Notes under the pieces: model-generated
Database searches by the model: none
What the model saw: only the letters and a program-made list of their open reading frames with translations
What the model was told of the DNA's origin: nothing
Shown here: positions 1 through 64,000 of the stretch, one piece after another
Position numbering within the stretch: position 1 is the first letter of the stretch
Layout: each line of letters starts with the position of its first letter
Made by a program: the position numbers and the translations under genes
From: Aristaeella lactis
Lineage (GTDB): Bacteria; Bacillota; Clostridia; Christensenellales; Aristaeellaceae
DNA: 64,000 nucleotides
Reading direction: 5' to 3'
Assembly (NCBI RefSeq): GCF_018118585.1
Contig: NZ_CP069421.1
Span: 2,108,001 to 2,172,000, forward strand

Positions 1-1
1 T

Positions 2-250
2 AAAGCTGGAGTTACCAAAACCGAGGCTCAGAAAGTTGTTACCGCCACGCTGGAAGCTATCGTCCAGGGTGTAGTTGCCGATGGCAAAGTTATCCTGCCC
101 GGCTTCGGCACCTTTGAAACCCGTCAGCGTTCCGCCCGTAACGGCCGGAACCCCCGCACCGGCGAAGTGATCAAGATCAAGGCGACAAAGGCCCCCGCCT
201 TCAAGCCCGGCAAGGGAATGAAGGACGCCGTCGCGAAGAAAAAGAAGTAA
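2..250 (+). CDS. hup: HU-family DNA-binding protein (5' end outside window)
   Basis: C-terminal 82 residues of a histone-like HU protein that bends and compacts DNA in the nucleoid. Reading from base 2 gives the signature beta-arm GFGTFETRQRSARNGRNP followed by RTGE and a lysine-rich end, exactly the HU layout. Only the first few residues (helix 1) are missing because the window begins inside the gene. A strong hairpin terminator follows. The assignment is firm; whether it is a housekeeping HU or one of several paralogues cannot be told. Confidence 0.95.
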   Translation, partial: KAGVTKTEAQKVVTATLEAIVQGVVADGKVILPGFGTFETRQRSARNGRNPRTGEVIKIKATKAPAFKPGKGMKDAVAKKKK

Positions 251-270
251 GCAAGGCGAATCCATATGCG

Positions 271-300
271 CCGGGAGTGTTCATCACTCCCGGTTTTCTT
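271..300 (+). terminator. Terminator of the HU gene
   Basis: A 9-bp perfect stem (271-279 with 285-293), a 5-base loop and a T-rich tail TTTTCTT. It overlaps the 3' end of the opposite-strand phage-like gene that stops at 284, so the two convergent genes share this DNA. Confidence 0.85.
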
Positions 301-661
301 CGTTAATCAGCACCGCCAGGGCCTGAACAAACCCGAATCCCTGCCAGTTCCGTACCCTCACCACCCGCCAGGTCTGACCGTTCCACCGGATCCTGTCCGG
401 CGCGGTAAAGGAGCCGCTGTCATCCGCCGGTGTTCCGGTGCTCAGGGCATAGTCGGTATAGATCACAATACAGGACTCCTTCTTTTCCTCTTCCGGCAGC
501 AGTTTCAGGCTTTCCGCTGTTCCGGGATGAATGCAGCCCGCCGCCTGCCCGGTCACGCTGCAGGAAACCGTTCCCTCCCGGCTCCGGGTGCAGGTGATCC
601 GCTCAACGGTAAAAGCAACAGATCCCAGTTCGGGATCATGGAGAACAGAAGAAATACCCAT
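284..661 (-). CDS. Phage head-closure (stopper)-like protein
   Basis: 125 residues, start ATG preceded by a GGAGG site five bases upstream. The C-terminal half (IRWNGQTWRVVRVRNWQGFG then a short hydrophobic strand) is the pattern seen in small head-tail joining or stopper proteins of tailed phages: an aromatic-rich strand describing a 'wanted location' and a beta-barrel core. I did not recognise it by one named family. The main support is position: it is the last of a minus-strand series (terminase, portal, protease, capsid, connector, gp10-like) in the order of phage head genes. It is separated from the preceding phage gene by four plus-strand cellular genes. The frame is intact. Alternative: a tail component or an unrelated small protein. 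Confidence 0.55.
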   Translation of the reverse strand: MGISSVLHDPELGSVAFTVERITCTRSREGTVSCSVTGQAAGCIHPGTAESLKLLPEEEKKESCIVIYTDYALSTGTPADDSGSFTAPDRIRWNGQTWRVVRVRNWQGFGFVQALAVLINEENRE

Positions 662-727
662 CAGACCTCCGTCATGGTATACTATAAGGGTTGTATCCAG
701 TTATTCAGGCAAGGAGAAAGAATCGAT

Positions 728-1099
728 ATGTTTCAGCGTATTTCCGGCTTCTTCCGCCGTTTATTCGGAAACAAGGGCTTCCGCCGCGCGTGCTGGGTCT
801 TTCTCGGTTTGTTCGTAGTTTACTATCTTTACAACATGGCCCTGTTCCTTCAGGCCCTGATACGTGCCGGTTTTACGCTCCGCTACGCGATTCGCGTGGT
901 GCTCCGTACCCCGCTGGTCTTCCGCTCCATATCTCCCTTCTGGAGTGTCCTGCTCGGGGTGTTCATCGGCCTGGCCTGGTTCTTTTACCGCAGATGGAAA
1001 AACACAGAAACGGAAAAAACAGAAGAAAAAGAGCCTGAGGTTCCCTCTTCCGTCAGTGAGGAAGATTTCCCGGACACAAACCGTCATATGTATCAATAA
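728..1099 (+). CDS. Small membrane protein, unknown function
   Basis: 123 residues; start chosen at the ATG 728 because AAGGAGAAAG lies just upstream; the longer open frame to the left crosses the opposite-strand gene and has no such site. A first hydrophobic helix at about residues 18-40 and a second at about 73-92, then a charged, Glu/Lys/Thr-rich tail that is probably cytoplasmic. No family recognised. It stands alone, divergent from the head-closure-like gene, with a possible -10 TATACT at 678. Confidence 0.6.
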   Translation: MFQRISGFFRRLFGNKGFRRACWVFLGLFVVYYLYNMALFLQALIRAGFTLRYAIRVVLRTPLVFRSISPFWSVLLGVFIGLAWFFYRRWKNTETEKTEEKEPEVPSSVSEEDFPDTNRHMYQ

Positions 1100-1266
1100 T
1101 TCCCCGATGTGATCAACTCATCGTTTTTATCCGGATATCCGTTTAAAACAGCACCTTCCTGCCAACTCTACGGATCGCAGACTCCGCTTTTCCGCCATAT
1201 TCTACGGTCCGTGGGTGTGATTTCAGGAAGGATTGCGGGATAATCCATCCCCGAAAGGAGGAGCGC

Positions 1267-1902
1267 ATGGATCAGGTCAGAACAGGCCGCTTTATCGCCG
1301 CGCGGCGGAAAGAGAAAGGCCTTACACAAAAGCAGCTCGCTGAAAAACTGGGCATCAGCGACAAAACGGTTTCGAAATGGGAATGCGGAAACGGATTCCC
1401 GGAAGTATCCCTGCTGCTTCCTCTGTGCGATGAACTCGGAATCACAGTCAATGACCTGCTGTCGGCCGAGCTTGTCCCCGGGGAAGCGTATCAGGAGAAA
1501 GCGGAGAATAATATGGTGGATATGATCAAAGAACGGGAGGAAAACCGGCGGCATTATATGCTTTTGTCCGCCCTGGGCGGTGTATCGCTGCTTTCCTTCC
1601 TGACCCTCTTGTTTGTGGCCTGCCTTCCCACAGGCGCCATCTCCCTGACCCTCAGGTTTATCATCCTGGCGATCGCCTTTTTGATCTTTGCGGTCGGCCT
1701 CCTGGCTGTTATCGAAGGGCAGCGGAAGATCGGGTATTATCAGTGCGCCAGGTGTTCCGGAACCTTCGTCCCGACGTTCTGGTCCCACGCTTTCGGACTG
1801 AACGTGGTGTCAAAACGGCTCCTGAAATGCCCCCGCTGCGGAAAGAGATCATTCTGCAAAAAAGTGATGTCCAGAGAGCCCGACGCACAGGAAGGAGACT
1901 GA
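1267..1902 (+). CDS. XRE-family regulator with membrane and zinc-ribbon segments
   Basis: 211 residues. Residues 5-62 are a typical XRE helix-turn-helix (KGLTQKQLAEKLGISDKTVSKWECG), a common Clostridia form that binds operator DNA. Two hydrophobic helices follow at about 100-120 and 127-150, and the C-terminus has two Cys pairs (CARC and CPRCG plus a later Cys), which look like a zinc ribbon. The protein should therefore be a membrane-tethered transcription regulator. Start is supported by GAAAGGAGGA eight bases upstream. It lies four bases ahead of a lipoprotein gene, so the two are probably one operon and the lipoprotein may be its sensor or target; that link is inference. Confidence 0.85.
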   Translation: MDQVRTGRFIAARRKEKGLTQKQLAEKLGISDKTVSKWECGNGFPEVSLLLPLCDELGITVNDLLSAELVPGEAYQEKAENNMVDMIKEREENRRHYMLLSALGGVSLLSFLTLLFVACLPTGAISLTLRFIILAIAFLIFAVGLLAVIEGQRKIGYYQCARCSGTFVPTFWSHAFGLNVVSKRLLKCPRCGKRSFCKKVMSREPDAQEGD

Positions 1903-1906
1903 ACTG

Positions 1907-2299
1907 ATGAAGAAAACAACAAAATGGCTGCTGGCCGCGGTGCTGATCGTCTGCCTGCTGTGCCTGACCGGCTGCAGCGGTAAATACTCCTCCCATTACA
2001 ACGCTGTGGGATGTGTTCATTCAAACACAACCCGCTCCGCCTTTCTGAACTTTGCCATTTTTGAAGGCCGGATGGCCTTTACCCTGAAAAGCAGCGGACA
2101 GCTGAAAGCATCCGCGAAACTGGGAACGGGCAGCGCCGTCGTGTATTATGATGACGGTGAAAAGAAAGAGCTGTTCTCCCTGGGCGCCGGTGAAGAACTT
2201 GATTCTGTATTTGGGCCCTTTGCGAATGAGACGGTTTACATCATCGTGGAAACCAGTGAAAAGTGCCAGGACGGAGAATTCCGTTTTGATATGGAATAG
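1907..2299 (+). CDS. Lipoprotein, unknown function
   Basis: 130 residues with a lipoprotein signal: positively charged MKKTTK, a hydrophobic core and lipobox LTGC with Cys at about residue 23. The mature part is a small beta-rich domain without a recognised family. Four bases after the membrane-bound XRE regulator, and followed by a terminator, so it closes a two-gene operon. Confidence 0.75.
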   Translation: MKKTTKWLLAAVLIVCLLCLTGCSGKYSSHYNAVGCVHSNTTRSAFLNFAIFEGRMAFTLKSSGQLKASAKLGTGSAVVYYDDGEKKELFSLGAGEELDSVFGPFANETVYIIVETSEKCQDGEFRFDME

Positions 2300-2320
2300 T
2301 CTCATCACAGGAATCCGCGT

Positions 2321-2356
2321 CGCGCCGGTTTTCATTGCCGGCGCGTTTTCCTTTTC
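2321..2356 (+). terminator. Terminator of the XRE-lipoprotein operon
   Basis: 8-bp GC stem (2321-2328 with 2338-2345), nine-base loop, then TTTTCCTTTTCCCC. Confidence 0.8.
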
Positions 2357-2433
2357 CCCTTGTTTTCATATCTGCTCCGTTATAATATTATTTGTCAGGG
2401 GTTGGAACAGACCAGACCGGAAGAGGGATTTTC

Positions 2434-3054
2434 ATGAATATCGGAATCATCCAGGCCAGCTCGCAGGTCGGAAAAAACAAGCTCATCTTCGACACGGTGA
2501 AGAAATACGCCGCCGGTTCGGAGATCATCAATTTCGGATGTACGGAAGATGAACCGGACCGTTACAGCTATATAGAGATCTCCGTACTGGCCGGAATGCT
2601 CCTTTCCTCCGGTGCCGTGGACTTCATCGTTACCGGATGTTCTTCCGGCCAGGGGATGATGCTTGCCTGCAACAGCTTCCCGGGCGTTCTGTGCGGATAC
2701 GCGCCGACCCCCATGGACGCTTATCTTTTCGCCCAGATCAATAACGGAAACGCGGTTTCCCTGCCGCTTGGCGAGGAATACACCTGGGCCGGATATGAAA
2801 ATTTTGATGCCACTGTCGCGAAACTGTTTTCGGAGCCCTTCGGCCAGGGTTACCCCAAAGGAGAAGCCGCCCGGAAGCTCAGGGATACCGAACTGCTCAA
2901 ACAGATACGCCGCAGTTCACAACGCGCCGCCGTTGACCTCCTGGAATCCCTGGACGGGGACTTCGTACGGTCCATCCTTCGCAAACAGAATGTCATCGGC
3001 TATATCCTGGAACATGGCCATGGCGGTATCGTGGACTGGCTTCAGGCCCGGTAA
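2434..3054 (+). CDS. RpiB/LacA/LacB-family sugar-phosphate isomerase
   Basis: 206 residues. The N-terminus, the Cys-containing strand FIVTGCSSGQGMMLACN and the 'SG.GM..aaNk..G' region match the RpiB/LacAB fold, cytoplasmic enzymes that isomerise aldose and ketose phosphates. It is longer than RpiB (about 150), with an extra C-terminal segment of about 60 residues. Start ATG 2434 follows AAGAGGGA; a -10 TATAAT is at 2381. It ends only 7 bp from the stop of the opposite-strand phage neck gene. Substrate unknown. Confidence 0.8.
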   Translation: MNIGIIQASSQVGKNKLIFDTVKKYAAGSEIINFGCTEDEPDRYSYIEISVLAGMLLSSGAVDFIVTGCSSGQGMMLACNSFPGVLCGYAPTPMDAYLFAQINNGNAVSLPLGEEYTWAGYENFDATVAKLFSEPFGQGYPKGEAARKLRDTELLKQIRRSSQRAAVDLLESLDGDFVRSILRKQNVIGYILEHGHGGIVDWLQAR

Positions 3055-3061
3055 AGCAGGG

Positions 3062-3568
3062 TTATTTCTCCGTGATCTCATAATCAAAATCGTCATACAG
3101 CTGTCCGGTATCGACCAGCGGGGTCGTACCGGATTTTCCTTTTACCGGCACGCCTTTTTTCGCGACCCGGTTATAGATCCATCCGCCGGAAAGCGTCACC
3201 GGTGCGTTCGGCGGGTCAATTCCCGCGTCAATATATTCCCGGATGCCGTCCACCCCGCGCTGACCGGCTTTCTCCAGTCCCTCCCGCGTGCCCGGAAAGT
3301 CTCCGGCAAAAGCAGCGCCGCAGGCTTCCGCCAGGCAGCCTGCCATTTCCTCCCGCAGGTCTTCCTGTGCCAGCGCCGGCTGCACCACCGGCCGCGGCGG
3401 GATCCGCATAACCGGTGACCCGCGGGTATGGATTCCCAGCAGGAACCGGGACCGGCCGGAGGCTTTAGATGTCAGTCCCACGTCCACCCGGTGCTTTCCC
3501 AGCCACTCCAGGCATTCCCTTCGTTTTTCCTGATGCTCTGAATCTTCATGGATAGTCAAAGTAATCAT
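3062..3568 (-). CDS. Phage gp10/GpG-like neck (virion morphogenesis) protein
   Basis: 168 residues. The segment IPPRPVVQPAL (the 'ipaRPflrpa' pattern), then a helical middle and the ending GKSGTTPLVDTGQLYDDFDY (the 'pLidTG.L..si' pattern) are characteristic of tail-completion and virion-morphogenesis proteins of phage (Mu GpG, HK97 gp10 type), which join head and tail. It sits between the DUF4054 connector and the head-closure-like gene in gene order, but 6.6 kb of plus-strand cellular genes lie on its 5' side. No Shine-Dalgarno is visible: an AT-rich repeat abuts the ATG. Frame intact. Confidence 0.75.
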   Translation of the reverse strand: MITLTIHEDSEHQEKRRECLEWLGKHRVDVGLTSKASGRSRFLLGIHTRGSPVMRIPPRPVVQPALAQEDLREEMAGCLAEACGAAFAGDFPGTREGLEKAGQRGVDGIREYIDAGIDPPNAPVTLSGGWIYNRVAKKGVPVKGKSGTTPLVDTGQLYDDFDYEITEK

Positions 3569-3607
3569 AATTTTTCATTTTTCATTGTTCATTCTTCATT
3601 CTTTTTT
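3569..3607. repeat. AT-rich CATTTTTCATTGTTCATT-type repeat
   Basis: Run of near-identical 7-8 base units (TTTTCAT, TGTTCAT, TCTTCAT) directly upstream of the ATG of the gp10-like gene. Same repeat family occurs near 11.0, 13.9, 21.6, 48.7, 53.2, 56.5 and 59.9 kb. Confidence 0.7.
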
Positions 3608-3685
3608 GTGTTATAATTCAGGTAAAGGGACAAAGCAAAAAAAGCATAATGATCCGGCCCGGTCCGGTTAAGGGAGAGAAGCAAA

Positions 3686-3901
3686 ATGAATAAGAAGGCA
3701 TTCAAAAGCGCGGTTCTTGTTACCATTGTTACGCTGGTCATTTTCGAGGCGATTGGCTTCCTTGGGCTGCTGATCAACAAGGACAGTGCCAGCACGTATG
3801 TTGATTTCAAGAACATGGCGTACCAGTCCGTCATCATCGTTATCTCCCTGGGTGTCGGTATATCCACCTATTTCCGGAAAAAGAATGAAACGGAAAAGTA
3901 A
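3686..3901 (+). CDS. Small two-helix membrane protein (paralogue of the gene at 16548)
   Basis: 71 residues beginning MNKKAFKSAVLVTIVTLVIFEA; two hydrophobic helices at about 8-30 and 45-62 separated by a short polar loop, and a basic tail. The gene at 16548-16754 encodes a protein with the same length, start (MNKNALK) and topology, so the two form a small family. AGGGAGAG precedes the start, and TATAAT lies at 3612. Function unknown. Confidence 0.75.
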   Translation: MNKKAFKSAVLVTIVTLVIFEAIGFLGLLINKDSASTYVDFKNMAYQSVIIVISLGVGISTYFRKKNETEK

Positions 3902-3942
3902 TCCCCCGCATACTCCTCCAGGTTCCTTTGTTTTCCTTCCTG

Positions 3943-3970
3943 CGCCGGTTCTTTACCGGCGTTTTCTTTT
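3943..3970 (+). terminator. Terminator after the small membrane protein
   Basis: 7-bp GC stem (3943-3949 with 3955-3961), five-base loop and TTTTCTTTT. Confidence 0.8.
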
Positions 3971-4033
3971 GTTCCGGTATCTCTCTGTGATATAATCCGG
4001 AAGAATAATCTGTCTGATCCACAGGAGTCTGTT

Positions 4034-4786
4034 ATGAACTGTAAGGAAATGACCCAGCAATACTTTTCCCGTTGGCTGGGTTCCGACGGCAATCTGCTGG
4101 CAGGAACGCAGAATGCCCCTGTTTTTCTCTTCACCCCGGAACGGAACACTGTCCAGGCCGGCTATGGCGAGCGTTTTGACGTCTGGGCCCTGGAAACAGC
4201 TTCCGGAACCTTCGTTTCCTTTGGAGACGCGGTGCGGGACAGTATCCCCCGGCTGGAAGAGTTCCTGCGCGGCGGCACGCCGCTGGGTCAGGCACTTCAG
4301 CAGGTTTACGGGGTCAGGCCCGAACACAGTATCCGCTGGTTCTACGCCGGCGATGACAGGGAAAGCCCGGACGCCCGCGTCCTGGAACCCTCCGACTATC
4401 CCGCCTTTGAGCAATTCTTCCGCTCGCAGTATCCGGATCTGGAAGACGTATCCTGGCTGCGGGAATACTTCGACGAGATGGCCGCGGAGCATCTCTGCTG
4501 CGGGGTTTTCATGGACGGCCTGCTCGTCAGCTGCACCGATATGCCGATAATGCCCTATATGCAGGAATCCATCCGGGAAATCGGGATCAATACGCTGGCG
4601 GCGTACCGGGGCCGGGGCTGCGCAAAGGCCGCCTGCCTTCAGTGCATCCATGAAGTCCTGTCCCGGGGCAAATGCCCGATCTGGTCCGCTGAAGCGGAAA
4701 ACACCGCGTCCCTCAGGCTGGCCGAGTCCGTCGGATTTGTCCGTCTGGGTGACTCATACTCCATAAGTCTTTCAACCGCCGGTTAA
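4034..4786 (+). CDS. GNAT-family N-acetyltransferase
   Basis: 250 residues. The C-terminal half has the acetyl-CoA-binding motif pattern YRGRGCAKA (R-G-x-G-x-A) at about 197-205, followed by the usual conserved segment with ENTASLRLAESVGF, defining a GNAT fold. The N-terminal 115 residues form a separate domain seen in larger clostridial GNAT proteins. Cytoplasmic; acetylates an amine on an unknown acceptor. Own promoter likely: TATAAT at 3991. Confidence 0.85.
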   Translation: MNCKEMTQQYFSRWLGSDGNLLAGTQNAPVFLFTPERNTVQAGYGERFDVWALETASGTFVSFGDAVRDSIPRLEEFLRGGTPLGQALQQVYGVRPEHSIRWFYAGDDRESPDARVLEPSDYPAFEQFFRSQYPDLEDVSWLREYFDEMAAEHLCCGVFMDGLLVSCTDMPIMPYMQESIREIGINTLAAYRGRGCAKAACLQCIHEVLSRGKCPIWSAEAENTASLRLAESVGFVRLGDSYSISLSTAG

Positions 4787-4862
4787 TTCCCCTTTGCCGT
4801 TCCTTGTGATATAATGCGTTCACCGCTGGAAAAACCCGCGGCATCAAAGGAGACAGAAACGC

Positions 4863-5378
4863 GTGGAAACCAGCGAAATTCTTATCGGAAACATCTGCAG
4901 CCTCGGAGCGATGATCACGGACGGCATCAGCGGAACCCGGAAAAATCCCCGGCACATCCTCGGTGCGCAGTTGATCAGCCAGTTCTTTTACGGCGCCGGA
5001 TCCTTCGTCCTGAAAGGCTACAGCAGCACGGCCCAGAACGTTGTGTCCGTTCTCCGTAACCTGGCGGCAATGAAAAATGTCAAAAGCAAAGCCGTCGAAT
5101 GGGACCTCATCCTGCTGGGTGTCGTGCTGGGCGCGGCGTTCAACAACCGCGGGCTCATCGGCTGGCTTCCCGTTATCGCGAACCTGGAATACTCCGTTGC
5201 CGTTTTCCGGCTGAAAGACAGCGAAAGAGGCCTGAAGCTCGCCTTCCTGATCAACGCCGTAATGTTCGCGGTCTTCAATCTTTCCATCATGAACTATGTC
5301 GGTGCCATCGGCAGCTTATCGGTTATCGTCATCACCGCGGTTTCCCTCCTCCGGAACAAACCGGCTCAAAACGTCTGA
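4863..5378 (+). CDS. YgjV-family inner membrane protein
   Basis: 171 residues with a GTG start supported by AAAGGAGAC. Several short hydrophobic helices and the features of the YgjV family (GAMITDGISGTRKNPRHIL; later YSVAVFRLKD) indicate a polytopic membrane protein of unknown function. A TATAAT box lies at 4810. The next gene, another membrane protein, begins 28 bp downstream, probably in the same transcript. Confidence 0.75.
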   Translation: METSEILIGNICSLGAMITDGISGTRKNPRHILGAQLISQFFYGAGSFVLKGYSSTAQNVVSVLRNLAAMKNVKSKAVEWDLILLGVVLGAAFNNRGLIGWLPVIANLEYSVAVFRLKDSERGLKLAFLINAVMFAVFNLSIMNYVGAIGSLSVIVITAVSLLRNKPAQNV

Positions 5379-5406
5379 TCCCCGTTGGGAAAAGGAAGAA
5401 GAAGTC

Positions 5407-6030
5407 ATGCAGATCCTGTTTATCCTTGAAATCATCGGTACCATCGCTTTCGCTGTTTCCGGCGCGGTTGTCGGCATACAGAAAAAGATGGATATCTTTG
5501 GCGTCAGTATCCTGGGCCTCACGGCAGCTGTCGGGGGCGGAATCCTGCGGGACCTGATCCTGAACATCACCCCGCCCGCGGCCTTCCAGAACCCTGTTTT
5601 CGCGGCCACCGCCATCCTTGTCAGCATCCTGATCTTCATCCCGGCGGTCCGGAATGTCTTTGAGCATGGAAAGAAGATTTATGAAGTCCTGATCCTGCTC
5701 ATGGATTCTGTCGGCCTGGGCCTTTTCACCGTGGTCGGCGTCCAGGTGGCCACTGCCGCCATGCCGGAGCGGAACCTGTTCCTGATCACCTTCGTCGGTG
5801 TGCTCACCGGGGTCGGCGGCGGCATCCTGCGGGATATCTTTGCCGGAAACACGCCCTATATCTTTATCAAGCACTTCTATGCCTGTGCCTCCATCATCGG
5901 GGCATGGACCTGTGCTCTGCTCTGGCCCCACACCGGTGCCGTAACCGCCATGATCGCCGGCGCTGCCATTACCGTGGTCCTGCGGCTGCTGGCTGCCCGT
6001 TTCCGGTGGAGCCTGCCGAAAGCCAGATAA
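5407..6030 (+). CDS. Trimeric intracellular cation (TRIC/UPF0126) channel family protein
   Basis: 207 residues, seven hydrophobic helices in two repeated halves, each carrying the signature GGGILRD (GLTAAVGGGILRDLIL and GVLTGVGGGILRDIFAG). This is the duplicated layout of the UPF0126/YicG family, bacterial relatives of TRIC potassium channels. Start ATG 5407 follows a GAAGAAG site; the longer frame upstream overlaps the YgjV gene. Channel specificity is not shown by the sequence. Confidence 0.88.
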   Translation: MQILFILEIIGTIAFAVSGAVVGIQKKMDIFGVSILGLTAAVGGGILRDLILNITPPAAFQNPVFAATAILVSILIFIPAVRNVFEHGKKIYEVLILLMDSVGLGLFTVVGVQVATAAMPERNLFLITFVGVLTGVGGGILRDIFAGNTPYIFIKHFYACASIIGAWTCALLWPHTGAVTAMIAGAAITVVLRLLAARFRWSLPKAR

Positions 6031-6080
6031 TCAGATTGGATAAACCTGTTTACAAATCTCAGCAAATGGAGAATGAAACA

Positions 6081-6500
6081 ATGGATCTGAAAGCTGTGGA
6101 GCGTTTTATCAGCAGGCAGAGTGTCAGTTTTGTCTGTTCTGTGGACGATGAAGGCTGCCCGAACGTCAAAGCTATGCTGAAGCCGCGGAAGCGGGTCGGA
6201 GTGAAGGAGTTCTGGTTCTCCACCAACACTTCTTCCATGAGGATCCGCCAGTACCTCGAAAACCCCAAAGCAAGCGTCTACTTTTATCACAAGGGGCTGA
6301 TCCATTATGAAGGCGTTATGCTGAAGGGTACTATGGCTGTTTTGACAGACCAGGCCTCAAAGGATATGATCTGGAGAAAAGGCGACACCATGTTCTACAA
6401 AAACGGTGTGACTGATCCGGACTACTGCGTCCTGAAGTTTACCGCGGAAAGCGGAAGGCATTACCGCGACCTGAAAACGGAAAATTCTGAGATTGACTGA
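6081..6500 (+). CDS. Pyridoxamine 5'-phosphate oxidase-like (split-barrel FMN) protein
   Basis: 139 residues. MDLKAVERFISRQSVSFVCS, then DDEGCPNVKAML and the TNTSSMRIRQYLENPKASVYFY segment match the FMN-binding split barrel of PNPOx-like general stress proteins. Start at ATG 6081 is preferred (GGAG nine bases upstream); an in-frame ATG at 6066 is possible. First of a run of three small enzymes on the plus strand. Substrate unknown. Confidence 0.82.
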   Translation: MDLKAVERFISRQSVSFVCSVDDEGCPNVKAMLKPRKRVGVKEFWFSTNTSSMRIRQYLENPKASVYFYHKGLIHYEGVMLKGTMAVLTDQASKDMIWRKGDTMFYKNGVTDPDYCVLKFTAESGRHYRDLKTENSEID

Positions 6501-6522
6501 ATAAACAACACGAGGAACCGCC

Positions 6523-6963
6523 ATGACAATTCGAACCATTGACAATGATATAAAGCTCATTCCCTACTACCGCAACGATGAGGCTTCCTTCCCCTGGTAC
6601 CAGGATCCGGATGTCTGCAAGCAGGTGGATAATATCGACCATGTCTATGACCTGGAAACCCTGCACCGGATGTACGACTATCTGTCCTCCCACGGGGACT
6701 GCTATTACATTGAGTATCAGGGTGTCCTGGTGGGCGACGTTTCCCTCCGGGACAGCAAGGAGCTGGCCATCGTGATCTGTAAGGAATACCAGAACCGGCA
6801 CATCGGCCGGAGATGCGTTACGGGCATGCTGGAGCTGGCCCGGGAAAAAGGCATGGACCGCGTCTGGGCCAATATCTATTCCTTCAACGAGCAAAGTAAA
6901 AGAATGTTCCTTGCGTTGGGCTTTACCCAAACCGGCGAGGAAGAATACGAACTGAAACTGTGA
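6523..6963 (+). CDS. GNAT-family N-acetyltransferase
   Basis: 146 residues. The NRHIGRRCVTGMLE segment (Q-x-x-G-I-G-x-x-V type, here NRHIGRR) and the later IYSFNEQSKRMFLALGF are the acetyl-CoA and substrate regions of GNAT enzymes. Start follows GAGGAACCGCC. Only 10 bp separate it from the next GNAT gene, and it follows the flavin-type gene by 22 bp, so the three are probably cotranscribed. Acceptor unknown. Confidence 0.85.
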   Translation: MTIRTIDNDIKLIPYYRNDEASFPWYQDPDVCKQVDNIDHVYDLETLHRMYDYLSSHGDCYYIEYQGVLVGDVSLRDSKELAIVICKEYQNRHIGRRCVTGMLELAREKGMDRVWANIYSFNEQSKRMFLALGFTQTGEEEYELKL

Positions 6964-6973
6964 AGAGGCAAAA

Positions 6974-7441
6974 ATGATCAAAGCATATAAACCCGCGCTG
7001 GATGAACTGTCTTTCCGGGAGAGCCTGATGGCCGATCCCGAGACCATGTCCTACAATGACGCCTGGGGCGGCACCATTCCCTTTCCGAAGGAAGACTGGC
7101 AAGACTGGTATGAGTACTGGATGGACGCTCCGGAATCTGAAATGTATTACCGTTACCTGTATGACGATGCGGTCGGCTGCTTTGTCGGCGAGATCGCCTA
7201 TCACTATGATGAGGACAGGAACATCCACATCTGTGACGTGATCGTCCTGGCCAAATACCGGGGCCGGGGATACGGTTCCGCCGGTATAAACCTGCTCTGC
7301 CAGGCAGCAAAGGAAAACGGCGTCGCTGTCCTGTATGACGATATTGCCGCGGACAATCCCTCCTGGAAACTGTTCCTGAAAAACGGCTTTGAGATCGACT
7401 GGCAGAATGACGAAGTCGTGATGGTAAAAAAGGTTTTATAA
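6974..7441 (+). CDS. GNAT-family N-acetyltransferase
   Basis: 155 residues with a clear acetyl-CoA loop KYRGRGYGSAGINLL and the C-terminal DNPSWKLFLKNGFEI. Adjacent to another GNAT gene but not closely similar to it, so not a recent duplication. AGAGG lies upstream of the ATG. Acceptor unknown. Confidence 0.87.
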   Translation: MIKAYKPALDELSFRESLMADPETMSYNDAWGGTIPFPKEDWQDWYEYWMDAPESEMYYRYLYDDAVGCFVGEIAYHYDEDRNIHICDVIVLAKYRGRGYGSAGINLLCQAAKENGVAVLYDDIAADNPSWKLFLKNGFEIDWQNDEVVMVKKVL

Positions 7442-7463
7442 CAGCGGAAGCAAGGTATTGCCG

Positions 7464-8633
7464 ATGAAAAAGGTCCTGTCGTTTCTCCTGGTGTTCTGCC
7501 TGCTCTGCGGCACTGCCGCGGCATCCGAGGAGTTTACAAAGGAAGATTTCCTCGCGGATTATGATGAAGCGCTCAGCATCCTGGAGGAATGCTTTCCCTG
7601 CCTGCCTTACATCCGGCAGCAATACCCGAATTATGATGATATGTGCCGTGAGGGACGTGAAACGGTTCTCAACAGCTGTGATTCCGCCGGGGACCTGATG
7701 CACATCCTGGCTAATCTGTTTAACAGGATAGGGAGTCCTGCTCATCTGGCCATACTGGATTCGGACACTTATCGGTATTATACCGATAACGCCGCAAACT
7801 GGTATGATGCCGACTCTCCTGAGATCCGTCTGCTCAATGACGAACAGACCCGTGCCGTCTATGCTTCCATGGACCGGAACCAGTCTTTACCATCCAAATT
7901 TTCATTCAGCTCCGCCATATATCTTTCATCCGTTTCCTATGATCCCGGCAGGTCTCTCCTTTACCTCCGCCTGCCCTCCTTCAATTCTACCCTTATGGAA
8001 CGTGACCGGAATATTCTCGTGGATGCTGTCCGGGAGCATCCGGACGTGAAGCATATCGTCTTCGACATCTGCGGTAACCACGGCGGGTCAGACTTATACT
8101 GGTATGAACTGCTGGTGGCACCTTTCGGAGAGCGTATTCCTATCACCGAGCGGCTTTACTTCCGTGATACCCCCATAACCAGGGATTACGGCATAATGGA
8201 AAACGCTGTGCCGGTATCCTCCCTGCCCGCCGACGAACTGCCTCCCTTTGTGAGGGAACTGGACCTGACGTACACTTCATCAGGGACCTTTCTTGCTGAA
8301 CCTGCTGAAGAAGGCAGGATCATCCACTGCGACGCGAAGCGCTGGGTCCTGATCGATCAGATTGTCTTTTCCGCGGCGGACGGATTCGCCGGATTCTGCA
8401 GGCAGACACACTGGGCCACCCTTGTCGGCCGGACCACTATGGGAGACGGCGGCATGGTAAGTTCATGTTTCACCCGTCTTACCCGGACCGGCCTGCTGAT
8501 GAAGTTTTCAGCAGTGGCCACCGCCAACGCGGAAGGTTTGCTGAACTCCCTCTACGGCACAAAACCGGATCTTCCGTGCAAGCCCTCTGAATCTCCCTGT
8601 GACGCCGTGCTCCGGTATATCGACATGGAATAA
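7464..8633 (+). CDS. Secreted S41-family (C-terminal processing type) peptidase
   Basis: 389 residues. Signal peptide MKKVLSFLLVFCLLCGTAAAS, so secreted. The S41 core is visible: a strand-loop VKHIVFDICGNHGGSDLYW (the 'DlRgNgGG' site), the nucleophile region IVFSAADGFAGFC with the catalytic Ser, and LVGRTTMGDGG. No PDZ domain is obvious. Start at ATG 7464 rather than the TTG at 7458. Target unknown; comparable proteins in gut Clostridia are uncharacterised. Confidence 0.8.
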   Translation: MKKVLSFLLVFCLLCGTAAASEEFTKEDFLADYDEALSILEECFPCLPYIRQQYPNYDDMCREGRETVLNSCDSAGDLMHILANLFNRIGSPAHLAILDSDTYRYYTDNAANWYDADSPEIRLLNDEQTRAVYASMDRNQSLPSKFSFSSAIYLSSVSYDPGRSLLYLRLPSFNSTLMERDRNILVDAVREHPDVKHIVFDICGNHGGSDLYWYELLVAPFGERIPITERLYFRDTPITRDYGIMENAVPVSSLPADELPPFVRELDLTYTSSGTFLAEPAEEGRIIHCDAKRWVLIDQIVFSAADGFAGFCRQTHWATLVGRTTMGDGGMVSSCFTRLTRTGLLMKFSAVATANAEGLLNSLYGTKPDLPCKPSESPCDAVLRYIDME

Positions 8634-8742
8634 TACCCATCGTTATTCCGCCTGCTTTATCCTGTTTTTCCCGTCCGGTCAATGATACACTTCCCTTCAT
8701 GAAGGAGTTGTCTCCCGATCAGAACGAAAGAAGGATTCCGCT

Positions 8743-9570
8743 TTGAATATCAATAGCAGCCGATATCAGGACTCTTGCGGGTTTTCCGATGATGATAACG
8801 ATGCGGCGCCTGAAAAGCGCAGCAGGCAGTGGGTTGGTATCCTGATCGCGCTCGGTCTCTCAGTGCTGTTTTTTTTCCTCGTATTTTACGGTCCCCGGCA
8901 GACAGTCCTCAACGCGTTCCTGTACAACTGCACCTTGCGGATCATCTTTGGTCTCGCCGTCCTGCGGATTGCCCGGAAGCTTTACGGCAGGCTGGTCCCG
9001 GAAATACTCAGTTCACGCGAAAACGGTCCCGCGTTGATTACAGGCGCCGGTGCGGTTTTGTATACTTTGTATCATCTGTTCTGTGTTTTCGCGCTTCTCT
9101 CGGCTCCCGGAGCTTCCTTTTCCGGTTTGACCAGCGAATTGATCTTTATCGATCTATTCCTGCTGCAGATCACCACCGGGTTCTATGAGGAACTGTGCTA
9201 TCGTCTTCTCGTTTGTGAAGGATATTTCCACGGTCCGCGGACTCTCCGCCGGAAACTCCTTTACGCGCTTATCAGCTTTGGCATTTTCGGTGCGCTTCAT
9301 CTCTGCACCAGTCTCAGTTTCGCCACGTTCCTTTATACAGGCGCTGTCGGTTTTGCCTTTGCCGTCATCTATCTCAACACACGCAACATCGTGATCCCCA
9401 TGTTCCTGCATTTTATCCTCGATGTTTTCATTCATCTTCAAAACTACGTGCCTGCGGATGGAACACTCTTTATCACCTCTGATACATGCCTGACCATCAT
9501 GGTCCTCCTGATGATTTTCATTTCCCTGGTGATGCTGATCCGTCCGGTCAGGCTGTCCCGCAAAGAATAA
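8743..9570 (+). CDS. CPBP (Abi) family intramembrane glutamic endopeptidase
   Basis: 275 residues with a TTG start behind GAAAGAAGGA. Six to eight membrane helices; motif 1 is FYEELCYRLL (EExxxR) and motif 2 FGALHL, with HFILD near the C-terminus, the three conserved sites of CPBP proteases (Rce1 relatives). The N-terminus is acidic and polar (SDDDND). Substrate unknown; related proteins process small secreted peptides or give self-immunity. Confidence 0.87.
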   Translation: MNINSSRYQDSCGFSDDDNDAAPEKRSRQWVGILIALGLSVLFFFLVFYGPRQTVLNAFLYNCTLRIIFGLAVLRIARKLYGRLVPEILSSRENGPALITGAGAVLYTLYHLFCVFALLSAPGASFSGLTSELIFIDLFLLQITTGFYEELCYRLLVCEGYFHGPRTLRRKLLYALISFGIFGALHLCTSLSFATFLYTGAVGFAFAVIYLNTRNIVIPMFLHFILDVFIHLQNYVPADGTLFITSDTCLTIMVLLMIFISLVMLIRPVRLSRKE

Positions 9571-9646
9571 CCATCCCCTGTATTCGGGGAAACACTCCTC
9601 TGAAACATCACTTTTCATTATTTCGCAGAAAGAAGGGACCTGTCTT

Positions 9647-10204
9647 ATGGATAAAGACCAGCAGAACAAGGATCAGAACCAGGGCTGGAACTGGAACTGG
9701 AATTGGAATTGGAACTGGAACTGGAACGGAGACAAAAACCGGAACAACAACCGGAATACCCGAAACCATAACCGCCGTTCTTCCCGGAAGCACCGGTGGC
9801 TGGTACCTCTCCTGTTTTTCCTCATCTTCCGTTATCAGATCCTGCACACGGCAGCCGCCGGAGGCCGCGCTTTAGTCCGCGGGCTTTCTTCCGGTCTGTC
9901 CGGCATTCTTTCCGCTTTCCGGTCCATCATCCACGCACTGCTCTCTGGTTTCGGTTCCCTGTCCGCCTCTGAATCAGCCATCGGCGGCCTCGTCGTAGGC
10001 ACGATCATCGGTTTTATCCTGTACCGTCGCCGGCTCAGCCGGAAACAGGCCCGGGCCGAAGAGGAGCAGGAAGACGTATACGAAGGGGAAGAAGAGGAAG
10101 AGCCTGAAGAGGAAAAGCTGATTATGCCCTGCCCTTCCTTTGTGTTCTCCTCAGATACCGATGATGATTACACACCCCAGGCCAACAAAACCTTTCATGC
10201 CTGA
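9647..10204 (+). CDS. Membrane protein with N-terminal Trp-Asn dipeptide repeat
   Basis: 185 residues. Opens with a Lys/Asp/Gln-rich stretch, then seven Trp-Asn units encoded by a hexanucleotide tandem repeat (9686-9727), a basic Asn/Arg segment, a hydrophobic helix at about 52-65, a Gly/Ser-rich amphipathic middle, a second helix at about 112-126 and a very acidic tail (EEEEEPEEE). No family recognised. Ends 12 bp before the stop of the opposite-strand DUF4054 gene. Confidence 0.7.
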   Translation: MDKDQQNKDQNQGWNWNWNWNWNWNWNGDKNRNNNRNTRNHNRRSSRKHRWLVPLLFFLIFRYQILHTAAAGGRALVRGLSSGLSGILSAFRSIIHALLSGFGSLSASESAIGGLVVGTIIGFILYRRRLSRKQARAEEEQEDVYEGEEEEEPEEEKLIMPCPSFVFSSDTDDDYTPQANKTFHA

Positions 10205-10216
10205 TCTTCATCCCTT

Positions 10217-10624
10217 TCAGGGTACATACAGGCTTCTCCTGTACCGCCGCAGAATGGCCAGCAGCTGAAGCCCGAACGCGGTTTCCCGTAAATCCGCCGG
10301 TTCAGCCAGGCCGGAACCGGATGCCGGGGAGGCGGCGGTTGCGTAAGTAACCGACACCTCCCCGACTTTTTTACCCGTAATCCGCTGCGGGGCCTGCCCG
10401 GCGGAAGCCAGTACCGCCCTGATGGGCGGTATACCTTCCGGAGGCGCGGAACGGGCATACAGGGTCAGCTGATGCGCCGTATAAAGCCGTCGGGCTTCCT
10501 CCGCGTCCTCCGGAGTAAAGGAGGAAAACTGCCCGTTGGCCCGGCGGATGTATTCCGTCAGCACAACAACAGGCGAGAAGCCGGTAAACTGTGGATAGAA
10601 ATCGGTAAACTCTTCAGCGGTCAC
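10217..10624 (-). CDS. DUF4054-type phage head-tail connector
   Basis: 135 residues. N-terminus VTAEEFTDFYPQFT followed by VLTEYIRRANGQF and later YTAHQLTLYARSA matches the DUF4054/gp6-like connector family, a ring that docks beneath the portal in tailed phages. Start chosen at GTG 10624, nine bases after AGGAGGTGAAG; the earlier GTG at 10633 is inside that site. Follows the small downstream-of-capsid gene by 15 bp, so it is the last gene of a contiguous five-gene capsid block. Confidence 0.8.
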   Translation of the reverse strand: MTAEEFTDFYPQFTGFSPVVVLTEYIRRANGQFSSFTPEDAEEARRLYTAHQLTLYARSAPPEGIPPIRAVLASAGQAPQRITGKKVGEVSVTYATAASPASGSGLAEPADLRETAFGLQLLAILRRYRRSLYVP

Positions 10625-10639
10625 CGGCTTCACCTCCTG

Positions 10640-10984
10640 TCAGGATTCCGGTTCCTGTTCCGTTTTTTCTTCGTCAGGTTTTATCTCAGCTGCGGGTTCA
10701 TCCTTCGCTCTGGACTTCCGGCCGGAGGCCCGGGAAGAAGACGCTGCAGGCTTCCTGCCTGCCGCGTCCACCCCCTCAAGCGGTGAATTTTCCAGCTGTT
10801 TCTGCTGTACGGGTGTCATGGATGCTTCCAGGGAACCTTCCCGGATCAGCAGTTCAAAAAGGGGATCCTGCCGGATGGCTTCCGGCGCTTCCCGGAAGGT
10901 CAGGCGGGTTTCCGGCGTAACCCGGTATATCACTGTACCGGACCGGTCCCGAAACTCGGCACATACCCGTGACAATATAAGCAT
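10640..10984 (-). CDS. Small phage-like protein between capsid and connector
   Basis: 114 residues, start ATG 10984 supported by AAGGAGAAAAGCC. N-terminal 55 residues are folded-looking (ILSRVCAEFRDRSGTVIYRV); the rest is Ala/Ser/Lys/Glu-rich and probably disordered. In phages with DUF2184 capsids a short unnamed gene commonly sits here; the name and job are not known. Position is the evidence. Confidence 0.6.
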   Translation of the reverse strand: MLILSRVCAEFRDRSGTVIYRVTPETRLTFREAPEAIRQDPLFELLIREGSLEASMTPVQQKQLENSPLEGVDAAGRKPAASSSRASGRKSRAKDEPAAEIKPDEEKTEQEPES

Positions 10985-11007
10985 AGGCTTTTCTCCTTTC
11001 AGTCGAA

Positions 11008-11036
11008 AACAATTCATAATTCATAATTCACAATTG
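11008..11036. repeat. AT-rich CATAATTCATAATTCACAATT repeat
   Basis: Tandem ATTCATA units flanked by short inverted ends (CAATT / AATTG). Same family as at 3.57 and 21.63 kb. A related CATTCTGCATTCTGAATT string is at 11195-11223. Together they fill a 229-bp gap between capsid and the next phage gene, in which I see no coding sequence. Confidence 0.7.
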
Positions 11037-11226
11037 TTTTCAACATTAACAGACATTTGGAACTACCAGTAACATTGACAGTATCATTTCAAACAAGGCT
11101 GCAGATAATTTCAGAAGCATCTTCACCCCGCAATTCATCAGCCTGCAGCATCGAACAGCTAAAGCATCTTGCAGGATTGTAAAGTATATATCATTCTGCA
11201 TTCTGCATTCTGAATTCTGCATTGAA

Positions 11227-11270
11227 GGTTCGGTATCCGGACGGATTATATTCCGTCCAGATACCGAACC
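11227..11270. other. 18-bp inverted repeat enclosing the capsid stop codon
   Basis: Arms 11227-11244 and 11253-11270 pair with one G-T wobble; the 8-base loop holds the TAA of the capsid gene. One arm is capsid coding sequence. No T-run follows on the minus strand, so it may act as an mRNA 3' stabiliser or weak terminator. Confidence 0.65.
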
Positions 11271-12217
11271 GTACTGGGGTACAGAAACCGGACCTCGGAG
11301 AACTGGGCGATATACGGAATCTTAATGCGCATCTCGGCATATTCCGTATCCATACGGCGCAGGGGCTGGGTCAGGTTGAAACAGATCCGGTCCACCCGGT
11401 TCATATAGACCACCATCCGGTCGCTGCCGTCACTGCCGATACCGGAGCACCATTTGCATGGGGCGATTGTCAGTTCCCCGCCCTGCTGAACTGTCAGGTT
11501 GTTCTCCAGTACATAGGTGAGGATGGACCGTTCGGAGTCGTCCGAAACCTTGCGGGTTACCAGCTGGCCGAACTGCTCCACAGGGATCAGGATATGGTTC
11601 GGCAGGGCATCGCTGGAACAGTCATTGTCCCGCCAGAGAGCGGAAATAGTCCGGTTGATATCCGCCAGGATCTCATCCGCGGTCTTTGTCGCCCAGGAGG
11701 TGTCCGTTCCGCCCGGGGTATGGGCAGCCGCGGAAGCCCGGGTCACCGCCGGATTGTTGCACAGGCCTGTGGAGGATACCTTCACAAAACCGGTGTAAAC
11801 ATTCCGGTCGATCAGCTTGTCGCAGTGCAGCCGGATTCCTTTGTTCAGGAAGGTTTCCGGATCCCGGCCCACCTGGATCATCTTCTCCTTTTCCATGGTG
11901 GAGAAGGACATATATTCCGCGAAATTGAAGGTGCGGGCCACCTGTTTGGACATATCCGCCTGGATGACCGGAATATCATTGGCCGCCTCAAAGAAGAGGT
12001 TGTCGTCATCCCCGCCGGTGGAAGCGTAGGATACATCCACGGAAGCGATGGATTCCAGCAGTCCGCCGCCGGTAATGACCGGCATATCCCTCGGCCAGTC
12101 CGTACCGGAAAGCGGCTCCAGGATTTCATTATCCACCTTCTCCAGTTCTTTCATGAGGAAGGTATAGGAATCGTTCACCGCCAGGCGGCGGGGATCGATC
12201 CTGAAAGCATGATTCAT
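11246..12217 (-). CDS. DUF2184-family phage major capsid protein
   Basis: 323 residues, the usual size for a DUF2184 HK97-fold capsid. Recognisable segments: FLMKELEKVDNEILEPLSGT near the start, the aromatic FNFAEYMSFSTMEKEKM, LIDRNVYTG and the C-terminal RMDTEYAEMRIKIPYIAQF. Forms the icosahedral shell. Excellent ribosome site (AAGGAGTTTTGTC before ATG). Lies 40 bp after the cement protein and is fully open. Confidence 0.88.
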   Translation of the reverse strand: MNHAFRIDPRRLAVNDSYTFLMKELEKVDNEILEPLSGTDWPRDMPVITGGGLLESIASVDVSYASTGGDDDNLFFEAANDIPVIQADMSKQVARTFNFAEYMSFSTMEKEKMIQVGRDPETFLNKGIRLHCDKLIDRNVYTGFVKVSSTGLCNNPAVTRASAAAHTPGGTDTSWATKTADEILADINRTISALWRDNDCSSDALPNHILIPVEQFGQLVTRKVSDDSERSILTYVLENNLTVQQGGELTIAPCKWCSGIGSDGSDRMVVYMNRVDRICFNLTQPLRRMDTEYAEMRIKIPYIAQFSEVRFLYPSTVRYLDGI

Positions 12218-12257
12218 GACAAAACTCCTTTCAATTATATTTTGTTCATCATATGGA

Positions 12258-12758
12258 TCAGATATTATTGCGCGCGTTTACGGTGACTTCCGATACAGTT
12301 TCTCCGCTGCCCTGCTTATTCCGGATCCGGACATTTTCCAGCATCATCGTTGAACCTGCTGTTCCGGCCGCTCCGGTCAGGCCGCCGTCACTCTTGCGGA
12401 TATACACTGCCCCGCCGTTATTGCCCGAATTACTCAGCGATACAGCAATCCCTCCGCGGACCAGCACCTCCATCACATCCCCGGCCTTCCACACGCCTGC
12501 CTGGGGCTCGCCGGACTGATCCCGGGGATAAGTTTCCGGCGTCTTGTCCGCCACCCGGACCGCAAATCCCAGGAAATCCGTGAATTCCTGCGGATTGGCA
12601 GTGTTGAAGGGCACAGCTCCGCCGGAGCCCATAAATACAGGAGCGCCGAAGGGAATATCCGTATTCCCGGCATTTTTGACAGAGATCACAATGTCATCCA
12701 CGGAGCGGGAAACCGCTCCGGGACTGCCGCTTCTGAAACCTTTCTGTACCTTACCCAC
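12258..12758 (-). CDS. Phage capsid cement/decoration protein
   Basis: 166 residues, GTG start that overlaps the end of the protease frame by 8 bp (AAGGAAGCG upstream), giving translational coupling. Small all-beta protein with GDVMEVLVRGGIAVSLSNSG and NGGAVYI, the pattern of structural-cement (DUF2190/gp24-like) proteins that sit between protease and capsid genes. Position and pattern agree. Confidence 0.75.
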   Translation of the reverse strand: MGKVQKGFRSGSPGAVSRSVDDIVISVKNAGNTDIPFGAPVFMGSGGAVPFNTANPQEFTDFLGFAVRVADKTPETYPRDQSGEPQAGVWKAGDVMEVLVRGGIAVSLSNSGNNGGAVYIRKSDGGLTGAAGTAGSTMMLENVRIRNKQGSGETVSEVTVNARNNI

Positions 12759-13455
12759 GATGATTCGCTTCCTTTCCCCTCATGGCTGCGTTGCGTTTTT
12801 CCATAATGCGCCTTCCCAGGTCGGCGGAAACAGGCGCTGTCCGCTGGCAGGCGGAAGACAGAACCCCGTAGATGTCAGAATCAGCCGTCTTTCTGCCCCC
12901 GGCGCGGCGCAGGTTTGCGGCGATATCACCGGCGATCTTACGCTGCGTTCCCTTAGGCATCCGGACAAGCAGAGGCCGCACGGCTTTCAGGGCAGCGCGC
13001 AGCGCGTCTCCGGTCTGCAGTGTCTCCGGAAGCCCGGCTTCCTCCTGGTTTTCCGCCTCAATAATGGCGGAAGCCACCGGATCCAGGATCTCCTCCATCA
13101 CCTCGGAGATCTCGCTTGTCATCGGATCCAGCGCTTCTTCCGCGGCATTCTCCAGTGCTTCACCAATCACTTCTGATGCTTCCTCCGGAACCGCTTCATC
13201 CGCCGCGGCCGGCTCCAGCAGGGCAAGGATGCGGTCCAGGCGTTCCAGGATGCCCGCGAAACTGTTTTCATCAATAATGATGTTCTTCGTTTCTTCGGTT
13301 TCCGTCTGCTCCTCTTCCACGATCTCCGGTTCAGGAGCCGTTTCAGCTTCCGCGTTTTCAGCGGGATCCAGCATTTCCTCAATGATCTCCGCGACGGTTT
13401 CCACGTCGCCGTCTTTGGCCATACGGGCCAGAACTTTGGACAGGGACTTCTTCAT
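12751..13455 (-). CDS. Nested in-frame scaffold protein (internal start of DUF2213 gene)
   Basis: Within the protease gene an ATG at 13455 is preceded by CGAAAGGAGAAACAAG, as strong a ribosome site as any in the window. It would produce a 234-residue acidic helical protein starting MKKSLSKVLARMAKDGD, identical to the C-terminus of the protease. Lambda and many phages nest their scaffold this way inside the protease gene. Inference from the internal site; no experimental evidence here. Confidence 0.6.
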   Translation of the reverse strand: MKKSLSKVLARMAKDGDVETVAEIIEEMLDPAENAEAETAPEPEIVEEEQTETEETKNIIIDENSFAGILERLDRILALLEPAAADEAVPEEASEVIGEALENAAEEALDPMTSEISEVMEEILDPVASAIIEAENQEEAGLPETLQTGDALRAALKAVRPLLVRMPKGTQRKIAGDIAANLRRAGGRKTADSDIYGVLSSACQRTAPVSADLGRRIMEKRNAAMRGKEANHRG

Positions 13456-14052
13456 GATCTTGTTTCTCCTTTCGATCGCTGGTTTGTTGTAGTCTTTTAT
13501 AGAAACGCGGGGACCGGCGCGTCCGGCGTCGACAACCGCCACGTGGTTCCCGCGGATTTTTCGCTGGAGGTACCGTCCGTTCTCCTCACACAGCTCATAG
13601 GTATAGCCGCAGGAGATTTCCCGTTTGCCTTCCTCCAGGATCAGGTGGATCAGTTTGGGATCGGTAATGATCAGGTCCGCCAGGAGCAGGTCCGATTCTT
13701 CTCCGCTTCCCCGGCGGACATTGTGAACATGCCCTTTCTGCAGGGCCCGGATATTCCCGATATCCACCCCTTCCGGCGGATGATCGTTGGTAACCGGCAT
13801 TCCCTCAAAGGAAGCAATGGTTTCCGGAGAAAACACCTCTTCTTCTGGTCGAAACACCCTGATCGGGCCGCCCCCTGCTTCAGCATGAAATTGTTCATTG
13901 TTCATTGTTAATTGTTCATTGGTGATCCCCAGCTCCTCCGGAAGGTATTCCTGCGTACCTGTCCGGGCCACCGGCACATTCAGGCACAGAAGATAACCCT
14001 CGGGTTCCCTTTTGGATATGTTTTCAGACAACCGCGTCCCGTAATAGTGCAT
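12751..14052 (-). CDS. DUF2213 phage prohead protease with scaffold-like C-terminus
   Basis: 433 residues; start ATG 14052 with GGGAGGAGTGG upstream. N-terminal half carries DUF2213 features (FLLCLNVPVART-like strand, SFEGMPVTNDHPPEG with the conserved His, EISCGYTYEL, IRGNHVAVVDAGRAGP), a capsid-maturation protease. The C-terminal 234 residues are Glu/Ala-rich and helical, like a scaffold, and have their own start (see next entry). Residues around 49-61 (GITNEQLTMNNEQ) are encoded by an AT-rich intergenic-type repeat, an in-frame insertion at a loop. Frame otherwise open. Confidence 0.82.
   Translation of the reverse strand: MHYYGTRLSENISKREPEGYLLCLNVPVARTGTQEYLPEELGITNEQLTMNNEQFHAEAGGGPIRVFRPEEEVFSPETIASFEGMPVTNDHPPEGVDIGNIRALQKGHVHNVRRGSGEESDLLLADLIITDPKLIHLILEEGKREISCGYTYELCEENGRYLQRKIRGNHVAVVDAGRAGPRVSIKDYNKPAIERRNKIMKKSLSKVLARMAKDGDVETVAEIIEEMLDPAENAEAETAPEPEIVEEEQTETEETKNIIIDENSFAGILERLDRILALLEPAAADEAVPEEASEVIGEALENAAEEALDPMTSEISEVMEEILDPVASAIIEAENQEEAGLPETLQTGDALRAALKAVRPLLVRMPKGTQRKIAGDIAANLRRAGGRKTADSDIYGVLSSACQRTAPVSADLGRRIMEKRNAAMRGKEANHRG
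13886..13924. repeat. AT-rich repeat inside the DUF2213 coding sequence
   Basis: TTGTTCATTGTTCATTGTTA followed by ATTGTTCATT: the intergenic repeat family, here within an open frame and encoding NEQLTMNNEQ. Confidence 0.8.
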
Positions 14053-14178
14053 ATTTCCACTCCTCCCCAAAGCAGGACGCGTCCCTCTCCCGCCGGAAGG
14101 AACGCGTCCCGAATTTTCAATTCTGTTTGTTCTGTGCTATAATGTGTTGTTATTTTTTTCGGTCAGAAAGGAAACCTT

Positions 14179-15795
14179 ATGACAGAAAGACAACGCAGCC
14201 TCATCGGCGGCATCTCCGTACTCGGCATAGCCGGCATCATCTGTAAGGTCGTCGGCGTACTGTTCCGGATCCCGCTGTCCCATATCATCGGCACAAAAGG
14301 CCTCGGTCTGTTCCAGCAGGTCATGCCCTCCTATAATCTTCTCCTGGCAATCACTTCCGCAGGTATTCCCGTCGCCATTTCCCGCATGGTTTCCCACTAT
14401 GTCACCATCGGGGAGCCGGGCAATGCCCGCAAGGTATTCAAGACGGCTTTCAAGCTGCTCACAGTACTGGGCATCGTTTCCACCATCATCCTGCTGCTCT
14501 GTTCCCGTTTAATCGCAACACTGGTCAAGACCCCTGAAGGCTACCTCAGCTATATGTGTATCGCCCCGTCCCTGTTCTTCGTCTGCGTCATGAGCGCCTA
14601 CCGGGGCTACATGCAGGGAATGCGCCGCATGATGCCCACCGCCATAAGCCAGCTGATTGAACAGGTCGGTAAGGTGGCTGTTGCCCTGCCCCTGGCTTCC
14701 ATCGGCTTCGCCCGGGGCGGAGAGGAAACAGGCTGGATTCTGGGCAGCGCCGGCGCCCTGTTGGGTACCTCTCTGGCAGAATGCGCTGCCATGCTGTACA
14801 TGCTCATTCAGGGGCGGCTGTTTAAGAATCCGCCTGCAAAGCCGGATGAAAAAACCGTTTCCGGCAGGGATCTGGCAAAGCGCATCGTCCGTATTGCCAT
14901 CCCGATCTCTTTAGGTGCCTGCATCGTCCCGCTGTCTTCTGTCATTGACTCCGGAATGCTCAAAGGTTTGATGATGGATTCCGGTCTCTCCGACGCAATC
15001 TCTCTTTCCCGTTACGGCGTTTACAGCGGTATTGTCATCACAATGATCAATGTTCCTACGGCCATCGCTATGGCCATGTCCACCAATCTGGTGCCTGCTG
15101 TTGCCTCCGGCCTGGCCCGGAAGGATATGAAATATGTCGCCCGGGAAGCCGGTATCGGCCTTCGGGTCGCCTCGGTTGTCGGTTTTCCCTGCTCCATCGG
15201 CATGAGCCTGCTGGCTAAGCCCATCGTCTTTCTCCTCTATGGCAGCAATCCCAGGTTCTCAGCGGAAGAACTGATGCTGGCCGGTAATCTGCTGGAGTTC
15301 TCCGCCATGACCATTATCCTGTTTACCATGGTACAGGCAACCTCCGGTATCCTGCAGGGAGCCGGAAAGCAGAAAATCCCGATGCTGACCCTGCTTGCGG
15401 GCGTTGTCTGTAAGATCGTTCTGAACATAATCCTGGTCAGCAACCGGAACATCAGCATTCACGGGGCGCCTGTCGCGTCTCTGGTCTGCTACACCGTATC
15501 CATGATTCCAAACCTGTATTATTCCTGTAAATATACCGGCTGCAGGTTCTCTATCCCCAATGTGATTCTCCGTCCGCTGGGTGCTGCCGCAGTGATGGGC
15601 GGTGTCGTCTGGTTTATCTACCAGTTCATGTTCGGCGGTGAACAATGCCTGTCCGCCGGTTTCACAAAGCGCCTGCTGTTGGTTGCGGTCTGCATTGCAG
15701 TCGGCGTCATTGTCTATATTGCCGCCGCGTTCCTGCTGAAAGCCATTGATCCCAATGACCTGCCCGCCCGCTTCCGCAGGAAGAAAAAGAGCTGA
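14179..15795 (+). CDS. MATE/SpoVB-type polysaccharide flippase
   Basis: 538 residues with about 14 membrane helices. The start (SLIGGISVLGIAGIICKVVGVLFRIPLSHIIGTKGLGLFQ...) and the layout are those of the SpoVB/polysaccharide-transporter branch of the MOP exporter superfamily, which moves lipid-linked sugar precursors across the membrane; SpoVB acts in spore cortex formation. GTCAGAAAGGAAACC precedes the ATG; TATAAT at 14138. It is divergent from the DUF2213 phage gene, 126 bp away. The exact substrate is not shown. Confidence 0.88.
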   Translation: MTERQRSLIGGISVLGIAGIICKVVGVLFRIPLSHIIGTKGLGLFQQVMPSYNLLLAITSAGIPVAISRMVSHYVTIGEPGNARKVFKTAFKLLTVLGIVSTIILLLCSRLIATLVKTPEGYLSYMCIAPSLFFVCVMSAYRGYMQGMRRMMPTAISQLIEQVGKVAVALPLASIGFARGGEETGWILGSAGALLGTSLAECAAMLYMLIQGRLFKNPPAKPDEKTVSGRDLAKRIVRIAIPISLGACIVPLSSVIDSGMLKGLMMDSGLSDAISLSRYGVYSGIVITMINVPTAIAMAMSTNLVPAVASGLARKDMKYVAREAGIGLRVASVVGFPCSIGMSLLAKPIVFLLYGSNPRFSAEELMLAGNLLEFSAMTIILFTMVQATSGILQGAGKQKIPMLTLLAGVVCKIVLNIILVSNRNISIHGAPVASLVCYTVSMIPNLYYSCKYTGCRFSIPNVILRPLGAAAVMGGVVWFIYQFMFGGEQCLSAGFTKRLLLVAVCIAVGVIVYIAAAFLLKAIDPNDLPARFRRKKKS

Positions 15796-15804
15796 CCACT
15801 GTTC

Positions 15805-15838
15805 AAATACAGGCCGCCTCCGCTGCCTGTATTTTTCT
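15805..15838 (+). terminator. Terminator of the flippase gene
   Basis: 9-bp stem (15806-15814 with 15825-15833), ten-base loop, then TTTTCT. Confidence 0.75.
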
Positions 15839-15984
15839 ATTGTATTCATCGGCGGGAAATACGGCTCCGTATTTTTCCTGCCTTATCCTTTATTCCCTGT
15901 TGTTCCCGTGTTACTCTTTCATCACGATGAAACGCACCGGAACAGGTGCACAATCGCATCATCATTCATACAGGAGGATTCCCC

Positions 15985-16380
15985 ATGAAAATGACTTTTC
16001 TGAAAAGATTCGCAATCCTCAGCCTGCTGGTTTCCCTTTCCGTAATGCTTTCCGGATGCGGTTCCACCAGCGTTTTTGACGGTTCAAGGTCTGCCAATGA
16101 AGGCGGTTTCCAGATGGACTATGCTGTTCTGAACCGTGAAGAATCAGCCGATCTGTATCTTGAAGAAGGCGATCAGCTCGAAATCCGCTTTGCCCATTCT
16201 GCCGGCAGTATAGACGCAAGTGTCGGACAGGAAGGAAAAGAACCGCTCTACAGGGGAACTGACCAGAAGAACGGCGAATTCAGTCTCCCGATTTCTGAAG
16301 CCGGCACATACCATATCTCCGTGACCGGACATCAGGCAAAAGGAAGCGTTTCCTTCACCCGCGTCCCCGCCGGGGAATAA
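15985..16380 (+). CDS. Lipoprotein, unknown function
   Basis: 131 residues; ATG 15985 follows CAGGAGG. Signal peptide with lipobox MLSGCG. Mature domain is short and beta-rich, ending EAGTYHISVTGHQAKGSVSF, like small Ig-like or pre-peptidase folds that measure ligand at the cell surface. No family assigned. A terminator follows. Confidence 0.72.
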   Translation: MKMTFLKRFAILSLLVSLSVMLSGCGSTSVFDGSRSANEGGFQMDYAVLNREESADLYLEEGDQLEIRFAHSAGSIDASVGQEGKEPLYRGTDQKNGEFSLPISEAGTYHISVTGHQAKGSVSFTRVPAGE

Positions 16381-16404
16381 TACGTTTCCCCGTATCACGC
16401 ATTA

Positions 16405-16432
16405 CGGAACAGGTTTTCTGTTCCGTTTTTTT
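16405..16432 (+). terminator. Terminator of the lipoprotein gene
   Basis: Perfect 7-bp stem CGGAACA/TGTTCCG with a seven-base loop and eight Ts. Confidence 0.88.
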
Positions 16433-16547
16433 GTATTCTTCCTGTTTTCGGAGTTGTCGGTATAAATTACATCTGATATGCTGTATCAGGCATAAATTAT
16501 TACATGAGAACACTTCTGACCGACCTGTATATTAGGAGATAAACAAA

Positions 16548-16754
16548 ATGAACAAGAACGCGCTGAAAACCGCGGGTTTAGTCGCGGTTATTGCCCTGCT
16601 TGCGCTTGAAGCACTGTCTTTTGTTGTCACGCTGATTGATCCCCAGGGCGGTATCCTGCGCATTGATATGAGCAAACCCTTATCCCACGTGATCATCGCC
16701 GCTGTCGCGCTGGTGATCGGCGTATACGTCTATGTCCGTGAAAGCAAAAAATAA
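16548..16754 (+). CDS. Small two-helix membrane protein (paralogue of the gene at 3686)
   Basis: 68 residues, MNKNALKTAGLVAVIALLAL then a loop containing a Pro-Gln-Gly-Gly turn and a second helix with HVIIAAVALVIGVYVYV and a basic end. Same size and topology as the protein at 3686. AGGAGAT lies upstream of the start. Function unknown. Confidence 0.72.
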   Translation: MNKNALKTAGLVAVIALLALEALSFVVTLIDPQGGILRIDMSKPLSHVIIAAVALVIGVYVYVRESKK

Positions 16755-16836
16755 GATCGTTCCATAAAACAGGCACCCAACAACACAACAGACTACTGAA
16801 CAGCAAAATACAACACCGCGCGTATGGAGGTTTCCG

Positions 16837-18357
16837 ATGTTTAAGCGAATCCTTTCCCTGCTGCTGATTGCTGCCCTATGTTTCTGTGTCCCTGCCCTGG
16901 CGGAAAACACGGAGGAAGAAACGAAAGAATCCTTCCGTTCCCTGCCGGGCTATACCTGTTTTCCGCTGTCTGCGGACAGCAACGAAGAATATCCGGGGCA
17001 TTTCTGTATTGACTGCCCCATTGAATGGGACGGCGGTGAAAACAGCGAAGTATACGGCCTTCCTTCCGTCATTGCCATGGATCCTGAAAACCAGAATCAT
17101 CTGATCCTGGCTGTGGAAATAAGCCTGTCCGACCAGGCCCTCATCATGGTGGATGAGAACAATCCCACCTACAGTTTCCTGTGGGAGGGCCTGTACGTCA
17201 CGCAGGGCATCAGCACCAATGAAAGCAAAATCGTCGAGCAGTTTGACCTTCACGGCTTTCCTGCCACCCGGGTGGAAATGGTCGGCCAGGGTTTTGAAAT
17301 GGTCTGGATCATGGACCCCTATGACGGGATCAGCCTGGATGATGAAATCAAGGTCATGGGCGATCTCTGGTTCTTCATGTACACCACGGATCCGGATGAC
17401 GCGGAATACACAAACACCATTTCTGAAATGGTTGATTCCTTCACGACCTGCGGCGTTTTCAGTTTCGGACCCATGAGCCTGGATATTGCTCCCGCTTCCG
17501 ATTTTGCCTATAAGATTGAGCAGGATGAAGTATGCCTGACTGCCTATGTCGGGAAAAGTGATTACGTTGTTGTACCCGCCGAGATCGAAGGCAAACCGGT
17601 CACTTCCATGAACAGCTGTGTCTTTTATGAAACCGGTGTCCGTTATGTTGCCCTGCCGGATACGGTCCGTGAAATGGGTTCCAGCACCTTCGGCGGCTGC
17701 ACCCACCTGATTTATGCCCGCATGCCGGACTCCCTGGAAGTGCTCCCCTCCGCAACCTTTGAAAGCTGTTTCCGGCTGGCAAACCCGGGGCTGAACGAAG
17801 GCCTGAAGAAAATAGAGTATGCCGCGTTCTGGGGCAACTATTACCTGAACGCGCTGCAGCTGCCCAAATCCCTGGAGCAGATCGATGATAACGCCTTTGT
17901 AATGTGCGACTACCTGGCTTACATCAACGCCCCTGAAGAAAACACCCATTTCCGGAGCAATGAGGATAACACCATCCTCATGTCCGCCGACGGCACAAAA
18001 CTGATCTTCTATTCCTTCATGAATGAAGCAAAGGAATACCAGGTTCCGGACGGTGTAAAGATGATCTATGCCAACTCCTTCAACCGGGCGCCCCTGACCG
18101 GCATCACCCTGCCCGACGGCCTGGAATACATCGGCTACAACGCCTTCGGCAGGACCGGCATCAAAGAGTTGCATGTTCCGGCCAGTGTCACCGCCATCGG
18201 CATCATGGATAACGTTTCTATGGAGGATAATCCCGAGCTTCAGACCGGTGCGTACGTTTCCCTTGGCAACAGCCTGCAGACCATCTGCGGTGCTGCCGGT
18301 TCCGCAGCCGAAAAGTACGCCGAGATCCATAAGCTGACTTTTGTTCCGGAAGAATAG
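16837..18357 (+). CDS. Secreted leucine-rich-repeat (BspA-like) protein
   Basis: 506 residues with signal peptide (MFKRILSLLLIAALCFCVPALA). Residues 30-210 form an N-terminal domain without recognised family; from about 240 on there are BspA-type LRR_5 units of about 23 residues (for example VRYVALPDTVREMGSSTFGGC, LEYIGYNAFGRTGIKELHVP). Such surface proteins bind host or plant material or other cells. Start supported by TATGGAGGT. A long palindrome directly follows the stop. No anchor motif is visible, so it is probably released. Confidence 0.85.
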   Translation: MFKRILSLLLIAALCFCVPALAENTEEETKESFRSLPGYTCFPLSADSNEEYPGHFCIDCPIEWDGGENSEVYGLPSVIAMDPENQNHLILAVEISLSDQALIMVDENNPTYSFLWEGLYVTQGISTNESKIVEQFDLHGFPATRVEMVGQGFEMVWIMDPYDGISLDDEIKVMGDLWFFMYTTDPDDAEYTNTISEMVDSFTTCGVFSFGPMSLDIAPASDFAYKIEQDEVCLTAYVGKSDYVVVPAEIEGKPVTSMNSCVFYETGVRYVALPDTVREMGSSTFGGCTHLIYARMPDSLEVLPSATFESCFRLANPGLNEGLKKIEYAAFWGNYYLNALQLPKSLEQIDDNAFVMCDYLAYINAPEENTHFRSNEDNTILMSADGTKLIFYSFMNEAKEYQVPDGVKMIYANSFNRAPLTGITLPDGLEYIGYNAFGRTGIKELHVPASVTAIGIMDNVSMEDNPELQTGAYVSLGNSLQTICGAAGSAAEKYAEIHKLTFVPEE

Positions 18358-18387
18358 TTATCAAACGGAGTGCACTCCGTTTGATAA
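18358..18387. repeat. 30-bp perfect palindrome after the LRR gene
   Basis: Bases 18358-18372 are exactly complementary to 18373-18387. It has no loop and only ends in AAACA, so it is a weak terminator on paper, but it could fold as an mRNA 3' hairpin. It starts the composite intergenic region below. Confidence 0.75.
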
Positions 18388-18391
18388 ACAT

Positions 18392-18520
18392 GTCATCCCG
18401 AACAAACAAAGTGTGCAAGGAAAGCTGAATTAAATCCTGAAAACAGCGCCTCCGGCGCTGTTTTATCCACCATTATTCATTATTCATTTTTAAGTCTTAA
18501 GTTTTAAGTATTATACTTCC
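18392..18520. repeat. Composite intergenic repeat: GTCATCC element, hairpin and CATTATTCAT string
   Basis: In order: a GTCATCCCGAACAAAC element (18392-18425), a hairpin AACAGCGCC/GGCGCTGTT (about 18441-18461), then CCACCATTATTCATTATTCA and TTAAGT units. The same order occurs at 33566-33700. The rest of this 308-bp gap (to 18665) holds a -10 like TATAAT at 18602 for the next gene and nothing else I can name. Confidence 0.7.
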
Positions 18521-18665
18521 TATCTCCTACTTCCTACCTCTTTTACAAAATAGCCCCTCCTATTTTTCCGGATCCGTCCTGTACTCTGCTCATGCCGTAC
18601 GTATAATCAGTATAAAGAGCTGTACTGGAAACTAAATCTGATCGGGAAAGGATGTATGTCTCCAT

Positions 18666-20351
18666 ATGAAGAAACGCTTTACAGCCCTGCTGCTCCTGGC
18701 TTCCATGCTTCTGGCAGCCCTGCCTGTGTCCGCCGCGGAACTGAACACCCCGGTTGAGGATTTTACCGTGGAGCAGACAGATTCCGGCTTCACGGTGATC
18801 CTGCCGGACGGATATGCTGAAAAAGGATTCTTCAAACTCTTCTGGAAGAATAACCTTACCGATGAAACCCTGAACGCCGTTTTCCCGGTTGATACGACCG
18901 CCTATCAGATCGAGACCGAAGCCGGCGCGGAATACAGCTTCCAGCTGTTTTACGCCAAGAAGCGCGGTCTGCTTCCGGCTGGCTGGAAAGAGGAAAAAGC
19001 GGAGGAAGAATTCCAAGGGCCCAGCATATGGAAAGTCCTGTGGATCGATGTAGAAACCGTCGACTGTCTCGGGATCACTAACCGCATGACAGAAAGAAAC
19101 CACCAGGTTTCCGAAGAGGTGTCCAAAGCATTTGAGTCATTTGTTGAAGAGTCCACAGACGGACTGGTCGATATTGAGATTACCCGGATGACCATCGATG
19201 AACCGGTCACAGCTCTCACATATAATCCGGATTATGGATACAGCCTGCCATCATCCGAACTCGACGTGAAGCACCTTGCCTTACGTAAATATGATTCCGT
19301 ACTTGTCATGGCACGCCTGGATCATTTTGCCCTGACATACGCAGGTCTGGCAACTGCTCCGGAAAACCCCCGTGAAGAACCTGGTTACGCGGTTGTCGTC
19401 ATGCTTGGTGATGATCCTTCTCCGGAGCACATAGCCGATATGAAGATCGTTTGTGTGCACGAATGGATCCATCAGCTGGGCAGCTTTTACCAAAAATGGC
19501 AGCTGGAAATTCCCAATCCGGACAAACCGGAAGTATACGGGTTTGATCCCTACACAGGAAACCGCGACATGCAGTTTTTTAAAGAAGTCCTGACGATGAA
19601 GGCGCAGGCTGATGACGGAAGGCTTCTGGGCGTGCCCGCTGAAGCCTGGCAGTACAAGCCAACCCATAACCCGGAGAAATGGAACCTGAGCTATCTGCAG
19701 GATCAGGAAGTGCCGGCGGATTTCCAGCCGCGGGAAAAACAGCCTGTCATAACGCCCGAACTGCCTGAAGGTCCCGATATCTTTGATATTCCTACGAACG
19801 GCATCATATATGAAAACGCGACAATGGACATTGGCTGTGCCCTGGAGGACTGGGTTTTTTACACCCAGCAGGGATACTTGAATCTCCTTGACACCAATCG
19901 TGCACGCGCAGGAGAGTATTCGGACGAGGATCCGGATTTCCTGAAAAACAATGATCCTGTCACCATGATGTATATGGCCAATTCGAAAAAACCTGGAACT
20001 GTCACTTTCCAGGTGAGCACCTCCGCCGTACCGTTCGTGAAGCAATACGGTGAAGAAGCATATGCTGAGGAAATAAAGAAGTTCTATGACCGGGCATTCA
20101 CCGCGTCATCACCGGATGATTTCAGTTATGAGATCATTCATCGCAGGATCTCGGACAGGGAAGTTCCCGGAATAAAGATCAGTTATAATGCCAACGGAAC
20201 TTTTGAAGTGTATACTGAGATGCTTTACTGGCTCAACGGAGATCTCCTGAATACCCTGATCATAAAGACCTCCATGACTGACTACTGTACCAGCATCCTG
20301 AACCATATTTACCTGCTTTCCAGTCCATATCACTATAGCCTTAATCCCTGA
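18666..20351 (+). CDS. Secreted zinc-protease-like protein (HEWIH motif)
   Basis: 561 residues; signal peptide MKKRFTALLLLASMLLAALPVSAAE. Residues 30-95 look like a fibronectin-III-type strand set (EDFTVEQTDSGFTVILPDGY). The middle contains VCVHEWIHQLGSFY, an HExxH zincin motif (His265, Glu266, His269), preceded by DVETVDCLGI and a long segment similar in shape to M6/M64-type proteases. A third ligand is not certain. It ends inside the 3' end of the opposite-strand phage portal gene (11-bp convergent overlap). Probably a secreted peptidase; family not certain. Confidence 0.65.
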   Translation: MKKRFTALLLLASMLLAALPVSAAELNTPVEDFTVEQTDSGFTVILPDGYAEKGFFKLFWKNNLTDETLNAVFPVDTTAYQIETEAGAEYSFQLFYAKKRGLLPAGWKEEKAEEEFQGPSIWKVLWIDVETVDCLGITNRMTERNHQVSEEVSKAFESFVEESTDGLVDIEITRMTIDEPVTALTYNPDYGYSLPSSELDVKHLALRKYDSVLVMARLDHFALTYAGLATAPENPREEPGYAVVVMLGDDPSPEHIADMKIVCVHEWIHQLGSFYQKWQLEIPNPDKPEVYGFDPYTGNRDMQFFKEVLTMKAQADDGRLLGVPAEAWQYKPTHNPEKWNLSYLQDQEVPADFQPREKQPVITPELPEGPDIFDIPTNGIIYENATMDIGCALEDWVFYTQQGYLNLLDTNRARAGEYSDEDPDFLKNNDPVTMMYMANSKKPGTVTFQVSTSAVPFVKQYGEEAYAEEIKKFYDRAFTASSPDDFSYEIIHRRISDREVPGIKISYNANGTFEVYTEMLYWLNGDLLNTLIIKTSMTDYCTSILNHIYLLSSPYHYSLNP

Positions 20352-21645
20352 TCTTCGTATATACGCCCATCTCTTCTCCCCGGGATTTCAGTTCATTCAG
20401 CGCCTGTTCCCTTGTGAACAGACCGCACTTATACCCTTCGATCACGTCCCCGGACATTTTTTGCACCAGCTCCGCCCGTTCGGCGGGGCTGCTTGTCATT
20501 ACCGGCTCAAAAACAATTTCCAGGTCTTCCGGCACGAAGCCCCAGCAGGACACTGCCATCACCGGCAGCAGCTTATCCAGCGCTGGCCGGAGCATCCTCT
20601 CCTGCATCTGGGCGATCATATCGTAGTAATTCCGCAGGTCTGATTCCCCGGTGGCGTTCATCCCCTGCGGACTCCGGCCGAACAGCCTTGTCGCCGGGAT
20701 CTCCGCCGCCCCGGCCATATCCATCATGAACTGCTCATAGATCTCACTCAGTCCGGCAAAGGAATAAGGGTGATTTTCCAGGCAGTCATCCCTCGACATC
20801 AGCTGAAGCCCGAAGGAGGTCCGGAACCGGTTCTCTGTTTCCATGGCGTATTCCAGGTTCCTGCGCTGTTCCTCCGTGCCCGTGCCAAGCAGGTCACCGA
20901 AGTCTGCCATCTTCAGGGTGGTGATATTCGCCTGGAAGATCAGCTGGGCTATGTTGGCCGAAGCCGCGCTGCGCTTGAGCAGTTCATCCTGGATATGCTC
21001 CATCTCGCTGACTCCCCAGTACCGCTCCCGGATGGTCTCCACCCGCGGCAGTTCCCGCCCGACAAACCGCAGCACACGGGAGTGATGCAGGGTTACGGAG
21101 CTGTATCCCTCCATGTTCAGGTTCACGGTATAGCTGGCCGGCAGTCCGAAATCCGGATCATCCAGGTCTGACACCAGTTCCTCCGATGGCTCGATCCCCT
21201 GGGTCCGGTCCAGCACCAGCAGTCCCTGAAAGCATCCCGGCAGCAGCATATCCATATCCAGCGGCTGGTCCAGCCGGTCTTCCTCACCCCGGATCACCAT
21301 CAGTGCCAGGGAGCCGCCATACAGCCTGGCCCACCGGAGGGCATTGGTCAGTTCCTGTTTGATGCTGTGGCGTGCTTCCAGGCGGCGCAGGGCATGAATT
21401 TCGTCTTCATCCAGGTCCGCGGTAAGCCTGTACCAGGCCCGGGTCATGTCTTCCGAGGGCATGTCGATGATCCGCATGGTCAGCCAGGATTCCCTGTACA
21501 TGGCTGTCAGGAGTTCCGGATCCGACGTCAGCCCGGAGCGGACAAAGGTGCCTGCCGAAAGCAGCACAGAATCTTTCCCCAGGAACGCCGCCGTGTTGGA
21601 ATAACCGTCACGGGCAAAGCTTCGCTTTTTCAATTCATAATTCAT
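20341..21645 (-). CDS. DUF1073-family phage portal protein
   Basis: 434 residues. Features of DUF1073 portals: SWLTMRIIDMPSEDMTRAWY near the start, then HSIKQELTNALRWARLYGGS, RETIRERYWGVSEMEHIQDEL-like middle and TRLFGRSPQGMNATGESDLRNYYDMI, the portal 'GmNATGE' loop. It forms the DNA channel. Automated names for this family sometimes say 'anti-CBASS Acb1', but the order terminase-portal-protease and these motifs argue for portal. The N-terminal MNYELKK is encoded by an AT-rich repeat and no Shine-Dalgarno is visible, so the original start may have been replaced. Confidence 0.85.
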   Translation of the reverse strand: MNYELKKRSFARDGYSNTAAFLGKDSVLLSAGTFVRSGLTSDPELLTAMYRESWLTMRIIDMPSEDMTRAWYRLTADLDEDEIHALRRLEARHSIKQELTNALRWARLYGGSLALMVIRGEEDRLDQPLDMDMLLPGCFQGLLVLDRTQGIEPSEELVSDLDDPDFGLPASYTVNLNMEGYSSVTLHHSRVLRFVGRELPRVETIRERYWGVSEMEHIQDELLKRSAASANIAQLIFQANITTLKMADFGDLLGTGTEEQRRNLEYAMETENRFRTSFGLQLMSRDDCLENHPYSFAGLSEIYEQFMMDMAGAAEIPATRLFGRSPQGMNATGESDLRNYYDMIAQMQERMLRPALDKLLPVMAVSCWGFVPEDLEIVFEPVMTSSPAERAELVQKMSGDVIEGYKCGLFTREQALNELKSRGEEMGVYTKIRD

Positions 21646-21770
21646 AATTCACAATTCATAATGATTATCATTTTCTCTCCTGCTGTATCAGATTATGGAT
21701 TCAAAGGATGGCGAAGCCATCCATCCACCATTATTCATTTTTCAGTATTCAATCTTCAGTATTCATTACG
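21625..21770. repeat. AT-rich repeat, GGATGGC hairpin and CATTATTCATTTTTCAG string
   Basis: Contains TTCATAATTCATAATTCAC overlapping the portal start, then a hairpin GGATGGC/GCCATCC (about 21706-21723) and CCACCATTATTCATTTTTCAG. The same hairpin-plus-string pair recurs at 41518-41590. Confidence 0.72.
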
Positions 21771-21797
21771 TTTCCGCGGTTAGATACCGCGGAAACG
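21769..21797. other. 12-bp inverted repeat around the terminase stop codon
   Basis: Arms 21769-21780 and 21786-21797 are perfectly complementary; the TAA of the large terminase gene occupies 21782-21780, at the stem-loop border. Same design as at the capsid and degV genes. Confidence 0.7.
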
Positions 21798-23030
21798 GTT
21801 TGTTTTCGTATGGCATAAATAGCGCATCGCGTCCATCGCGTGGTCATGTTCTTTCACCGGTCTTTCCTCCCCTTTCTGCCTGGCTTTCTCGTCCCAGGTA
21901 TAGCCATGGATTTCCCGCATCAGCGAGACGCAGTGGTTCCGTTCCGCCCGGACCTTCCGGTTTCCGATCAGCACCGCCGTTGTAGCGATCCCTTCCCGGA
22001 CGTCGTTTTTCGCGTCCAGTACACGGAAGCCCCGCTTTCGCAGTTCCGCCTTGAAGCTGGCCGCGCTGGGATCCACAATGATCTGCGTATTCCGGTCTCC
22101 GTCCAGGAACGCGTAAAGGTCGTCCGCGTATTCCGCGTCTGTTTTCTGCCTGCGCCGGGCTGTGGAATCCCAGTAATACTCTCTCATGATCCAGAAGGTT
22201 CTTCCATCGTCCCGCACATCCAGGAAAACACAGGGGTTCACTGTGCCGTAGTCCACAGCGCAGAAACGGCGCATATCCAGGAACGGCTGTTCCTCCTCGC
22301 CGCGTTCCGATTCGTCAAACGTGTTTTCCAGGTCATCCCACATAGGATAGACCGCGCCTTCGGCACTGACCCATTCTCCCAGGATATACTGGCGGTAAAA
22401 AACGCCCGAAAAGCTTCGGGCGTAGCTTTTCCGGATTGCTGGGGAAAGGGTCAGGTTATCATCCATGGTGAAATGCAGCCGGTACATGCCTATCTCATCC
22501 GCCCGGTCGATAAAATCCGTTTTCAGGAAATGATAGGCGCCGTTCGGGTTGCAGTTCAGAAAGATGCGGCTTCCCTCCACAGAACAGCGGCCGATCATCT
22601 GGTCCACAAAGGACCGGGGAAACAGGGCCGCCTCATCGGCATAGGCACCGGCAGCAGTCATTCCCTGAAGCTTGTCCTGGGCATTGTCCTTGTCCGCACC
22701 GAACAGGTAATAGCTGTTCCGGCCGATGATCACCTTTCCCTCCCCGCGTTTCCATTCATAGGGAATACCCAGGGTCTCCAGCATGGACAGCATCGGGCTG
22801 AGCACATTCCGTGCCAGGGCTCCGGAAGTGACACCGGCCATGATGAAATCCCGTCCCTGGAAGCAGGTCAGGCTCCAGAGCAGGAAGGACAGGATCATCG
22901 CCACCGTCTTTCCGCTCCGGATCGCCCCGTCCGCCAGCACAATGCGCCGGTCTTCATATCCGGACCCCGGCATCCACCAGTAAAGCAGCTGCCTTTGTTT
23001 GCGGGAAAAGGGCTGAAACTGGAAGCTCAG
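21780..23030 (-). CDS. terL: PBSX-family phage terminase large subunit
   Basis: ATP-driven DNA-packaging motor and nuclease. Walker A DGAIRSGKT; GAYADEAALFPRSF contains the Walker B/DEA region; nuclease residues in FCAVDYGTVNPCVFLD, IIVDPSAASFKAELRKRGF and HDHAMDAMRYL. All key motifs are intact. The first ATG (22973) would cut off the conserved PFSRKQRQLLYWW start, so I extend to CTG 23030, whose CTGA overlaps the TGA of the upstream gene (416 residues). CTG starts are rare; if wrong the protein starts at 22973. Confidence 0.88.
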   Translation of the reverse strand: MSFQFQPFSRKQRQLLYWWMPGSGYEDRRIVLADGAIRSGKTVAMILSFLLWSLTCFQGRDFIMAGVTSGALARNVLSPMLSMLETLGIPYEWKRGEGKVIIGRNSYYLFGADKDNAQDKLQGMTAAGAYADEAALFPRSFVDQMIGRCSVEGSRIFLNCNPNGAYHFLKTDFIDRADEIGMYRLHFTMDDNLTLSPAIRKSYARSFSGVFYRQYILGEWVSAEGAVYPMWDDLENTFDESERGEEEQPFLDMRRFCAVDYGTVNPCVFLDVRDDGRTFWIMREYYWDSTARRRQKTDAEYADDLYAFLDGDRNTQIIVDPSAASFKAELRKRGFRVLDAKNDVREGIATTAVLIGNRKVRAERNHCVSLMREIHGYTWDEKARQKGEERPVKEHDHAMDAMRYLCHTKTNRFRGI

Positions 23031-23440
23031 GACTCCTCGCCTCCCTCCTCCGGATCAGCGAACAGTTCCTGCATTTCCTCCCGCCGCGGCGCTGCCGCGG
23101 TTGTCAGGGCCCGGATCGCGGCTTCCGCGTTCTTCTGCGGATCCATACCGGCGTTGGGCAGGAAGCGGTTATACTGCTGGGAGATCAGGGTCGCGCTCTT
23201 TTTCAGCTGATCAAAACTGGCCCGCCGGATGGCGATCAGTCCGTCCTGGCGGATCATCTCAAGCGTTTCATTCAGGGAGTGCCTGTAAATCTTCCGGCAC
23301 CAGGCCTCCAGTTTCTTTTCCGTTGTACCGATATAGCCGAGGATCTCTTCGGTTTTGCACTGAATGGCGCCCAGTTCCTCAAACAGGTCACGGGTCAGTT
23401 CACGGCGAAGTCCGCGCAGGGCGACAGGTTCCACATTCAT
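23027..23440 (-). CDS. Small-terminase-like protein
   Basis: 137 residues, start ATG 23440 after AAGGAGGAATAAA. Helical; LRRELTRDLFEELGAIQCKT, then a helix-turn-helix-like middle with LEAWCRKIYRHSLNETLEMI and a C-terminal acidic tail EEGGEES. Position directly before and overlapping terL, plus HTH-like helices, suggests the DNA-recognising small subunit. Sequence similarity to known small terminases is not obvious by eye. Confidence 0.65.
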   Translation of the reverse strand: MNVEPVALRGLRRELTRDLFEELGAIQCKTEEILGYIGTTEKKLEAWCRKIYRHSLNETLEMIRQDGLIAIRRASFDQLKKSATLISQQYNRFLPNAGMDPQKNAEAAIRALTTAAAPRREEMQELFADPEEGGEES

Positions 23441-23456
23441 TTTATTCCTCCTTACG

Positions 23457-23485
23457 AAAAGGGCCCCGGCTGTCTGCCGGAGCCC
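23457..23485 (-). terminator. Attenuator-like hairpin in the terminase leader
   Basis: 10-bp GC-rich stem (23461-23470 with 23476-23485, one G-T), AGACA loop and TTTT on the minus strand, ending only a few bases before the AAGGAGG site of the small-terminase-like gene. Any transcript for that gene from the predicted promoter must read through it. It can also end the XRE transcript from upstream. Confidence 0.7.
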
Positions 23486-23506
23486 TCTGTGTATTTTTCC
23501 AGTGTA

Positions 23507-23536
23507 ATGATATACCCGGTGTCCACTGTGTTTCAA
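23507..23536 (-). promoter_or_regulatory. Candidate promoter of the phage head operon
   Basis: On the minus strand TTGAAA (23536-23531) followed after 16-18 bases by TATATCAT (23514-23507). It lies between the ACTG array and the attenuator-like hairpin. Confidence 0.5.
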
Positions 23537-23601
23537 GTGTACGAAAACTGTCCTTTGACTGTAAATTTACTGTATTTTTACTGCCGGCTTACTGCCGGGC
23601 T
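23525..23601. promoter_or_regulatory. 11-bp phased ACTG(T/C) operator-like array
   Basis: ACTG occurs at 23525, 23547, 23558, 23569, 23580 and 23591: five consecutive copies at exactly 11 bp and one 22 bp away, each followed by T or C. This helical phasing just upstream of, and into, the candidate terminase promoter suggests cooperative protein binding. Confidence 0.6.
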
Positions 23602-23620
23602 GCTTCCGGAACGCTCCGGA

Positions 23621-24661
23621 TCAGCCTTGCGCGTTCATCAGCTGATCCAGCCTGGCGATCTCCCGCCGGGGCCACTTCACATCATTATCCTCTTCCGTCA
23701 TTCCGTATCCGGAGATCAGGGTATCGGCGATCAGCTCCCAGGCTTCTTTCGCTTCCGCGCATCGTCCCAGTTTCTTGTACAGGAACGCCAACGAATAGAT
23801 CATATCCAGCTTGCGCGGTTCTTCCGTCTGCGCGTCATACGCGTTTTTGAAGCACTCTATGGCCTTCTCATATTCATTGATCCGGTTGAACCGTTCCCCG
23901 GCTTCCTGCTGTCCCAGCCAGTCATCACCGGGGATACTGCTCCAGATCTCCCTGGCCTTTTCCTCTTCTCCCCTGGCCAGCGCGATATCCCCGAGGAGCA
24001 CCTCTTTCATATACCGGTTTTCTCCTTCAAACCGCACCGCGTTCAGCAGCTCTTCCGCCCGGTCAAAGTACTTCTTGTCCGTCATGGCTTCGATCAGCAT
24101 AAAATACAGGTGCCTGTTCTGCGGATACTTCCTGGCATAAGGCTCACAGACCCGGATGAACCAGTCATTGTCACTGTGCTGTTTATACCCGTTGCCGCCG
24201 CGCACGGAACGGTACAGGAAATAGATCTCCTCATCCAGCGGGCTGAGTTCCATGGCAGTCTCCAGCATACGTCCTGCAGCCAGCAGATCCGTATTGGTCT
24301 TCTCCAGGTATACCCTGGCATACCGTTTGATCGCGCCGATATCCTTCGGGTTTTCCTGCAGGATCCCGTCCAGGACCCGCTTCGCGTAGGCATAATTCCG
24401 GTCTGTCATGGTTTCCCGCTGCAGCATGGTATCGATCCGTTCCAGCTCATCCTCGCGGTCAACGGAAAACAGTTCGTCGATCCTGACCCCGAAGAATGCC
24501 GCCAGTTCCGGCAGCAGGGTGATATCCGGCATGGTGGCTCCCGTTTCCCATTTGCTGACCGCCTGGTATGAAATGCCGAGGTGTCCGGCCAGTTCCTCCT
24601 GGGTGACTGAGTGCTCTGTCCGGAGGCGTTTGATCACGCTTCCCACATTCATATTCATTCT
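23621..24661 (-). CDS. XRE-family regulator with C-terminal TPR-like repeats
   Basis: 346 residues; start ATG 24661 with GGAGGG seven bases upstream, which removes an unlikely 22-residue extension. Residues 3-62 are an XRE helix-turn-helix (QEELAGHLGISYQAVSKWETG). The rest is helical with tetratricopeptide-like pairs (AYAKRVLDGILQENPKDIGA, KAIECFKNAYDAQ), the architecture of regulators that sense a small peptide or partner protein. It is the gene just upstream of the phage head block, so it could control it; this is inference. Common as a stand-alone regulator in Clostridia. Confidence 0.82.
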   Translation of the reverse strand, partial: RMNMNVGSVIKRLRTEHSVTQEELAGHLGISYQAVSKWETGATMPDITLLPELAAFFGVRIDELFSVDREDELERIDTMLQRETMTDRNYAYAKRVLDGILQENPKDIGAIKRYARVYLEKTNTDLLAAGRMLETAMELSPLDEEIYFLYRSVRGGNGYKQHSDNDWFIRVCEPYARKYPQNRHLYFMLIEAMTDKKYFDRAEELLNAVRFEGENRYMKEVLLGDIALARGEEEKAREIWSSIPGDDWLGQQEAGERFNRINEYEKAIECFKNAYDAQTEEPRKLDMIYSLAFLYKKLGRCAEAKEAWELIADTLISGYGMTEEDNDVKWPRREIARLDQLMNAQG

Positions 24662-24880
24662 GTATCCCTCCATATCAGTTATGTCAGCTGACAGTTGAAT
24701 CATAACCTGTTTTTTATCCATTATCAATAACTGTATGCTTTAGAATACTCAACCGGTAATTGAGTCGCAGGTTTGCCACACTCCGCAAAATAACCGCCCG
24801 TATTTGTCCCGATTTGTACTGTTTTATATGTACATTTCTGCCTATACTCATCCTGGTCACCGGAATCCCTGAGCCCTCCG

Positions 24881-25711
24881 GTGATGAACCGAAAGATGAG
24901 AAAGGTATTAACGGTATTCCTGGTACTCCTGCTTCTGCCGGCCATCGCGCTGGCGGATCTGGAAGTCCATTTCCTGGACGTGGGCCAGGGCGACTGCGCC
25001 GTGGTTCTGTGCGACGGCGAGGCCATGGTCATTGACGGCGGCCCCCGGGCTTCCGCGGGGATGGTCTACCGGTATATCCGGGAGACCCTTGGCCTTCGCC
25101 ATATCGATTATGTGATCTCAACCCATCCCCATGTGGATCATGTGTACGGCCTGTCCTCCGTGCTGAACGCGGCACCGGCGGACCTTCTGCTTTCTCCGGT
25201 CCGGGAGTGGGATTCCAAAGCCTTTGAGTATGTGCTGAAATACGCCGCGAAGCAGGGAACTCCCCTGGCTGTTCCGGCTGTCAGCGATACGCTGCGGCTG
25301 GGCGGCGCCGTTGTCACCGTCCTGCACTGCTGGCCGGAGGCGGTCAGTGAAAGCCGCACCAATGACGCCTCCATCGTGCTTCGGATCGATTACGGAAAAA
25401 CTTCCTTCCTTTTCACCGGGGACGCGGAAGACTGGTCTGAGTATATGATGCTGGACGCCGGCGCAAACCTGAAAGCGGATGTCCTGAAGGTTTCCCACCA
25501 CGGAAGCAGCACCGCCAGCACTAAACCTTTCCTGGAGGCTGTGCAGCCCTCCTGGGCTGTGATCTCCGTCGGAAAAAACAATGAATACGGCCACCCGCAC
25601 CGGCAGGTACTCGAGCGGCTGGAAAAGATCGGAGCAAAAACGCTCCGCACGGACGAGCTGGGGACCATCGCCTTCCGGAGCGACGGCGACCGGCTTCAGG
25701 TACTGAACTGA
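24881..25711 (+). CDS. Secreted ComEC-like metallo-beta-lactamase-fold hydrolase
   Basis: 276 residues with a signal peptide (MRKVLTVFLVLLLLPAIALA). The core resembles the ComEC C-terminal domain: HFLDVGQGDCAVV, THPHVDHVYGL (HxHxDH metal motif) and VSHHGSSTAS, so it likely is a metal-dependent phosphodiesterase or nuclease outside the cytoplasm. Start uncertain: GTG 24881, ATG 24884 or ATG 24896; no clear ribosome site. The neighbouring promoter region is 24728-24880. Confidence 0.82.
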   Translation: MMNRKMRKVLTVFLVLLLLPAIALADLEVHFLDVGQGDCAVVLCDGEAMVIDGGPRASAGMVYRYIRETLGLRHIDYVISTHPHVDHVYGLSSVLNAAPADLLLSPVREWDSKAFEYVLKYAAKQGTPLAVPAVSDTLRLGGAVVTVLHCWPEAVSESRTNDASIVLRIDYGKTSFLFTGDAEDWSEYMMLDAGANLKADVLKVSHHGSSTASTKPFLEAVQPSWAVISVGKNNEYGHPHRQVLERLEKIGAKTLRTDELGTIAFRSDGDRLQVLN

Positions 25712-25728
25712 CAATTCCCCGGCCGTTC

Positions 25729-25757
25729 TTGTCAATCCGGGCTTTTCCCGATACAAT
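25729..25757 (+). promoter_or_regulatory. Promoter of the phosphoesterase gene
   Basis: TTGTCA, 17-base spacer, TACAAT. Confidence 0.6.
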
Positions 25758-25793
25758 AGCCGTATCAGATCGAAGAACAGCGGGGTGACGGAT

Positions 25794-26489
25794 ATGAAGA
25801 TTGTTCTCCTGGCGGACCTGCACGGGAACATGACCGCGACAGAAGCCATGGAGCGGGAGCTGGAAAAGATCCGGCCGGACGATATATGGTTCCTCGGGGA
25901 CGCGGTTGGCAAGGGCCCGGAAAGCGACAAGACCTGCGACTGGGTCCGGGCCCATTGCAGTCACTGGGTCGCCGGCAACTGGGACCGGGGCCTGAGCAAT
26001 GAAAAGGACCAGGATACTTTCTATTCCCGGCAGATCGGTCCGGAACGGTTCGCGTGGCTGGACTCCCTGCCGCTGGAAGACGAGCTGACCATCGCCGGCA
26101 TGCGGTTCCGCCTGGTGCACGGCCGCTTCCTGGATCCGCTTTACCTGAGCTTTGATCCGGATGAAAAACTCCGGGAAGGATTCAAATTCCGCGACGGCCG
26201 CCCGGAGGCGGACGGTCTCATCTGCGCTGACAGCCACAGGCCTTTTGTCCGCCCGCTGGAAGGCGGATACGCGCTCAACACCGGCAGTGTCGGCGACAAC
26301 CTCAGCCTTCCCAGGGCCCACGCGCTCCTGCTGGAAGGGGAAAAAGACGGCGGCCCGCTGAACATTACCATTCTTTCCGTTCCCTATGATAACCAGAAGG
26401 CCGTGGATACCATAGATCTATATCCGGACCTTCCGATGAAGGAAGCCTTCCGGAAAGAAGTGCTGACCGGCATCTACTCCCGGTTCTGA
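25794..26489 (+). CDS. Calcineurin-like metallophosphoesterase
   Basis: 231 residues. N-terminal DLHGN at about residues 8-12, FLGDAVGKGP, the metal-binding GNWDRG (GNHD equivalent) and later NTGSVGDNLSLPR are the YfcE/MJ0936-type phosphoesterase motifs. Cytoplasmic phosphodiesterase of unknown substrate. ATG 25794 chosen over GTG 25785. Confidence 0.88.
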   Translation: MKIVLLADLHGNMTATEAMERELEKIRPDDIWFLGDAVGKGPESDKTCDWVRAHCSHWVAGNWDRGLSNEKDQDTFYSRQIGPERFAWLDSLPLEDELTIAGMRFRLVHGRFLDPLYLSFDPDEKLREGFKFRDGRPEADGLICADSHRPFVRPLEGGYALNTGSVGDNLSLPRAHALLLEGEKDGGPLNITILSVPYDNQKAVDTIDLYPDLPMKEAFRKEVLTGIYSRF

Positions 26490-26500
26490 AAAGCATCACA

Positions 26501-26538
26501 AAACACCCGCGGGACTCATTGTCCCGCGGGTGTTTTTA
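26501..26538. terminator. Bidirectional terminator
   Basis: Strong stem of about 14 bp (26502-26515 with 26521-26534) with A- and T-runs on both sides; serves the phosphoesterase and the convergent secreted protein gene. Confidence 0.9.
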
Positions 26539-26552
26539 TGGGAGAACTGTTT

Positions 26553-27617
26553 TTATTTGAATACCGCGTCGATCAGTTTGCCGTCGATCGCGTTGATATA
26601 GGCCCAGTGGCGGTTTCTTCCCCGCCATGTGTACGAAATCTGCCAGGTTGGAGTAAAAACCATGCCATCTTTTTTGTTCTTTGCGTGTACAGGCATATAA
26701 GTCAGCGAGATCTTGTCCAGGGAATCCGCCGTCCTGCGGCTTTCGCTGGCAGCCAGTTCTTCATAGAACCGGGCCGCCGCCTCATCTGGAGAGATCAGTT
26801 CCGCCGGGGTATCCACAATTTCCTCTCTCCGGTACTCTGCGCCGAAATATGCGTCTTCAATTCCCCGGCTGGTGACATACAGCTCAAGATGATAATCATG
26901 GTAGCTGATGCGGGGTGATCCCAGCAGCGTATAGAGCAGGAAATAGCCTTCATCTTCAGCCGTGGCAGTCGAATAATCCAGCATATCGCAGTTTCTGCGG
27001 CCTTCATCGAACCGGAAACGGTTGTATTCCTCCCCGATGGTCCGGATCCGTTCCAGATCCATGTCCAGCGCATAGGCGAGCTCGTAGCCCTGATCCTCCA
27101 TGCCCACCCTTGCGATAAAGGTTTCCGCCGCCTGCCGGGCTTCCGCCAGGGAAATCAGCGTCAGCTGTTCGTGTTCCAGCTTCACTCCCCGGGCATACTC
27201 CCGCATTCCGGTATAAGCTGCGTTGGCCAGCCGGGTGATGGCGCTCGGAAGTGCGTGCTGATTGTACATTTCCGGCTCAATCTCCGGGTTTTCCTCCCGT
27301 TCAGCCCAGTTAATCTCAATCATTTCATCCGTGTATTCAGAATAACTGATGGATTCCGGATAACAGAACAGTTCCGCGTGATCGTTAAAGAAGGCTCCTG
27401 TATCCCACTTTTCGGTGATTCCGCTCTGGTTCAGCCATTCCGGCTGCATCACGGACGTGAAGTCGTTTTTGACCGCCCGGTATACGGGCAAGGTGCCTGT
27501 CTCCTTATATTCCTCAGGAACCACAAGCTCGTATTCCGCAAATGCCGGCATGGCGGCAGCGGAGCACAGCAGAATCAATACAGTCAGAAAAGAAAGTATT
27601 CTGGTATATTTACGCAT
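26553..27617 (-). CDS. Secreted PepSY-like protein, third gene of an ECF module
   Basis: 354 residues; GGAGGATACC before the ATG; signal peptide ending MPAFAE. No certain family; the end TPTWQISYTWRG...YINAIDGKLIDAVFK resembles a PepSY or YcdB-like unit (aromatic strand, 'iNA.tG.li'). It lies 58 bp after an anti-sigma gene, forming a sigma/anti-sigma/secreted protein set, and the plus-strand set at 33871-36800 ends with a protein of the same size and end pattern. Role possibly sensing or inhibiting the anti-sigma; that is inference. Confidence 0.65.
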   Translation of the reverse strand: MRKYTRILSFLTVLILLCSAAAMPAFAEYELVVPEEYKETGTLPVYRAVKNDFTSVMQPEWLNQSGITEKWDTGAFFNDHAELFCYPESISYSEYTDEMIEINWAEREENPEIEPEMYNQHALPSAITRLANAAYTGMREYARGVKLEHEQLTLISLAEARQAAETFIARVGMEDQGYELAYALDMDLERIRTIGEEYNRFRFDEGRRNCDMLDYSTATAEDEGYFLLYTLLGSPRISYHDYHLELYVTSRGIEDAYFGAEYRREEIVDTPAELISPDEAAARFYEELAASESRRTADSLDKISLTYMPVHAKNKKDGMVFTPTWQISYTWRGRNRHWAYINAIDGKLIDAVFK

Positions 27618-27675
27618 TTTCAGGTATCCTCCGTCAAATCGTCCTGCAGCCTGTCAGCTGCTTTTCGTCTTTTTA

Positions 27676-28458
27676 TTATGTCCGGCCGTCCATGAATTCA
27701 GGGGTAAAGGAAACGATCCAGGTCTGGTAAGCCCCTTTCCCTTCATCCACTTCACCCTCCGCCGTCCATTCGTCCACCTGAGCAAACATCTCCATCTGGT
27801 ATACCGTACCTTCTTCCAGCGTATAATCAGTCGCTTCAAAGCAGAAGGTAATGCTTCCGTCCTCGTTGTATTCCTGGTCAAAACCCACGTTGTCCAGGAT
27901 GTCCATAGTGCCTTCATCCATGCCGATCGTACTCGGCCTGCAGTCCACGGACAGCAGCCGTCCTCCGGCGGCCTGCGCGCGGCTGATCAGCACCCGGTAT
28001 TCCTCATCCAGGGCATCCTCATCCGTCCAGTCCGCGGCAAATGTCATTTCCATGGGGACCAGCTCGTCTTTTCCGTCCTTTGCCCTGGCGGTTCCGACTG
28101 CATAGATCCCGTTGTCCCGCCAGATCACTTCATCCAGGGTAAAGTCAACGCCGTCCAGGGTAACGGTTTCCCCGATCGCGGCAGATTTCCCGTCCTTCAG
28201 CCATTCAGCAAAATCTTCTCCATACTCGTTTCCGAAAAACTCCACCACCCGGGAGGAAAACAGGGCGTATGCCGTTCCGATCAGGGCAAGGCCCAGGATA
28301 ATACTCAGTACAAGGGTAAGGGATATCCTTTTTTTCACAGGTTCTTCTCCTTTCGCGTTGGCAAGAACCCGCTGCGCGAGCCACGGATCTTCCTGTACAT
28401 ACGCGAAGGAGCTGCTGACCGCTTCCTGAACCCGTTTCTGTTCTTCATGCAAGGTCAT
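27676..28458 (-). CDS. DUF4179-type anti-sigma factor, membrane anchored
   Basis: 260 residues. Starts at ATG 28458 inside the 3' end of the sigma gene (14-bp overlap), which implies coupled translation. N-terminal about 50 residues cytoplasmic (sigma-binding side), one membrane helix at about 52-72 (ISLTLVLSIILGLALIGTAY), then an extracytoplasmic beta-rich domain with GETVTLDGVDFTLDEVIW. This is the common layout of clostridial ECF partners. Confidence 0.8.
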   Translation of the reverse strand: MTLHEEQKRVQEAVSSSFAYVQEDPWLAQRVLANAKGEEPVKKRISLTLVLSIILGLALIGTAYALFSSRVVEFFGNEYGEDFAEWLKDGKSAAIGETVTLDGVDFTLDEVIWRDNGIYAVGTARAKDGKDELVPMEMTFAADWTDEDALDEEYRVLISRAQAAGGRLLSVDCRPSTIGMDEGTMDILDNVGFDQEYNEDGSITFCFEATDYTLEEGTVYQMEMFAQVDEWTAEGEVDEGKGAYQTWIVSFTPEFMDGRT

Positions 28459-28966
28459 GATGATCACTTCCTTCCATAGCAAAGCGCAGTTTGTTTCTTG
28501 CGCGGTTCAACCGACCGCCCACAGCCTGCCGGGAAATCCCCAGCGCTTCGGCGGTCTCTTCATATGTCATTCCCTGAAGCCAGCAGAGCAATGCGACTTC
28601 CCGCAGCTTGACGGGCAGGTTCATGATCTCTGTGGTCAGGTCATCGTCTTCCTGCCGGGCCGGGGCCGGCCTGTCGGTAATCATATCCGGCGTGACCGCC
28701 CGGTCCATATGTCTGAACCATCCGGATCTGTGCAGGTTCTTGCAGGTGTTGATCGCGATCCGCGTCAGCCATGTTTTTTCCGTCGCGTCCGCCCTGAAGC
28801 TGTCCAGGTTCCGGTAGGCCTTGATAAATGTTTCCTGTACCGCGTCCTTTGCCAGTTCCTCATCATGCAGATACATGATGCACAGCCGCAGCAGCGGCAG
28901 CTGGTACAGGGCTACCATGCGTTCTATTCTTTCCTCTTTACTGTCCGGGCCCATGACAGTTTCCAT
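28445..28966 (-). CDS. ECF RNA polymerase sigma factor
   Basis: 173 residues; ATG 28966 with AGGAGGTGAGG. Region 2 is visible (LCIMYLHDEELAKDAVQETFIKAY...F) and region 4 as LREVALLCWLQGMTYEETAE and a helix-turn-helix GISRQAVGGRLNRARNKL. Directs transcription after release from the membrane anti-sigma encoded next. Targets unknown. Confidence 0.92.
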   Translation of the reverse strand: METVMGPDSKEERIERMVALYQLPLLRLCIMYLHDEELAKDAVQETFIKAYRNLDSFRADATEKTWLTRIAINTCKNLHRSGWFRHMDRAVTPDMITDRPAPARQEDDDLTTEIMNLPVKLREVALLCWLQGMTYEETAEALGISRQAVGGRLNRARNKLRFAMEGSDHHDLA

Positions 28967-29130
28967 GGCAGCCTCACCTCCTGTCTCATCGGGGCTGTGC
29001 CTTGCGTTTTGTTCTCCCGGCTCAGCCCGTTCACACATTAGACACAGGATAACATAAAAAACGCAACATGCCCGCGAAAAACTTTTTCTGTTCTCCTGCT
29101 GCCCTTTGGGAGCCTGTATGGCGAAAGCCA

Positions 29131-29159
29131 TTGACAAACAAGGAATCTGGCGCTATAAA
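29131..29159 (+). promoter_or_regulatory. Promoter of the COG0523 pair
   Basis: TTGACA, 17-base spacer, TATAAA: close to the vegetative consensus. I see no clear Zur operator beside it. Confidence 0.7.
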
Positions 29160-29209
29160 AAGGAGTGCCGCCGCGGTTCGCGGCGAGCGTAAGGAAAGAA
29201 GGATCATCC

Positions 29210-30409
29210 ATGGTAAAGGTAAACGTGATCTCCGGCTTCCTCGGAGCCGGTAAGACGACACTGATCAAAAAACTGCTGGGCGGCCGCCTGAAGAATGAAA
29301 AGGTTGTGCTGCTTGAGAACGAATACGGTGAAATCGGCATTGACGGCGGCTTCATGAAGGACGCCGGCATCACAGTGACGGAGCTGAACGCCGGCTGCAT
29401 CTGCTGCACCCTGGCGGGTGACTTCCAGGCCGCTGTGGACCAGCTGATCGACACCTATCATCCGGACCGCATCCTGGTGGAGCCCACCGGCGTCGGCAAG
29501 CTGAGCGAGATTCTCTCCGCGGTGGAAAAAGCGAAAGAGCGCCACACGGATATCGAGACCGGCGGAAGCGCCACCGTGGTGGATGCCGGAAAGTGCCGCA
29601 TGTATATGAAGAACTTCGGTGAGTTCTTCCTGGACCAGGTGAAGAGTGCCTCCACGGTGATCTTCAGCCGCACCCAGCTGCTGGACGCCGCCCGGGTGGA
29701 AAAGAGCCGCCAGCTGATCGCCGAAGCCCATCCTGATGCCCGGATCATCACCACCCCCTGGGATGAGATGGACGCGGACTTCATGCTGGACGTGATCGAG
29801 AACGGCAAGCCCATCTGGTTTGCCCCGCTGGATGATGACGATGATGACGACGAGGATGAGCACGAGCACCACCATCATCACCATGATCACGATGACGACG
29901 ATGAGGATGAACATGAACACCACCACCATCATCACCATGATGACGACGATGACGATGATGAGGATGAACATGAGCATCACCATCACCATCACGACGATGA
30001 TGACGATGACGATGACGACGATGATCACGATCATGAGCATCACCATCATGAACACGGCGAAGGCTGCACCTGCGGCTGCCATGACCATGACCACCACCAT
30101 CACCACCATCACCACGGAGAAGGCCACGACGCGGACGAAGTCTTCGGCAACATCGGCCTGGAAACCGCGCAGCGGTATGAAAAGGACGAGATCCGCGGCA
30201 TGCTGGAGAAGCTCTCCGATGAAGAGGAATACGGCAAGGTGCTGCGGGCCAAGGGTATCCTGCAGACCGCGGCAGGCAGCTGGTTCCAGTTTGACTATGT
30301 GCCCGGCGAGATCGACATGCGGGACGGCAGTGCGGACTACACCGGCCGCCTGTGCGTGATCGGCGCCGACCTGAACGAAAAAGCGCTGACGGAGTTGTTT
30401 CATCTATGA
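29210..30409 (+). CDS. COG0523 (CobW/YjiA-type) metallochaperone GTPase with Asp/Glu/His tract
   Basis: 399 residues. Walker A GFLGAGKTTL, the metal-binding GCICC motif, EPTGVGK (switch) and SRTQLLDAA (base recognition) define a G3E-family metal chaperone, which loads zinc, cobalt or nickel into enzymes using GTP. Between the GTPase domain and the C-terminal CobW_C-like part (from about 310) lies a tract of about 100 residues of Asp/Glu blocks and His blocks in three to four copies plus a CTCGC site, surely a metal-holding segment. The tract is low complexity and likely variable. Stop overlaps the start of the next gene (ATGA). Confidence 0.9.
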   Translation: MVKVNVISGFLGAGKTTLIKKLLGGRLKNEKVVLLENEYGEIGIDGGFMKDAGITVTELNAGCICCTLAGDFQAAVDQLIDTYHPDRILVEPTGVGKLSEILSAVEKAKERHTDIETGGSATVVDAGKCRMYMKNFGEFFLDQVKSASTVIFSRTQLLDAARVEKSRQLIAEAHPDARIITTPWDEMDADFMLDVIENGKPIWFAPLDDDDDDDEDEHEHHHHHHDHDDDDEDEHEHHHHHHHDDDDDDDEDEHEHHHHHHDDDDDDDDDDDHDHEHHHHEHGEGCTCGCHDHDHHHHHHHHGEGHDADEVFGNIGLETAQRYEKDEIRGMLEKLSDEEEYGKVLRAKGILQTAAGSWFQFDYVPGEIDMRDGSADYTGRLCVIGADLNEKALTELFHL

Positions 30410-31356
30410 TCAGAAGATTTGTGCCGGTATACCTGATCACCGGGTTCATTGAAAGCGGCAAGACAACCCTGGGCCTGACCGTGCTGGCGAACGAACGCTT
30501 CACCAACGGCGGCAACGTGCTGATCCTCTGCTGCGAAGAAGGCGAAGTCGAGTGGGATGACAAGAGCCTGAAGGACCACAAGGGCATCCTGGAGGTCCTG
30601 GACAGCGCCGATGACCTGACCACCGAACGTCTGGCCCAGCTGGACAAGCGGTATGAGCCCACCTGCGTGATCATGGAATACAACACCATGTGGGGTCTGG
30701 AGAAGCTGGATGAGATCATGCTTCCCCGGCTGTGGGACTGGGCACAGGTGGTCACTACCGCCGATGCCACCACCTTCGACAACTACATGACCAACATGCG
30801 CAAGCTCCTCACCGACCCCATGAAGACAGCGGATATGATCTATGTGAACCGCTGCGGGGAGGACTTTAACAAAGGCAGCTGGCGCAAGCAGCTGCGCGCC
30901 ATGAACAGCGCCGCCACCATCATGTTCGAAAACCTGGACGGCACGGTGGATGACGGCATCCGGGATGAGGACCTGCCTTATGACATGAAGGCGGACGTTA
31001 TCCGCATCTCCGATGAGCAGTTCGGCCTGTTCTACGTGGACAGCATGGATCATCCGGAGCGCTACGACGGCAAGGTGGTCAGCCTGGTTGGCCAGGCCTG
31101 GCGCCGCCGGGAGTTCCCGAAGGGCTTCTACTATTTTGCCCGGGAAGCCATGACCTGCTGTGCCAACGATATCGCCCCCTGCGGCTGGGTCTGCAAGGGC
31201 GAGCGCACCCCGGACAACAAGACCTATTTCAGCCTGACCGCCCGCTGCAAGATGGTACAGGGGCCGGACGGCCAGACCGCCCTGATGCTCAACGAGCTGA
31301 AGTGCGAACGGGCCAAGGCACCCCGGGAAAACCTGGTCAACTTTGTGAACCTGTAA
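30406..31356 (+). CDS. COG0523-like GTPase fused to a DUF1980/TIGR03943-like C-terminus
   Basis: 316 residues, ATGA overlap with the previous GTPase, so translated together. Walker A GFIESGKTTL and a CC pair (LILCCEEGEVEWDD) correspond to the G3E layout, but the typical NKxD is replaced by VNRCGED. The C-terminal third (FYYFAREAMTCCANDIAPCG then WVCKG) resembles the 'CCaaDa' end of the DUF1980 (TIGR03943) proteins. Likely a metal-handling partner of the first GTPase; metal unknown. A terminator follows. Confidence 0.78.
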   Translation: MIRRFVPVYLITGFIESGKTTLGLTVLANERFTNGGNVLILCCEEGEVEWDDKSLKDHKGILEVLDSADDLTTERLAQLDKRYEPTCVIMEYNTMWGLEKLDEIMLPRLWDWAQVVTTADATTFDNYMTNMRKLLTDPMKTADMIYVNRCGEDFNKGSWRKQLRAMNSAATIMFENLDGTVDDGIRDEDLPYDMKADVIRISDEQFGLFYVDSMDHPERYDGKVVSLVGQAWRRREFPKGFYYFAREAMTCCANDIAPCGWVCKGERTPDNKTYFSLTARCKMVQGPDGQTALMLNELKCERAKAPRENLVNFVNL

Positions 31357-31367
31357 AACGTTCTGTC

Positions 31368-31411
31368 CGGACGGGATGTTCCGTGTGAACCTCCCGTCCG
31401 TTTTCTTTTTT
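31368..31411 (+). terminator. Terminator of the COG0523 pair
   Basis: 9-bp stem (31368-31376 with 31392-31400), 15-base loop, TTTTCTTTTTT. Confidence 0.82.
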
Positions 31412-31452
31412 GGTAAACACACAAAAAGGACGAAGGAAACTCCCGGGTTGGT

Positions 31453-31482
31453 TTGCAAAGGAACGTCCGGAAGGCGTATAAT
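31453..31482 (+). promoter_or_regulatory. Promoter of the secreted protein and degV genes
   Basis: TTGCAA, 18-base spacer, TATAAT. Confidence 0.55.
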
Positions 31483-31529
31483 AGGATGATTATTCTTTTA
31501 CGCACACACCGTGAAAGGAGATGCTGATC

Positions 31530-32612
31530 ATGAAGCGAGCGCTTACACTGCTGTGCGCGGTCATGCTGGTGCTGCTGCCTCTGGCAGGCGCCCATGCCGC
31601 AGGCAGTCCGAAGAACGGATATATCCTGCCCGAAGAACTGAAAAAGATCCCCGCGAAGGCATCCGCCGTCGCCCTGCCGGAAGGGCTTCCGGAGCCTGCC
31701 CGTGTGACAGAGTTTTCCGTCAGTGATGCCGGCCGCCTGACCCTGACACTGGACCGGGAAGTCCCGAAACTGGTTGTGACGGAGATCAATTTTGTGGAAG
31801 CAACGGAGAACACCATTTTCTCCAAAAAGAACACCGATTCCGCCGTTGCCCACCGCACCGGCAATGAAGACAGCATTTTCAACGTCTACATCTACTGGAA
31901 CGGGGATACCGGCCTCACCCAGGAATACAACACCTGGAACGGTCCGCTTGAGTTCGTGCGTGCCTCCCTTTCGGATGACGCGGACGGAGCCGACGCGGAA
32001 TATGCTTTCCGGGAAGACGGCACCCTGATCAGCGAAACCCGCACCGTGGAAGATACAAAAGACCGTTTTGTCCGTACGGTAACCTTCGGGGAAGACGGCA
32101 AGGCCGAAAGCTGCATAGTCAGCTGGCGCCAGACAGGCTTCGGCGGTTATGTCCTGGATGCCGAGTTTTCCCCGGACGGGAAGCTGACCGGGCTGGAATG
32201 CCGCACGGATGAAACCACCGTTGTCCTGCGCAGCGCGGCGCTGGACGCGGATGACAGGACCAAGCTGATCCTGCGGGAAAACTGTTATGACCCCGTCGGT
32301 TTCGATGAAGCGGTCATGGCAAAATACCGCGGCATTTCAAAGGCAGCCATGAGCTACGCCACCATGACGGACCTTCCGCCGATGGAGGAAGCTGACGCGA
32401 AGAAAGCGAAGGATGCCCGGATCTGGGTGCTGACCTTCGGTGACTTCTTCGATTATCAGGAATATGTGTTCATCACGAAGGATCCCCTGTTCATCCTGAA
32501 GGATAAAAAGGCTGTTCCGAACAGCAAGGCGAAGGACCTGAACGGAGATCCGATCGATTTCAGCGCCATGCCCGCGGTGGAAACACCCGCGTTTGAAGCG
32601 CCCCGGTTTTAA
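31530..32612 (+). CDS. Secreted protein, unknown function
   Basis: 360 residues; the ATG at 31521 directly abuts GGAG, so ATG 31530 is the better start. Signal peptide (MKRALTLLCAVMLVLLPLAGAHA). Mature part is beta-rich (RLTLTLDREVPKLVV; TVTFGEDGKAESC repeats of a FGEDGK..S...... type, like hydrophilic beta-hairpin repeats); no family recognised. 30 bp before degV, likely the same transcript. Confidence 0.65.
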   Translation: MKRALTLLCAVMLVLLPLAGAHAAGSPKNGYILPEELKKIPAKASAVALPEGLPEPARVTEFSVSDAGRLTLTLDREVPKLVVTEINFVEATENTIFSKKNTDSAVAHRTGNEDSIFNVYIYWNGDTGLTQEYNTWNGPLEFVRASLSDDADGADAEYAFREDGTLISETRTVEDTKDRFVRTVTFGEDGKAESCIVSWRQTGFGGYVLDAEFSPDGKLTGLECRTDETTVVLRSAALDADDRTKLILRENCYDPVGFDEAVMAKYRGISKAAMSYATMTDLPPMEEADAKKAKDARIWVLTFGDFFDYQEYVFITKDPLFILKDKKAVPNSKAKDLNGDPIDFSAMPAVETPAFEAPRF

Positions 32613-32642
32613 ATCGTAATACCGAAGGGAGATGTCTGGAGT

Positions 32643-33476
32643 ATGTGGCATCTGGTATCTGATTCAAGCTGTGACCTCTATGAGCTGGAGGGCACAGAAG
32701 GCAAAATGGATTTTGCGACGATCCCCTTTACCATCCGGATCGGCGGCAAAGAATATGTGGATGATGAGAACATGAACGTGGGTGAAATGCTGGAAGCAAA
32801 TGAAACCCACTCCGAAATGGCGCAGACCGCCTGTCCTTCCCCGGAAGCCTGGCGGGAAAAGTTCTCCGCCCCCGGTCCGGTCATCGCCTTCACCATTTCC
32901 GGAGCCCTGAGCGGTTGCTATAACAGCGCCCTGATCGGCCGGAACATGGTTCTGGAAGACGAACCGGACAAACAGATCGCCATCATTGACACCAAGGCCA
33001 CCGGTCCCGAAGTGTCCATGCTGATCTGGCATGCCCGTGACCTGATCCTTGCGGGAAAGTCCTTTGAGGAGATCGAGAAGGATCTGAATGAGACCGCGGA
33101 CCGGATCCACACCAGCTTCGCGCTGATCTCCTACCATAACCTGATCAAGAGCGGCCGGGTGAGCCGCCTGATCGGTTTCATCGCCGGCCACCTGGGCTTC
33201 TGGGGCATCGGTATGGGCGATGAGAAGGGCGAGATCGTCATCCGCGGCAAAGCCCGCGGCAGCAAGAGCATGGTGCGTTTCCTGGTGGAAGAGATCAGCA
33301 AGGTTGGTATTGCCGGCAAGCAGATCGTCATCAGCCACTGCCAGAACCTGAAGGATGCCGAAGCCCTGAAGAAAGCCCTGGAAGCAGCCCATGCCGGTAT
33401 TGAGGTCCTGGTGCAGGCCGCCCGCGGCCTCGACAGCTTCTATGCTGAGCGTGAGGGTTTGATTGTCGGATATTAA
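32643..33476 (+). CDS. DegV-family fatty-acid-binding protein
   Basis: 277 residues. VSDSSCDL at the start, FTISGALSGCYNSA (SGTyqSA equivalent), IDTKATGPE and FALISYHNLIKSGRVSRLIGF are the DegV motifs that hold a fatty acid for the FakA kinase. Usual length. Last codons form one arm of a palindrome that encloses the stop. Confidence 0.93.
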   Translation: MWHLVSDSSCDLYELEGTEGKMDFATIPFTIRIGGKEYVDDENMNVGEMLEANETHSEMAQTACPSPEAWREKFSAPGPVIAFTISGALSGCYNSALIGRNMVLEDEPDKQIAIIDTKATGPEVSMLIWHARDLILAGKSFEEIEKDLNETADRIHTSFALISYHNLIKSGRVSRLIGFIAGHLGFWGIGMGDEKGEIVIRGKARGSKSMVRFLVEEISKVGIAGKQIVISHCQNLKDAEALKKALEAAHAGIEVLVQAARGLDSFYAEREGLIVGY

Positions 33477-33493
33477 TATATCCGACAATCAAA
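33458..33493. other. 16-bp inverted repeat enclosing the degV stop codon
   Basis: Arms 33458-33473 and 33478-33493; the loop TAAT holds the TAA. The left arm is coding sequence. Confidence 0.75.
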
Positions 33494-33730
33494 ACTCTTC
33501 ACTCTTCACTCTTCACTTTTCACTTTTAACTCATCACTCTTCACTCTAAACTGACATTTTCAAATGTCATCTCGACCAAGGTCGCTTGCGACCGTGTGGA
33601 GAGATCTGAATTGATTCATGAAAACAGCACGTAATGTGCTGTTTTTTCCATCATTATTCATTTTTCAGTCTTCAGTTTTAAGTTTTAAGTAGGGCTTTGT
33701 CCGCAGTATATAATTGTTCATTGTTAATTG
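33494..33730. repeat. Composite intergenic repeat region after degV
   Basis: Tandem CTTCACT units (33495-33550), a small TGACATTT/AAATGTCA hairpin, a GTCATCTCGACCAAGGTC element ending GGAGAGATCTGAATT (33566-33612), a hairpin AACAGCAC/GTGCTGTT with T-tail (33623-33647) and a CATTATTCATTTTTCAG string. The gap to 33870 has no gene I can support. Confidence 0.75.
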
Positions 33731-33870
33731 AAAAAGAAAAATGTTTTCAGAAAGAAAACCATTTTTCTTTTTCCTTCGTCTTATAGATGGAACCTGTAAT
33801 CAGCGCTGTACAGGACGCTTCTTCGGAAAGCGGACGCGCCGACCGAATATTTTGAAGGGGAAACGATGTC

Positions 33871-34359
33871 GTGGATGCTTTGATGTTTCAAGCGGAAATC
33901 AGGCGGATCGAGAAGTTGTTATACCGCATCGCCTGGTCCTACATGGGCAGCAACGCGGATGTTGAGGATGCGGTACAGGATGCATTGATCAAGGCCTGGG
34001 AGAAACGGGAATCCCTGCGGGACCTGAAGCAGTTCAGGCCCTGGATGTCCCGTATTCTTACAAACCAGTGCAAGGATCTCCTGCGTAAGCGCAAAAAATG
34101 GAACTTCTGTCCCCTGGAGGAAGCCGCGGCACAGGAAGCAAATGCTCCCGAACCGGATGCTCCCGTGCTGGAAGCGGTCAGCAAGCTGAAGCCTGAGCTC
34201 AGCCTGCTCATCACGCTTCATTATGTGGACGGCTACTCCATACAGGATCTGGCGAATACCCTGGGAATACCGGAAAGCACCGTCAAAACCCGTATGAGAA
34301 GCGCACGGAAACAGATAGGCAAAGCTCTCCTCGTTGAGCTGGAAGAGGAGGCGGAATAA
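33871..34359 (+). CDS. ECF RNA polymerase sigma factor
   Basis: 162 residues, GTG start with AAGGGG upstream. Region 2 (LLYRIAWSYMGSNADVEDAVQDALIKAWE) and region 4 (LITLHYVDGYSIQDLANTLGIPESTVKTRMRSARKQIG) are complete. Stop abuts the start of the anti-sigma gene (TAAATG). Parallel to the sigma at 28445 in the same three-gene order. Confidence 0.93.
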   Translation: MDALMFQAEIRRIEKLLYRIAWSYMGSNADVEDAVQDALIKAWEKRESLRDLKQFRPWMSRILTNQCKDLLRKRKKWNFCPLEEAAAQEANAPEPDAPVLEAVSKLKPELSLLITLHYVDGYSIQDLANTLGIPESTVKTRMRSARKQIGKALLVELEEEAE

Positions 34360-35679
34360 ATGAAGATTAATGAATTTAAAAACAGGCTGGCATCTGTAAC
34401 CCCCGAAGTCCCGGAGCATTTCCACAACAGGGTGGAAATGACCCTGGAGAACATCGTGACGCAGGAGGCACAGATGAAAGAAAGTACAAAACAGGCGATC
34501 AAAACCGCCGGCCGTTTCAGCCGCCGCACGCTGGTCATCGCCATCGCGCTGATCCTGGCCCTTGGTGCCATCGCTTTCGCGGCGGTCCAGTGGCATCTGT
34601 TTGAGCGGGTTTCCATCTCCTACCTTACCGGCAAATCGCCGGTCAACGCTGACAGCATCATGCAGCGGGATGTCTATACAGAAACCGTGAATGACGTGGA
34701 GATCTCCATTCAGGAAGTGGGTTATGACGGCCGGATCCTGATGGTGCAGTACAAATACCAGATCCCGGATATGGACGAAGCTTTCGGGGTTACCCTTAGA
34801 GACCGTTATGGAGACAATATTCCGGAGGATGAGCTGAAAGAACAAGGCGGAGATCCAGACAAAGCTGTATCTGGCTGGAGCGATGAAGAAAAGATGTACG
34901 AAGTCCTGGCAGCCCATAACGTTGGCTGGTGGAACGATTCCATCTGGGTAAACGGTCAGGAAGTGAATGCGCCTGAAAGCTCAGAAATGGGGATGGACGG
35001 CACAACCGTTCCCGGCGAGATCATCTGCACCCTTGTCTGGCGGCTGAACAACAATGGCGTCATTGTAAACGGGCCTATCGAGATCAGCCTGCCCATCGGG
35101 GAATGTCAGCCCCTGGAGAATTACAGCAGGTCGAAGCATCCGGAACTGTGGGACGGAGATGACCTGAAGAAACCCGATAAAGGAATGATCACCTTCACCT
35201 ACGATGCCGGTGATATCCAGTCCAAAGTGAAGACTTATCATCCCAACAAAGAAACAGTCCTGCCGGAAGTGACTGCTAAAGTCTCTGACGCGGCTTTCAC
35301 GCCCCTGATGACCTATATCACCCTGGACCTGGAGGCCAATCCCGAAGCCATGGCTGCCTTCATTGAGGAAAACGGTGAAAATGTGGTGGATGAGGACGGC
35401 ACCGTCCTGTGGCCCTATAAGCCCATGGATATGTTTGAAAGCTGGATTTGGAGCCTGGAACTGGTGGATAAGGACGGTAAACTGATCTTCCCTGGCAAGG
35501 GCGGCTGTGAAGGTTTCGGCGATGAATCTGCTGACTTCCTCTATCCGTACCTGGAGAATATCCCGGATGAACTGTACCTGGCCCCCGTTGAAGAAACGGA
35601 AGTGGATGAAAACGGAGAAAGCACAGGAAACGCAAAGGTGGATATGAGTCAGGCCGTGCTGGTAAAACCGGCAGACTGA
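34360..35679 (+). CDS. Membrane anti-sigma factor (DUF4179-type)
   Basis: 439 residues. Cytoplasmic about 50 residues, a helix at about 58-78 (TLVIAIALILALGAIAFAAV), then a large extracytoplasmic beta-rich part with two similar halves (VEISIQEVGYDGRILMVQY; later VSDAAFTPLMTYITLDLE). Start directly on the sigma stop. It presumably holds the sigma factor until an envelope signal. Confidence 0.82.
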   Translation: MKINEFKNRLASVTPEVPEHFHNRVEMTLENIVTQEAQMKESTKQAIKTAGRFSRRTLVIAIALILALGAIAFAAVQWHLFERVSISYLTGKSPVNADSIMQRDVYTETVNDVEISIQEVGYDGRILMVQYKYQIPDMDEAFGVTLRDRYGDNIPEDELKEQGGDPDKAVSGWSDEEKMYEVLAAHNVGWWNDSIWVNGQEVNAPESSEMGMDGTTVPGEIICTLVWRLNNNGVIVNGPIEISLPIGECQPLENYSRSKHPELWDGDDLKKPDKGMITFTYDAGDIQSKVKTYHPNKETVLPEVTAKVSDAAFTPLMTYITLDLEANPEAMAAFIEENGENVVDEDGTVLWPYKPMDMFESWIWSLELVDKDGKLIFPGKGGCEGFGDESADFLYPYLENIPDELYLAPVEETEVDENGESTGNAKVDMSQAVLVKPAD

Positions 35680-35741
35680 CCGCCGGTGTTATCTGACGGT
35701 ACATATAAACTCTTTTCTTCCATGTTGCAGGAGGAATATCA

Positions 35742-36800
35742 ATGAAAAGAATTACAGTACTTCTGTTATTGATACTGTGTCTGCCCTGTCTGGCAGCTGC
35801 TGACACTGAATACTGTACGATCAGTCAGGTCCGGAAACAGGCGGAAACCCTTGCTGACGGTACGATCGAAATAGAAACACTCAAAGGTCGTTATACTGTT
35901 TCCCTGGAGATTCCGGATGTTGAACAGATCCCGGTGATCACCATTGCACTTCCCAAACCCGATCAGGCTCCGCCGGTGCCGGAAGGCGGCAGTATAGAGG
36001 AACGCCGCCCCGGTAATGCGGGTTATATGACCGGCTGGTCTGTTCAGCTCAAAAAGGAACAAGTGGCTGGAACCCCGATCAGGGGTACCATGCGGATCAG
36101 TCAATACGGATTGGATGCACAGGCGGATGGAAGTCCGCTGACCATGGCCGAAGCCATTGCCTTTGCGGATCAGGCCCTGAATCCCAAAGACAGCAGTCCG
36201 GCATTCCGCATGCATCGCGCCTGGGCCAACTCCCGGCGGTACCGGGAAAAAGGCAGGAAGCCATCTGTGGATCAGCCGGTTGACAGTACCGGGTATTATT
36301 CATTGGAATATGAACAGGTTTTCCATGGTATTCCCTGTTATGGTCATATATCAGATTATTTTGCCTGGTTCAGTGACTATGACCGGCAGGGAATACTGCC
36401 TCACGGCCAATGCACATTCCATATCTTTTCTCCTGATTGCTATTGGTATAACCTCGACATGAGCAATGAATCAGGCGTCCTGGCTGAAGACATACCGCTC
36501 TGCCCGCTGTCCGCTGTCATAGAGGCACTGAAGCAGTCCTGCGGAAGCGGGATCAATCTCGAACCGATCAAACCCACAAGGCTGCGGCTTGTTTATCTCT
36601 CCCTGAACGATCCCGAAAACCGGAAAGGAGATCCGGTGCTGCTTCCCTATTGGGTGCTGGAAGATGATGATGACCCGGAAAGCGCAGCTCATATGGCAGC
36701 GCTCGTTAATGCCCAAACAGGTCTCCTGATCGATACTGACGCGCCAAAGGACAAAGGGCAGCGATCCGACGCCGTCTGGATCACCTGGGACGATGTCTAA
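35742..36800 (+). CDS. Secreted PepSY-like protein, third gene of the second ECF module
   Basis: 352 residues; GGAGGAATATC before the ATG; signal peptide MKRITVLLLLILCLPCLAAA. Ends LPYWVLEDDDDPE...AALVNAQTGLLIDT, the same arrangement as the protein at 26553. 62 bp after the anti-sigma gene; terminator follows. Function unknown. Confidence 0.68.
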   Translation: MKRITVLLLLILCLPCLAAADTEYCTISQVRKQAETLADGTIEIETLKGRYTVSLEIPDVEQIPVITIALPKPDQAPPVPEGGSIEERRPGNAGYMTGWSVQLKKEQVAGTPIRGTMRISQYGLDAQADGSPLTMAEAIAFADQALNPKDSSPAFRMHRAWANSRRYREKGRKPSVDQPVDSTGYYSLEYEQVFHGIPCYGHISDYFAWFSDYDRQGILPHGQCTFHIFSPDCYWYNLDMSNESGVLAEDIPLCPLSAVIEALKQSCGSGINLEPIKPTRLRLVYLSLNDPENRKGDPVLLPYWVLEDDDDPESAAHMAALVNAQTGLLIDTDAPKDKGQRSDAVWITWDDV

Positions 36801-36804
36801 GCCC

Positions 36805-36836
36805 AAAGACCGCGTTCATCTGAACGCGGTCCTTGT
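36805..36836 (+). terminator. Terminator of the second ECF module
   Basis: GACCGCGTTCA/TGAACGCGGTC stem with a very short loop, then CTTGTT. Confidence 0.75.
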
Positions 36837-36911
36837 TATGCCAGCGTTTATTGCCTGCCCTGGTACAGACACCCGCGTCAGTCTGCCTGGTACTGGCTTC
36901 AGAGGCATATT

Positions 36912-36940
36912 TTGCAATATATTCCAACATATGGTAGTAT
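36912..36940 (+). promoter_or_regulatory. Promoter of the lipocalin-like protein gene
   Basis: TTGCAA, 17-base spacer, TAGTAT. Confidence 0.45.
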
Positions 36941-37003
36941 AAAAAAGATGTTACGCATAAAACGTGCGATAAAAGAAACGAATGGAAAAGGAGCGATGAA
37001 CCG

Positions 37004-37702
37004 ATGAAGAAACTGTTCTCTCTGATCCTGGCTCTGTGCATGGCGTGCATGCTGATCCCCGCAATGGCGGAAGACAGCATTACAGGCGAATGGTATGCTT
37101 CCCTGGCCGGCGTGACGATGGTCATGAACCTTGCCGAAGACGGCACTGCGGAAATGTCCATGCCCGGTACTGAGAATGTGGCTGCCGGCACCTGGGTTCT
37201 CGACGGTGAAAAGATTACCGTAACCATTGAAGACTCCCCCGCGGAAGGCACCTATGCCGACGGTAAGATCACGCTGGGCGATGAAGATATGACCATGGTC
37301 TTCACCCGCGAAATGCCCCAGGGCATCCAGATCGCGGAAGTGAATCCTGCCGCCGCGGCGGAAGATTTTGACGGCACATGGAACATCGTCTATATTGGAT
37401 ACAACGGCACGGTCGTGGATGCTGCCGCCGCCGGACAGCAGCTCCCCGGCCTGGTGGTTGAAAACAGCACCATGAAGTTCACGGGTGAAGGCAGCCTGGC
37501 CCAGGTATTCGGAACCAATGCCCTGCCGCTGACCTATGCCGACGGAGCGCTCAGCATGTCCGTTGCTTTAGGTGAAACCTCTTACGGACTCAAGCTGGAA
37601 ATGCTCCAGGATGGCATGCTGGCCCTGACTGCCAGCATGGGCGAAACGGGTGCCATTATGTATTTTGTTAAGGACGCCGCGGAAGAAGAACCCGCCGCCT
37701 GA
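37004..37702 (+). CDS. Secreted two-repeat lipocalin-like protein
   Basis: 232 residues; signal peptide MKKLFSLILALCMACMLIPAMAE. Two similar halves each opening GxW (ITGEWYASLAGVTMVMNLAEDG; FDGTWNIVYIGYNG), as in lipocalin-like repeat proteins of gut Clostridia. No lipobox, so released or wall associated. A convergent neighbour at 37776 starts with the same kind of domain. Confidence 0.7.
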   Translation: MKKLFSLILALCMACMLIPAMAEDSITGEWYASLAGVTMVMNLAEDGTAEMSMPGTENVAAGTWVLDGEKITVTIEDSPAEGTYADGKITLGDEDMTMVFTREMPQGIQIAEVNPAAAAEDFDGTWNIVYIGYNGTVVDAAAAGQQLPGLVVENSTMKFTGEGSLAQVFGTNALPLTYADGALSMSVALGETSYGLKLEMLQDGMLALTASMGETGAIMYFVKDAAEEEPAA

Positions 37703-37716
37703 TCCTGACGGATAAA

Positions 37717-37754
37717 CAATTGCCGTGCTCAATGTGAGCACGGCAATTGTTTTT
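37717..37754. terminator. Bidirectional terminator
   Basis: 15-bp perfect stem (37717-37731 with 37735-37749), ATG loop, TTTTTA on one side and an A-rich flank on the other. Confidence 0.88.
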
Positions 37755-37775
37755 ATCCCCGATTGTTCAGATTGC

Positions 37776-38954
37776 TTACCAGTCGTTGTTTTCCACCCAG
37801 CCATAAGCTTCCACAGTGGTGGGCTCAATACCGTTGGCGGCGCAGAATTCCATCACCTTGCTGTCCACGCTGGTTACCAGGGTAATGGTGCTGTTGGCGC
37901 CCAGTTCATGGCGGAACAGCGATTCAGTGTTCAGATCCAGCAGATTGCCGTCAGCATCCTCCAGCACGAAAACCACTTCAATATTGGGCAGAGGCTCTTC
38001 CGAATCATTGATCACGGTAACACGCATAGTGTCACGTCCGTATTCTCCCTCCGCTTTCCTGAATTCAGGGTTGTCCAGCTTCACGGTTTTATCGGTGCTG
38101 AAATAAGCATCTGTCCTGGATTCAATCGTCGCTTCGTAGGTATAATTGCCGTTTTCCGCCAGGTCTGCAGTCATGGAAATAAAGGAGATCTCACCGGGTT
38201 CCAGGTATTTGGAACCGCAGGAAGACAGGTAGGTCGCCTCGCCCGCCTGGTTTCCGGAAGCATCCATCACCTTCAGGCTGCCGGTTCTGATAAACAGCGG
38301 AACAGAGGTGTTATTCTGGATCCTGGCGATATAGACTCCGCGGAAGCCGCTGTAGCTCTCAACCACCTTGAAGGTTCCCTTCACGATGGTTACGGCGGGA
38401 TCCTCCTGCGCCGCGGGTTCGGCCGCCGGCTCAGCAACGGGTTCGGCAGCCGGCTCATCAGCGGGTTCAGCAGGAGGTTCGGCAGCGGGTTCGCCGGAAT
38501 CTGCGGATGCAGATGCTGCTTCCATGATCCTGGAATATTCCGCGATAAAGTTCATGCCAATGGTTCTCACATCATCCTCAGTCATGCCTTCCGGCAGTTC
38601 AAACTCCTCGCCGCTCATCATACTGACGATGACGTTCATAGGCAGTCTGCCTTCCTCCCGGCCCAGGGAAAGCGGGAAAACATCGCTTTTCAGGCTCGTC
38701 CCGTCATAGACAAAGGTCAGCGGTTCGCCTTCAGCCGTAATGGTCACGTTGTCCCCGTCCACGGTCCATGTGCCTGTTGCTTCCACCTGGGAAGCAATAT
38801 TGAGATTGGCTGTGCCGTCTTCATTCAGCAGGATATAGCCCAGGCTGACATCCGCCAGGGTCATATACCAGTTTCCGGAGGGGCCTTCGCCAAGGGCAGG
38901 TATAGCCGTCAGCAGCATGCACAGTACCAGCAGCAGTGCAGCGATCTTCTTCAT
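37776..38954 (-). CDS. Secreted protein: lipocalin-like domain, Glu-Pro-Ala linker, FxLYD-like domain
   Basis: 392 residues; ATG 38954 with CGAAAGGAGAA. Signal peptide; residues 25-130 a lipocalin-like unit (SGNWYMTLADVSLGYILLNEDG) like the convergent gene; a linker of repeated EPA/AEP units; then an immunoglobulin-like FxLYD/DUF-type domain (VTVINDSEEPLPNIEVVFVLED). Surface or extracellular; function unknown. Confidence 0.7.
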   Translation of the reverse strand: MKKIAALLLVLCMLLTAIPALGEGPSGNWYMTLADVSLGYILLNEDGTANLNIASQVEATGTWTVDGDNVTITAEGEPLTFVYDGTSLKSDVFPLSLGREEGRLPMNVIVSMMSGEEFELPEGMTEDDVRTIGMNFIAEYSRIMEAASASADSGEPAAEPPAEPADEPAAEPVAEPAAEPAAQEDPAVTIVKGTFKVVESYSGFRGVYIARIQNNTSVPLFIRTGSLKVMDASGNQAGEATYLSSCGSKYLEPGEISFISMTADLAENGNYTYEATIESRTDAYFSTDKTVKLDNPEFRKAEGEYGRDTMRVTVINDSEEPLPNIEVVFVLEDADGNLLDLNTESLFRHELGANSTITLVTSVDSKVMEFCAANGIEPTTVEAYGWVENNDW

Positions 38955-39084
38955 TTGTTTTCTCCTTTCGGTTTGTATCAGTTTTTCAGGTTTTGCTGTG
39001 TATGTGATTATATCACAGAACGGCAGGCAGTGGATGTTCCGTTCTGTTCTTCCCTGTATTTTTTCAGCGGCAGCAGTTTTTGGC

Positions 39085-39113
39085 TTGCCTGAGCATTTCC
39101 CCTTTGATATAAT
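39085..39113 (+). promoter_or_regulatory. Promoter of the prsA-like gene
   Basis: TTGCCT, 17-base spacer, TATAAT. Confidence 0.65.
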
Positions 39114-39159
39114 ATTGGGAGTGTTCCCAACTAATTGATAATGAACGGAGAGATACCCT

Positions 39160-40533
39160 ATGCGTAAAAAAGCTCTTCTTGCACTCATGATGGCCGCTGT
39201 CCTGCTGCTGAGCGGCTGCGCCCTGATCCAGAAGGACCAGGCTGTTGACGATGCCACCGAGATTATCCGGATGGGCGACAAGGTTTACACCAAGATCCAG
39301 GTGAAAGCCGCAGCCCAGCAGGAGCTCATCAACAAGGCCCAAACATATTCCATGTTTGGCTATGCCTACGATATGACAGATCCTGCCAATATTGCCGAAG
39401 CGCAGGAAGCCGCTGTCAAGGCCCTGAAAGAGGACCTGACCCTGACCGCCAAGGCCGCTGAGCTGGGTTTTGATCAGCTGACAGACGAGGAACTGGAAGC
39501 CGTCAAGGCCAAGGCCCAGGAATCCTACGACAACATGGTGAATACCGCCAAGCAGTATGTCGAAGGCAAAGACGAAATGGATGAAGCCGCCCTCACCGAA
39601 GCTGCCGTGAAAATGGCTGAAGACGCGGGTTATACCATGGAAAACCGGACAGAGAGCGCCACCAAGGACGCGGTCTCTGCCAAGCTGAAGGAATACGCCG
39701 TCAAGGACGTTGCCGTCACAGATGAAGAGATTCAGGCTGAGTATGACAGCAAGGTCGAATCCAACAAGGAAACCTATGCTGAAAACGCCGCTTCCTGGGC
39801 CGCCACCGCGAACAACGGCTATACCACCCTGTACTACACCCCCGCCGGCGTCCGCCGCGTGAAGCAGATCCTGGTCAAATTCACGGAAGAAGACCAGACC
39901 GCCATCAAAGATGCCAACACAAAGCTGTCTGATGCCAATACCGCCCGAACCGCCGCGCAGGACAAGGTCGATGCCGCGCAGAAGGTCCTGGATACCGAGG
40001 GCATCACCGATGAAGAGAAAACCAAGGCCGAAGCGGATCTGACCGCAGCTAAGCAGGAACTGGATGAAGCTGACAAGGCCCTGCTGGCTGCCAACCAGGC
40101 AGTCACCGATGCCACAGACAAGGCCTTCGCAAACATCGATGAAAAAGCCGACACCGTTGTGGCCCAGCTGGCTGAAGGCGGCGACTGGCAGAAGCTGACG
40201 GACGAGTACAACGAAGATACCGGCATGAAGGATAATGAAAAGGGTTATGCCGTAGCCGCCGGAATGAGCGGCTTCGATGCTGCTTTCGTTGACGCCGCCA
40301 TGGCGCTGGAAAAGATCGGCGATGTTTCTCCCAAGACCAAAGGACAGTACGGATATTACATCATCCGCTATGAAAGCGATGAAGCCGAAGGCCCCATCGC
40401 CCTCGATACCCTGAAAGAAACCATTTCCTCCTCCCTGCTGAATACGAAGCAGAATGACACCTACGAAGCTACTCTCGCTCAGTGGGTGGAAGAAGCCGGC
40501 ATCAAGGTCGACATGAATGCCCTGAAGGACTGA
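39160..40533 (+). CDS. prsA: PrsA-like lipoprotein foldase with coiled-coil insertion
   Basis: 457 residues; lipobox LLSGCA. SurA/PrsA N-terminal helical domain, then the parvulin PPIase begins at VRRVKQILVKF (about 231) and resumes at VVAQLAEGGDWQKLTDEY and GYYIIRYES. Between them (about 242-330) lies an Ala/Lys/Asp-rich heptad region, probably an antiparallel coiled coil not present in standard PrsA. Folds secreted proteins at the membrane surface. Strong terminator follows. Confidence 0.85.
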   Translation: MRKKALLALMMAAVLLLSGCALIQKDQAVDDATEIIRMGDKVYTKIQVKAAAQQELINKAQTYSMFGYAYDMTDPANIAEAQEAAVKALKEDLTLTAKAAELGFDQLTDEELEAVKAKAQESYDNMVNTAKQYVEGKDEMDEAALTEAAVKMAEDAGYTMENRTESATKDAVSAKLKEYAVKDVAVTDEEIQAEYDSKVESNKETYAENAASWAATANNGYTTLYYTPAGVRRVKQILVKFTEEDQTAIKDANTKLSDANTARTAAQDKVDAAQKVLDTEGITDEEKTKAEADLTAAKQELDEADKALLAANQAVTDATDKAFANIDEKADTVVAQLAEGGDWQKLTDEYNEDTGMKDNEKGYAVAAGMSGFDAAFVDAAMALEKIGDVSPKTKGQYGYYIIRYESDEAEGPIALDTLKETISSSLLNTKQNDTYEATLAQWVEEAGIKVDMNALKD

Positions 40534-40543
40534 TCGATGCATG

Positions 40544-40572
40544 AAAGGGATGCCGCAAGGCATCCCTTTTTG
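40544..40572 (+). terminator. Terminator of the prsA-like gene
   Basis: AAAGGGATGCC/GGCATCCCTTT stem, four-base loop, T-run. Confidence 0.9.
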
Positions 40573-40593
40573 CTTATTGTAAGGAGATAACCC

Positions 40594-41496
40594 ATGCTTT
40601 ATCCCTCCGTTGTTTTCCGGATGAAAGCCCGCGCGGCGCTGAAAGGCCACTGGCAGACAGCCCTGCTGGTAGCGCTGATCGTGAATCTGCCCACACTGCT
40701 GATGCAGGGCTTTTCCGCCTATACGGGAAATGACCTGATCACCCGCCTGCAGGCAGTGATGGTCGCTGCCAGCCGGGACGGCCTGATGACCCAGGATCTG
40801 CTGCTGAAGGAATTTGACGCCATCCTCGCAAGCACGAGTTTCTGGACCGTCCGCGGACTGGAAGTGCTGGCCTGGCTCATAACCCCCTGCCTGACCCTGG
40901 GTATGTACAAGTGGCTGATGGACCGTCTCCGCGGGCAGGAAGATCCGGTTGGCACCGTGCTGTGCCGGATGAAGCTGTTCCTGAAAGCCATCGGCCTGCA
41001 GCTCCTGATCATCCTGAAGATCCTCCTCTGGATGCTTCCGGGTATCGCCGCGGCAACAGCCCTGATGGTCCCGGTTTATCAGTCCGGCACCCTGCAGGGA
41101 CGCCTGGCAGCCCTGCAGAACAGCTACAACATGACGCTTCCCGTTACGCTCCTGATTGTGGTTCCCGGCGCCATCGCCGCCCTGCGTTACGCCATGTCGG
41201 AATTCATCATGGCGGACGAACCCGGAGAGAAGATCCTCTCCTGCATCCGCCGCAGCAAGCAGCTGATGAAGGATAAGAAAAAGGATCTGTTCTTCCTGCT
41301 CTTCAGCTTTCTGCTCTGGTATCTGCTGGAGATGCTGATTGCCTCCATGCTGAACGGAGTGCTCTCCACGGTCTTCCAGATGCTGGCCGGTCTGGCCCTG
41401 AGCGTATACGCGGGCTGTTCCGTTGCCGCCTTCTACCTTTTCCTGTCCAGCGGCGAAAAAATCGTTCCGGAACCGGAAAACGAAGAATTGAATTAA
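40594..41496 (+). CDS. DUF975-family membrane protein
   Basis: 300 residues with AAGGAGATAA upstream. About six membrane helices, start LYPSVVFRMKARAALKGHW and the segment MADEPGEKILSCIRRSKQLMK typical of DUF975 (CRISPR-unrelated, glycerophosphoryl-type membrane domain). Role unknown. Confidence 0.78.
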   Translation: MLYPSVVFRMKARAALKGHWQTALLVALIVNLPTLLMQGFSAYTGNDLITRLQAVMVAASRDGLMTQDLLLKEFDAILASTSFWTVRGLEVLAWLITPCLTLGMYKWLMDRLRGQEDPVGTVLCRMKLFLKAIGLQLLIILKILLWMLPGIAAATALMVPVYQSGTLQGRLAALQNSYNMTLPVTLLIVVPGAIAALRYAMSEFIMADEPGEKILSCIRRSKQLMKDKKKDLFFLLFSFLLWYLLEMLIASMLNGVLSTVFQMLAGLALSVYAGCSVAAFYLFLSSGEKIVPEPENEELN

Positions 41497-41509
41497 TGAT
41501 CAAATAATT

Positions 41510-41595
41510 CAATTCCTGATAATTCAAAGGATGGCGCAGCCATCCATCCGCCATTATTCATTTTTCAGTTTTCAGTCTTCATTATTCAGTAGTGC
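41510..41595. repeat. GGATGGC hairpin plus CATTATTCATTTTTCAG string
   Basis: Hairpin GGATGGC/GCCATCC (about 41528-41545) followed by CATCCGCCATTATTCATTT and TCAG units; nearly the same as at 21706-21770. Confidence 0.72.
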
Positions 41596-41654
41596 CTGTC
41601 TGCAGGCACAATAATTCTGAATTATTGTGATATTGTGTTCTTTCCGTACTTTAC

Positions 41655-41683
41655 TTGAGTTTCAAACAGTTTCAGATTATAAT
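41655..41683 (+). promoter_or_regulatory. Promoter of the citrate-synthase-like gene
   Basis: TTGAGT, 17-base spacer, TATAAT. Confidence 0.65.
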
Positions 41684-41718
41684 GACCGCATTGTATACAG
41701 AAACCGGAGTGATTGTCC

Positions 41719-43113
41719 ATGCTGAGTTTTGATTCCACGACTAACCTGCTCATGCAGTCCAAATACCGCTACAGCCTTCAGGATGTGGCGGAACCCAACC
41801 TGTACCGGGAGATCTACGACTACGAACACGTGCCGAAGGTTGCCTTCAACCTCCGTCATGTTCCCATGCAGATGCCTGATGAGATCTGGATGACCGATAC
41901 CACCTTCCGTGACGGCCAGCAGAGCGTCAGCCCCTTCACTCCGGAACAGATCCTGCACCTGTTCAAGCTCATGAGCCGCCTGGGCGGACCCAAGGGCATG
42001 GTGCGCCAGAGCGAGTTCTTCCTTTACACGGAGAACGACCAGAAGGCGCTGCACCTGTGCCAGGACGCCGGCCTTCAGTTCCCGGAGATCACCACCTGGA
42101 TCCGGGCCAATGAAAAAGACTTTGAACTGGTCAAACAGGCCGGTGTCGCCGAAACCGGCGTGCTGGTTTCCTGCAGCGACTATCATATTTTCAATAAAAT
42201 GCACCTGACCCGCCGCCAGGCCATGGATAAATACCTGGGCATCGTCAAATCCGCCCTGGAATACGGCATCCGTCCCCGCTGCCACTTTGAGGATATCACC
42301 CGGGCCGATTTCTACGGTTTCGTGGTTCCCTTCGCCGGCGCCCTGATGGATCTGAGCCGTGAGAGCGGAATCCCGATCAAGATCCGCGCCTGCGATACCA
42401 TGGGCTACGGCGTCAGCTATCCCGGCACCGCGCTGCCCCGCAGCGTACAGGGCATCATCTACGGCCTGCGCCACTACGCGGAAGTGCCTTCCGAGCAGCT
42501 GGAATGGCATGGCCACAATGACTTCTACAAGGTCGTTTCCAATGCCGCCACCGCCTGGCTCCACGGGTGCAGCAGCATCAACTGCAGCCTGCTGGGTATC
42601 GGTGAGCGCACCGGCAACTGCCCGCTGGAAGCCATGGCGATTGAATACCAGAGCCTGCGCGGAGATGACGGCGGCATGGACCTGACCGCCATCACCGAGA
42701 TCGCGGACTATATGGAGCGGGAGATCGGCCTGGAGATCAGCCCGCGGCAGCCCTTCGTCGGCCGCCACTTCAATGTGACCCGCGCCGGTATCCACGCCGA
42801 CGGCATGCTGAAGGACGAGGAGATCTACAACATCTTCGATACCGCGAAGCTGCTGAACCGTCCCGCTTCCGTGGCTGTAGACAGCCGCGGCGGCACCGCT
42901 TCTGTTGCCCACTGGCTGAACAACTACTTCCGCCTGACCGGCGACAACACGATCGACAAGAACGATCCGCTGATCGTGGCTATGCGCGCGAAGGTCGATG
43001 AACTGTATGCCAAGGGCCGCAACACGGTCATGGGCGACGAGGAACTGGAAGTTATGGTTCGCCGCTGCGACCAGGACCGTTACGAAAAACTGCTGTTCCA
43101 CAAGAGTAAGTAA
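41719..43113 (+). CDS. HMGL-like acyltransferase, probably Re-citrate synthase
   Basis: 464 residues. DTTFRDGQQ (60-68), EITTWIRA, CHFEDITRAD, EWHGHNDFYKV and GIGERTGNCPLEAM are the Claisen-condensing DRE-TIM barrel motifs shared by isopropylmalate, homocitrate and Re-citrate synthases. The N-terminus and FRDGQQSVSPFTPEQI...GGPKGMVRQSEFFLYT resemble the Clostridium kluyveri-type Re-citrate synthase more than LeuA, and the LeuA allosteric domain is absent. It would condense acetyl-CoA with oxaloacetate for glutamate synthesis. Homocitrate synthase is the alternative. GGAG nine bases upstream fixes the ATG 41719. Confidence 0.8.
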   Translation: MLSFDSTTNLLMQSKYRYSLQDVAEPNLYREIYDYEHVPKVAFNLRHVPMQMPDEIWMTDTTFRDGQQSVSPFTPEQILHLFKLMSRLGGPKGMVRQSEFFLYTENDQKALHLCQDAGLQFPEITTWIRANEKDFELVKQAGVAETGVLVSCSDYHIFNKMHLTRRQAMDKYLGIVKSALEYGIRPRCHFEDITRADFYGFVVPFAGALMDLSRESGIPIKIRACDTMGYGVSYPGTALPRSVQGIIYGLRHYAEVPSEQLEWHGHNDFYKVVSNAATAWLHGCSSINCSLLGIGERTGNCPLEAMAIEYQSLRGDDGGMDLTAITEIADYMEREIGLEISPRQPFVGRHFNVTRAGIHADGMLKDEEIYNIFDTAKLLNRPASVAVDSRGGTASVAHWLNNYFRLTGDNTIDKNDPLIVAMRAKVDELYAKGRNTVMGDEELEVMVRRCDQDRYEKLLFHKSK

Positions 43114-43116
43114 GGC

Positions 43117-43149
43117 AAAAAGCCCGGAAATAATTCCGGGCTTTTTTTC
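43117..43149 (+). terminator. Terminator of the citrate-synthase-like gene
   Basis: AAGCCCGGAA/TTCCGGGCTT stem and a run of Ts. Confidence 0.9.
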
Positions 43150-43181
43150 AATGAAATATTAAACTTCGTCCAATGTGATAT

Positions 43182-43625
43182 TTAGTTTCCCCTTTTCTCC
43201 AGTTCCAGGTTGATCCTCTGTGCCAGCTTCTTCTGCCGGCTGTACGATAACCCCCAGATGATAAAGGCAGTCACAAGCATAAGAAGAACTGCCAGTGCCG
43301 AACGAAGCAGGCCTTTATCTGTCGGGATCATGCCGGTAAGCAGCCCGATTCCCGCCATAATGATGCATCCGGTCACCAGGTAAACCGCAGTCTGCACGGA
43401 CTGGCTCAGCTTCGGATTGGTGAAAATGACAGAAGCAAGGCCGAAACCGAGTCCGATTCCCAAAGCGCCGAGGGCCTGTTTGGTAACATAATAACCGGAA
43501 GAGGACCAGGCGCCCTCCGCATTAAGATCGTTGATCAGGAAGCTGAGTAAAAACAGGAACGAAGCAATAGCCACTGTCGTTTTGGTGTTTTTGATCACAA
43601 ATGCTTTACGTTCTTTATTATTCAT
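43182..43625 (-). CDS. DUF3021-family membrane protein
   Basis: 147 residues, four membrane helices, GGAGGATAGAAC before the ATG. 12 bp after a LytTR regulator gene; this LytTR/DUF3021 pairing is widespread in Firmicutes, the membrane protein thought to modulate the regulator. No other partner nearby. Confidence 0.85.
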   Translation of the reverse strand: MNNKERKAFVIKNTKTTVAIASFLFLLSFLINDLNAEGAWSSSGYYVTKQALGALGIGLGFGLASVIFTNPKLSQSVQTAVYLVTGCIIMAGIGLLTGMIPTDKGLLRSALAVLLMLVTAFIIWGLSYSRQKKLAQRINLELEKRGN

Positions 43626-43637
43626 TGTTCTATCCTC

Positions 43638-44072
43638 CTATAATCCCAGATAGTTTTTAAGACCGGGCAGGTACTTCCGGGAAACGTAATCCGAAAGCCC
43701 GTTCTTCATCTTCAGCAGTAAGCTTCCTCCAAACCCGGCTTCCACGCTCTCCGCGAAGGAAAGGTTGACAGCGCAGGACTTGGATATCTGCATGAAGCTG
43801 CCTCCCGTCTGCTCCAGCACTTCATACAGGCGTTTCCGCGTACTGAATGCTTCCTTTTGCGTATAGAGCTTTGTTTCTCCGTCCTCAACCCGGACCATGC
43901 AGATCTCCTGTCCGGTAAGCAGGAACGTACGGCCGTTACGCTCCGCCAGCACAGGGGTGTCCTTTGCCTGCAGCACATCCAGGGCCCGCTGGATTTCCGA
44001 TGTTAACTGATCCGTATAAATGACCGCCCGCGGAGGTTTGTTCTCCGGCGATACTTCAATCTTGACCTGCAT
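43638..44072 (-). CDS. LytTR-domain DNA-binding regulator
   Basis: 144 residues. C-terminal LytTR domain: REGKTKLYTQKEAF-like strand (EDGETKLYTQKEAFSTRKRL), FMQISKSCAVNLSFAES (the 'f.ri.ks.lVNl' motif) and LKNGLSDYVSRKYLPGLKNYLG. Short N-terminus without receiver domain, as in the DUF3021-linked type. GGGAGATCTC before the ATG. Confidence 0.9.
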   Translation of the reverse strand: MQVKIEVSPENKPPRAVIYTDQLTSEIQRALDVLQAKDTPVLAERNGRTFLLTGQEICMVRVEDGETKLYTQKEAFSTRKRLYEVLEQTGGSFMQISKSCAVNLSFAESVEAGFGGSLLLKMKNGLSDYVSRKYLPGLKNYLGL

Positions 44073-44228
44073 TAAGAGATCTCCCTTCCTGTTGAGTGCG
44101 CATCAACTAAGTACAGGCATAGTATAAACAAAGAACCATATTCTGTCAGCAGTTTTGAGCCAAGAGGCAGATTTTGGCAGGTAAGATGCAGAAACTGATC
44201 CTCAAAAGCGGCGAATGGATCTTTTCAT

Positions 44229-44256
44229 TGTACATTATCGTTGATTTATTTATAAT
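44229..44256 (+). promoter_or_regulatory. Promoter of murG
   Basis: TTGTAC, 16-base spacer, TATAAT. Confidence 0.55.
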
Positions 44257-44321
44257 AGAACGTGTTCATATGATATCATTTGTGGACTGTGAATCCTGTC
44301 ACTGGATATTGAGGTGTTGTT

Positions 44322-45389
44322 TTGAAGAAGATTGTATTGACCGGCGGCGGTACCCTGGGGCACGTTACGCCTCACCTGGCGCTGATTCCCAGGCTGAAGG
44401 AAGCCGGATATGAAATCCACTATATCGGTACGGAAAACGGCATGGAAGCGCCGAAGATGCGCGCCGTGGAAGGAGTCACCTATCACGCGGTAAAGAGCGG
44501 CAAGCTCCGCCGTTATCACGACTGGAAGAACTTCACCGATCCCTTCCGGGTGATCGCCGGTGCGTTCCAGTCCGCCCGCCTGATGGGCAAAATCCGTCCG
44601 GATGTGGTGTTCTCCAAAGGCGGGTTCGTTGCTGTGCCCGTTGTCTTCGGTGCCTGGCTGCACCGCATCCCCGTGCTCTGCCATGAGAGCGACCTGACCC
44701 CCGGCCTGGCCAACAAGCTTTGCAAGCCCTTCGCCACCCGCTTTGCCACCACCTTCCCGGAATGCGCTGAAGCACTGGGAAAAAAGGCGGAAATGACCGG
44801 TACGCCCCTGCGTCCCGAACTGTTCCGCGGCAGCAGGGAAAAGGGGCTGGAACTGCTGGGCTTTAACGGGCAGAAACCCGTCCTGCTGATGATGGGTGGT
44901 TCCTCCGGCGCCCAGAGCGTAAACTTCTGCCTGCGGCAGGCACTGCCCCGGCTGACCGCTGATTTCGATGTGGCCCATATCTGCGGAAAGGGCAACCTGG
45001 ATACGGAGCTGGAAGGAACAGCCGGATATAAACAGATTGAATTCCTGGATGCGGATCTTCCGGATGTGCTGGCCTGCACGGACCTCGTCCTCAGCCGCGC
45101 CGGCGCCAACGCCCTGTGTGAATTCCAGGCCCTCGGCCGTCCCATGCTGCTGATCCCCTATCCAAAGGGAGCCAGCCGCGGCGACCAGATCCTGAACGCA
45201 AAAAGCCTGGAAAAACGCGGCCTCTGCCGAGTGCTGCTCCAGGAAAACATGACGCCTGATTCCATGGTAAAGGCCATCGGTGAAACCTGGGCAGACCGGG
45301 AGAAACTGACCGCCGCACTGAAGGACGCTCCGCCTGCAGATGGCACAAACCGTGTTCTTGAGATGATTGAAGAAATCAGGAAGAAGTAA
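44322..45389 (+). CDS. murG: UDP-GlcNAc:undecaprenyl-PP-MurNAc-pentapeptide GlcNAc-transferase
   Basis: 355 residues, TTG start with GAGGTG upstream. TGGGTLGHVTPHLAL (GGxxGH), FSKGGFVAVP, HESDLTPGLANK, GGSSGAQSVN and SRAGANALCE are MurG signatures. It makes lipid II on the inner membrane face. It stands outside a mur cluster, as in some Clostridia. A diverged second copy of its last 17 codons lies 210 bp downstream beyond a GC-rich element. Confidence 0.95.
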   Translation: MKKIVLTGGGTLGHVTPHLALIPRLKEAGYEIHYIGTENGMEAPKMRAVEGVTYHAVKSGKLRRYHDWKNFTDPFRVIAGAFQSARLMGKIRPDVVFSKGGFVAVPVVFGAWLHRIPVLCHESDLTPGLANKLCKPFATRFATTFPECAEALGKKAEMTGTPLRPELFRGSREKGLELLGFNGQKPVLLMMGGSSGAQSVNFCLRQALPRLTADFDVAHICGKGNLDTELEGTAGYKQIEFLDADLPDVLACTDLVLSRAGANALCEFQALGRPMLLIPYPKGASRGDQILNAKSLEKRGLCRVLLQENMTPDSMVKAIGETWADREKLTAALKDAPPADGTNRVLEMIEEIRKK

Positions 45390-45411
45390 CCCCCGCATCT
45401 GCAGTCGTCGC

Positions 45412-45600
45412 TTGCCCCGCAATCTCAGTCAGCGCAGCGGGCATTGCTGACGCTTCAACCCGCTGCTTGCTTCGGTAAGGAAACGCACACGCACCGCGGG
45501 CGGAATTCCCGCCTCGCGCACCGCGCGCGACAGGACTCCGGGTCACTTCCGCTTTCAGCGGACAGCCCACTGGGCTGCCGTTTTCCTCGCTCCCCACCCG
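45412..45600. repeat. GC-rich element, copy A (about 190 bp)
   Basis: From CCGCAATCTCAGTCAGCGCA through CTTGCTTCGGTAAGG, CACCGCGGGCGG, CTCGCGCACCGCGC and GACAGGACTCCGGGTC to TTCCTCGCTCCC. The same order of blocks, at roughly 75-80% identity by eye, recurs at 52728-52915; a shorter relative lies at 53206-53260. Confidence 0.75.
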
Positions 45601-45650
45601 CAAACGGAACACAGCGCGTGCTTGAGCTCATTGAAGAAGTACATAATTAA
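45600..45650 (+). pseudogene. Duplicated murG 3' end
   Basis: In frame PANGTQRVLELIEEVHN and a stop, against PADGTNRVLEMIEEIRKK at the end of murG. DNA is clearly diverged (about 70% by eye). It has no start of its own and sits on the far side of the GC-rich element. Confidence 0.7.
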
Positions 45651-45679
45651 GTTTAAAAAGGCTGGAAACAGCCTTTTTT

Positions 45680-46242
45680 TCAATTCATAATTCATATTTT
45701 ATATGGTTGAATCCATTCTGCCGCATAGTTGAGACGGAGCAGCATTACCGTGTCATCCTGAGCAAGGCCGCAGGCCGAGTCGAAGGATCTCCCACGGATT
45801 CAGATTGTTACCCGCCGCTTTTGCGGGCCACGGGGACGGTCCCACCGTCCCCGTGGCATCGCACTTGGTATGTCTTCTGCGGAAGACCATATATCATTCT
45901 GCATTCTGCATTCTGCATTGTTTCATGTAAATTCTGAAATCAGAATTCACATGAAACAAATCCCCCTCCATTTACGTCTTTTATGGTGGACAGCGGCTGT
46001 TTTTGTCCCTCAAAGCAGCGAAAAGTTACATGTTATTGCTCTAATTTTGCAAAAACGGATACATGTAACAGTCTTTTAAGAATTGCGAAACAGAGGGGAA
46101 ACAATCGCCATTGACATAGATATGTTCGGTCGATATATTACAAATAACAAAAGAAGTCATCGGTCGTGCTTCAATAATTGCTGTTTTACGGGCACGGCCT
46201 CCGGGCGGATCATCCCGCCGTCATAAAAGGAGTGATTATCAG
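45680..46242. repeat. Repeat-filled intergenic region upstream of the SH3 gene
   Basis: Holds TTCATAATTCATATT (45681), a GTCATCCTGAGCAAGGCC...GTCGAAGGATCTC element (45752-45792), a 14-bp hairpin CCACGGGGACGGT/ACCGTCCCCGTGG (45827-45857), CATTCTGCATTCTGCATT (45895-45918), an 18-bp hairpin (45920-45937 with 45940-45957) and GTTACATGT/ACATGTAAC arms at 46025 and 46061. No gene is supported here. Confidence 0.7.
46111..46139 (+). promoter_or_regulatory. Promoter of the SH3 gene
   Basis: TTGACA, 17-base spacer, TATATT; leaves a leader of about 97 nt with a GGCGG/CCGCC hairpin just before the ribosome site. Confidence 0.7.
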
Positions 46243-46839
46243 ATGAAATCGACAGGAAGGAAACGCATCCTCTGTCTTTTACTCTGCCTGGCAGTCCTGA
46301 TGCCCTGTGCATCCGCCCTGTCAGAGACCACGAAGGTCACAGGCTACCTGCTTCGCCTCCGCGATGAGGCGTCCACAGACGGCGAGGTGATCGACGCCTT
46401 CCCCCGCGGCACCACGGTCAAAATCCTGAAAAAGGGTGATACCTGGACCAAGGTCCGTGTGGACGGAAAAGAAGGCTACATGATGACCTGTTACCTCGCT
46501 TACAGCAAAGATACGCCGGAGGAAGAAAAGAGCGGGGTGACCGGCAAGAACTCCTCCTCAAAGTCTTCTTCTAACTCCTCTTCCAATACTTCTTCTAAGT
46601 CTTCTTCCTCCTCCAAAGCTGATAAAAAGGAGAAGACTTCCTCCGGCTCTACTATGTATATTATGAAGGGCGTCAAGCTGAACATGAGGGAAAAAGCGGA
46701 CGGCGACTCTGATGTCATAACAAGCTTCCGGGGCGGCACCAAGGTTACTGTGCTGAAGAAGGGCAAGTACTGGAGCAAGGTCGAGATCAAGGGCTATGAA
46801 GGCTATGTCGCCACGGAATACCTGACAGACGAAAAATAA
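46243..46839 (+). CDS. Secreted protein with two bacterial SH3 domains
   Basis: 198 residues; AAAGGAGTG upstream; signal peptide ending SALSE. Two SH3b domains (LLRLRDEASTDGEVIDAFPRG; VKLNMREKADGDSDVITSFRG) joined by a Ser/Lys linker of about 40 residues. SH3b domains bind the peptidoglycan peptide; there is no enzymatic domain, so it may be an adaptor or wall sensor. Confidence 0.85.
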   Translation: MKSTGRKRILCLLLCLAVLMPCASALSETTKVTGYLLRLRDEASTDGEVIDAFPRGTTVKILKKGDTWTKVRVDGKEGYMMTCYLAYSKDTPEEEKSGVTGKNSSSKSSSNSSSNTSSKSSSSSKADKKEKTSSGSTMYIMKGVKLNMREKADGDSDVITSFRGGTKVTVLKKGKYWSKVEIKGYEGYVATEYLTDEK

Positions 46840-46855
46840 TATGGTTCCTGAACAA

Positions 46856-46894
46856 AACAGCGTTTCGGTTTAAAACCGAAACGCTGTTCTTGTT
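46856..46894 (+). terminator. Terminator of the SH3 gene
   Basis: 15-16 bp stem AACAGCGTTTCGGTTT/AAACCGAAACGCTGTT followed by CTTGTTCTT. Confidence 0.88.
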
Positions 46895-46904
46895 CTTAGT
46901 TTCT

Positions 46905-47125
46905 GGTTGAATCCATATTCCGTAAAAGATCTCTCCATGCGGCCTGCGGCCTTAGTCGAGATGACACCATAGAGCCACTGGATATCCCTCCTGTTCAACC
47001 ATATATAATTCTGAATTGTTGAGCAGTTGTCCAAATCTATGATTTGGGTAACAACTGCCATGCTACAGTCGTCAAAGGCGCAAAGTGGCTTTGGTAACGG
47101 CGATCGCAGAATTCTTAATTCTGAA
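46905..47125. repeat. Inverted GTCATCTCGACTAAGGCC element and TTAATTCTGAATT strings
   Basis: 46916-46965 is the GTCAT...GAGATC repeat in reverse orientation; AATTCTGAATT strings flank 47010 and 47110. A short AGCAGTTGTCC/GGGTAACAACTGC inverted pair lies around 47021-47060. Confidence 0.6.
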
Positions 47126-48652
47126 TTATTTAATTGTTCTTATCCGCTCCATGATCCTGTCAGACAGGAACTGCTTGAAGGGTGTCAGCGGCTCCGTGGA
47201 AGGAGCAGCGCCGTCCGGGAGGAACTTCATGGTGCAGGGCGCCTCCCCGCTCCAGGGCTCCCAGCGGGGCAGCGTCAGGCCGCAGAGATCCTCGCCGTTC
47301 GGATCACCGGTTTTGATAAAGTTGCAGAAGTAGTCGCACATCTGCCGGGCCAGGTCGTAATGCCGGCCGGTGAAAGGCCTCCAGCACTTGGCCAGGGTTT
47401 CAAACCAGAACCACAGGTCGGAAGAATGGAACGTGCCGGGATTGTCCCATCCGGGCATGTCCGGATCAAACAGGTAGCAGTAGCCCTTCCTGCCGGCCTT
47501 CGCGGTTTCTGTCAGAACACCCTTCACCGTACACTCGATGCCGCTGGCCGGCGCGTAGCCCTGGCCGGATACAGCCGCCCGGGTTTCCGGGAAGGCCATG
47601 AATTCATCCGCCTTGTCCCCGAAGAGTTTCACAGCCGCTTCCTTCAGTTTGACTTCGTTTTTCACTTCGATACTGTTCAGGAACTCGTCGGACGTGTTGC
47701 CCGCCATCATGACGGCATCCACGCATTCTCCCCGGGTATACAGGGCAATGGGATCCCCGACGCAGAACTTATCATCCTGCACGGTAAAGAAAGGCTGATG
47801 GCCTTCCATATATTTCTCATAGCTGCGCTGCAGGGTCACCGCGTCCATGGCACGGGCTTCCTCCAGGGTCTTCACACCCAGGAACTCAAAGAAGTCCAGG
47901 CCCTTCTTTTCCGCCTGCTTCAGCAGTTCCGGACGGCCCACCTCCCGGCGAAGATAGGGGTCAAAGATCATAGCGCTCATCACCACCGCGCCGGAGAACA
48001 GGCCTTCATTGGCCTTGCAGGCCAGCTGGGACATAACGCTTCCGCCGCCGGCGGACTGTCCGGCAATGGTCACCTTCTTCGGATCGCCGCCGAAGGCCGC
48101 GATATTCCGCTGCACCCAGCGAAGTCCCGCCTGCTGGTCCAGGTTACCGAAATTGGCCGGAGCGTCCTGCTGTTCCCGGCTGATCTGCGGATGGGTCAGG
48201 AAACCCAGGGCGCCGACCCGGTAATTGACCGTGACCACCACGATCCCGCGCCGCGCGATGCGTTCCCCGTCAAACTCCATTTCCGCCGGATAACCGCACT
48301 GGAGGCCGCCGCCGAAGAACCAGACCAGCACGGGCATCTTCTCTCCGGGCTCTTTTGCCTTTGTCCAGACGTTAAGGTAGAGGCAGTCTTCTCCCATCGG
48401 GATTTCCGGATCCACATGCCACTCCCGGCAGTAGATATCATCTCCCAGGCCCGGGATCCACTGCATGGAGATCGGCGCAAAGCGGGAGCAGTCCCGCACG
48501 CCCGCCCAGTTCTCACAGGGCTGTGGTGCCCGCCAGCGGTTTTTTCCCGTGGGCGGCGCGGCAAAGGGAATTCCCTTGAAGGCTGTAATACGCGGATCCG
48601 CCGCTTCAATGCCCCGCACAACACCGTTTTCGGTTCTTACCTGACGCAACAT
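47126..48652 (-). CDS. Carboxylesterase (PnbA/type B family)
   Basis: 508 residues; ATG 48652 with GGGAGG seven bases upstream. GEDCLYLNVW, the oxyanion region FGGGLQCG, VNYRVGALGFL, the nucleophile motif AGQSAGGGSV, and NTSDEF define a type B carboxylesterase. No signal peptide, so cytoplasmic. Last gene of the carbohydrate locus; could remove acetyl or aryl esters from imported oligosaccharides. Confidence 0.9.
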   Translation of the reverse strand: MLRQVRTENGVVRGIEAADPRITAFKGIPFAAPPTGKNRWRAPQPCENWAGVRDCSRFAPISMQWIPGLGDDIYCREWHVDPEIPMGEDCLYLNVWTKAKEPGEKMPVLVWFFGGGLQCGYPAEMEFDGERIARRGIVVVTVNYRVGALGFLTHPQISREQQDAPANFGNLDQQAGLRWVQRNIAAFGGDPKKVTIAGQSAGGGSVMSQLACKANEGLFSGAVVMSAMIFDPYLRREVGRPELLKQAEKKGLDFFEFLGVKTLEEARAMDAVTLQRSYEKYMEGHQPFFTVQDDKFCVGDPIALYTRGECVDAVMMAGNTSDEFLNSIEVKNEVKLKEAAVKLFGDKADEFMAFPETRAAVSGQGYAPASGIECTVKGVLTETAKAGRKGYCYLFDPDMPGWDNPGTFHSSDLWFWFETLAKCWRPFTGRHYDLARQMCDYFCNFIKTGDPNGEDLCGLTLPRWEPWSGEAPCTMKFLPDGAAPSTEPLTPFKQFLSDRIMERIRTIK

Positions 48653-48669
48653 AACAAAACCTCCCGGTT

Positions 48670-48868
48670 TTTCAATGCACAATGCATAATGCATAATGAT
48701 ATAGTGTTTTCTCCAGCCTGAAACAACTGCAGGCTGTAAGTAACCATCACATTCCGCGTATGCGGAATATTTCACATTGAACGGCTTGCCGTTCAATATT
48801 TCACACTTCCGCTTAAAATGTCATCCTGAACAAACGGTGCACAGAGAGCGCAGTTGAAGGATCTCCAT
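48670..48868. repeat. AT-rich string, tandem hairpins with TATTTCACA linker, GTCATCC element
   Basis: AATGCACAATGCATAATGCA (48676), then hairpins 48752-48767 and 48777-48796, each followed by TATTTCACA (48768, 48797), then GTCATCCTGAACAAAC...GAAGGATCTCC (48820-48866). The hairpin type recurs at 60041 and 61942. Confidence 0.75.
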
Positions 48869-48869
48869 T

Positions 48870-50789
48870 TCATTTTGCCGGTGCAACACACCAGCAGCCC
48901 CACGGTCCCGGCAAAACCCGTTCTTCCTGCTCCCACGGCAGATCTTTATCCGCCTGCACCGGCTTGACCTTTTCCGGATCCAGGATCATATGCAGTCTCT
49001 TCAGATCCCTGCCGAACGCGAAGGGTGCTTTTTCCGCGAAGCTGAAGACCGTTTCTCCCGTTTCCTCGTCCAGGTCGATATCGAACCAGGCGTTCTGCCC
49101 TTCTTTGTCAAAGCCGAAGAACTCCTGCCAGGACTTGAGATCCAGGCAGTTTTCCGGTTCCGGATACATCACCCGCAGGTAGCCGCCCTGCATTTTCACA
49201 TACAGGTTGCCCTCCGCCTCGTTGTCCTTTGTCGGGAAATCAATGGCCGCCTCCCCGCAGTCGTAGAAGATGTTGTTCCGGATCTTCGCGTCCCGGGAAG
49301 TGCCGCCCCGCAGCATTCCGTGCATGCGGAAGGGCACAGGTTTAAGATAGTATCCGCTGTGGCGGCAGCAGCCGATGAGGTTATGGGACACATGGAGCCG
49401 GTCCGTTCCCTCCCCGTAGACACCGTAGCCGTTCACCGCTTCGTTCTCCTGGAGCTTATACCATCCGGAGGAGCCGGGCTCAGCCGGCACCTTTGCCGGA
49501 TCAAACCGGCCCTCCACATTCCAGATGATATTGTGATCGATCAGGTTGATCCCTTCCCGGGTGCACTCGATAAAGATTGCTTCCCGCTGCTCAATGCCGT
49601 TCAGGAACAGGTTGCCTGTGATCCGGTTGTTCTCATTGCCGCAGTCCAGCCAGAGGTGATCCGCCCGGAAAGTATTCCGGAAAACATTGTTCCGGATCAG
49701 GCCGTTCACGCTGTTATGCAGCTTGATGGCTCCGGCCTCCCAGCTCAGCTCCATCTTCTGCCAGCCGGTTCCCTCAATGGTGTTGCCTTCTATCAGCATC
49801 CGTTCCGCGAACATCCCGGCAATGCCGCAGACGCCGGCGTCCTGGATGGTGCAGTTCCGGATCACGCTGTATCCGATGATCTCGTCCGGCCGGTGGGTAT
49901 GATGCCAGCATTCATTGCCAATATCGATCGCCACGCCGTTTGTCCAGTATACCGTGCATCCTTCGATGATCCAGTGATGTCCCCGGTACGCGGAGATGGC
50001 TCCGCGCTGCGGCACCGGCGCGCCGGTGGCCGCATGCTCACAGACCAGGTCCTTCACCCGGATGTAGTTCAGGAAAGGTTTGTCCGGCGCAAAGCACTGC
50101 TCCCGCACGGTCACCTCGATCCGGTGATCCTTCGGGTTCTCGTCATACGCCAGGCGGAAGTGGACTTTCTGGCCGTTCGCCTCCACCCAGTAGGTATTGT
50201 CTTCCTGCGCCATCCCACCGTAAAGCGGTACCTGCTTCAGCGGCTTGCCGTCGCAGAAAACGCAGCCCCGCCGGTTCAGGTAGGTGGTCATGTCCGTTTT
50301 GTCATACTCGATGAACAGCCGGTCATGCAGGATGTTCACCGCGCAGAAGGGATTGTAGCCCCGGAACAGGTCCGGATCCAGGTCATATTCCCAGACACGA
50401 ACGTTCTCCGGCTGCTCTGCTCCCCAGCCCCGGTTCAGCATCCAGCCCTCGCTGGGGATAAAGTCTTTCACTTCCTCCGAGGCGCTGATGACCACGTCAC
50501 CGTCGCCAAAGGCTTCATAGGAGATCATATGCCGGGGATCCGTGCCGCCCATGGCAGGCTTCACGCATTCCCGGTAAAGCCCGGCGTGGATCCGCACCCG
50601 GGTACCCGGCGTTGCTTCCGACGCTGCCCGGCCAATAGTCCGGAACGGCCTGGCCTCACTGCCGTCATTATCATCCGAGGCGGCAGGATCCGAGGAACTG
50701 ACAAACAGTTCCCTTTCCCATACAGGTTCGGTTTCCCAGAATTCAAAGGTGCTGCCATCCGGCAGAAGGGCGGAATAATCCTTTTCCAT
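48870..50789 (-). CDS. Right-handed beta-helix (pectate-lyase-fold) protein
   Basis: 639 residues; no signal peptide. After DDNDGSEARPFRTIGRAASEA (the DUF1565-type start) come many NNxI/GNxI repeats (IRNCTIQDAG, IEGNTIEGTG, IRNNVFRNT, ITGNLFLNG, IRNNIFYDCG) of a parallel beta-helix. Likely a cytoplasmic polysaccharide lyase or glycosidase acting on imported oligosaccharide; catalytic residues are not assignable. Between the solute-binding gene and carboxylesterase in one direction. Confidence 0.82.
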   Translation of the reverse strand: MEKDYSALLPDGSTFEFWETEPVWERELFVSSSDPAASDDNDGSEARPFRTIGRAASEATPGTRVRIHAGLYRECVKPAMGGTDPRHMISYEAFGDGDVVISASEEVKDFIPSEGWMLNRGWGAEQPENVRVWEYDLDPDLFRGYNPFCAVNILHDRLFIEYDKTDMTTYLNRRGCVFCDGKPLKQVPLYGGMAQEDNTYWVEANGQKVHFRLAYDENPKDHRIEVTVREQCFAPDKPFLNYIRVKDLVCEHAATGAPVPQRGAISAYRGHHWIIEGCTVYWTNGVAIDIGNECWHHTHRPDEIIGYSVIRNCTIQDAGVCGIAGMFAERMLIEGNTIEGTGWQKMELSWEAGAIKLHNSVNGLIRNNVFRNTFRADHLWLDCGNENNRITGNLFLNGIEQREAIFIECTREGINLIDHNIIWNVEGRFDPAKVPAEPGSSGWYKLQENEAVNGYGVYGEGTDRLHVSHNLIGCCRHSGYYLKPVPFRMHGMLRGGTSRDAKIRNNIFYDCGEAAIDFPTKDNEAEGNLYVKMQGGYLRVMYPEPENCLDLKSWQEFFGFDKEGQNAWFDIDLDEETGETVFSFAEKAPFAFGRDLKRLHMILDPEKVKPVQADKDLPWEQEERVLPGPWGCWCVAPAK

Positions 50790-50914
50790 CTTTGTTCTCC
50801 TTGATTGTTCTGTAATTCTGTTTCGCCATATGTACTATAGCATGAAGAGGATTATTCCACCTTCCTGTTTTTTGTTGTCCGCTTCCCGTTTTTTGACTTT
50901 CTCTGGAATGAATT

Positions 50915-50938
50915 GGGGCGCTCCGTACGGAGCGCCCC
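50915..50938. terminator. 24-bp palindrome after the solute-binding gene
   Basis: Perfect self-complementary GC-rich sequence without loop or long T-run. Could lower transcription into the downstream genes; expected for a transporter whose binding protein needs excess. Confidence 0.6.
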
Positions 50939-50954
50939 GGAGTGGATAAACTGA

Positions 50955-52670
50955 TTATTTGCCGAGAGCCGCTTTCTTCATGTCAACTTCAACCTGGTAA
51001 GCAGCCACGTCGTTCTCGAACAGCTTGTCATAGTCGAAGCCGTCGAGTTCTTCGATCATCTCGTCCCACAGGGCTTCGAATTCAGCGTCATCCTTCGCGA
51101 AGATCGCCTTCCAGGTGTATTCGCACAGTTTGCCGTTGATTTCGGGACGCAGGGACTTGATTTCGCCTTCATCCTTGGGAGCGGCGAAGCCAACGTTGGG
51201 GCTGGGCTCGAGCATGCCGTTCTTCAGCATGTAGTCCACAGCGTTCTCAGCTCCGAAGTGCTCCTGCCACTCAGCCTTGGTCTTGTCCTCTTCCTTCTCC
51301 TGAGCCTTGTAGGAAGCCCAGAACTTGGTGGGGAAGCGTTCGTTGGTCAGCGGGTTCACGCAGATGGAAGCGCCGATCCACTGGTTGATCGCGTTGTTAC
51401 CATCGCTGTAGCCCACAACACCGTCTTCACCGACATACTCTTCCGGAACCGGCAGGTTGGCGGACAGGGCATCGTCATGCAGCACAGAGAATGTGCCGTC
51501 TTCGTTCACGGTGTAGTTCAGGCCTTCGATACCGACATGCTGGAAGGTCATGCCTTCGGGGCTGGCGTACCAGTCGAGGAAGTTGAGGATCAGGTCATAC
51601 TTATCGCCTTCGACCTTGGATCCCACGCCGAACATACGGGCGGTTCCGTAGTAGGCATCGGATTCAGCATAGTACTTGGAATCAGTGATCGGGATCCAGA
51701 AGAAGGTTTCGCCCTTGGACTTCAGCGGCACGCCGTCGGCGTCCTTGTTGTTGTTGGTAAAACCAACGGACCAGTTGTACCACAGCAGGTCAGCCTGGCC
51801 ATTGATCCACTTGTTCATAACAGAGTTCCAGTCCTGGGAACCGGAGTCCGGATCCACCAGGCCCTTCTGGTACAGGTTGTTCAGGAACTTGGTGGCCTTG
51901 TAGTAGGCGCCGGCACGGTCATAAACCTTCAGGAAGGTTTCGCCGTCAGCCTGCAGCAGGGCGCTGCGCTTCATCTTCTGGCCATACCAGGGGGTGATGT
52001 GGGTCACGTTCGCGGGACCGGACATATCGTCGTTGTTGTCCCAGTCAGCCCACAGGGTCACGGCGTAGCAGGGATCGCCGGCATCGGTGGTCTTGTGGAT
52101 CTCATGGATAGCGGCCAGAGCGTCAACCAGGCCGTCCAGGTCCTTGATTTCCGGAGCGCCGATCGCTTTGTACAGGTCCCAGCGGAGCATGGGGCTGTCC
52201 GGAACCACGTCGTCGGTCAGGGAAGAGGGAGAAGTATCGGTCATTTCGGAAGGAATGCCGTAGAACTTGCCTTCTTCACCGGTCAGTTCCTTGTTGTAGT
52301 GTTCGATCTGATCCTTGAACCGCATGAGATTCTCTTTTCCGGTAATCTCATTGATCTCGCGGACCAGGCCGGCCTGGACCAGGTTCGGGAATTCGCTCTT
52401 GTCAACGATCACGATGTCACCCAGATCGCCTTCTTCAGCGCGGGTTGCGTAGATCTCCTGACCGGCAACCTGCGGAGCGACGATGTCCAGGACGATGTTG
52501 AAGCGATCTTTAACAACCTTGGCAAACCAGCCCTTCTGGATGCCATGATAGTTAGCCGCAGCATCATAGATTGTGATGGTGATGGGTTCTTCTCCCTCAG
52601 CCATCGCGCTGATGGTGACCATGCCCAGGAGCATAGCGATCGTCAGCAGAACAGACAGAAACCGTTTCAT
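50955..52670 (-). CDS. Extracellular sugar-binding protein of an Lpl-type ABC transporter
   Basis: 571 residues, the size of large LplA-type binding proteins for plant-polysaccharide fragments. Signal peptide MKRFLSVLLTIAMLLGMVTISAMAEGEE. Unusual: no lipobox Cys, so how it is kept at the cell is unclear. TDTSPSSLTDDVVPDSPMLRW and LDWYASPEGMTFQHVGIEG are family-like segments. AGGAGGTACAACT is the ribosome site. Expressed with the permeases; the ATPase would be the shared MsmX type. Confidence 0.88.
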   Translation of the reverse strand: MKRFLSVLLTIAMLLGMVTISAMAEGEEPITITIYDAAANYHGIQKGWFAKVVKDRFNIVLDIVAPQVAGQEIYATRAEEGDLGDIVIVDKSEFPNLVQAGLVREINEITGKENLMRFKDQIEHYNKELTGEEGKFYGIPSEMTDTSPSSLTDDVVPDSPMLRWDLYKAIGAPEIKDLDGLVDALAAIHEIHKTTDAGDPCYAVTLWADWDNNDDMSGPANVTHITPWYGQKMKRSALLQADGETFLKVYDRAGAYYKATKFLNNLYQKGLVDPDSGSQDWNSVMNKWINGQADLLWYNWSVGFTNNNKDADGVPLKSKGETFFWIPITDSKYYAESDAYYGTARMFGVGSKVEGDKYDLILNFLDWYASPEGMTFQHVGIEGLNYTVNEDGTFSVLHDDALSANLPVPEEYVGEDGVVGYSDGNNAINQWIGASICVNPLTNERFPTKFWASYKAQEKEEDKTKAEWQEHFGAENAVDYMLKNGMLEPSPNVGFAAPKDEGEIKSLRPEINGKLCEYTWKAIFAKDDAEFEALWDEMIEELDGFDYDKLFENDVAAYQVEVDMKKAALGK

Positions 52671-52727
52671 AGTTGTACCTCCTTTAATTTATGATGAAAG
52701 GACTCTCTTGTCCCCATCTTCAGAATT

Positions 52728-52915
52728 GAACCGCAACCTCAGTCGGCGCAGTTGGCTTCGCTGTCGCTTCAGCCCTCTGCTTGCTTCGGTAAGGGTTCGC
52801 GCGCGCACCGCGGGCGGGATTCCCACCTCGCGCACCGCGCACGACAGGACTCCGGGTCGCTTTTGACTTCGTCAAATGCCCCACCGGGGCACCGCTTCCC
52901 TCGCTCCCCTCCTTT
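52728..52915. repeat. GC-rich element, copy B (about 190 bp)
   Basis: Same order of blocks as copy A at 45412, starting CCGCAACCTCAGTCGGCGCA and ending CTTCCCTCGCTCCC. Confidence 0.75.
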
Positions 52916-52977
52916 TTTCTATGATAAAGGCATTCTTGCCTTCACCTACACAGTTGATTAGCAAAGGTCATTGCTAT

Positions 52978-53278
52978 ATGTCATTCCGACCAAAGGCGCA
53001 GCCTGCGTGGAGGAATCCCTTACTAAAATTATCGTTACTCTAGCATGCAACAGTAAACCGGAATAATTGATCTGGACGTTTATTCAGTTAATCGGTCACA
53101 CTCGGAATTGTTATGAATGCCTGTAATTATTCGTATTCAGTCGGTATTAACCATCTGTCATTGTTCATTGTTCATTGTTCATTTGATCGGTGTGGCTCAA
53201 AGGCATCCTCCGCAACCTCAATCGGCGCGACTCCCCACCGGGGAGCTCGCTTGTTTCGGTTGAATTCACATTCGATGA
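52978..53278. repeat. GTCATTCCGACC element, TGTTCATT string, partial GC-rich element
   Basis: GTCATTCCGACCAAAGGCG...GGAGGAATCCC (52980-53020), TTGTTCATTGTTCATTGTTC (53161), and a short relative of the GC-rich element (53206-53260). An inverted pair ACATTCGATGA / TCATCGAATGT (53268 and 53297) ends at the permease stop. The whole 52671-53307 gap between binding protein and permease holds no gene I can see. Confidence 0.65.
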
Positions 53279-53307
53279 AATTTCCGCCACTGGCGGTCAT
53301 CGAATGT

Positions 53308-54234
53308 TCATCCTTTGACCGCGCCGATCATAATCCCCTTGGTGAAGTACCGCTGGAAGAAGGGATAGATCATCATAACCGGGACCACAACCACCACCGT
53401 AACCGTCATACGGATGGAAGTAGCTGTTGCCGCGGTGGCAAGCGCGCCGGCAATATCGGTTGTCGTCGTACTGCTGCTGATCTTGATGCTGCTGGCCTGG
53501 GTAATATACTGATACAGCTTGTACTGCAGGGTGTCCAGGTCACGGCGCTTGGTCATCAGGAGCAGGGTGTCCTGGAACGCGTTCCACTGGTTCACAGCCG
53601 CGAAGATCGCGATTGTCGCCAGGATCGGTTTGATAACCGGAAGCATGATCCGGAAGAAGATCCTCAGTGTACCGGCGCCGTCTATTTCCGCCGCGTCCTG
53701 CAGCGCCTGCGGCACCCCTTCGCAGTAGGTTTTACACAGGATGATATAGAACGGCTGGACCACCGTCGGGAAGATATATCCCCAGAAGTTGTTGGTCATC
53801 CCGATGGTCTTCATGGCCAGGTACCACGGAATGATACCGGCGTTGAAGTACATCGTGATTGCCACGAACCGGTACCAGAATTTCCGCTTCCACAGTGTCT
53901 GACGGGTGAACATGTATCCCAGGAAAGCGGCAATCATCACCGTAAACAGGGTGCCCACCACCGTACGCAGCACGGAAACCACCGCGGCGTCGGTCAGTCC
54001 GGGAATCGTGGACAGGTTCTTATAGTTGGTGAAGTGAATCTCCTGCGGCCAGAAAATGACCTTGCCGCGCTCACTCAGGTTGTTGGCGCTGATGGAGTTG
54101 ATGATCAGGTAATAGAAGGGGAAAACACATACGAAGGCAAAGAACGCGTATACGATGTAGGTGATTACATCGATCACCTTATCGCTGAAACTGCGCTGGA
54201 TATGACTTTTCCTGGGTTCCGCGTGGGCTGTCAA
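53308..54234 (-). CDS. Carbohydrate ABC transporter permease (LplC/YtcP type)
   Basis: 308 residues, six membrane helices. The EAA loop DAAEIDGAGTLRIFFRIMLP contacts the ATPase. VVSVLRTVVGTLFTVMIAAF and NAGIIPWYLAM are typical of the LplC branch. Ends IGAVKG, as usual. 20 bp after the partner permease. Confidence 0.92.
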   Translation of the reverse strand: MTAHAEPRKSHIQRSFSDKVIDVITYIVYAFFAFVCVFPFYYLIINSISANNLSERGKVIFWPQEIHFTNYKNLSTIPGLTDAAVVSVLRTVVGTLFTVMIAAFLGYMFTRQTLWKRKFWYRFVAITMYFNAGIIPWYLAMKTIGMTNNFWGYIFPTVVQPFYIILCKTYCEGVPQALQDAAEIDGAGTLRIFFRIMLPVIKPILATIAIFAAVNQWNAFQDTLLLMTKRRDLDTLQYKLYQYITQASSIKISSSTTTTDIAGALATAATATSIRMTVTVVVVVPVMMIYPFFQRYFTKGIMIGAVKG

Positions 54235-54254
54235 TGTAATTCACCTCCCCTTTG

Positions 54255-55187
54255 TCAGATAAAGTTCTCGCCGCGGATCAGCTTGGACAGGCCGTTCGCG
54301 CCGGCAAGCAGTCCGATGCTGACGATGCTCTTGAGCATGCTGATGGCTGTGGACAGCGGATAGTTGCCTGCGCCTTTATGGGCGATATTGTACACATACA
54401 GGTCCAGCACTTCGATGTATTCCTTGTTGAAGTTGTTCTGGAATACATAGTACTGCTCCATGCCGTTGTTCAGGAAACTGGCGATGTTCAGCATAACGAT
54501 CACGAAGAACGTGGGCAGGATGCTGGGGATCGTGATCCGCCAGATGATCTGCATCCGGGTCGCGCCGTCCACCTTGGCCGCCTCGATCATCTGCTCGTCA
54601 ATGGCGGAGATCGCGGCCAGGTACATAATGGCGGCCCATCCGGCGTTCTTCCATGTCAGCCACAGCCACATCCTGAACCATACATGCTCCGAGGATTTCA
54701 GGAACGCGATGGGTTCGGAGATCAGCCCCAGATCCGTCATAATGGTGTTGACCGCGCCGGTGGAGCTGAAGACGTTGAACGCGATGGAGAACACAAGCAC
54801 CCAGGAGATAAAGTTCGGCAGCGTGGTCGCCGTCTGGACGAATTTCCGGTAGGGCTTGCACTTGATCTCATTGAGGAACACCGCGAAGATCATCGGGAAC
54901 CAGGAGAACAGGAGCGAGATCCCGCTCATGGCGAAGGTGTTCCGCAGTACCCTCAGGATATCCTTAACACGTGCGGGTTTGGAAATGATGTAGTTGAACC
55001 ATTTGAAACCCACAAAGTTTTCGGCGCTGATCGGGAACGGGGGTTCATAGTCGTGGAATGCGTATCTCCATCCGTAAAGCGGGAAATAGGAAAACACCGC
55101 GACTAAAAGAATAAAGGGCAGGATATACAGGAATTCCTGATAGGAACGCCGCTTTTTGTAATCGATCCTTCTTCCGGAATCCCGCAT
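54255..55187 (-). CDS. Carbohydrate ABC transporter permease (LplB/YtcO type)
   Basis: 310 residues; ATG 55187 with GAGGTGGAAAT. Six helices; FSYFPLYGWRYAFHDYEP, EAAKVDGATRMQIIWRITIP (EAA loop) and GMEQYYVFQNNFN mark the polygalacturonate/complex-sugar permease group. First gene of the transport operon, divergent from the AraC regulator. Confidence 0.92.
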   Translation of the reverse strand: MRDSGRRIDYKKRRSYQEFLYILPFILLVAVFSYFPLYGWRYAFHDYEPPFPISAENFVGFKWFNYIISKPARVKDILRVLRNTFAMSGISLLFSWFPMIFAVFLNEIKCKPYRKFVQTATTLPNFISWVLVFSIAFNVFSSTGAVNTIMTDLGLISEPIAFLKSSEHVWFRMWLWLTWKNAGWAAIMYLAAISAIDEQMIEAAKVDGATRMQIIWRITIPSILPTFFVIVMLNIASFLNNGMEQYYVFQNNFNKEYIEVLDLYVYNIAHKGAGNYPLSTAISMLKSIVSIGLLAGANGLSKLIRGENFI

Positions 55188-55462
55188 ATTTCCACCTCTT
55201 TTCCGAATAGTTCTGAATCCTTCAGGCGAGAGCAATATCTGTTTACATTTTTCATTATCTCTGTCGTGTACTCCTTATTTATAGCAGGAAGAACGTTAAC
55301 CCACAACGACTTTTTTTGAGAAGTATGGGACAAATTTTGCTTTTTATAGTTTAAAATTATTTGCATTTTGTTCGATTTGGTTTACAATAAGTCAGAACGC
55401 ACCTGTTTATCGTATAATACAGGACAAAGAATGCAACTGCGCAAAAACGGAGGAACCAGACT

Positions 55463-56326
55463 GTGAATACGTTCTATGAACAGCGTCCGGAGCAACTGTT
55501 TATCGGTGAAATGACACACCACACCTTCCCTGCCCACGTTCATTCCGTGGCGGAGCTGGTGGTCATAACCCGGGGTACCGTCGTCGTCACGATTGATGAG
55601 GTCCGGTATAAGCTCGATCCGGGAGATGCCTTCATCGTCTTCCCCCTGGTGCCTCACAGCTATGATGAACTGAGTGAGGATTCCAACGGGGTCACCGCCA
55701 TCTTCCCTCCGGAGATCATTCCGGAATACGCCGGCACCTTCCATGGTCTTCAGCCGGAATGCCCCCTGCTGCGTGCCGGGGATACCTGTCTGGACCTCCG
55801 GCTGGCCGTGGACCGGCTCAGCCATCTGAACATGGAGGAAAACCTGCCCCTGTGCGTCTCCTACCTGCATGTGCTGCTTGCCGGCCTGCTCCACAGCCTT
55901 TCCTACCGTCCGGTCTATGATTACAGTGAAAAGGAACTGGGCCACCGGATCATCCACTATATATCCGAGCACGCTTTTGAGGAGATCACCCTGGAAAGCG
56001 CTTCCCGTGCGCTGGGGATCAGCGTCTCCCACCTTTCCCATTTCTTCTCGGAAAGGATGCATACCAATTTCCGCCGGTTTATCAACGCCATCCGGATCAG
56101 CCGCGCGCGCCTGCTGATGCGGGATCCGAACATGACGCTGACCGAGATCAGCGATGCCTGCGGCTATACCAACATGCGCACCTTTCGCCGCGCCTTCCAG
56201 TCGGAGCTGGGATGCCTGCCCTCCGAGCACATGGAGTCCCTGCGCAGCCGGATCACCGATCCGGGTGAAGCCCGCATCCGGAACTCCGACATGCAGTTCA
56301 TCCTTCACAGCGCAGACTTTAATTAA
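55463..56326 (+). CDS. AraC-family transcription regulator with cupin sensor
   Basis: 287 residues, GTG start with GGAGGAACC upstream. N-terminal cupin (HTFPAHVHSVAELVVITRG; PGDAFIVFP), C-terminal two-helix-turn-helix AraC domain (EITLESASRALGISVSHLSHFF; MTLTEISDACGYTNMRTFRRAFQ). Divergent from the permease operon over 275 bp; most likely its sugar-responsive activator. TATAAT at 55413. Confidence 0.92.
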   Translation: MNTFYEQRPEQLFIGEMTHHTFPAHVHSVAELVVITRGTVVVTIDEVRYKLDPGDAFIVFPLVPHSYDELSEDSNGVTAIFPPEIIPEYAGTFHGLQPECPLLRAGDTCLDLRLAVDRLSHLNMEENLPLCVSYLHVLLAGLLHSLSYRPVYDYSEKELGHRIIHYISEHAFEEITLESASRALGISVSHLSHFFSERMHTNFRRFINAIRISRARLLMRDPNMTLTEISDACGYTNMRTFRRAFQSELGCLPSEHMESLRSRITDPGEARIRNSDMQFILHSADFN

Positions 56327-56469
56327 TTCAGAATTCATTTTGTCCGGCTATAGTCTGAAACTATAGCTCTTTATAGAATATAGCTTTCCCTGAATACACA
56401 AAAAGCGCATACATTTCACCCCAAAAACTGATATATTATTCAAGGCGCTGTTTATACAGTGTTCCATAT

Positions 56470-56520
56470 TTAATCTGTCCATTCTTAATTCTGAATTCTT
56501 TATTCTTAATTGTTTAGGGG
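56470..56520. repeat. TTCTTAATTCTGAATT strings
   Basis: CTTAATTCTGAATTCTTTA then TTCTTAATTG just before the metY ribosome site. No riboswitch fold recognised in 56327-56531. Confidence 0.55.
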
Positions 56521-56531
56521 GGTCCTTTTGA

Positions 56532-57809
56532 ATGTCCAGAATTGAAACACTTTGCGTACAGGGCGGCTATACGCCGAAAAACGGTGAACCCCGCCAGATC
56601 CCGATCATCCAGTCCACCACCTTCAAGTATGATACCAGCGAGGACATGGGCAAGCTCTTTGACCTGGAAGCCTCCGGTTATTTCTATACCCGGCTGCAGA
56701 ACCCCACCAATGACACGGTGGCGGCGCGGATCTGTGCCCTGGAGGGCGGCACTGCCGCGATGCTGACCTCTTCCGGCCAGGCTGCCAACTTCTATTCCGT
56801 TTTCAATATCGCCAACGCCGGAGACCATGTGGTCGCCTGCTCCGCGATCTACGGCGGCACCTATAACCTGTTTGCCGTCACCATGAAGAAGATGGGCATA
56901 GACTTCACCTTCATCAGCCCGGACTGCACAGATGAAGAGCTGAACGCCGCCTTCCGCCCGAACACCAAGGCCCTCTTCGGTGAAACCATCGCCAACCCGG
57001 CGCTGAGCGTGCTGGATATTGAGCAGTTTGCCAAAGCCGCCCACGCCCACGGCGTTCCGCTGATCATCGACAACACCTTCGCCACTCCTGTCAACTGCCG
57101 TCCCATCGAATGGGGTGCTGACATCGTCACCCACTCCACCACCAAGTATATGGACGGCCACGGCAGCGCCGTCGGCGGCTGCATTGTGGACAGCGGCAAA
57201 TTCGACTGGAACAGATATGCCGATAAGTTCCCCGGCCTCACCACGCCGGACGAAAGCTATCACGGCATCACCTATACCGAACGCTTCGGCCTGGAAGGCG
57301 CCTTCATCACCAAGGCAACCGCCCAGCTGATGCGTGACTTCGGTTCCATCCAGAGCCCGCAGAACGCTTTCATCCTGGGCCTGGGTCTGGAAAGCCTGCA
57401 CGTCCGCATGAAGAGTCACTGTGAAAACGCCCAGGCCGTAGCAGAGTTCCTGGCGGGTCATGACAAGGTCGCCTGGGTCACCTACTGCGGACTGCCCGGA
57501 GACAAATACTATGAACGGGCGCAGAAATACCTGCCCAACGGCTCCTGCGGCGTGGTTTCCTTCGGTGTCAAGGGCGGACGCAAAGCCGCGGAAGCCTTCA
57601 TGAAACACCTGAAGGTTGCTGCCATCGAAACCCACGTGGCCGATGCCCGCAGCTGCTGCCTGCATCCCGCCAGCGCAACCCACCGCCAGATGAGCGACGA
57701 AGAGCTGCTCGCTGCCGGAGTATCTCCTGACCTGGTGCGTTTCAGCGTCGGTCTGGAGAACAAGGACGACCTGATCGAGGATATCGCTCAGGCGCTGGCT
57801 GCGATCTGA
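56532..57809 (+). CDS. metY: O-acetylhomoserine sulfhydrylase (homocysteine synthase)
   Basis: 425 residues; AGGGGGGTCC upstream. Cys/Met metabolism PLP enzyme: YTRLQNPTNDTV, SSGQAAN, PLP-lysine in THSTTKYMDGHG, FSVGLEN. The length and the start (IETLCVQGGYTPKNGEPRQIPI) are of the MetY type that makes homocysteine from O-acetylhomoserine and sulfide. Single gene with its own terminator. Confidence 0.93.
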   Translation: MSRIETLCVQGGYTPKNGEPRQIPIIQSTTFKYDTSEDMGKLFDLEASGYFYTRLQNPTNDTVAARICALEGGTAAMLTSSGQAANFYSVFNIANAGDHVVACSAIYGGTYNLFAVTMKKMGIDFTFISPDCTDEELNAAFRPNTKALFGETIANPALSVLDIEQFAKAAHAHGVPLIIDNTFATPVNCRPIEWGADIVTHSTTKYMDGHGSAVGGCIVDSGKFDWNRYADKFPGLTTPDESYHGITYTERFGLEGAFITKATAQLMRDFGSIQSPQNAFILGLGLESLHVRMKSHCENAQAVAEFLAGHDKVAWVTYCGLPGDKYYERAQKYLPNGSCGVVSFGVKGGRKAAEAFMKHLKVAAIETHVADARSCCLHPASATHRQMSDEELLAAGVSPDLVRFSVGLENKDDLIEDIAQALAAI

Positions 57810-57840
57810 TCGCCGCGGTTCATCATAACAGTACTCTTTC

Positions 57841-57867
57841 AGAGCCGGTGTAAACCGGCTCTTTTCT
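57841..57867 (+). terminator. Terminator of metY
   Basis: AGAGCCGGT/ACCGGCTCT stem, GTAA loop, TTTTCTG. The rest of the gap to 58156 is AT-rich and holds only the promoter below. Confidence 0.82.
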
Positions 57868-58083
57868 GTCCGTACAAGTTTTCATCCCTTTCGCCGACTC
57901 ATCCGATAGGTTTTTCTGATCCTTCTGATGGGATATACCGCTCTTGTTCGATTATCAGCATACCGTGCGAACCGCGTAATAACATTGTCCGCGCTTATTT
58001 GTATCGTTCTGTACGAACAATTCGTAAACTTGTATGTTTCTATGTTTTAACAATGTTTTGTTTGCAATTGTCCGTACAAGCCC

Positions 58084-58112
58084 TTGATTTTTACTTTTAC
58101 ATCTTGTATGAT
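58084..58112 (+). promoter_or_regulatory. Promoter of the GGDEF-EAL gene
   Basis: TTGATT, 17-base spacer, TATGAT. Confidence 0.6.
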
Positions 58113-58156
58113 GTAACTGGTATTCAAAAATGCAAAAAGAAGCGGGGCGCTTAGCA

Positions 58157-59851
58157 ATGAATCAGGACGTCTTGTTTTCGCAGTATCTGGAAGAGCTGAC
58201 GGATACAATCACGGATCTTGATCATTTCAACCTCGAAAAAATCTATTCCGTCCTGAAAGAACTGTGCATCGCATTCCGGGTATGCAAAGGCGTTGCCGAG
58301 TATTACAGCAGCGCTGAAGAAGAACGCCTGGGCCACGGTACAGTTCTGATTTGCTATGACAGCGGTGAAGAACCCGCAGATGTCCTGACCTGCCGCACCG
58401 TACTGAGCAACATTTTAGTCGCGGACTGCAAAGCCTTCCGTGCAAAAGGCGCGGAACCATGGAACGAACAGGAACGAAAACGGATCGAAATGGTCCAGCG
58501 GCTGATGCTCACCGTGGTCGGCCGCCTGCGTGCGGAAGGGATGGTGGAACAAGCCACCCTCTTCGATGACGCGGGCTACAGCAATTTCCGTTTTCTCACC
58601 GCAACGATAGAACAAATCGGCTCCTCAGGCACGATCACAGACTATGCTTTCGCCCGGTTCAACCTGCGTCATTTCTCCTTGATCAACAGGCAGCTGGGCA
58701 GGGATATCTGTGATCTGGTCATGAGAAAATATATCGACAAACTGGAAGAAATTGTCAGTCCGGATGGCATTGTGAGCCGCCTTGGCGGGGATAACTTTGT
58801 CACCGTCTTCCGGAAAGAGAAGTTAAACGAGGTCCTGGTGCATTTTGAGGGCTTCCCGGTTCCTTACAGCAGTGAAGATGACGGCCGGGTTCTGCTTTCC
58901 TCACGTGCCGGGATCTTTCTTGTTCCCGAAAACTATTACTACTGCCACAGCGAAGATATCCTTGACCGCCTCACCAGCTCCTACAATGCTGCCTGGCGCG
59001 GAGATGCCGGGGATATCGTCTATGCCAGTGAACAGATGATGGAGGAAAAGGACCGGTTCATGCAGATCCGTGCCCAGTTCCCCGTAGGACTGAAAAACCA
59101 TGAATTCCAGGTTTTCTACCAGCCAAAGATCAACCTGCGGGATAACAGCATTGCCGGTGCCGAGGCCCTGAGCCGCTGGTGCCGCAACGGAACCCTGATC
59201 ATGCCGGCGGATTATATATCCGACCTGGAGCAGACCATGGACATCTGCAAGCTGGATTTCTACGTGCTGGATCAGGTTTGCCGGGATCTGCGCCGCTGGC
59301 TGGATGAAGGACGCCAGGTCGTCCGTGTATCCGTAAACTTTTCCCGCCGCCACCTGATCAACATGAACCTGACAGACAGCATCCTGGCGATCATCGACAA
59401 GCATCATGTTCCCCACGAATTCATCGAGGTTGAACTGACAGAAACCGTTACGGACGTGGAATTCCGTGACCTGAAACGCGTTGCCGGCGCCCTGCATGAT
59501 GCCGGGATCTACACCTCCGTGGATGACTTCGGGATCGGCTACAGCTCCCTGAACCTGATCCGGGAGATCCCCTGGAACATCCTGAAGGTGGATAAGAATT
59601 TCCTGCCCATCAATGAAGAAGCTGAAGGCGACCGGCAGAACATCATGTTCCGCCACGTGGTCAACATGGCCAAGGAGATCGGCCTCACCTGTGTGGCCGA
59701 GGGCGTGGAAACCATCAATCAGGTAAACATCCTGCGCAAGTGCGGCTGCGATATCGCCCAGGGATTCTACTATGACAAGCCCCTTCCCGTGAAAGAGTTT
59801 GAAGAACGCCTCGACAGGCACTTCTATCCGCAGGACAGATCATGTGGCTAA
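58157..59851 (+). CDS. Cyclic-di-GMP phosphodiesterase (degenerate GGDEF plus EAL)
   Basis: 564 residues. N-terminal about 150 residues may be a GAF-like sensor. The GGDEF site reads RLGGDNFV, so no synthase activity is expected. The EAL domain keeps the catalytic set: GAEALSRW, VNFSRRHL, ELTETV, DDFGIGYSS, LKVDKNF, AEGVET and QGFYYDKP. It should degrade cyclic-di-GMP in the cytoplasm. Start at ATG 58157 preferred; ATG 58130 lies too close to the promoter and has no ribosome site. Confidence 0.88.
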   Translation: MNQDVLFSQYLEELTDTITDLDHFNLEKIYSVLKELCIAFRVCKGVAEYYSSAEEERLGHGTVLICYDSGEEPADVLTCRTVLSNILVADCKAFRAKGAEPWNEQERKRIEMVQRLMLTVVGRLRAEGMVEQATLFDDAGYSNFRFLTATIEQIGSSGTITDYAFARFNLRHFSLINRQLGRDICDLVMRKYIDKLEEIVSPDGIVSRLGGDNFVTVFRKEKLNEVLVHFEGFPVPYSSEDDGRVLLSSRAGIFLVPENYYYCHSEDILDRLTSSYNAAWRGDAGDIVYASEQMMEEKDRFMQIRAQFPVGLKNHEFQVFYQPKINLRDNSIAGAEALSRWCRNGTLIMPADYISDLEQTMDICKLDFYVLDQVCRDLRRWLDEGRQVVRVSVNFSRRHLINMNLTDSILAIIDKHHVPHEFIEVELTETVTDVEFRDLKRVAGALHDAGIYTSVDDFGIGYSSLNLIREIPWNILKVDKNFLPINEEAEGDRQNIMFRHVVNMAKEIGLTCVAEGVETINQVNILRKCGCDIAQGFYYDKPLPVKEFEERLDRHFYPQDRSCG

Positions 59852-59965
59852 TTCAGAATTAAGAATTCAGAATTCAGAATTATTTGTTTGTACCGAAAGG
59901 TTTACCTCTTTCGCCACGTTGTCATCCCGACCGAAGTGGAGGGATCTCCTTCGGATTCAGATTAT
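59850..59965. repeat. AATTCAGAATT strings and GTCATCCCGACCGAAG element
   Basis: TTCAGAATTAAGAATTCAG units (59852-59882), then GTCATCCCGACCGAAGTGGA with GGATCTCC (59921-59950). A CCAGAGG/CCTCTGG hairpin with T-rich tail follows at 59980-60015. Confidence 0.65.
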
Positions 59966-60040
59966 GACCCGAAACTAAAGCAGCCAGAGGAAAAAGCCTC
60001 TGGCTGTATGTTTTATACATTTCATTATGAAAAACAAAGT

Positions 60041-60151
60041 AATCATCACATCCGACGTATGTCGGATATTTCACATTGAACTGCCTGCAGTTCAATATTT
60101 CACACGTCGAAGACGTATTTCACATTGGCCTTTTCAGGCCAATATTTCATT
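60041..60151. repeat. Tandem hairpin array with constant TATTTCACA linker, four units
   Basis: Hairpins at 60051-60066, 60076-60095, 60105-60115 and 60125-60142, each followed exactly by TATTTCACA (60067, 60096, 60116) or TATTTCATT (60143). Arms differ between units but are self-complementary. The last linker contains the hflX stop codon (60147-60149). Confidence 0.85.
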
Positions 60152-61916
60152 CCTGCGGCAGGCAGATTTCCGTTCCGTACTTCCTCATCAGGCGTTCCGC
60201 GTCTTCCTCCGCGATCATCAGGGTGATCTCCGTGCCGGTATCCGTGTGGTTTTCCATGATCACCCGGCCCAGCGGACGGATCTCCGAAAGGATCCCGTAG
60301 CGGCTGAAGGGAATACGGAAGGTCACCGGGCGGTGGGATGCCTGCAGGGTCTCCGCAATCTTCTGCTTCAGGTCTTCCAGGCCCTCGCCGGTCTTCGCGG
60401 AGATCAGGACCGCTCCGGGAAATACCGGATCCGGATCTCCCTCGTCGCACTTGTTGATAACCTCAATGCGTTTCTGTTCCGTAGCTCCGAGCTCCGCAAG
60501 AACCTCCTCCACGGTATCGTGCTGCCTGAACATTTCCGGGCTGGAGCCATCCGATACGATCACCAGCACGTCCGCCAGCACCGCTTCCTCCAGTGTGGAG
60601 CGGAAAGCACTGACCAGCGTGTGGGGCAGCTTGCGGATAAAGCCTACGGTGTCCGTAAGCAGGTACTCCGTGTTCTCCGGTGTCACCATGCGGCGGGAAA
60701 CCGCGTCCAGGGTCGCAAACAGCTGATCCTGAACATAAACGTCCGATCCGGTCAGGGCATTGAGCAGGGTGCTCTTGCCGGCATTGGTATAGCCCACCAG
60801 TGCTACCACGGGAATCTCATTCCGTTCCCGACTCTTGCGGCGCAGGCTTCGCTGCTTCTCCAGTTCATCCAGCCGCCGCCTCAGTTCTGTCATCCGTTCT
60901 CGGATGCGGCGCCGGTTCATTTCCAGTTTGCTTTCGCCGGGGCCCCGGGTACCGATACCGCCGGCCAGCCGGCTGAGCACCAGGCCCTGGCCGATCAGCC
61001 TGGCAGAGCGGTATTGCAGCTGTGCCAGTTCCACCTGCAGCTTGCCTTCCGCGCTGGAAGCGCGCTGGGCAAAAATGTCCAGGATCAGGGCGGTCCGGTC
61101 AACAACCTTGATCCGGAGGACTTCCTCCAGGTTCCGCACCTGCATACCGGTCAGTTCTTCATCAAAAATGCATACGTCCGCTTCCAGGGCCTGGCAGTCC
61201 CGGGCAAGTTCATCCGCCCGGCCGGAACCGATGAACAGCGCGCTGTCCGGCTTGTCCCGCTTTTGCAGGAAACTGCCCACCACCTGCGCTCCGGCTGTTT
61301 CCGCCAGCCGTGCCAGTTCCTCCAGCGATTCCTCGCTTTCGATGCCCATGAGTACAGCCTTTTCCCGGCCGTCCTCCATCTTTTCGGTTTCCTCCCGGCC
61401 CACCAGCCGGTCGCTTTCCTCAATCTGGGCCAGCCATTCCGCGTCCGGCAGCTTGTACCAGCGTTCCGTCGGCGTCAGGATGACCTCCGCGTTTTCCCCG
61501 AGGAAGGACGTCTGGACGATCACAGGCTCATTGTCCTTCACGCCCACCGCCGTCATGGCGTCATAGCGGAAGATCTTCAGCGCGCTCAGATCCACGTCGC
61601 TCAGGCGGCCGTCTCCGTCAGGATGGGTATGCACACAGCGGACCCGGCTCAGCCGGCTTGTGTTCCGGCGCAGGCGGAAGTCCGTCAGTTCCACATCGCA
61701 GTCCGTGCCGATGGCCACGTTCACGATCTCCCCGTCCCGGGTGATATAGACAGCGATCTCCCGGTTCAGCGCGCAGGAACATTCCGCCAGGATCTTCATC
61801 AGCTCCCGGGGCAGGAATTCGCCTTCTTCCAGCTCATAGCTGTACAGGCTGTCAAGGCGTGCGAGCATTGCGTCCCGCACACCCTCAATATTTCCGTTTA
61901 CATTATGTTTTATCAT
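60147..61916 (-). CDS. hflX: GTPase HflX with N-terminal JAMM-motif domain
   Basis: 589 residues, against about 430 for E. coli HflX. Start ATG 61916 with GAGGAT. The C-terminal part is HflX: nucleotide-binding N-domain (VVGSFLQKRDKPDSALFIGSG), glycine-rich GGIGTRGPGESKLE, G1 GYTNAGKS (about 372), DTVGFIRKLPH, NKCD. Residues 1-150 are extra and include VHTHPDGDGRLSDVD: His96, His98, Ser106, Asp109, matching H-x-H-x7-S-x2-D of JAB/MPN metalloproteases. HflX splits stalled ribosomes; the role of the added domain is unknown. Tandem hairpin arrays flank the gene on both sides. Confidence 0.93.
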   Translation of the reverse strand: MIKHNVNGNIEGVRDAMLARLDSLYSYELEEGEFLPRELMKILAECSCALNREIAVYITRDGEIVNVAIGTDCDVELTDFRLRRNTSRLSRVRCVHTHPDGDGRLSDVDLSALKIFRYDAMTAVGVKDNEPVIVQTSFLGENAEVILTPTERWYKLPDAEWLAQIEESDRLVGREETEKMEDGREKAVLMGIESEESLEELARLAETAGAQVVGSFLQKRDKPDSALFIGSGRADELARDCQALEADVCIFDEELTGMQVRNLEEVLRIKVVDRTALILDIFAQRASSAEGKLQVELAQLQYRSARLIGQGLVLSRLAGGIGTRGPGESKLEMNRRRIRERMTELRRRLDELEKQRSLRRKSRERNEIPVVALVGYTNAGKSTLLNALTGSDVYVQDQLFATLDAVSRRMVTPENTEYLLTDTVGFIRKLPHTLVSAFRSTLEEAVLADVLVIVSDGSSPEMFRQHDTVEEVLAELGATEQKRIEVINKCDEGDPDPVFPGAVLISAKTGEGLEDLKQKIAETLQASHRPVTFRIPFSRYGILSEIRPLGRVIMENHTDTGTEITLMIAEEDAERLMRKYGTEICLPQE

Positions 61917-61941
61917 TTTTATATCCTCAATAAGGGTCCGA

Positions 61942-62066
61942 AACCATATATCACATTCGGCGGCAGCCGAATATTTCACATGCCCGGAGGGCATATTTCA
62001 CATTTCAAAGCAATTCATTGCTTTGAAATATTTCATTGCTGAGCCTGAATGGCATTCAGGCTCAGC
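61942..62066. repeat. Tandem hairpin array with TATTTCACA linker between hflX and manA
   Basis: Hairpins 61956-61971, 61981-61993, 62003-62028 and 62038-62066; linkers TATTTCACA at 61972 and 61994 and TATTTCATT at 62029. The last and longest hairpin (13 bp) has the manA stop in its right arm. Confidence 0.85.
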
Positions 62067-63516
62067 CAGGCATCGCCAGCGCAGCGGTTCCAGCGCCGAC
62101 CAGCGCCAACTCCGGTCCGTTCTTCGCCAGCAGGCAGGTATCCCCTGCCTTCATCGCCACCATACCACCGGAGAAACGAAGCTCCATCTCCCCCTCGATC
62201 ACGGTCAGGATGCCGAACTCGTGAACAGCGGGCAGCAGTTCCATCGTATCGGTATGGATCAGATCCAGTGTGAAATACTTTTCAGACAGCACCCGGCGGG
62301 TACCGAAAGCCTTCCCGACCCGTTTCATGGCCGGTGCGCTCCTCAGCCGTGCCACATCCAGCGCCTTGTCCAGATGCAGTTCCCGCTTATTTCCATCCGC
62401 ATCCGCCCGGTCCCAGTCATAGAACCGGTAGGTCAGGTCGGAAGACTGCTGGATCTCATACAGCATCACGCCTGCTCCGACAGCATGCACACAGCCCGCG
62501 GGAATAAAGCATACGTCTCCCCGCTTGACCTTCACTTTGTTCAGCAGCTTTTCCACGGTGCCTTCATCGCACGCCGCCTTCAGTTCCTCCCGGGTTGTCC
62601 CCTGCTTCACGCCGTACACCAGGTCACCGCCGCCGGCAGGCGTATCCAGTACCAGCCATGCTTCAGTCTTGCCCAGCTTGCCGTTCTCATGTTCCGCGGC
62701 GTAAGCGTCATTCGGATGCACCTGAACGCTCAGCTTTTCCCGCACGTCGATCAGCTTCAGCAGCAGCGGAAACGGCTTGTCCGCGTAGCTCCCCACCAGC
62801 TTTTCCCGGTGTTCCGCAATCAGTTCCGTCAGCTTCCGTCCCTGGGCATCTGTGCTTTCAAATCCGGGAATACAGCTGACCTCCATGCTTTCGCCGGTCC
62901 GGTCGTTCTTTGTTTCTTTTCCGTATATCTCGTGCAGCCGGTTTCCGCCCCAGGGAGTCAGCGCCCCGTCCCGGAAAGCCGGTTTCATGAGGATCGGCCA
63001 CAGGGGCGTTTCCCGCTTCAGCGGCTTGTCAAAGGTGATATTGTCGCCTTCCGCGCCTTCCCAGTGGATCTTTCCGCACCTGCGGAATCCCAGTTTTTCA
63101 TACAGCCGGATCGCGTGTTCATTCTGTTCCGAAGTATCGCACCGTACACAGTCGCATCCGCTGCGCCGAAGCAGCTGCAGCACATCATCCAGTACCAGGC
63201 CGCCCATGCCGGCTCCCTGCATGGAGGGATGCACACCCAGCCGGTGGAAGATGCCGGGCCGCAGCCCGCAGGACCAGGTCAGGGAGTCATACTCCGGTTC
63301 CTGGCCGTTCATAAACACGACCGCCGCCACCAGGGCCCCGTCACTGCGCATGTAATACAGGTCGCCCCGCAGGACGTCCTCCCGGATGATCTCCTCACTC
63401 GGATACACGCCCCAGCGCCACTGCTGCAGGCCGCTTTTTCCCATGTTATCCGCCACATGCTGATAAAAGGCAAGCAGTTCATCCAGTTCCTGCTCTGTTG
63501 CCCGAATCAGTTCCAT
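62062..63516 (-). CDS. manA: GNAT acetyltransferase fused to class I mannose-6-phosphate isomerase
   Basis: 484 residues. Residues 1-160 are a GNAT domain (LGVHPSMQGAGMGGLVLDDV acetyl-CoA loop; SEQNEHAIRLYEKLGF). Residues about 165-484 are a ManA-type isomerase with VQVHPND zinc ligands, KTEAWLVLD, FIPAGCVHAV and LTYRFYDWDR. The isomerase interconverts mannose-6-P and fructose-6-P. No stop or start separates the parts. 25 bp after dut, so probably the same transcript. Confidence 0.9.
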   Translation of the reverse strand: MELIRATEQELDELLAFYQHVADNMGKSGLQQWRWGVYPSEEIIREDVLRGDLYYMRSDGALVAAVVFMNGQEPEYDSLTWSCGLRPGIFHRLGVHPSMQGAGMGGLVLDDVLQLLRRSGCDCVRCDTSEQNEHAIRLYEKLGFRRCGKIHWEGAEGDNITFDKPLKRETPLWPILMKPAFRDGALTPWGGNRLHEIYGKETKNDRTGESMEVSCIPGFESTDAQGRKLTELIAEHREKLVGSYADKPFPLLLKLIDVREKLSVQVHPNDAYAAEHENGKLGKTEAWLVLDTPAGGGDLVYGVKQGTTREELKAACDEGTVEKLLNKVKVKRGDVCFIPAGCVHAVGAGVMLYEIQQSSDLTYRFYDWDRADADGNKRELHLDKALDVARLRSAPAMKRVGKAFGTRRVLSEKYFTLDLIHTDTMELLPAVHEFGILTVIEGEMELRFSGGMVAMKAGDTCLLAKNGPELALVGAGTAALAMPG

Positions 63517-63541
63517 GGTGTAATTCCCTCCAATGATATCC

Positions 63542-64000
63542 TCATTTGTTCGTCGAACCGAATCCGCCGGTCCTCACAGCGAAGTCGTCTTCCTCCTCCG
63601 CCGTTCCGTAGGGCAGGAATACGCCCTGGCAGAATCTGTCCCCCCTGCCGATGGACACCGGTGTGTCCAGCGGGTTGCGAAGTTTGACCATAATATGGCC
63701 CTCGTTCTTCGCATACGCGTAATCGCTGTCGATCACGCCCACCGTATTGGCCAGCCGCATGCTGTATTTGAACCCCAGCGAGCTGCGGGGAAAGAGCATC
63801 AGCACCCAGCCCTGTTCCATCTCCGCCCGGATCCCGGTGGGGATCAGGGCCGTTTCTCCCCCGGGGATCGTCACGTCCACCGGCGACACAAAGTCGTATC
63901 CGGCACTGCCGGCTGTCGCGCGTTTGGGCAGAGGAATCTCTTCCAGCGGAAGAAAACCCTCCCGGCCGGACATAGCTTCCCGGTACTGTGCCTCAGATAC
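63542..64000 (-). CDS. dut: dUTP diphosphatase, N-terminus at window edge
   Basis: Trimeric dUTPase: RATAGSAGYDF, PRSSLGFKYSMRLANTVGVIDSDY, GRGDRFCQGVFLP and the terminal FGSTNK (the phosphate-binding FGSTG arm). An ATG at 63973 would be a start, but the frame stays open to the window end and dUTPases of this clostridial type carry an N-terminal extension, so the true start is probably outside. Prevents uracil incorporation into DNA. Confidence 0.93.
   Translation of the reverse strand, partial: VSEAQYREAMSGREGFLPLEEIPLPKRATAGSAGYDFVSPVDVTIPGGETALIPTGIRAEMEQGWVLMLFPRSSLGFKYSMRLANTVGVIDSDYAYAKNEGHIMVKLRNPLDTPVSIGRGDRFCQGVFLPYGTAEEEDDFAVRTGGFGSTNK

Follow-up and report, generated by a model that had tools for sequence, protein, structure and literature searches.

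A candidate contractile gene transfer agent, dispersed among cellular genes, in a genus of gut Clostridia

Why would a bacterial chromosome keep a phage head gene set in canonical order while cellular genes on the opposite strand lie scattered through it? The question is raised by a 64,000-nucleotide stretch (the window, C1:2108001-2172000) of the 3.45-Mb, two-contig genome of Aristaeella lactis (G000). The original prediction, made from the window alone, was of a domesticated particle such as a gene transfer agent (GTA), or else a decaying prophage held by selection. So far, GTAs have been recognised in few lineages, most of them alphaproteobacterial. Here, we read the locus, at a probability of roughly 0.77, as a GTA-like element that derives from a contractile phage of the Pam3/E217 type, was captured by the ancestor of the genus, lost integration and replication, and has been inherited vertically under selection.

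Genes were identified by sequence searches against Pfam, PHROG, and PDB. The ten predicted minus-strand head genes were all recovered as open frames, eight of them with a significant family match. Pfam and PHROG searches gave no significant family match for the small head protein (125 amino acids [aa]) or the small terminase subunit (TerS), which nevertheless hold the same place in relatives. The plus-strand blocks were correctly called cellular (by annotation, a regulator, enzymes, transporters, a flippase, and a leucine-rich repeat [LRR] protein), and the open reading frame ends agree with the description of stop codons that face each other within 7 and 12 bases or overlap by 11 bases (20341-20351). 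The features of the window are as follows.

284..661, minus strand: head-closure type protein (phrog_939, E 2e-17)
1267..3054, plus strand: cellular block 3, with an HTH regulator, a lipoprotein-like gene, and an RpiB-like gene
3062..3568, minus strand: neck/tail completion protein (phrog_222, E 7e-21)
3686..10204, plus strand: cellular block 2, with GNAT acetyltransferases, a glycine transporter, an S41 peptidase, a CAAX protease, and others
10217..10633, minus strand: head-tail connector (DUF4054; PF13262, E 7e-8; phrog_302)
10640..11017, minus strand: small head protein of 125 aa and unknown function, conserved in position in every relative examined
11246..12217, minus strand: major capsid protein (PF09950, E 3e-62; Pam3 capsid 8hdt, E 4e-20)
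11895..11915, minus strand: site near codon 104-105 of the capsid gene, intact in G000; in four relatives a serine-recombinase element is inserted at exactly this point
12258..12758, minus strand: capsid cement protein of the E217 gp24/Pam3 gp6 family (PF22758, E 4e-18)
12751..14070, minus strand: head maturation protease/scaffold (DUF2213; PF09979, E 3e-45; phrog_530)
14179..20351, plus strand: cellular block 1, with a MurJ/MatE-like flippase, a lipoprotein-like gene, an LRR protein, and a 561-aa secreted protein
20341..21645, minus strand: portal protein (PF06381, E 7e-104; Pam3 portal 8hds, E 2e-44)
21780..23030, minus strand: large terminase subunit (TerL), 416 aa, with a probable CTG start (PF03237/PF17289, phrog_2)
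23027..23440, minus strand: TerS, 137 aa, adjoining TerL in about 20 relatives

The head genes are present as predicted but make up only half of the object. Sheath, tube, and baseplate genes, which the original prediction proposed to look for on the left, were found there in the stretch directly adjoining the window (L002, C1:2088001-2108000), where the series runs on in canonical order, on the same strand and in the same scattered pattern (L002 2740-19890).

L002 19294-19890, minus strand: tail terminator (PF23961)
L002 17455-18576, minus strand: contractile sheath (DUF3383)
L002 15899-16333, minus strand: tube (PF11681)
L002 15354-15761, minus strand: chaperone (phrog_1688)
L002 14044-14856, minus strand: tape measure
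L002 12361-12912, minus strand: Dit-like baseplate protein
L002 11931-12296, minus strand: structural protein (phrog_349)
L002 11142-11906, minus strand: hub
L002 near 10062-10400, minus strand: spike
L002 9650-10009, minus strand: gp25-like protein
L002 5238-6155, minus strand: baseplate J-like protein
L002 4760-5221, minus strand: tail-I-like protein
L002 3431-4291, minus strand: endolysin (NLPC_P60 plus PG_binding_1)
L002 3216-3434, minus strand: small coiled-coil protein
L002 2740-3000, minus strand: holin (PF04531)

From holin to TerS, the particle set comprises about 25 phage genes over about 41 kb (C1:2090740-2131440). The genes inside this set yielded no integrase and no replication gene, in line with the original prediction. 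Its further statement that there is no lysis gene holds for the window only: the window edge cuts the series and leaves endolysin and holin to its left. Sheath, capsid, and portal match structures of the contractile cyanophage Pam3 (8hdr, 8hdt, and 8hds, respectively), with a further portal match to E217; no receptor-binding fibre was recognised in the set. The tape measure has been shortened: a related prophage encodes one of 1,553 aa and the closest related viral contig one of 1,115 aa, against 382 to 461 aa in basal species and mostly 230 to 310 aa in the others, so the particle tail is probably much shorter than in related phages.

An ATG start for TerL at 22973 would remove the conserved FSRKQ..LL motif that lies upstream of it; since the upstream frame is also kept in relatives (with ATG, TTG, CTG, ATA, or ATC as start codons), the sequence points to a probable start at CTG 23030, overlapping the TerS stop and giving 416 aa. 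The ATPase motifs that TerL was predicted to retain, Walker A (ADGAIRSGKT) and Walker B (GAYADEAALF), occur in every genus member checked. For TerS, the AlphaFold model (helices 17-25, 30-37, 41-52, and 56-93) gives a well-predicted, HTH-like three-helix N-terminal domain followed by a long oligomerisation helix; going by this model, the DNA-binding-like part seems to be kept, unlike reports for some GTAs. A fold search with the model gave no significant match.

TerL is single copy in 27 of 44 congeners (75 to 92% identity over most of its length, with shorter matches in 2 more) and at this identity is absent from other genera of the family. Every one of the 13 congeners of at least 90% completeness has at least one core gene; the major capsid protein and the sheath are each found in 12 of them, and the thirteenth, G031, has TerL. 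Some congeners at 85 to 89% completeness have none of the particle genes, and many relatives are fragmented metagenome-assembled genomes (MAGs). Public records of equal TerL identity are Clostridia MAGs, many with sample names pointing to ruminant gut. Two IMG/VR contigs match the particle structural genes (capsid identity, 84 to 86%), and GTA-like loci may therefore get counted as viruses.

The comparison of synteny that had been proposed shows near-identical gene order throughout the genus with different insertions, the order being kept in six or more other species. Dispersal has been gradual. Clusters are compact in the basal species G042 and G017 (about 14 kb) and G008 (about 19 kb) and wider in G040 (29 kb), G044 (33 kb), G000 (41 kb), G022 (43 kb), and G016 (at least 40 kb, incomplete), where cellular genes have opened them at 8 to 14 junctions, 9 to 14 in the crown species, and left the particle gene order almost everywhere intact. 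The inserted genes vary by lineage and are ordinary cellular genes located elsewhere in relatives; a Na/Ca exchanger gene belongs to the cluster in six crown species, but in G044 about 329 kb separate it from TerL, and the flippase gene is within the cluster in the crown only and elsewhere in other species. The compact G042 cluster has cellular flanks and no integrase, replication, or repressor gene. A contiguous prophage at this place in relatives, with the present order due to assembly error, would have refuted the original prediction; compact clusters do exist, yet none of them is an integrated prophage, and other, independent complete genomes repeat the dispersed order.

In the TerL tree, the proteins of the genus form one group, parted by a long branch from other phage TerLs. 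Host phylogeny was taken from one marker only, RpoB. The TerL and RpoB trees have 10 of 18 splits in common (at most 3 in 1,000 label shuffles), and their distances are correlated (Mantel r 0.75, 0/2000); for 11 concatenated structural genes, 10 of 14 splits are in common (shuffles, at most 2) and the correlation rises to r 0.94 (0/2000). Five species (G000, G022, G035, G007, and G040) have the same gene order on the flank beside the terminase genes, and the chromosomal locus is conserved in the crown clade.

Prophages of a host-restricted temperate lineage might also track the host tree through genus or species specificity and receive insertions later, and the genus does contain related prophages that have replication genes and carry another TerL (TerL-B, 0 to 11 copies per genome), and whose structural genes nest inside the clade. 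We consider this account unlikely, though it retains some weight. The TerL of the dispersed locus (TerL-A) is single copy, no integrase, repressor, or replication gene adjoins it in either the compact G042 cluster or the dispersed ones, and a phage genome cannot consist of a 41-kb stretch packed with cellular genes; the synteny across five species and the congruence of the structural genes with RpoB also speak against it.

G041 carries three copies of structural-lineage clusters with a different TerL (phrog_38), at least one of them with a primase and a phage-type regulator, and G011 carries three structural copies. These copies are monophyletic per species; because their structural genes nest inside the GTA clade, the idea that they are ordinary unrelated prophages was rejected. 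The nesting suggests that the GTA module was recaptured by phages, or a reversal, with the direction unproven. G000 has a solitary TerS/TerL-B pair (C1:2245553-2245960 and 2244262-2245647) next to AT-rich sequence that contains defence-like genes. In G009, the capsid gene is split near codon 104 by an element of about 21 kb with two recombinases. The same recombinase, 98 to 100% identical, occupies that codon in G001, G010, and G036 despite capsid differences of up to 30%, and the rest of the genus yielded no close copy.

Pairwise dN/dS (NG86) was low in all 23 genes compared, at 0 to 0.41 for nearly all genes and pairs (values for more distant pairs are approximate because of high dS). For TerL (0.02 to 0.11) and the capsid (0.01 to 0.17), two of the genes for which the original prediction had proposed this comparison, it was far below 1, and for the tube it was 0 to 0.07. 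All particle genes are under purifying selection, and since dN/dS is low throughout, neutral decay is for practical purposes excluded. Frameshifted, neutrally evolving copies in relatives would have counted against the prediction; the genes are neither. A functionless prophage chopped up by insertions, for which one might cite the many insertions and the capsid gene that a mobile element has split in four or more congeners, is accordingly very improbable: the frames are open with low dN/dS, and neutral decay does not explain the full set retained in independent lineages. The second half of the original prediction, a decaying prophage held by selection, found no support. A phage-tail-like weapon, whether tailocin or contractile injection system, in which the head genes were retained by chance is also very improbable; the locus does have sheath, tube, baseplate, spike, and lysis genes, but capsid and TerL are among the most conserved genes, which a headless particle would not explain. 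An assembly or binning artefact can be set aside, for although many relatives are MAGs, the window genome is in two contigs, and G022, G035, and G044, in one or two contigs, have the same arrangement with different insertions. The domesticated particle first proposed, by contrast, gained support from the full gene set, the single-copy TerL, the host-congruent phylogeny, the conserved crown locus, the low dN/dS, and the lack of integrase and replication genes.

Inserted genes oppose the particle genes in 87 of 103 cases pooled over six genomes. The pooled P value (5e-13) overstates independence because G000 and G022 have some insertions in common, but G000 alone (21/23) and G016 alone (27/29) are each strongly strand biased. 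The same-strand exceptions include two cases, in G044 and G008, of the spike gene itself. That the interruptions merely follow local gene orientation was rejected, since only 7 of 38 flanking genes in G000 point the same way as the 21 of 23 inserted ones. Plausibly, although the reason is inferred, selection has acted against co-directional constitutive promoters reading into lethal capsid and lysis genes; the opposite-strand rule would then be a sign of selection that can be tested, perhaps selection against unintended expression of the lethal gene set. A de novo search for a promoter element common to the scattered blocks found none above control in G000, G022/G035, G040, or G044. The only hit, CACCTGTATATACGC in G016, was rejected as a particle-gene promoter, as it marks the promoter side of double-glycine peptide genes among the insertions.

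On the GTA reading, the ancestor of the genus would have captured the head, packaging, tail, and lysis genes of a contractile phage, lost the integration and replication functions, and passed on the rest vertically under selection. Regulation is inferred: a host signal may lead a few cells to express the scattered blocks. Small-tailed particles would then be assembled and loaded with host DNA through TerS and TerL, holin and endolysin would lyse the cell, and the freed particles would inject their DNA into relatives; particle production, random packaging, and transfer to recipients are likewise inferences. Over time, cellular genes would insert between particle genes, and almost only those in opposite orientation would survive. 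Several points weigh against this reading. One might expect specific binding to be lost in a packager of random DNA, whereas TerS has a predicted HTH-like domain; no shared regulator or promoter motif was found, no receptor-binding fibre was recognised, and there are no data on particles, packaged DNA, or transfer. Prophages with another TerL carry nested structural genes, so exchange with phages is not over. It is possible, though we hold this only tentatively, that the genus runs in both directions, with a contractile phage turned into a vertical GTA whose genes are dispersed step by step under an orientation rule, some modules recaptured by or reverted to multicopy prophages with a new terminase and primase, and a serine-recombinase element that uses the capsid gene as an attachment site and switches the agent off.

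If the GTA reading holds, a contractile GTA candidate is fixed in a whole genus of ruminant and gut Clostridia and offers a concrete candidate for how genes move between rumen bacteria. The compact, intermediate, and dispersed states coexist in different species, which makes virus domestication, and the steps by which a virus becomes part of its host, directly observable. The literature searched, with most subscription journals outside its scope, contained no account of a contractile GTA from these Clostridia.

GTAs have been defined by six features (Kogay et al. 2022, PMC9662315). Three of these are fulfilled on sequence evidence: particle proteins derived from caudoviricetes (head, tail, and lysis homologues by sequence searches, the particles themselves being inferred); a fully endogenised genome, often in several loci (here chromosomal, at the same locus in five species, and split by cellular genes); and mostly vertical inheritance with co-diversification (TerL and the 11 structural genes against RpoB), to which the prophage-type copies in G041, G011, G012, and G015 are exceptions. 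The remaining three (a head that cannot take the full gene set, packaging of mostly random host DNA, and delivery of that DNA to other cells) are experimental; the crown gene set spans 41 to 43 kb, with no data on head size or packaged length. The locus does not qualify as a temperate prophage, as integrase, lysogeny control, and replication genes are missing from both the dispersed and the compact G042 clusters. Nor does it qualify for the Rhodogtaviriformidae; a contractile sheath and a PF09950/Pam3-type capsid, instead of an RcGTA-type capsid and siphovirus-like tail, preclude placement in the RcGTA family. RcGTA, of Rhodobacter capsulatus, likewise has a short tape measure, with a non-contractile tail. 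As here, its phage-derived head, tail, and lysis genes are vertically inherited, lack replication and integration functions, and occupy several loci (PMC9662315). Those loci lie far apart in the genome, whereas here the order is kept in one 41-kb stretch with opposite-strand cellular genes between; the predicted HTH-like domain of TerS is a further difference. BhGTA (VSH-1) of Brachyspira resembles the present element in its conserved single-copy TerL, co-diversification with the host genus, and dispersed genes (PMC9662315), but it is non-contractile, and synteny, retained here, is absent among Brachyspira species. Cyanophage Pam3 and Pseudomonas phage E217 have capsid, portal, cement, and sheath proteins homologous by sequence to those of the particle locus and, unlike it, are free-living phages with full genomes. 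PBSX of Bacillus subtilis is contractile, and its genes form one prophage-like block. It is likewise a GTA-like particle of a Bacillota, without homology data, and packages short random host DNA of 13.4 kb (PMC12946183). GTA-like packaging has also been reported in Christensenellaceae, with the genes not identified (PMC12946183). The closest recent parallel is FpGTA of Faecalibacterium, which is, like the present locus, a GTA-like, genus-wide element of gut Clostridia whose structural and lysis genes are not confined to one operon (Borodovich et al. 2026, PMC12946183). It is podovirus-like and encoded in two operons of 10.5 and 5.5 kb, whereas the contractile set here has about 25 genes divided into about 12 blocks (no homology data).

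In four species, the same codon of the capsid gene of the putative gene transfer agent (GTA) cluster is the insertion point of an integrative element that encodes two large serine recombinases:

L149 4005-20000 and L150, genome G009, contig C40: capsid-gene element
L158 8121-10472, genome G001: capsid-gene element
L248, genome G010: capsid-gene element
L163, genome G036: capsid-gene element

The recombinases share 98-100% identity among these species, and no close copy was found in the rest of the genus.

The large terminase subunit (TerL) appears to start at CTG (window 23028-23030), overlapping the small subunit (TerS) stop; congeners have ATG, TTG, ATA and ATC at this position, and this may tune the terminase down.

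Short heptamer repeats (AATTCTG/AATTCAT) were observed where particle genes meet cellular ones, and a stretch that resembles them (NEQLTMNNEQF) seems to form an in-frame insert of the protease. These repeats and an RNA element in the window were located as follows:

Window 11011 and 21632: heptamer repeats
L002 (left of the window) ~10043, 14339-14413 and 15870: heptamer repeats
Window 60063-60152, minus strand: Gut-1 RNA (RF01706), scoring above the gathering score

In G016 (C7:25199-36273; L051/L052), several small peptides with double-glycine-type leaders are inserted in the cluster and share a promoter-like element, CTGCCACC-N14-GCGTATATACAGGTG, with six of its nine genomic copies falling inside the cluster.

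The source genome also holds a solitary second TerS/TerL pair with a conserved 202-aa protein and no structural genes (C1:2243641-2245960; L275 3641-5960), adjoined by an AT-rich region with defence-like genes; G038 has a similar solitary TerL.

Structural modules from G041 (L155, L156), G011 (L151-L153), G015 C32 (L255/L288) and IMG/VR viral contig L133 are nested within the GTA clade, of which the structural genes of a further IMG/VR contig, L134, are also members. G041 and G011 carry more than one module copy per genome. In G041, G015 and L133, the accompanying TerL is phrog_38-type rather than that of the GTA cluster, and in G041 at least one module also comes with a primase and a regulator. 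These nested modules may reflect phages recapturing GTA genes.
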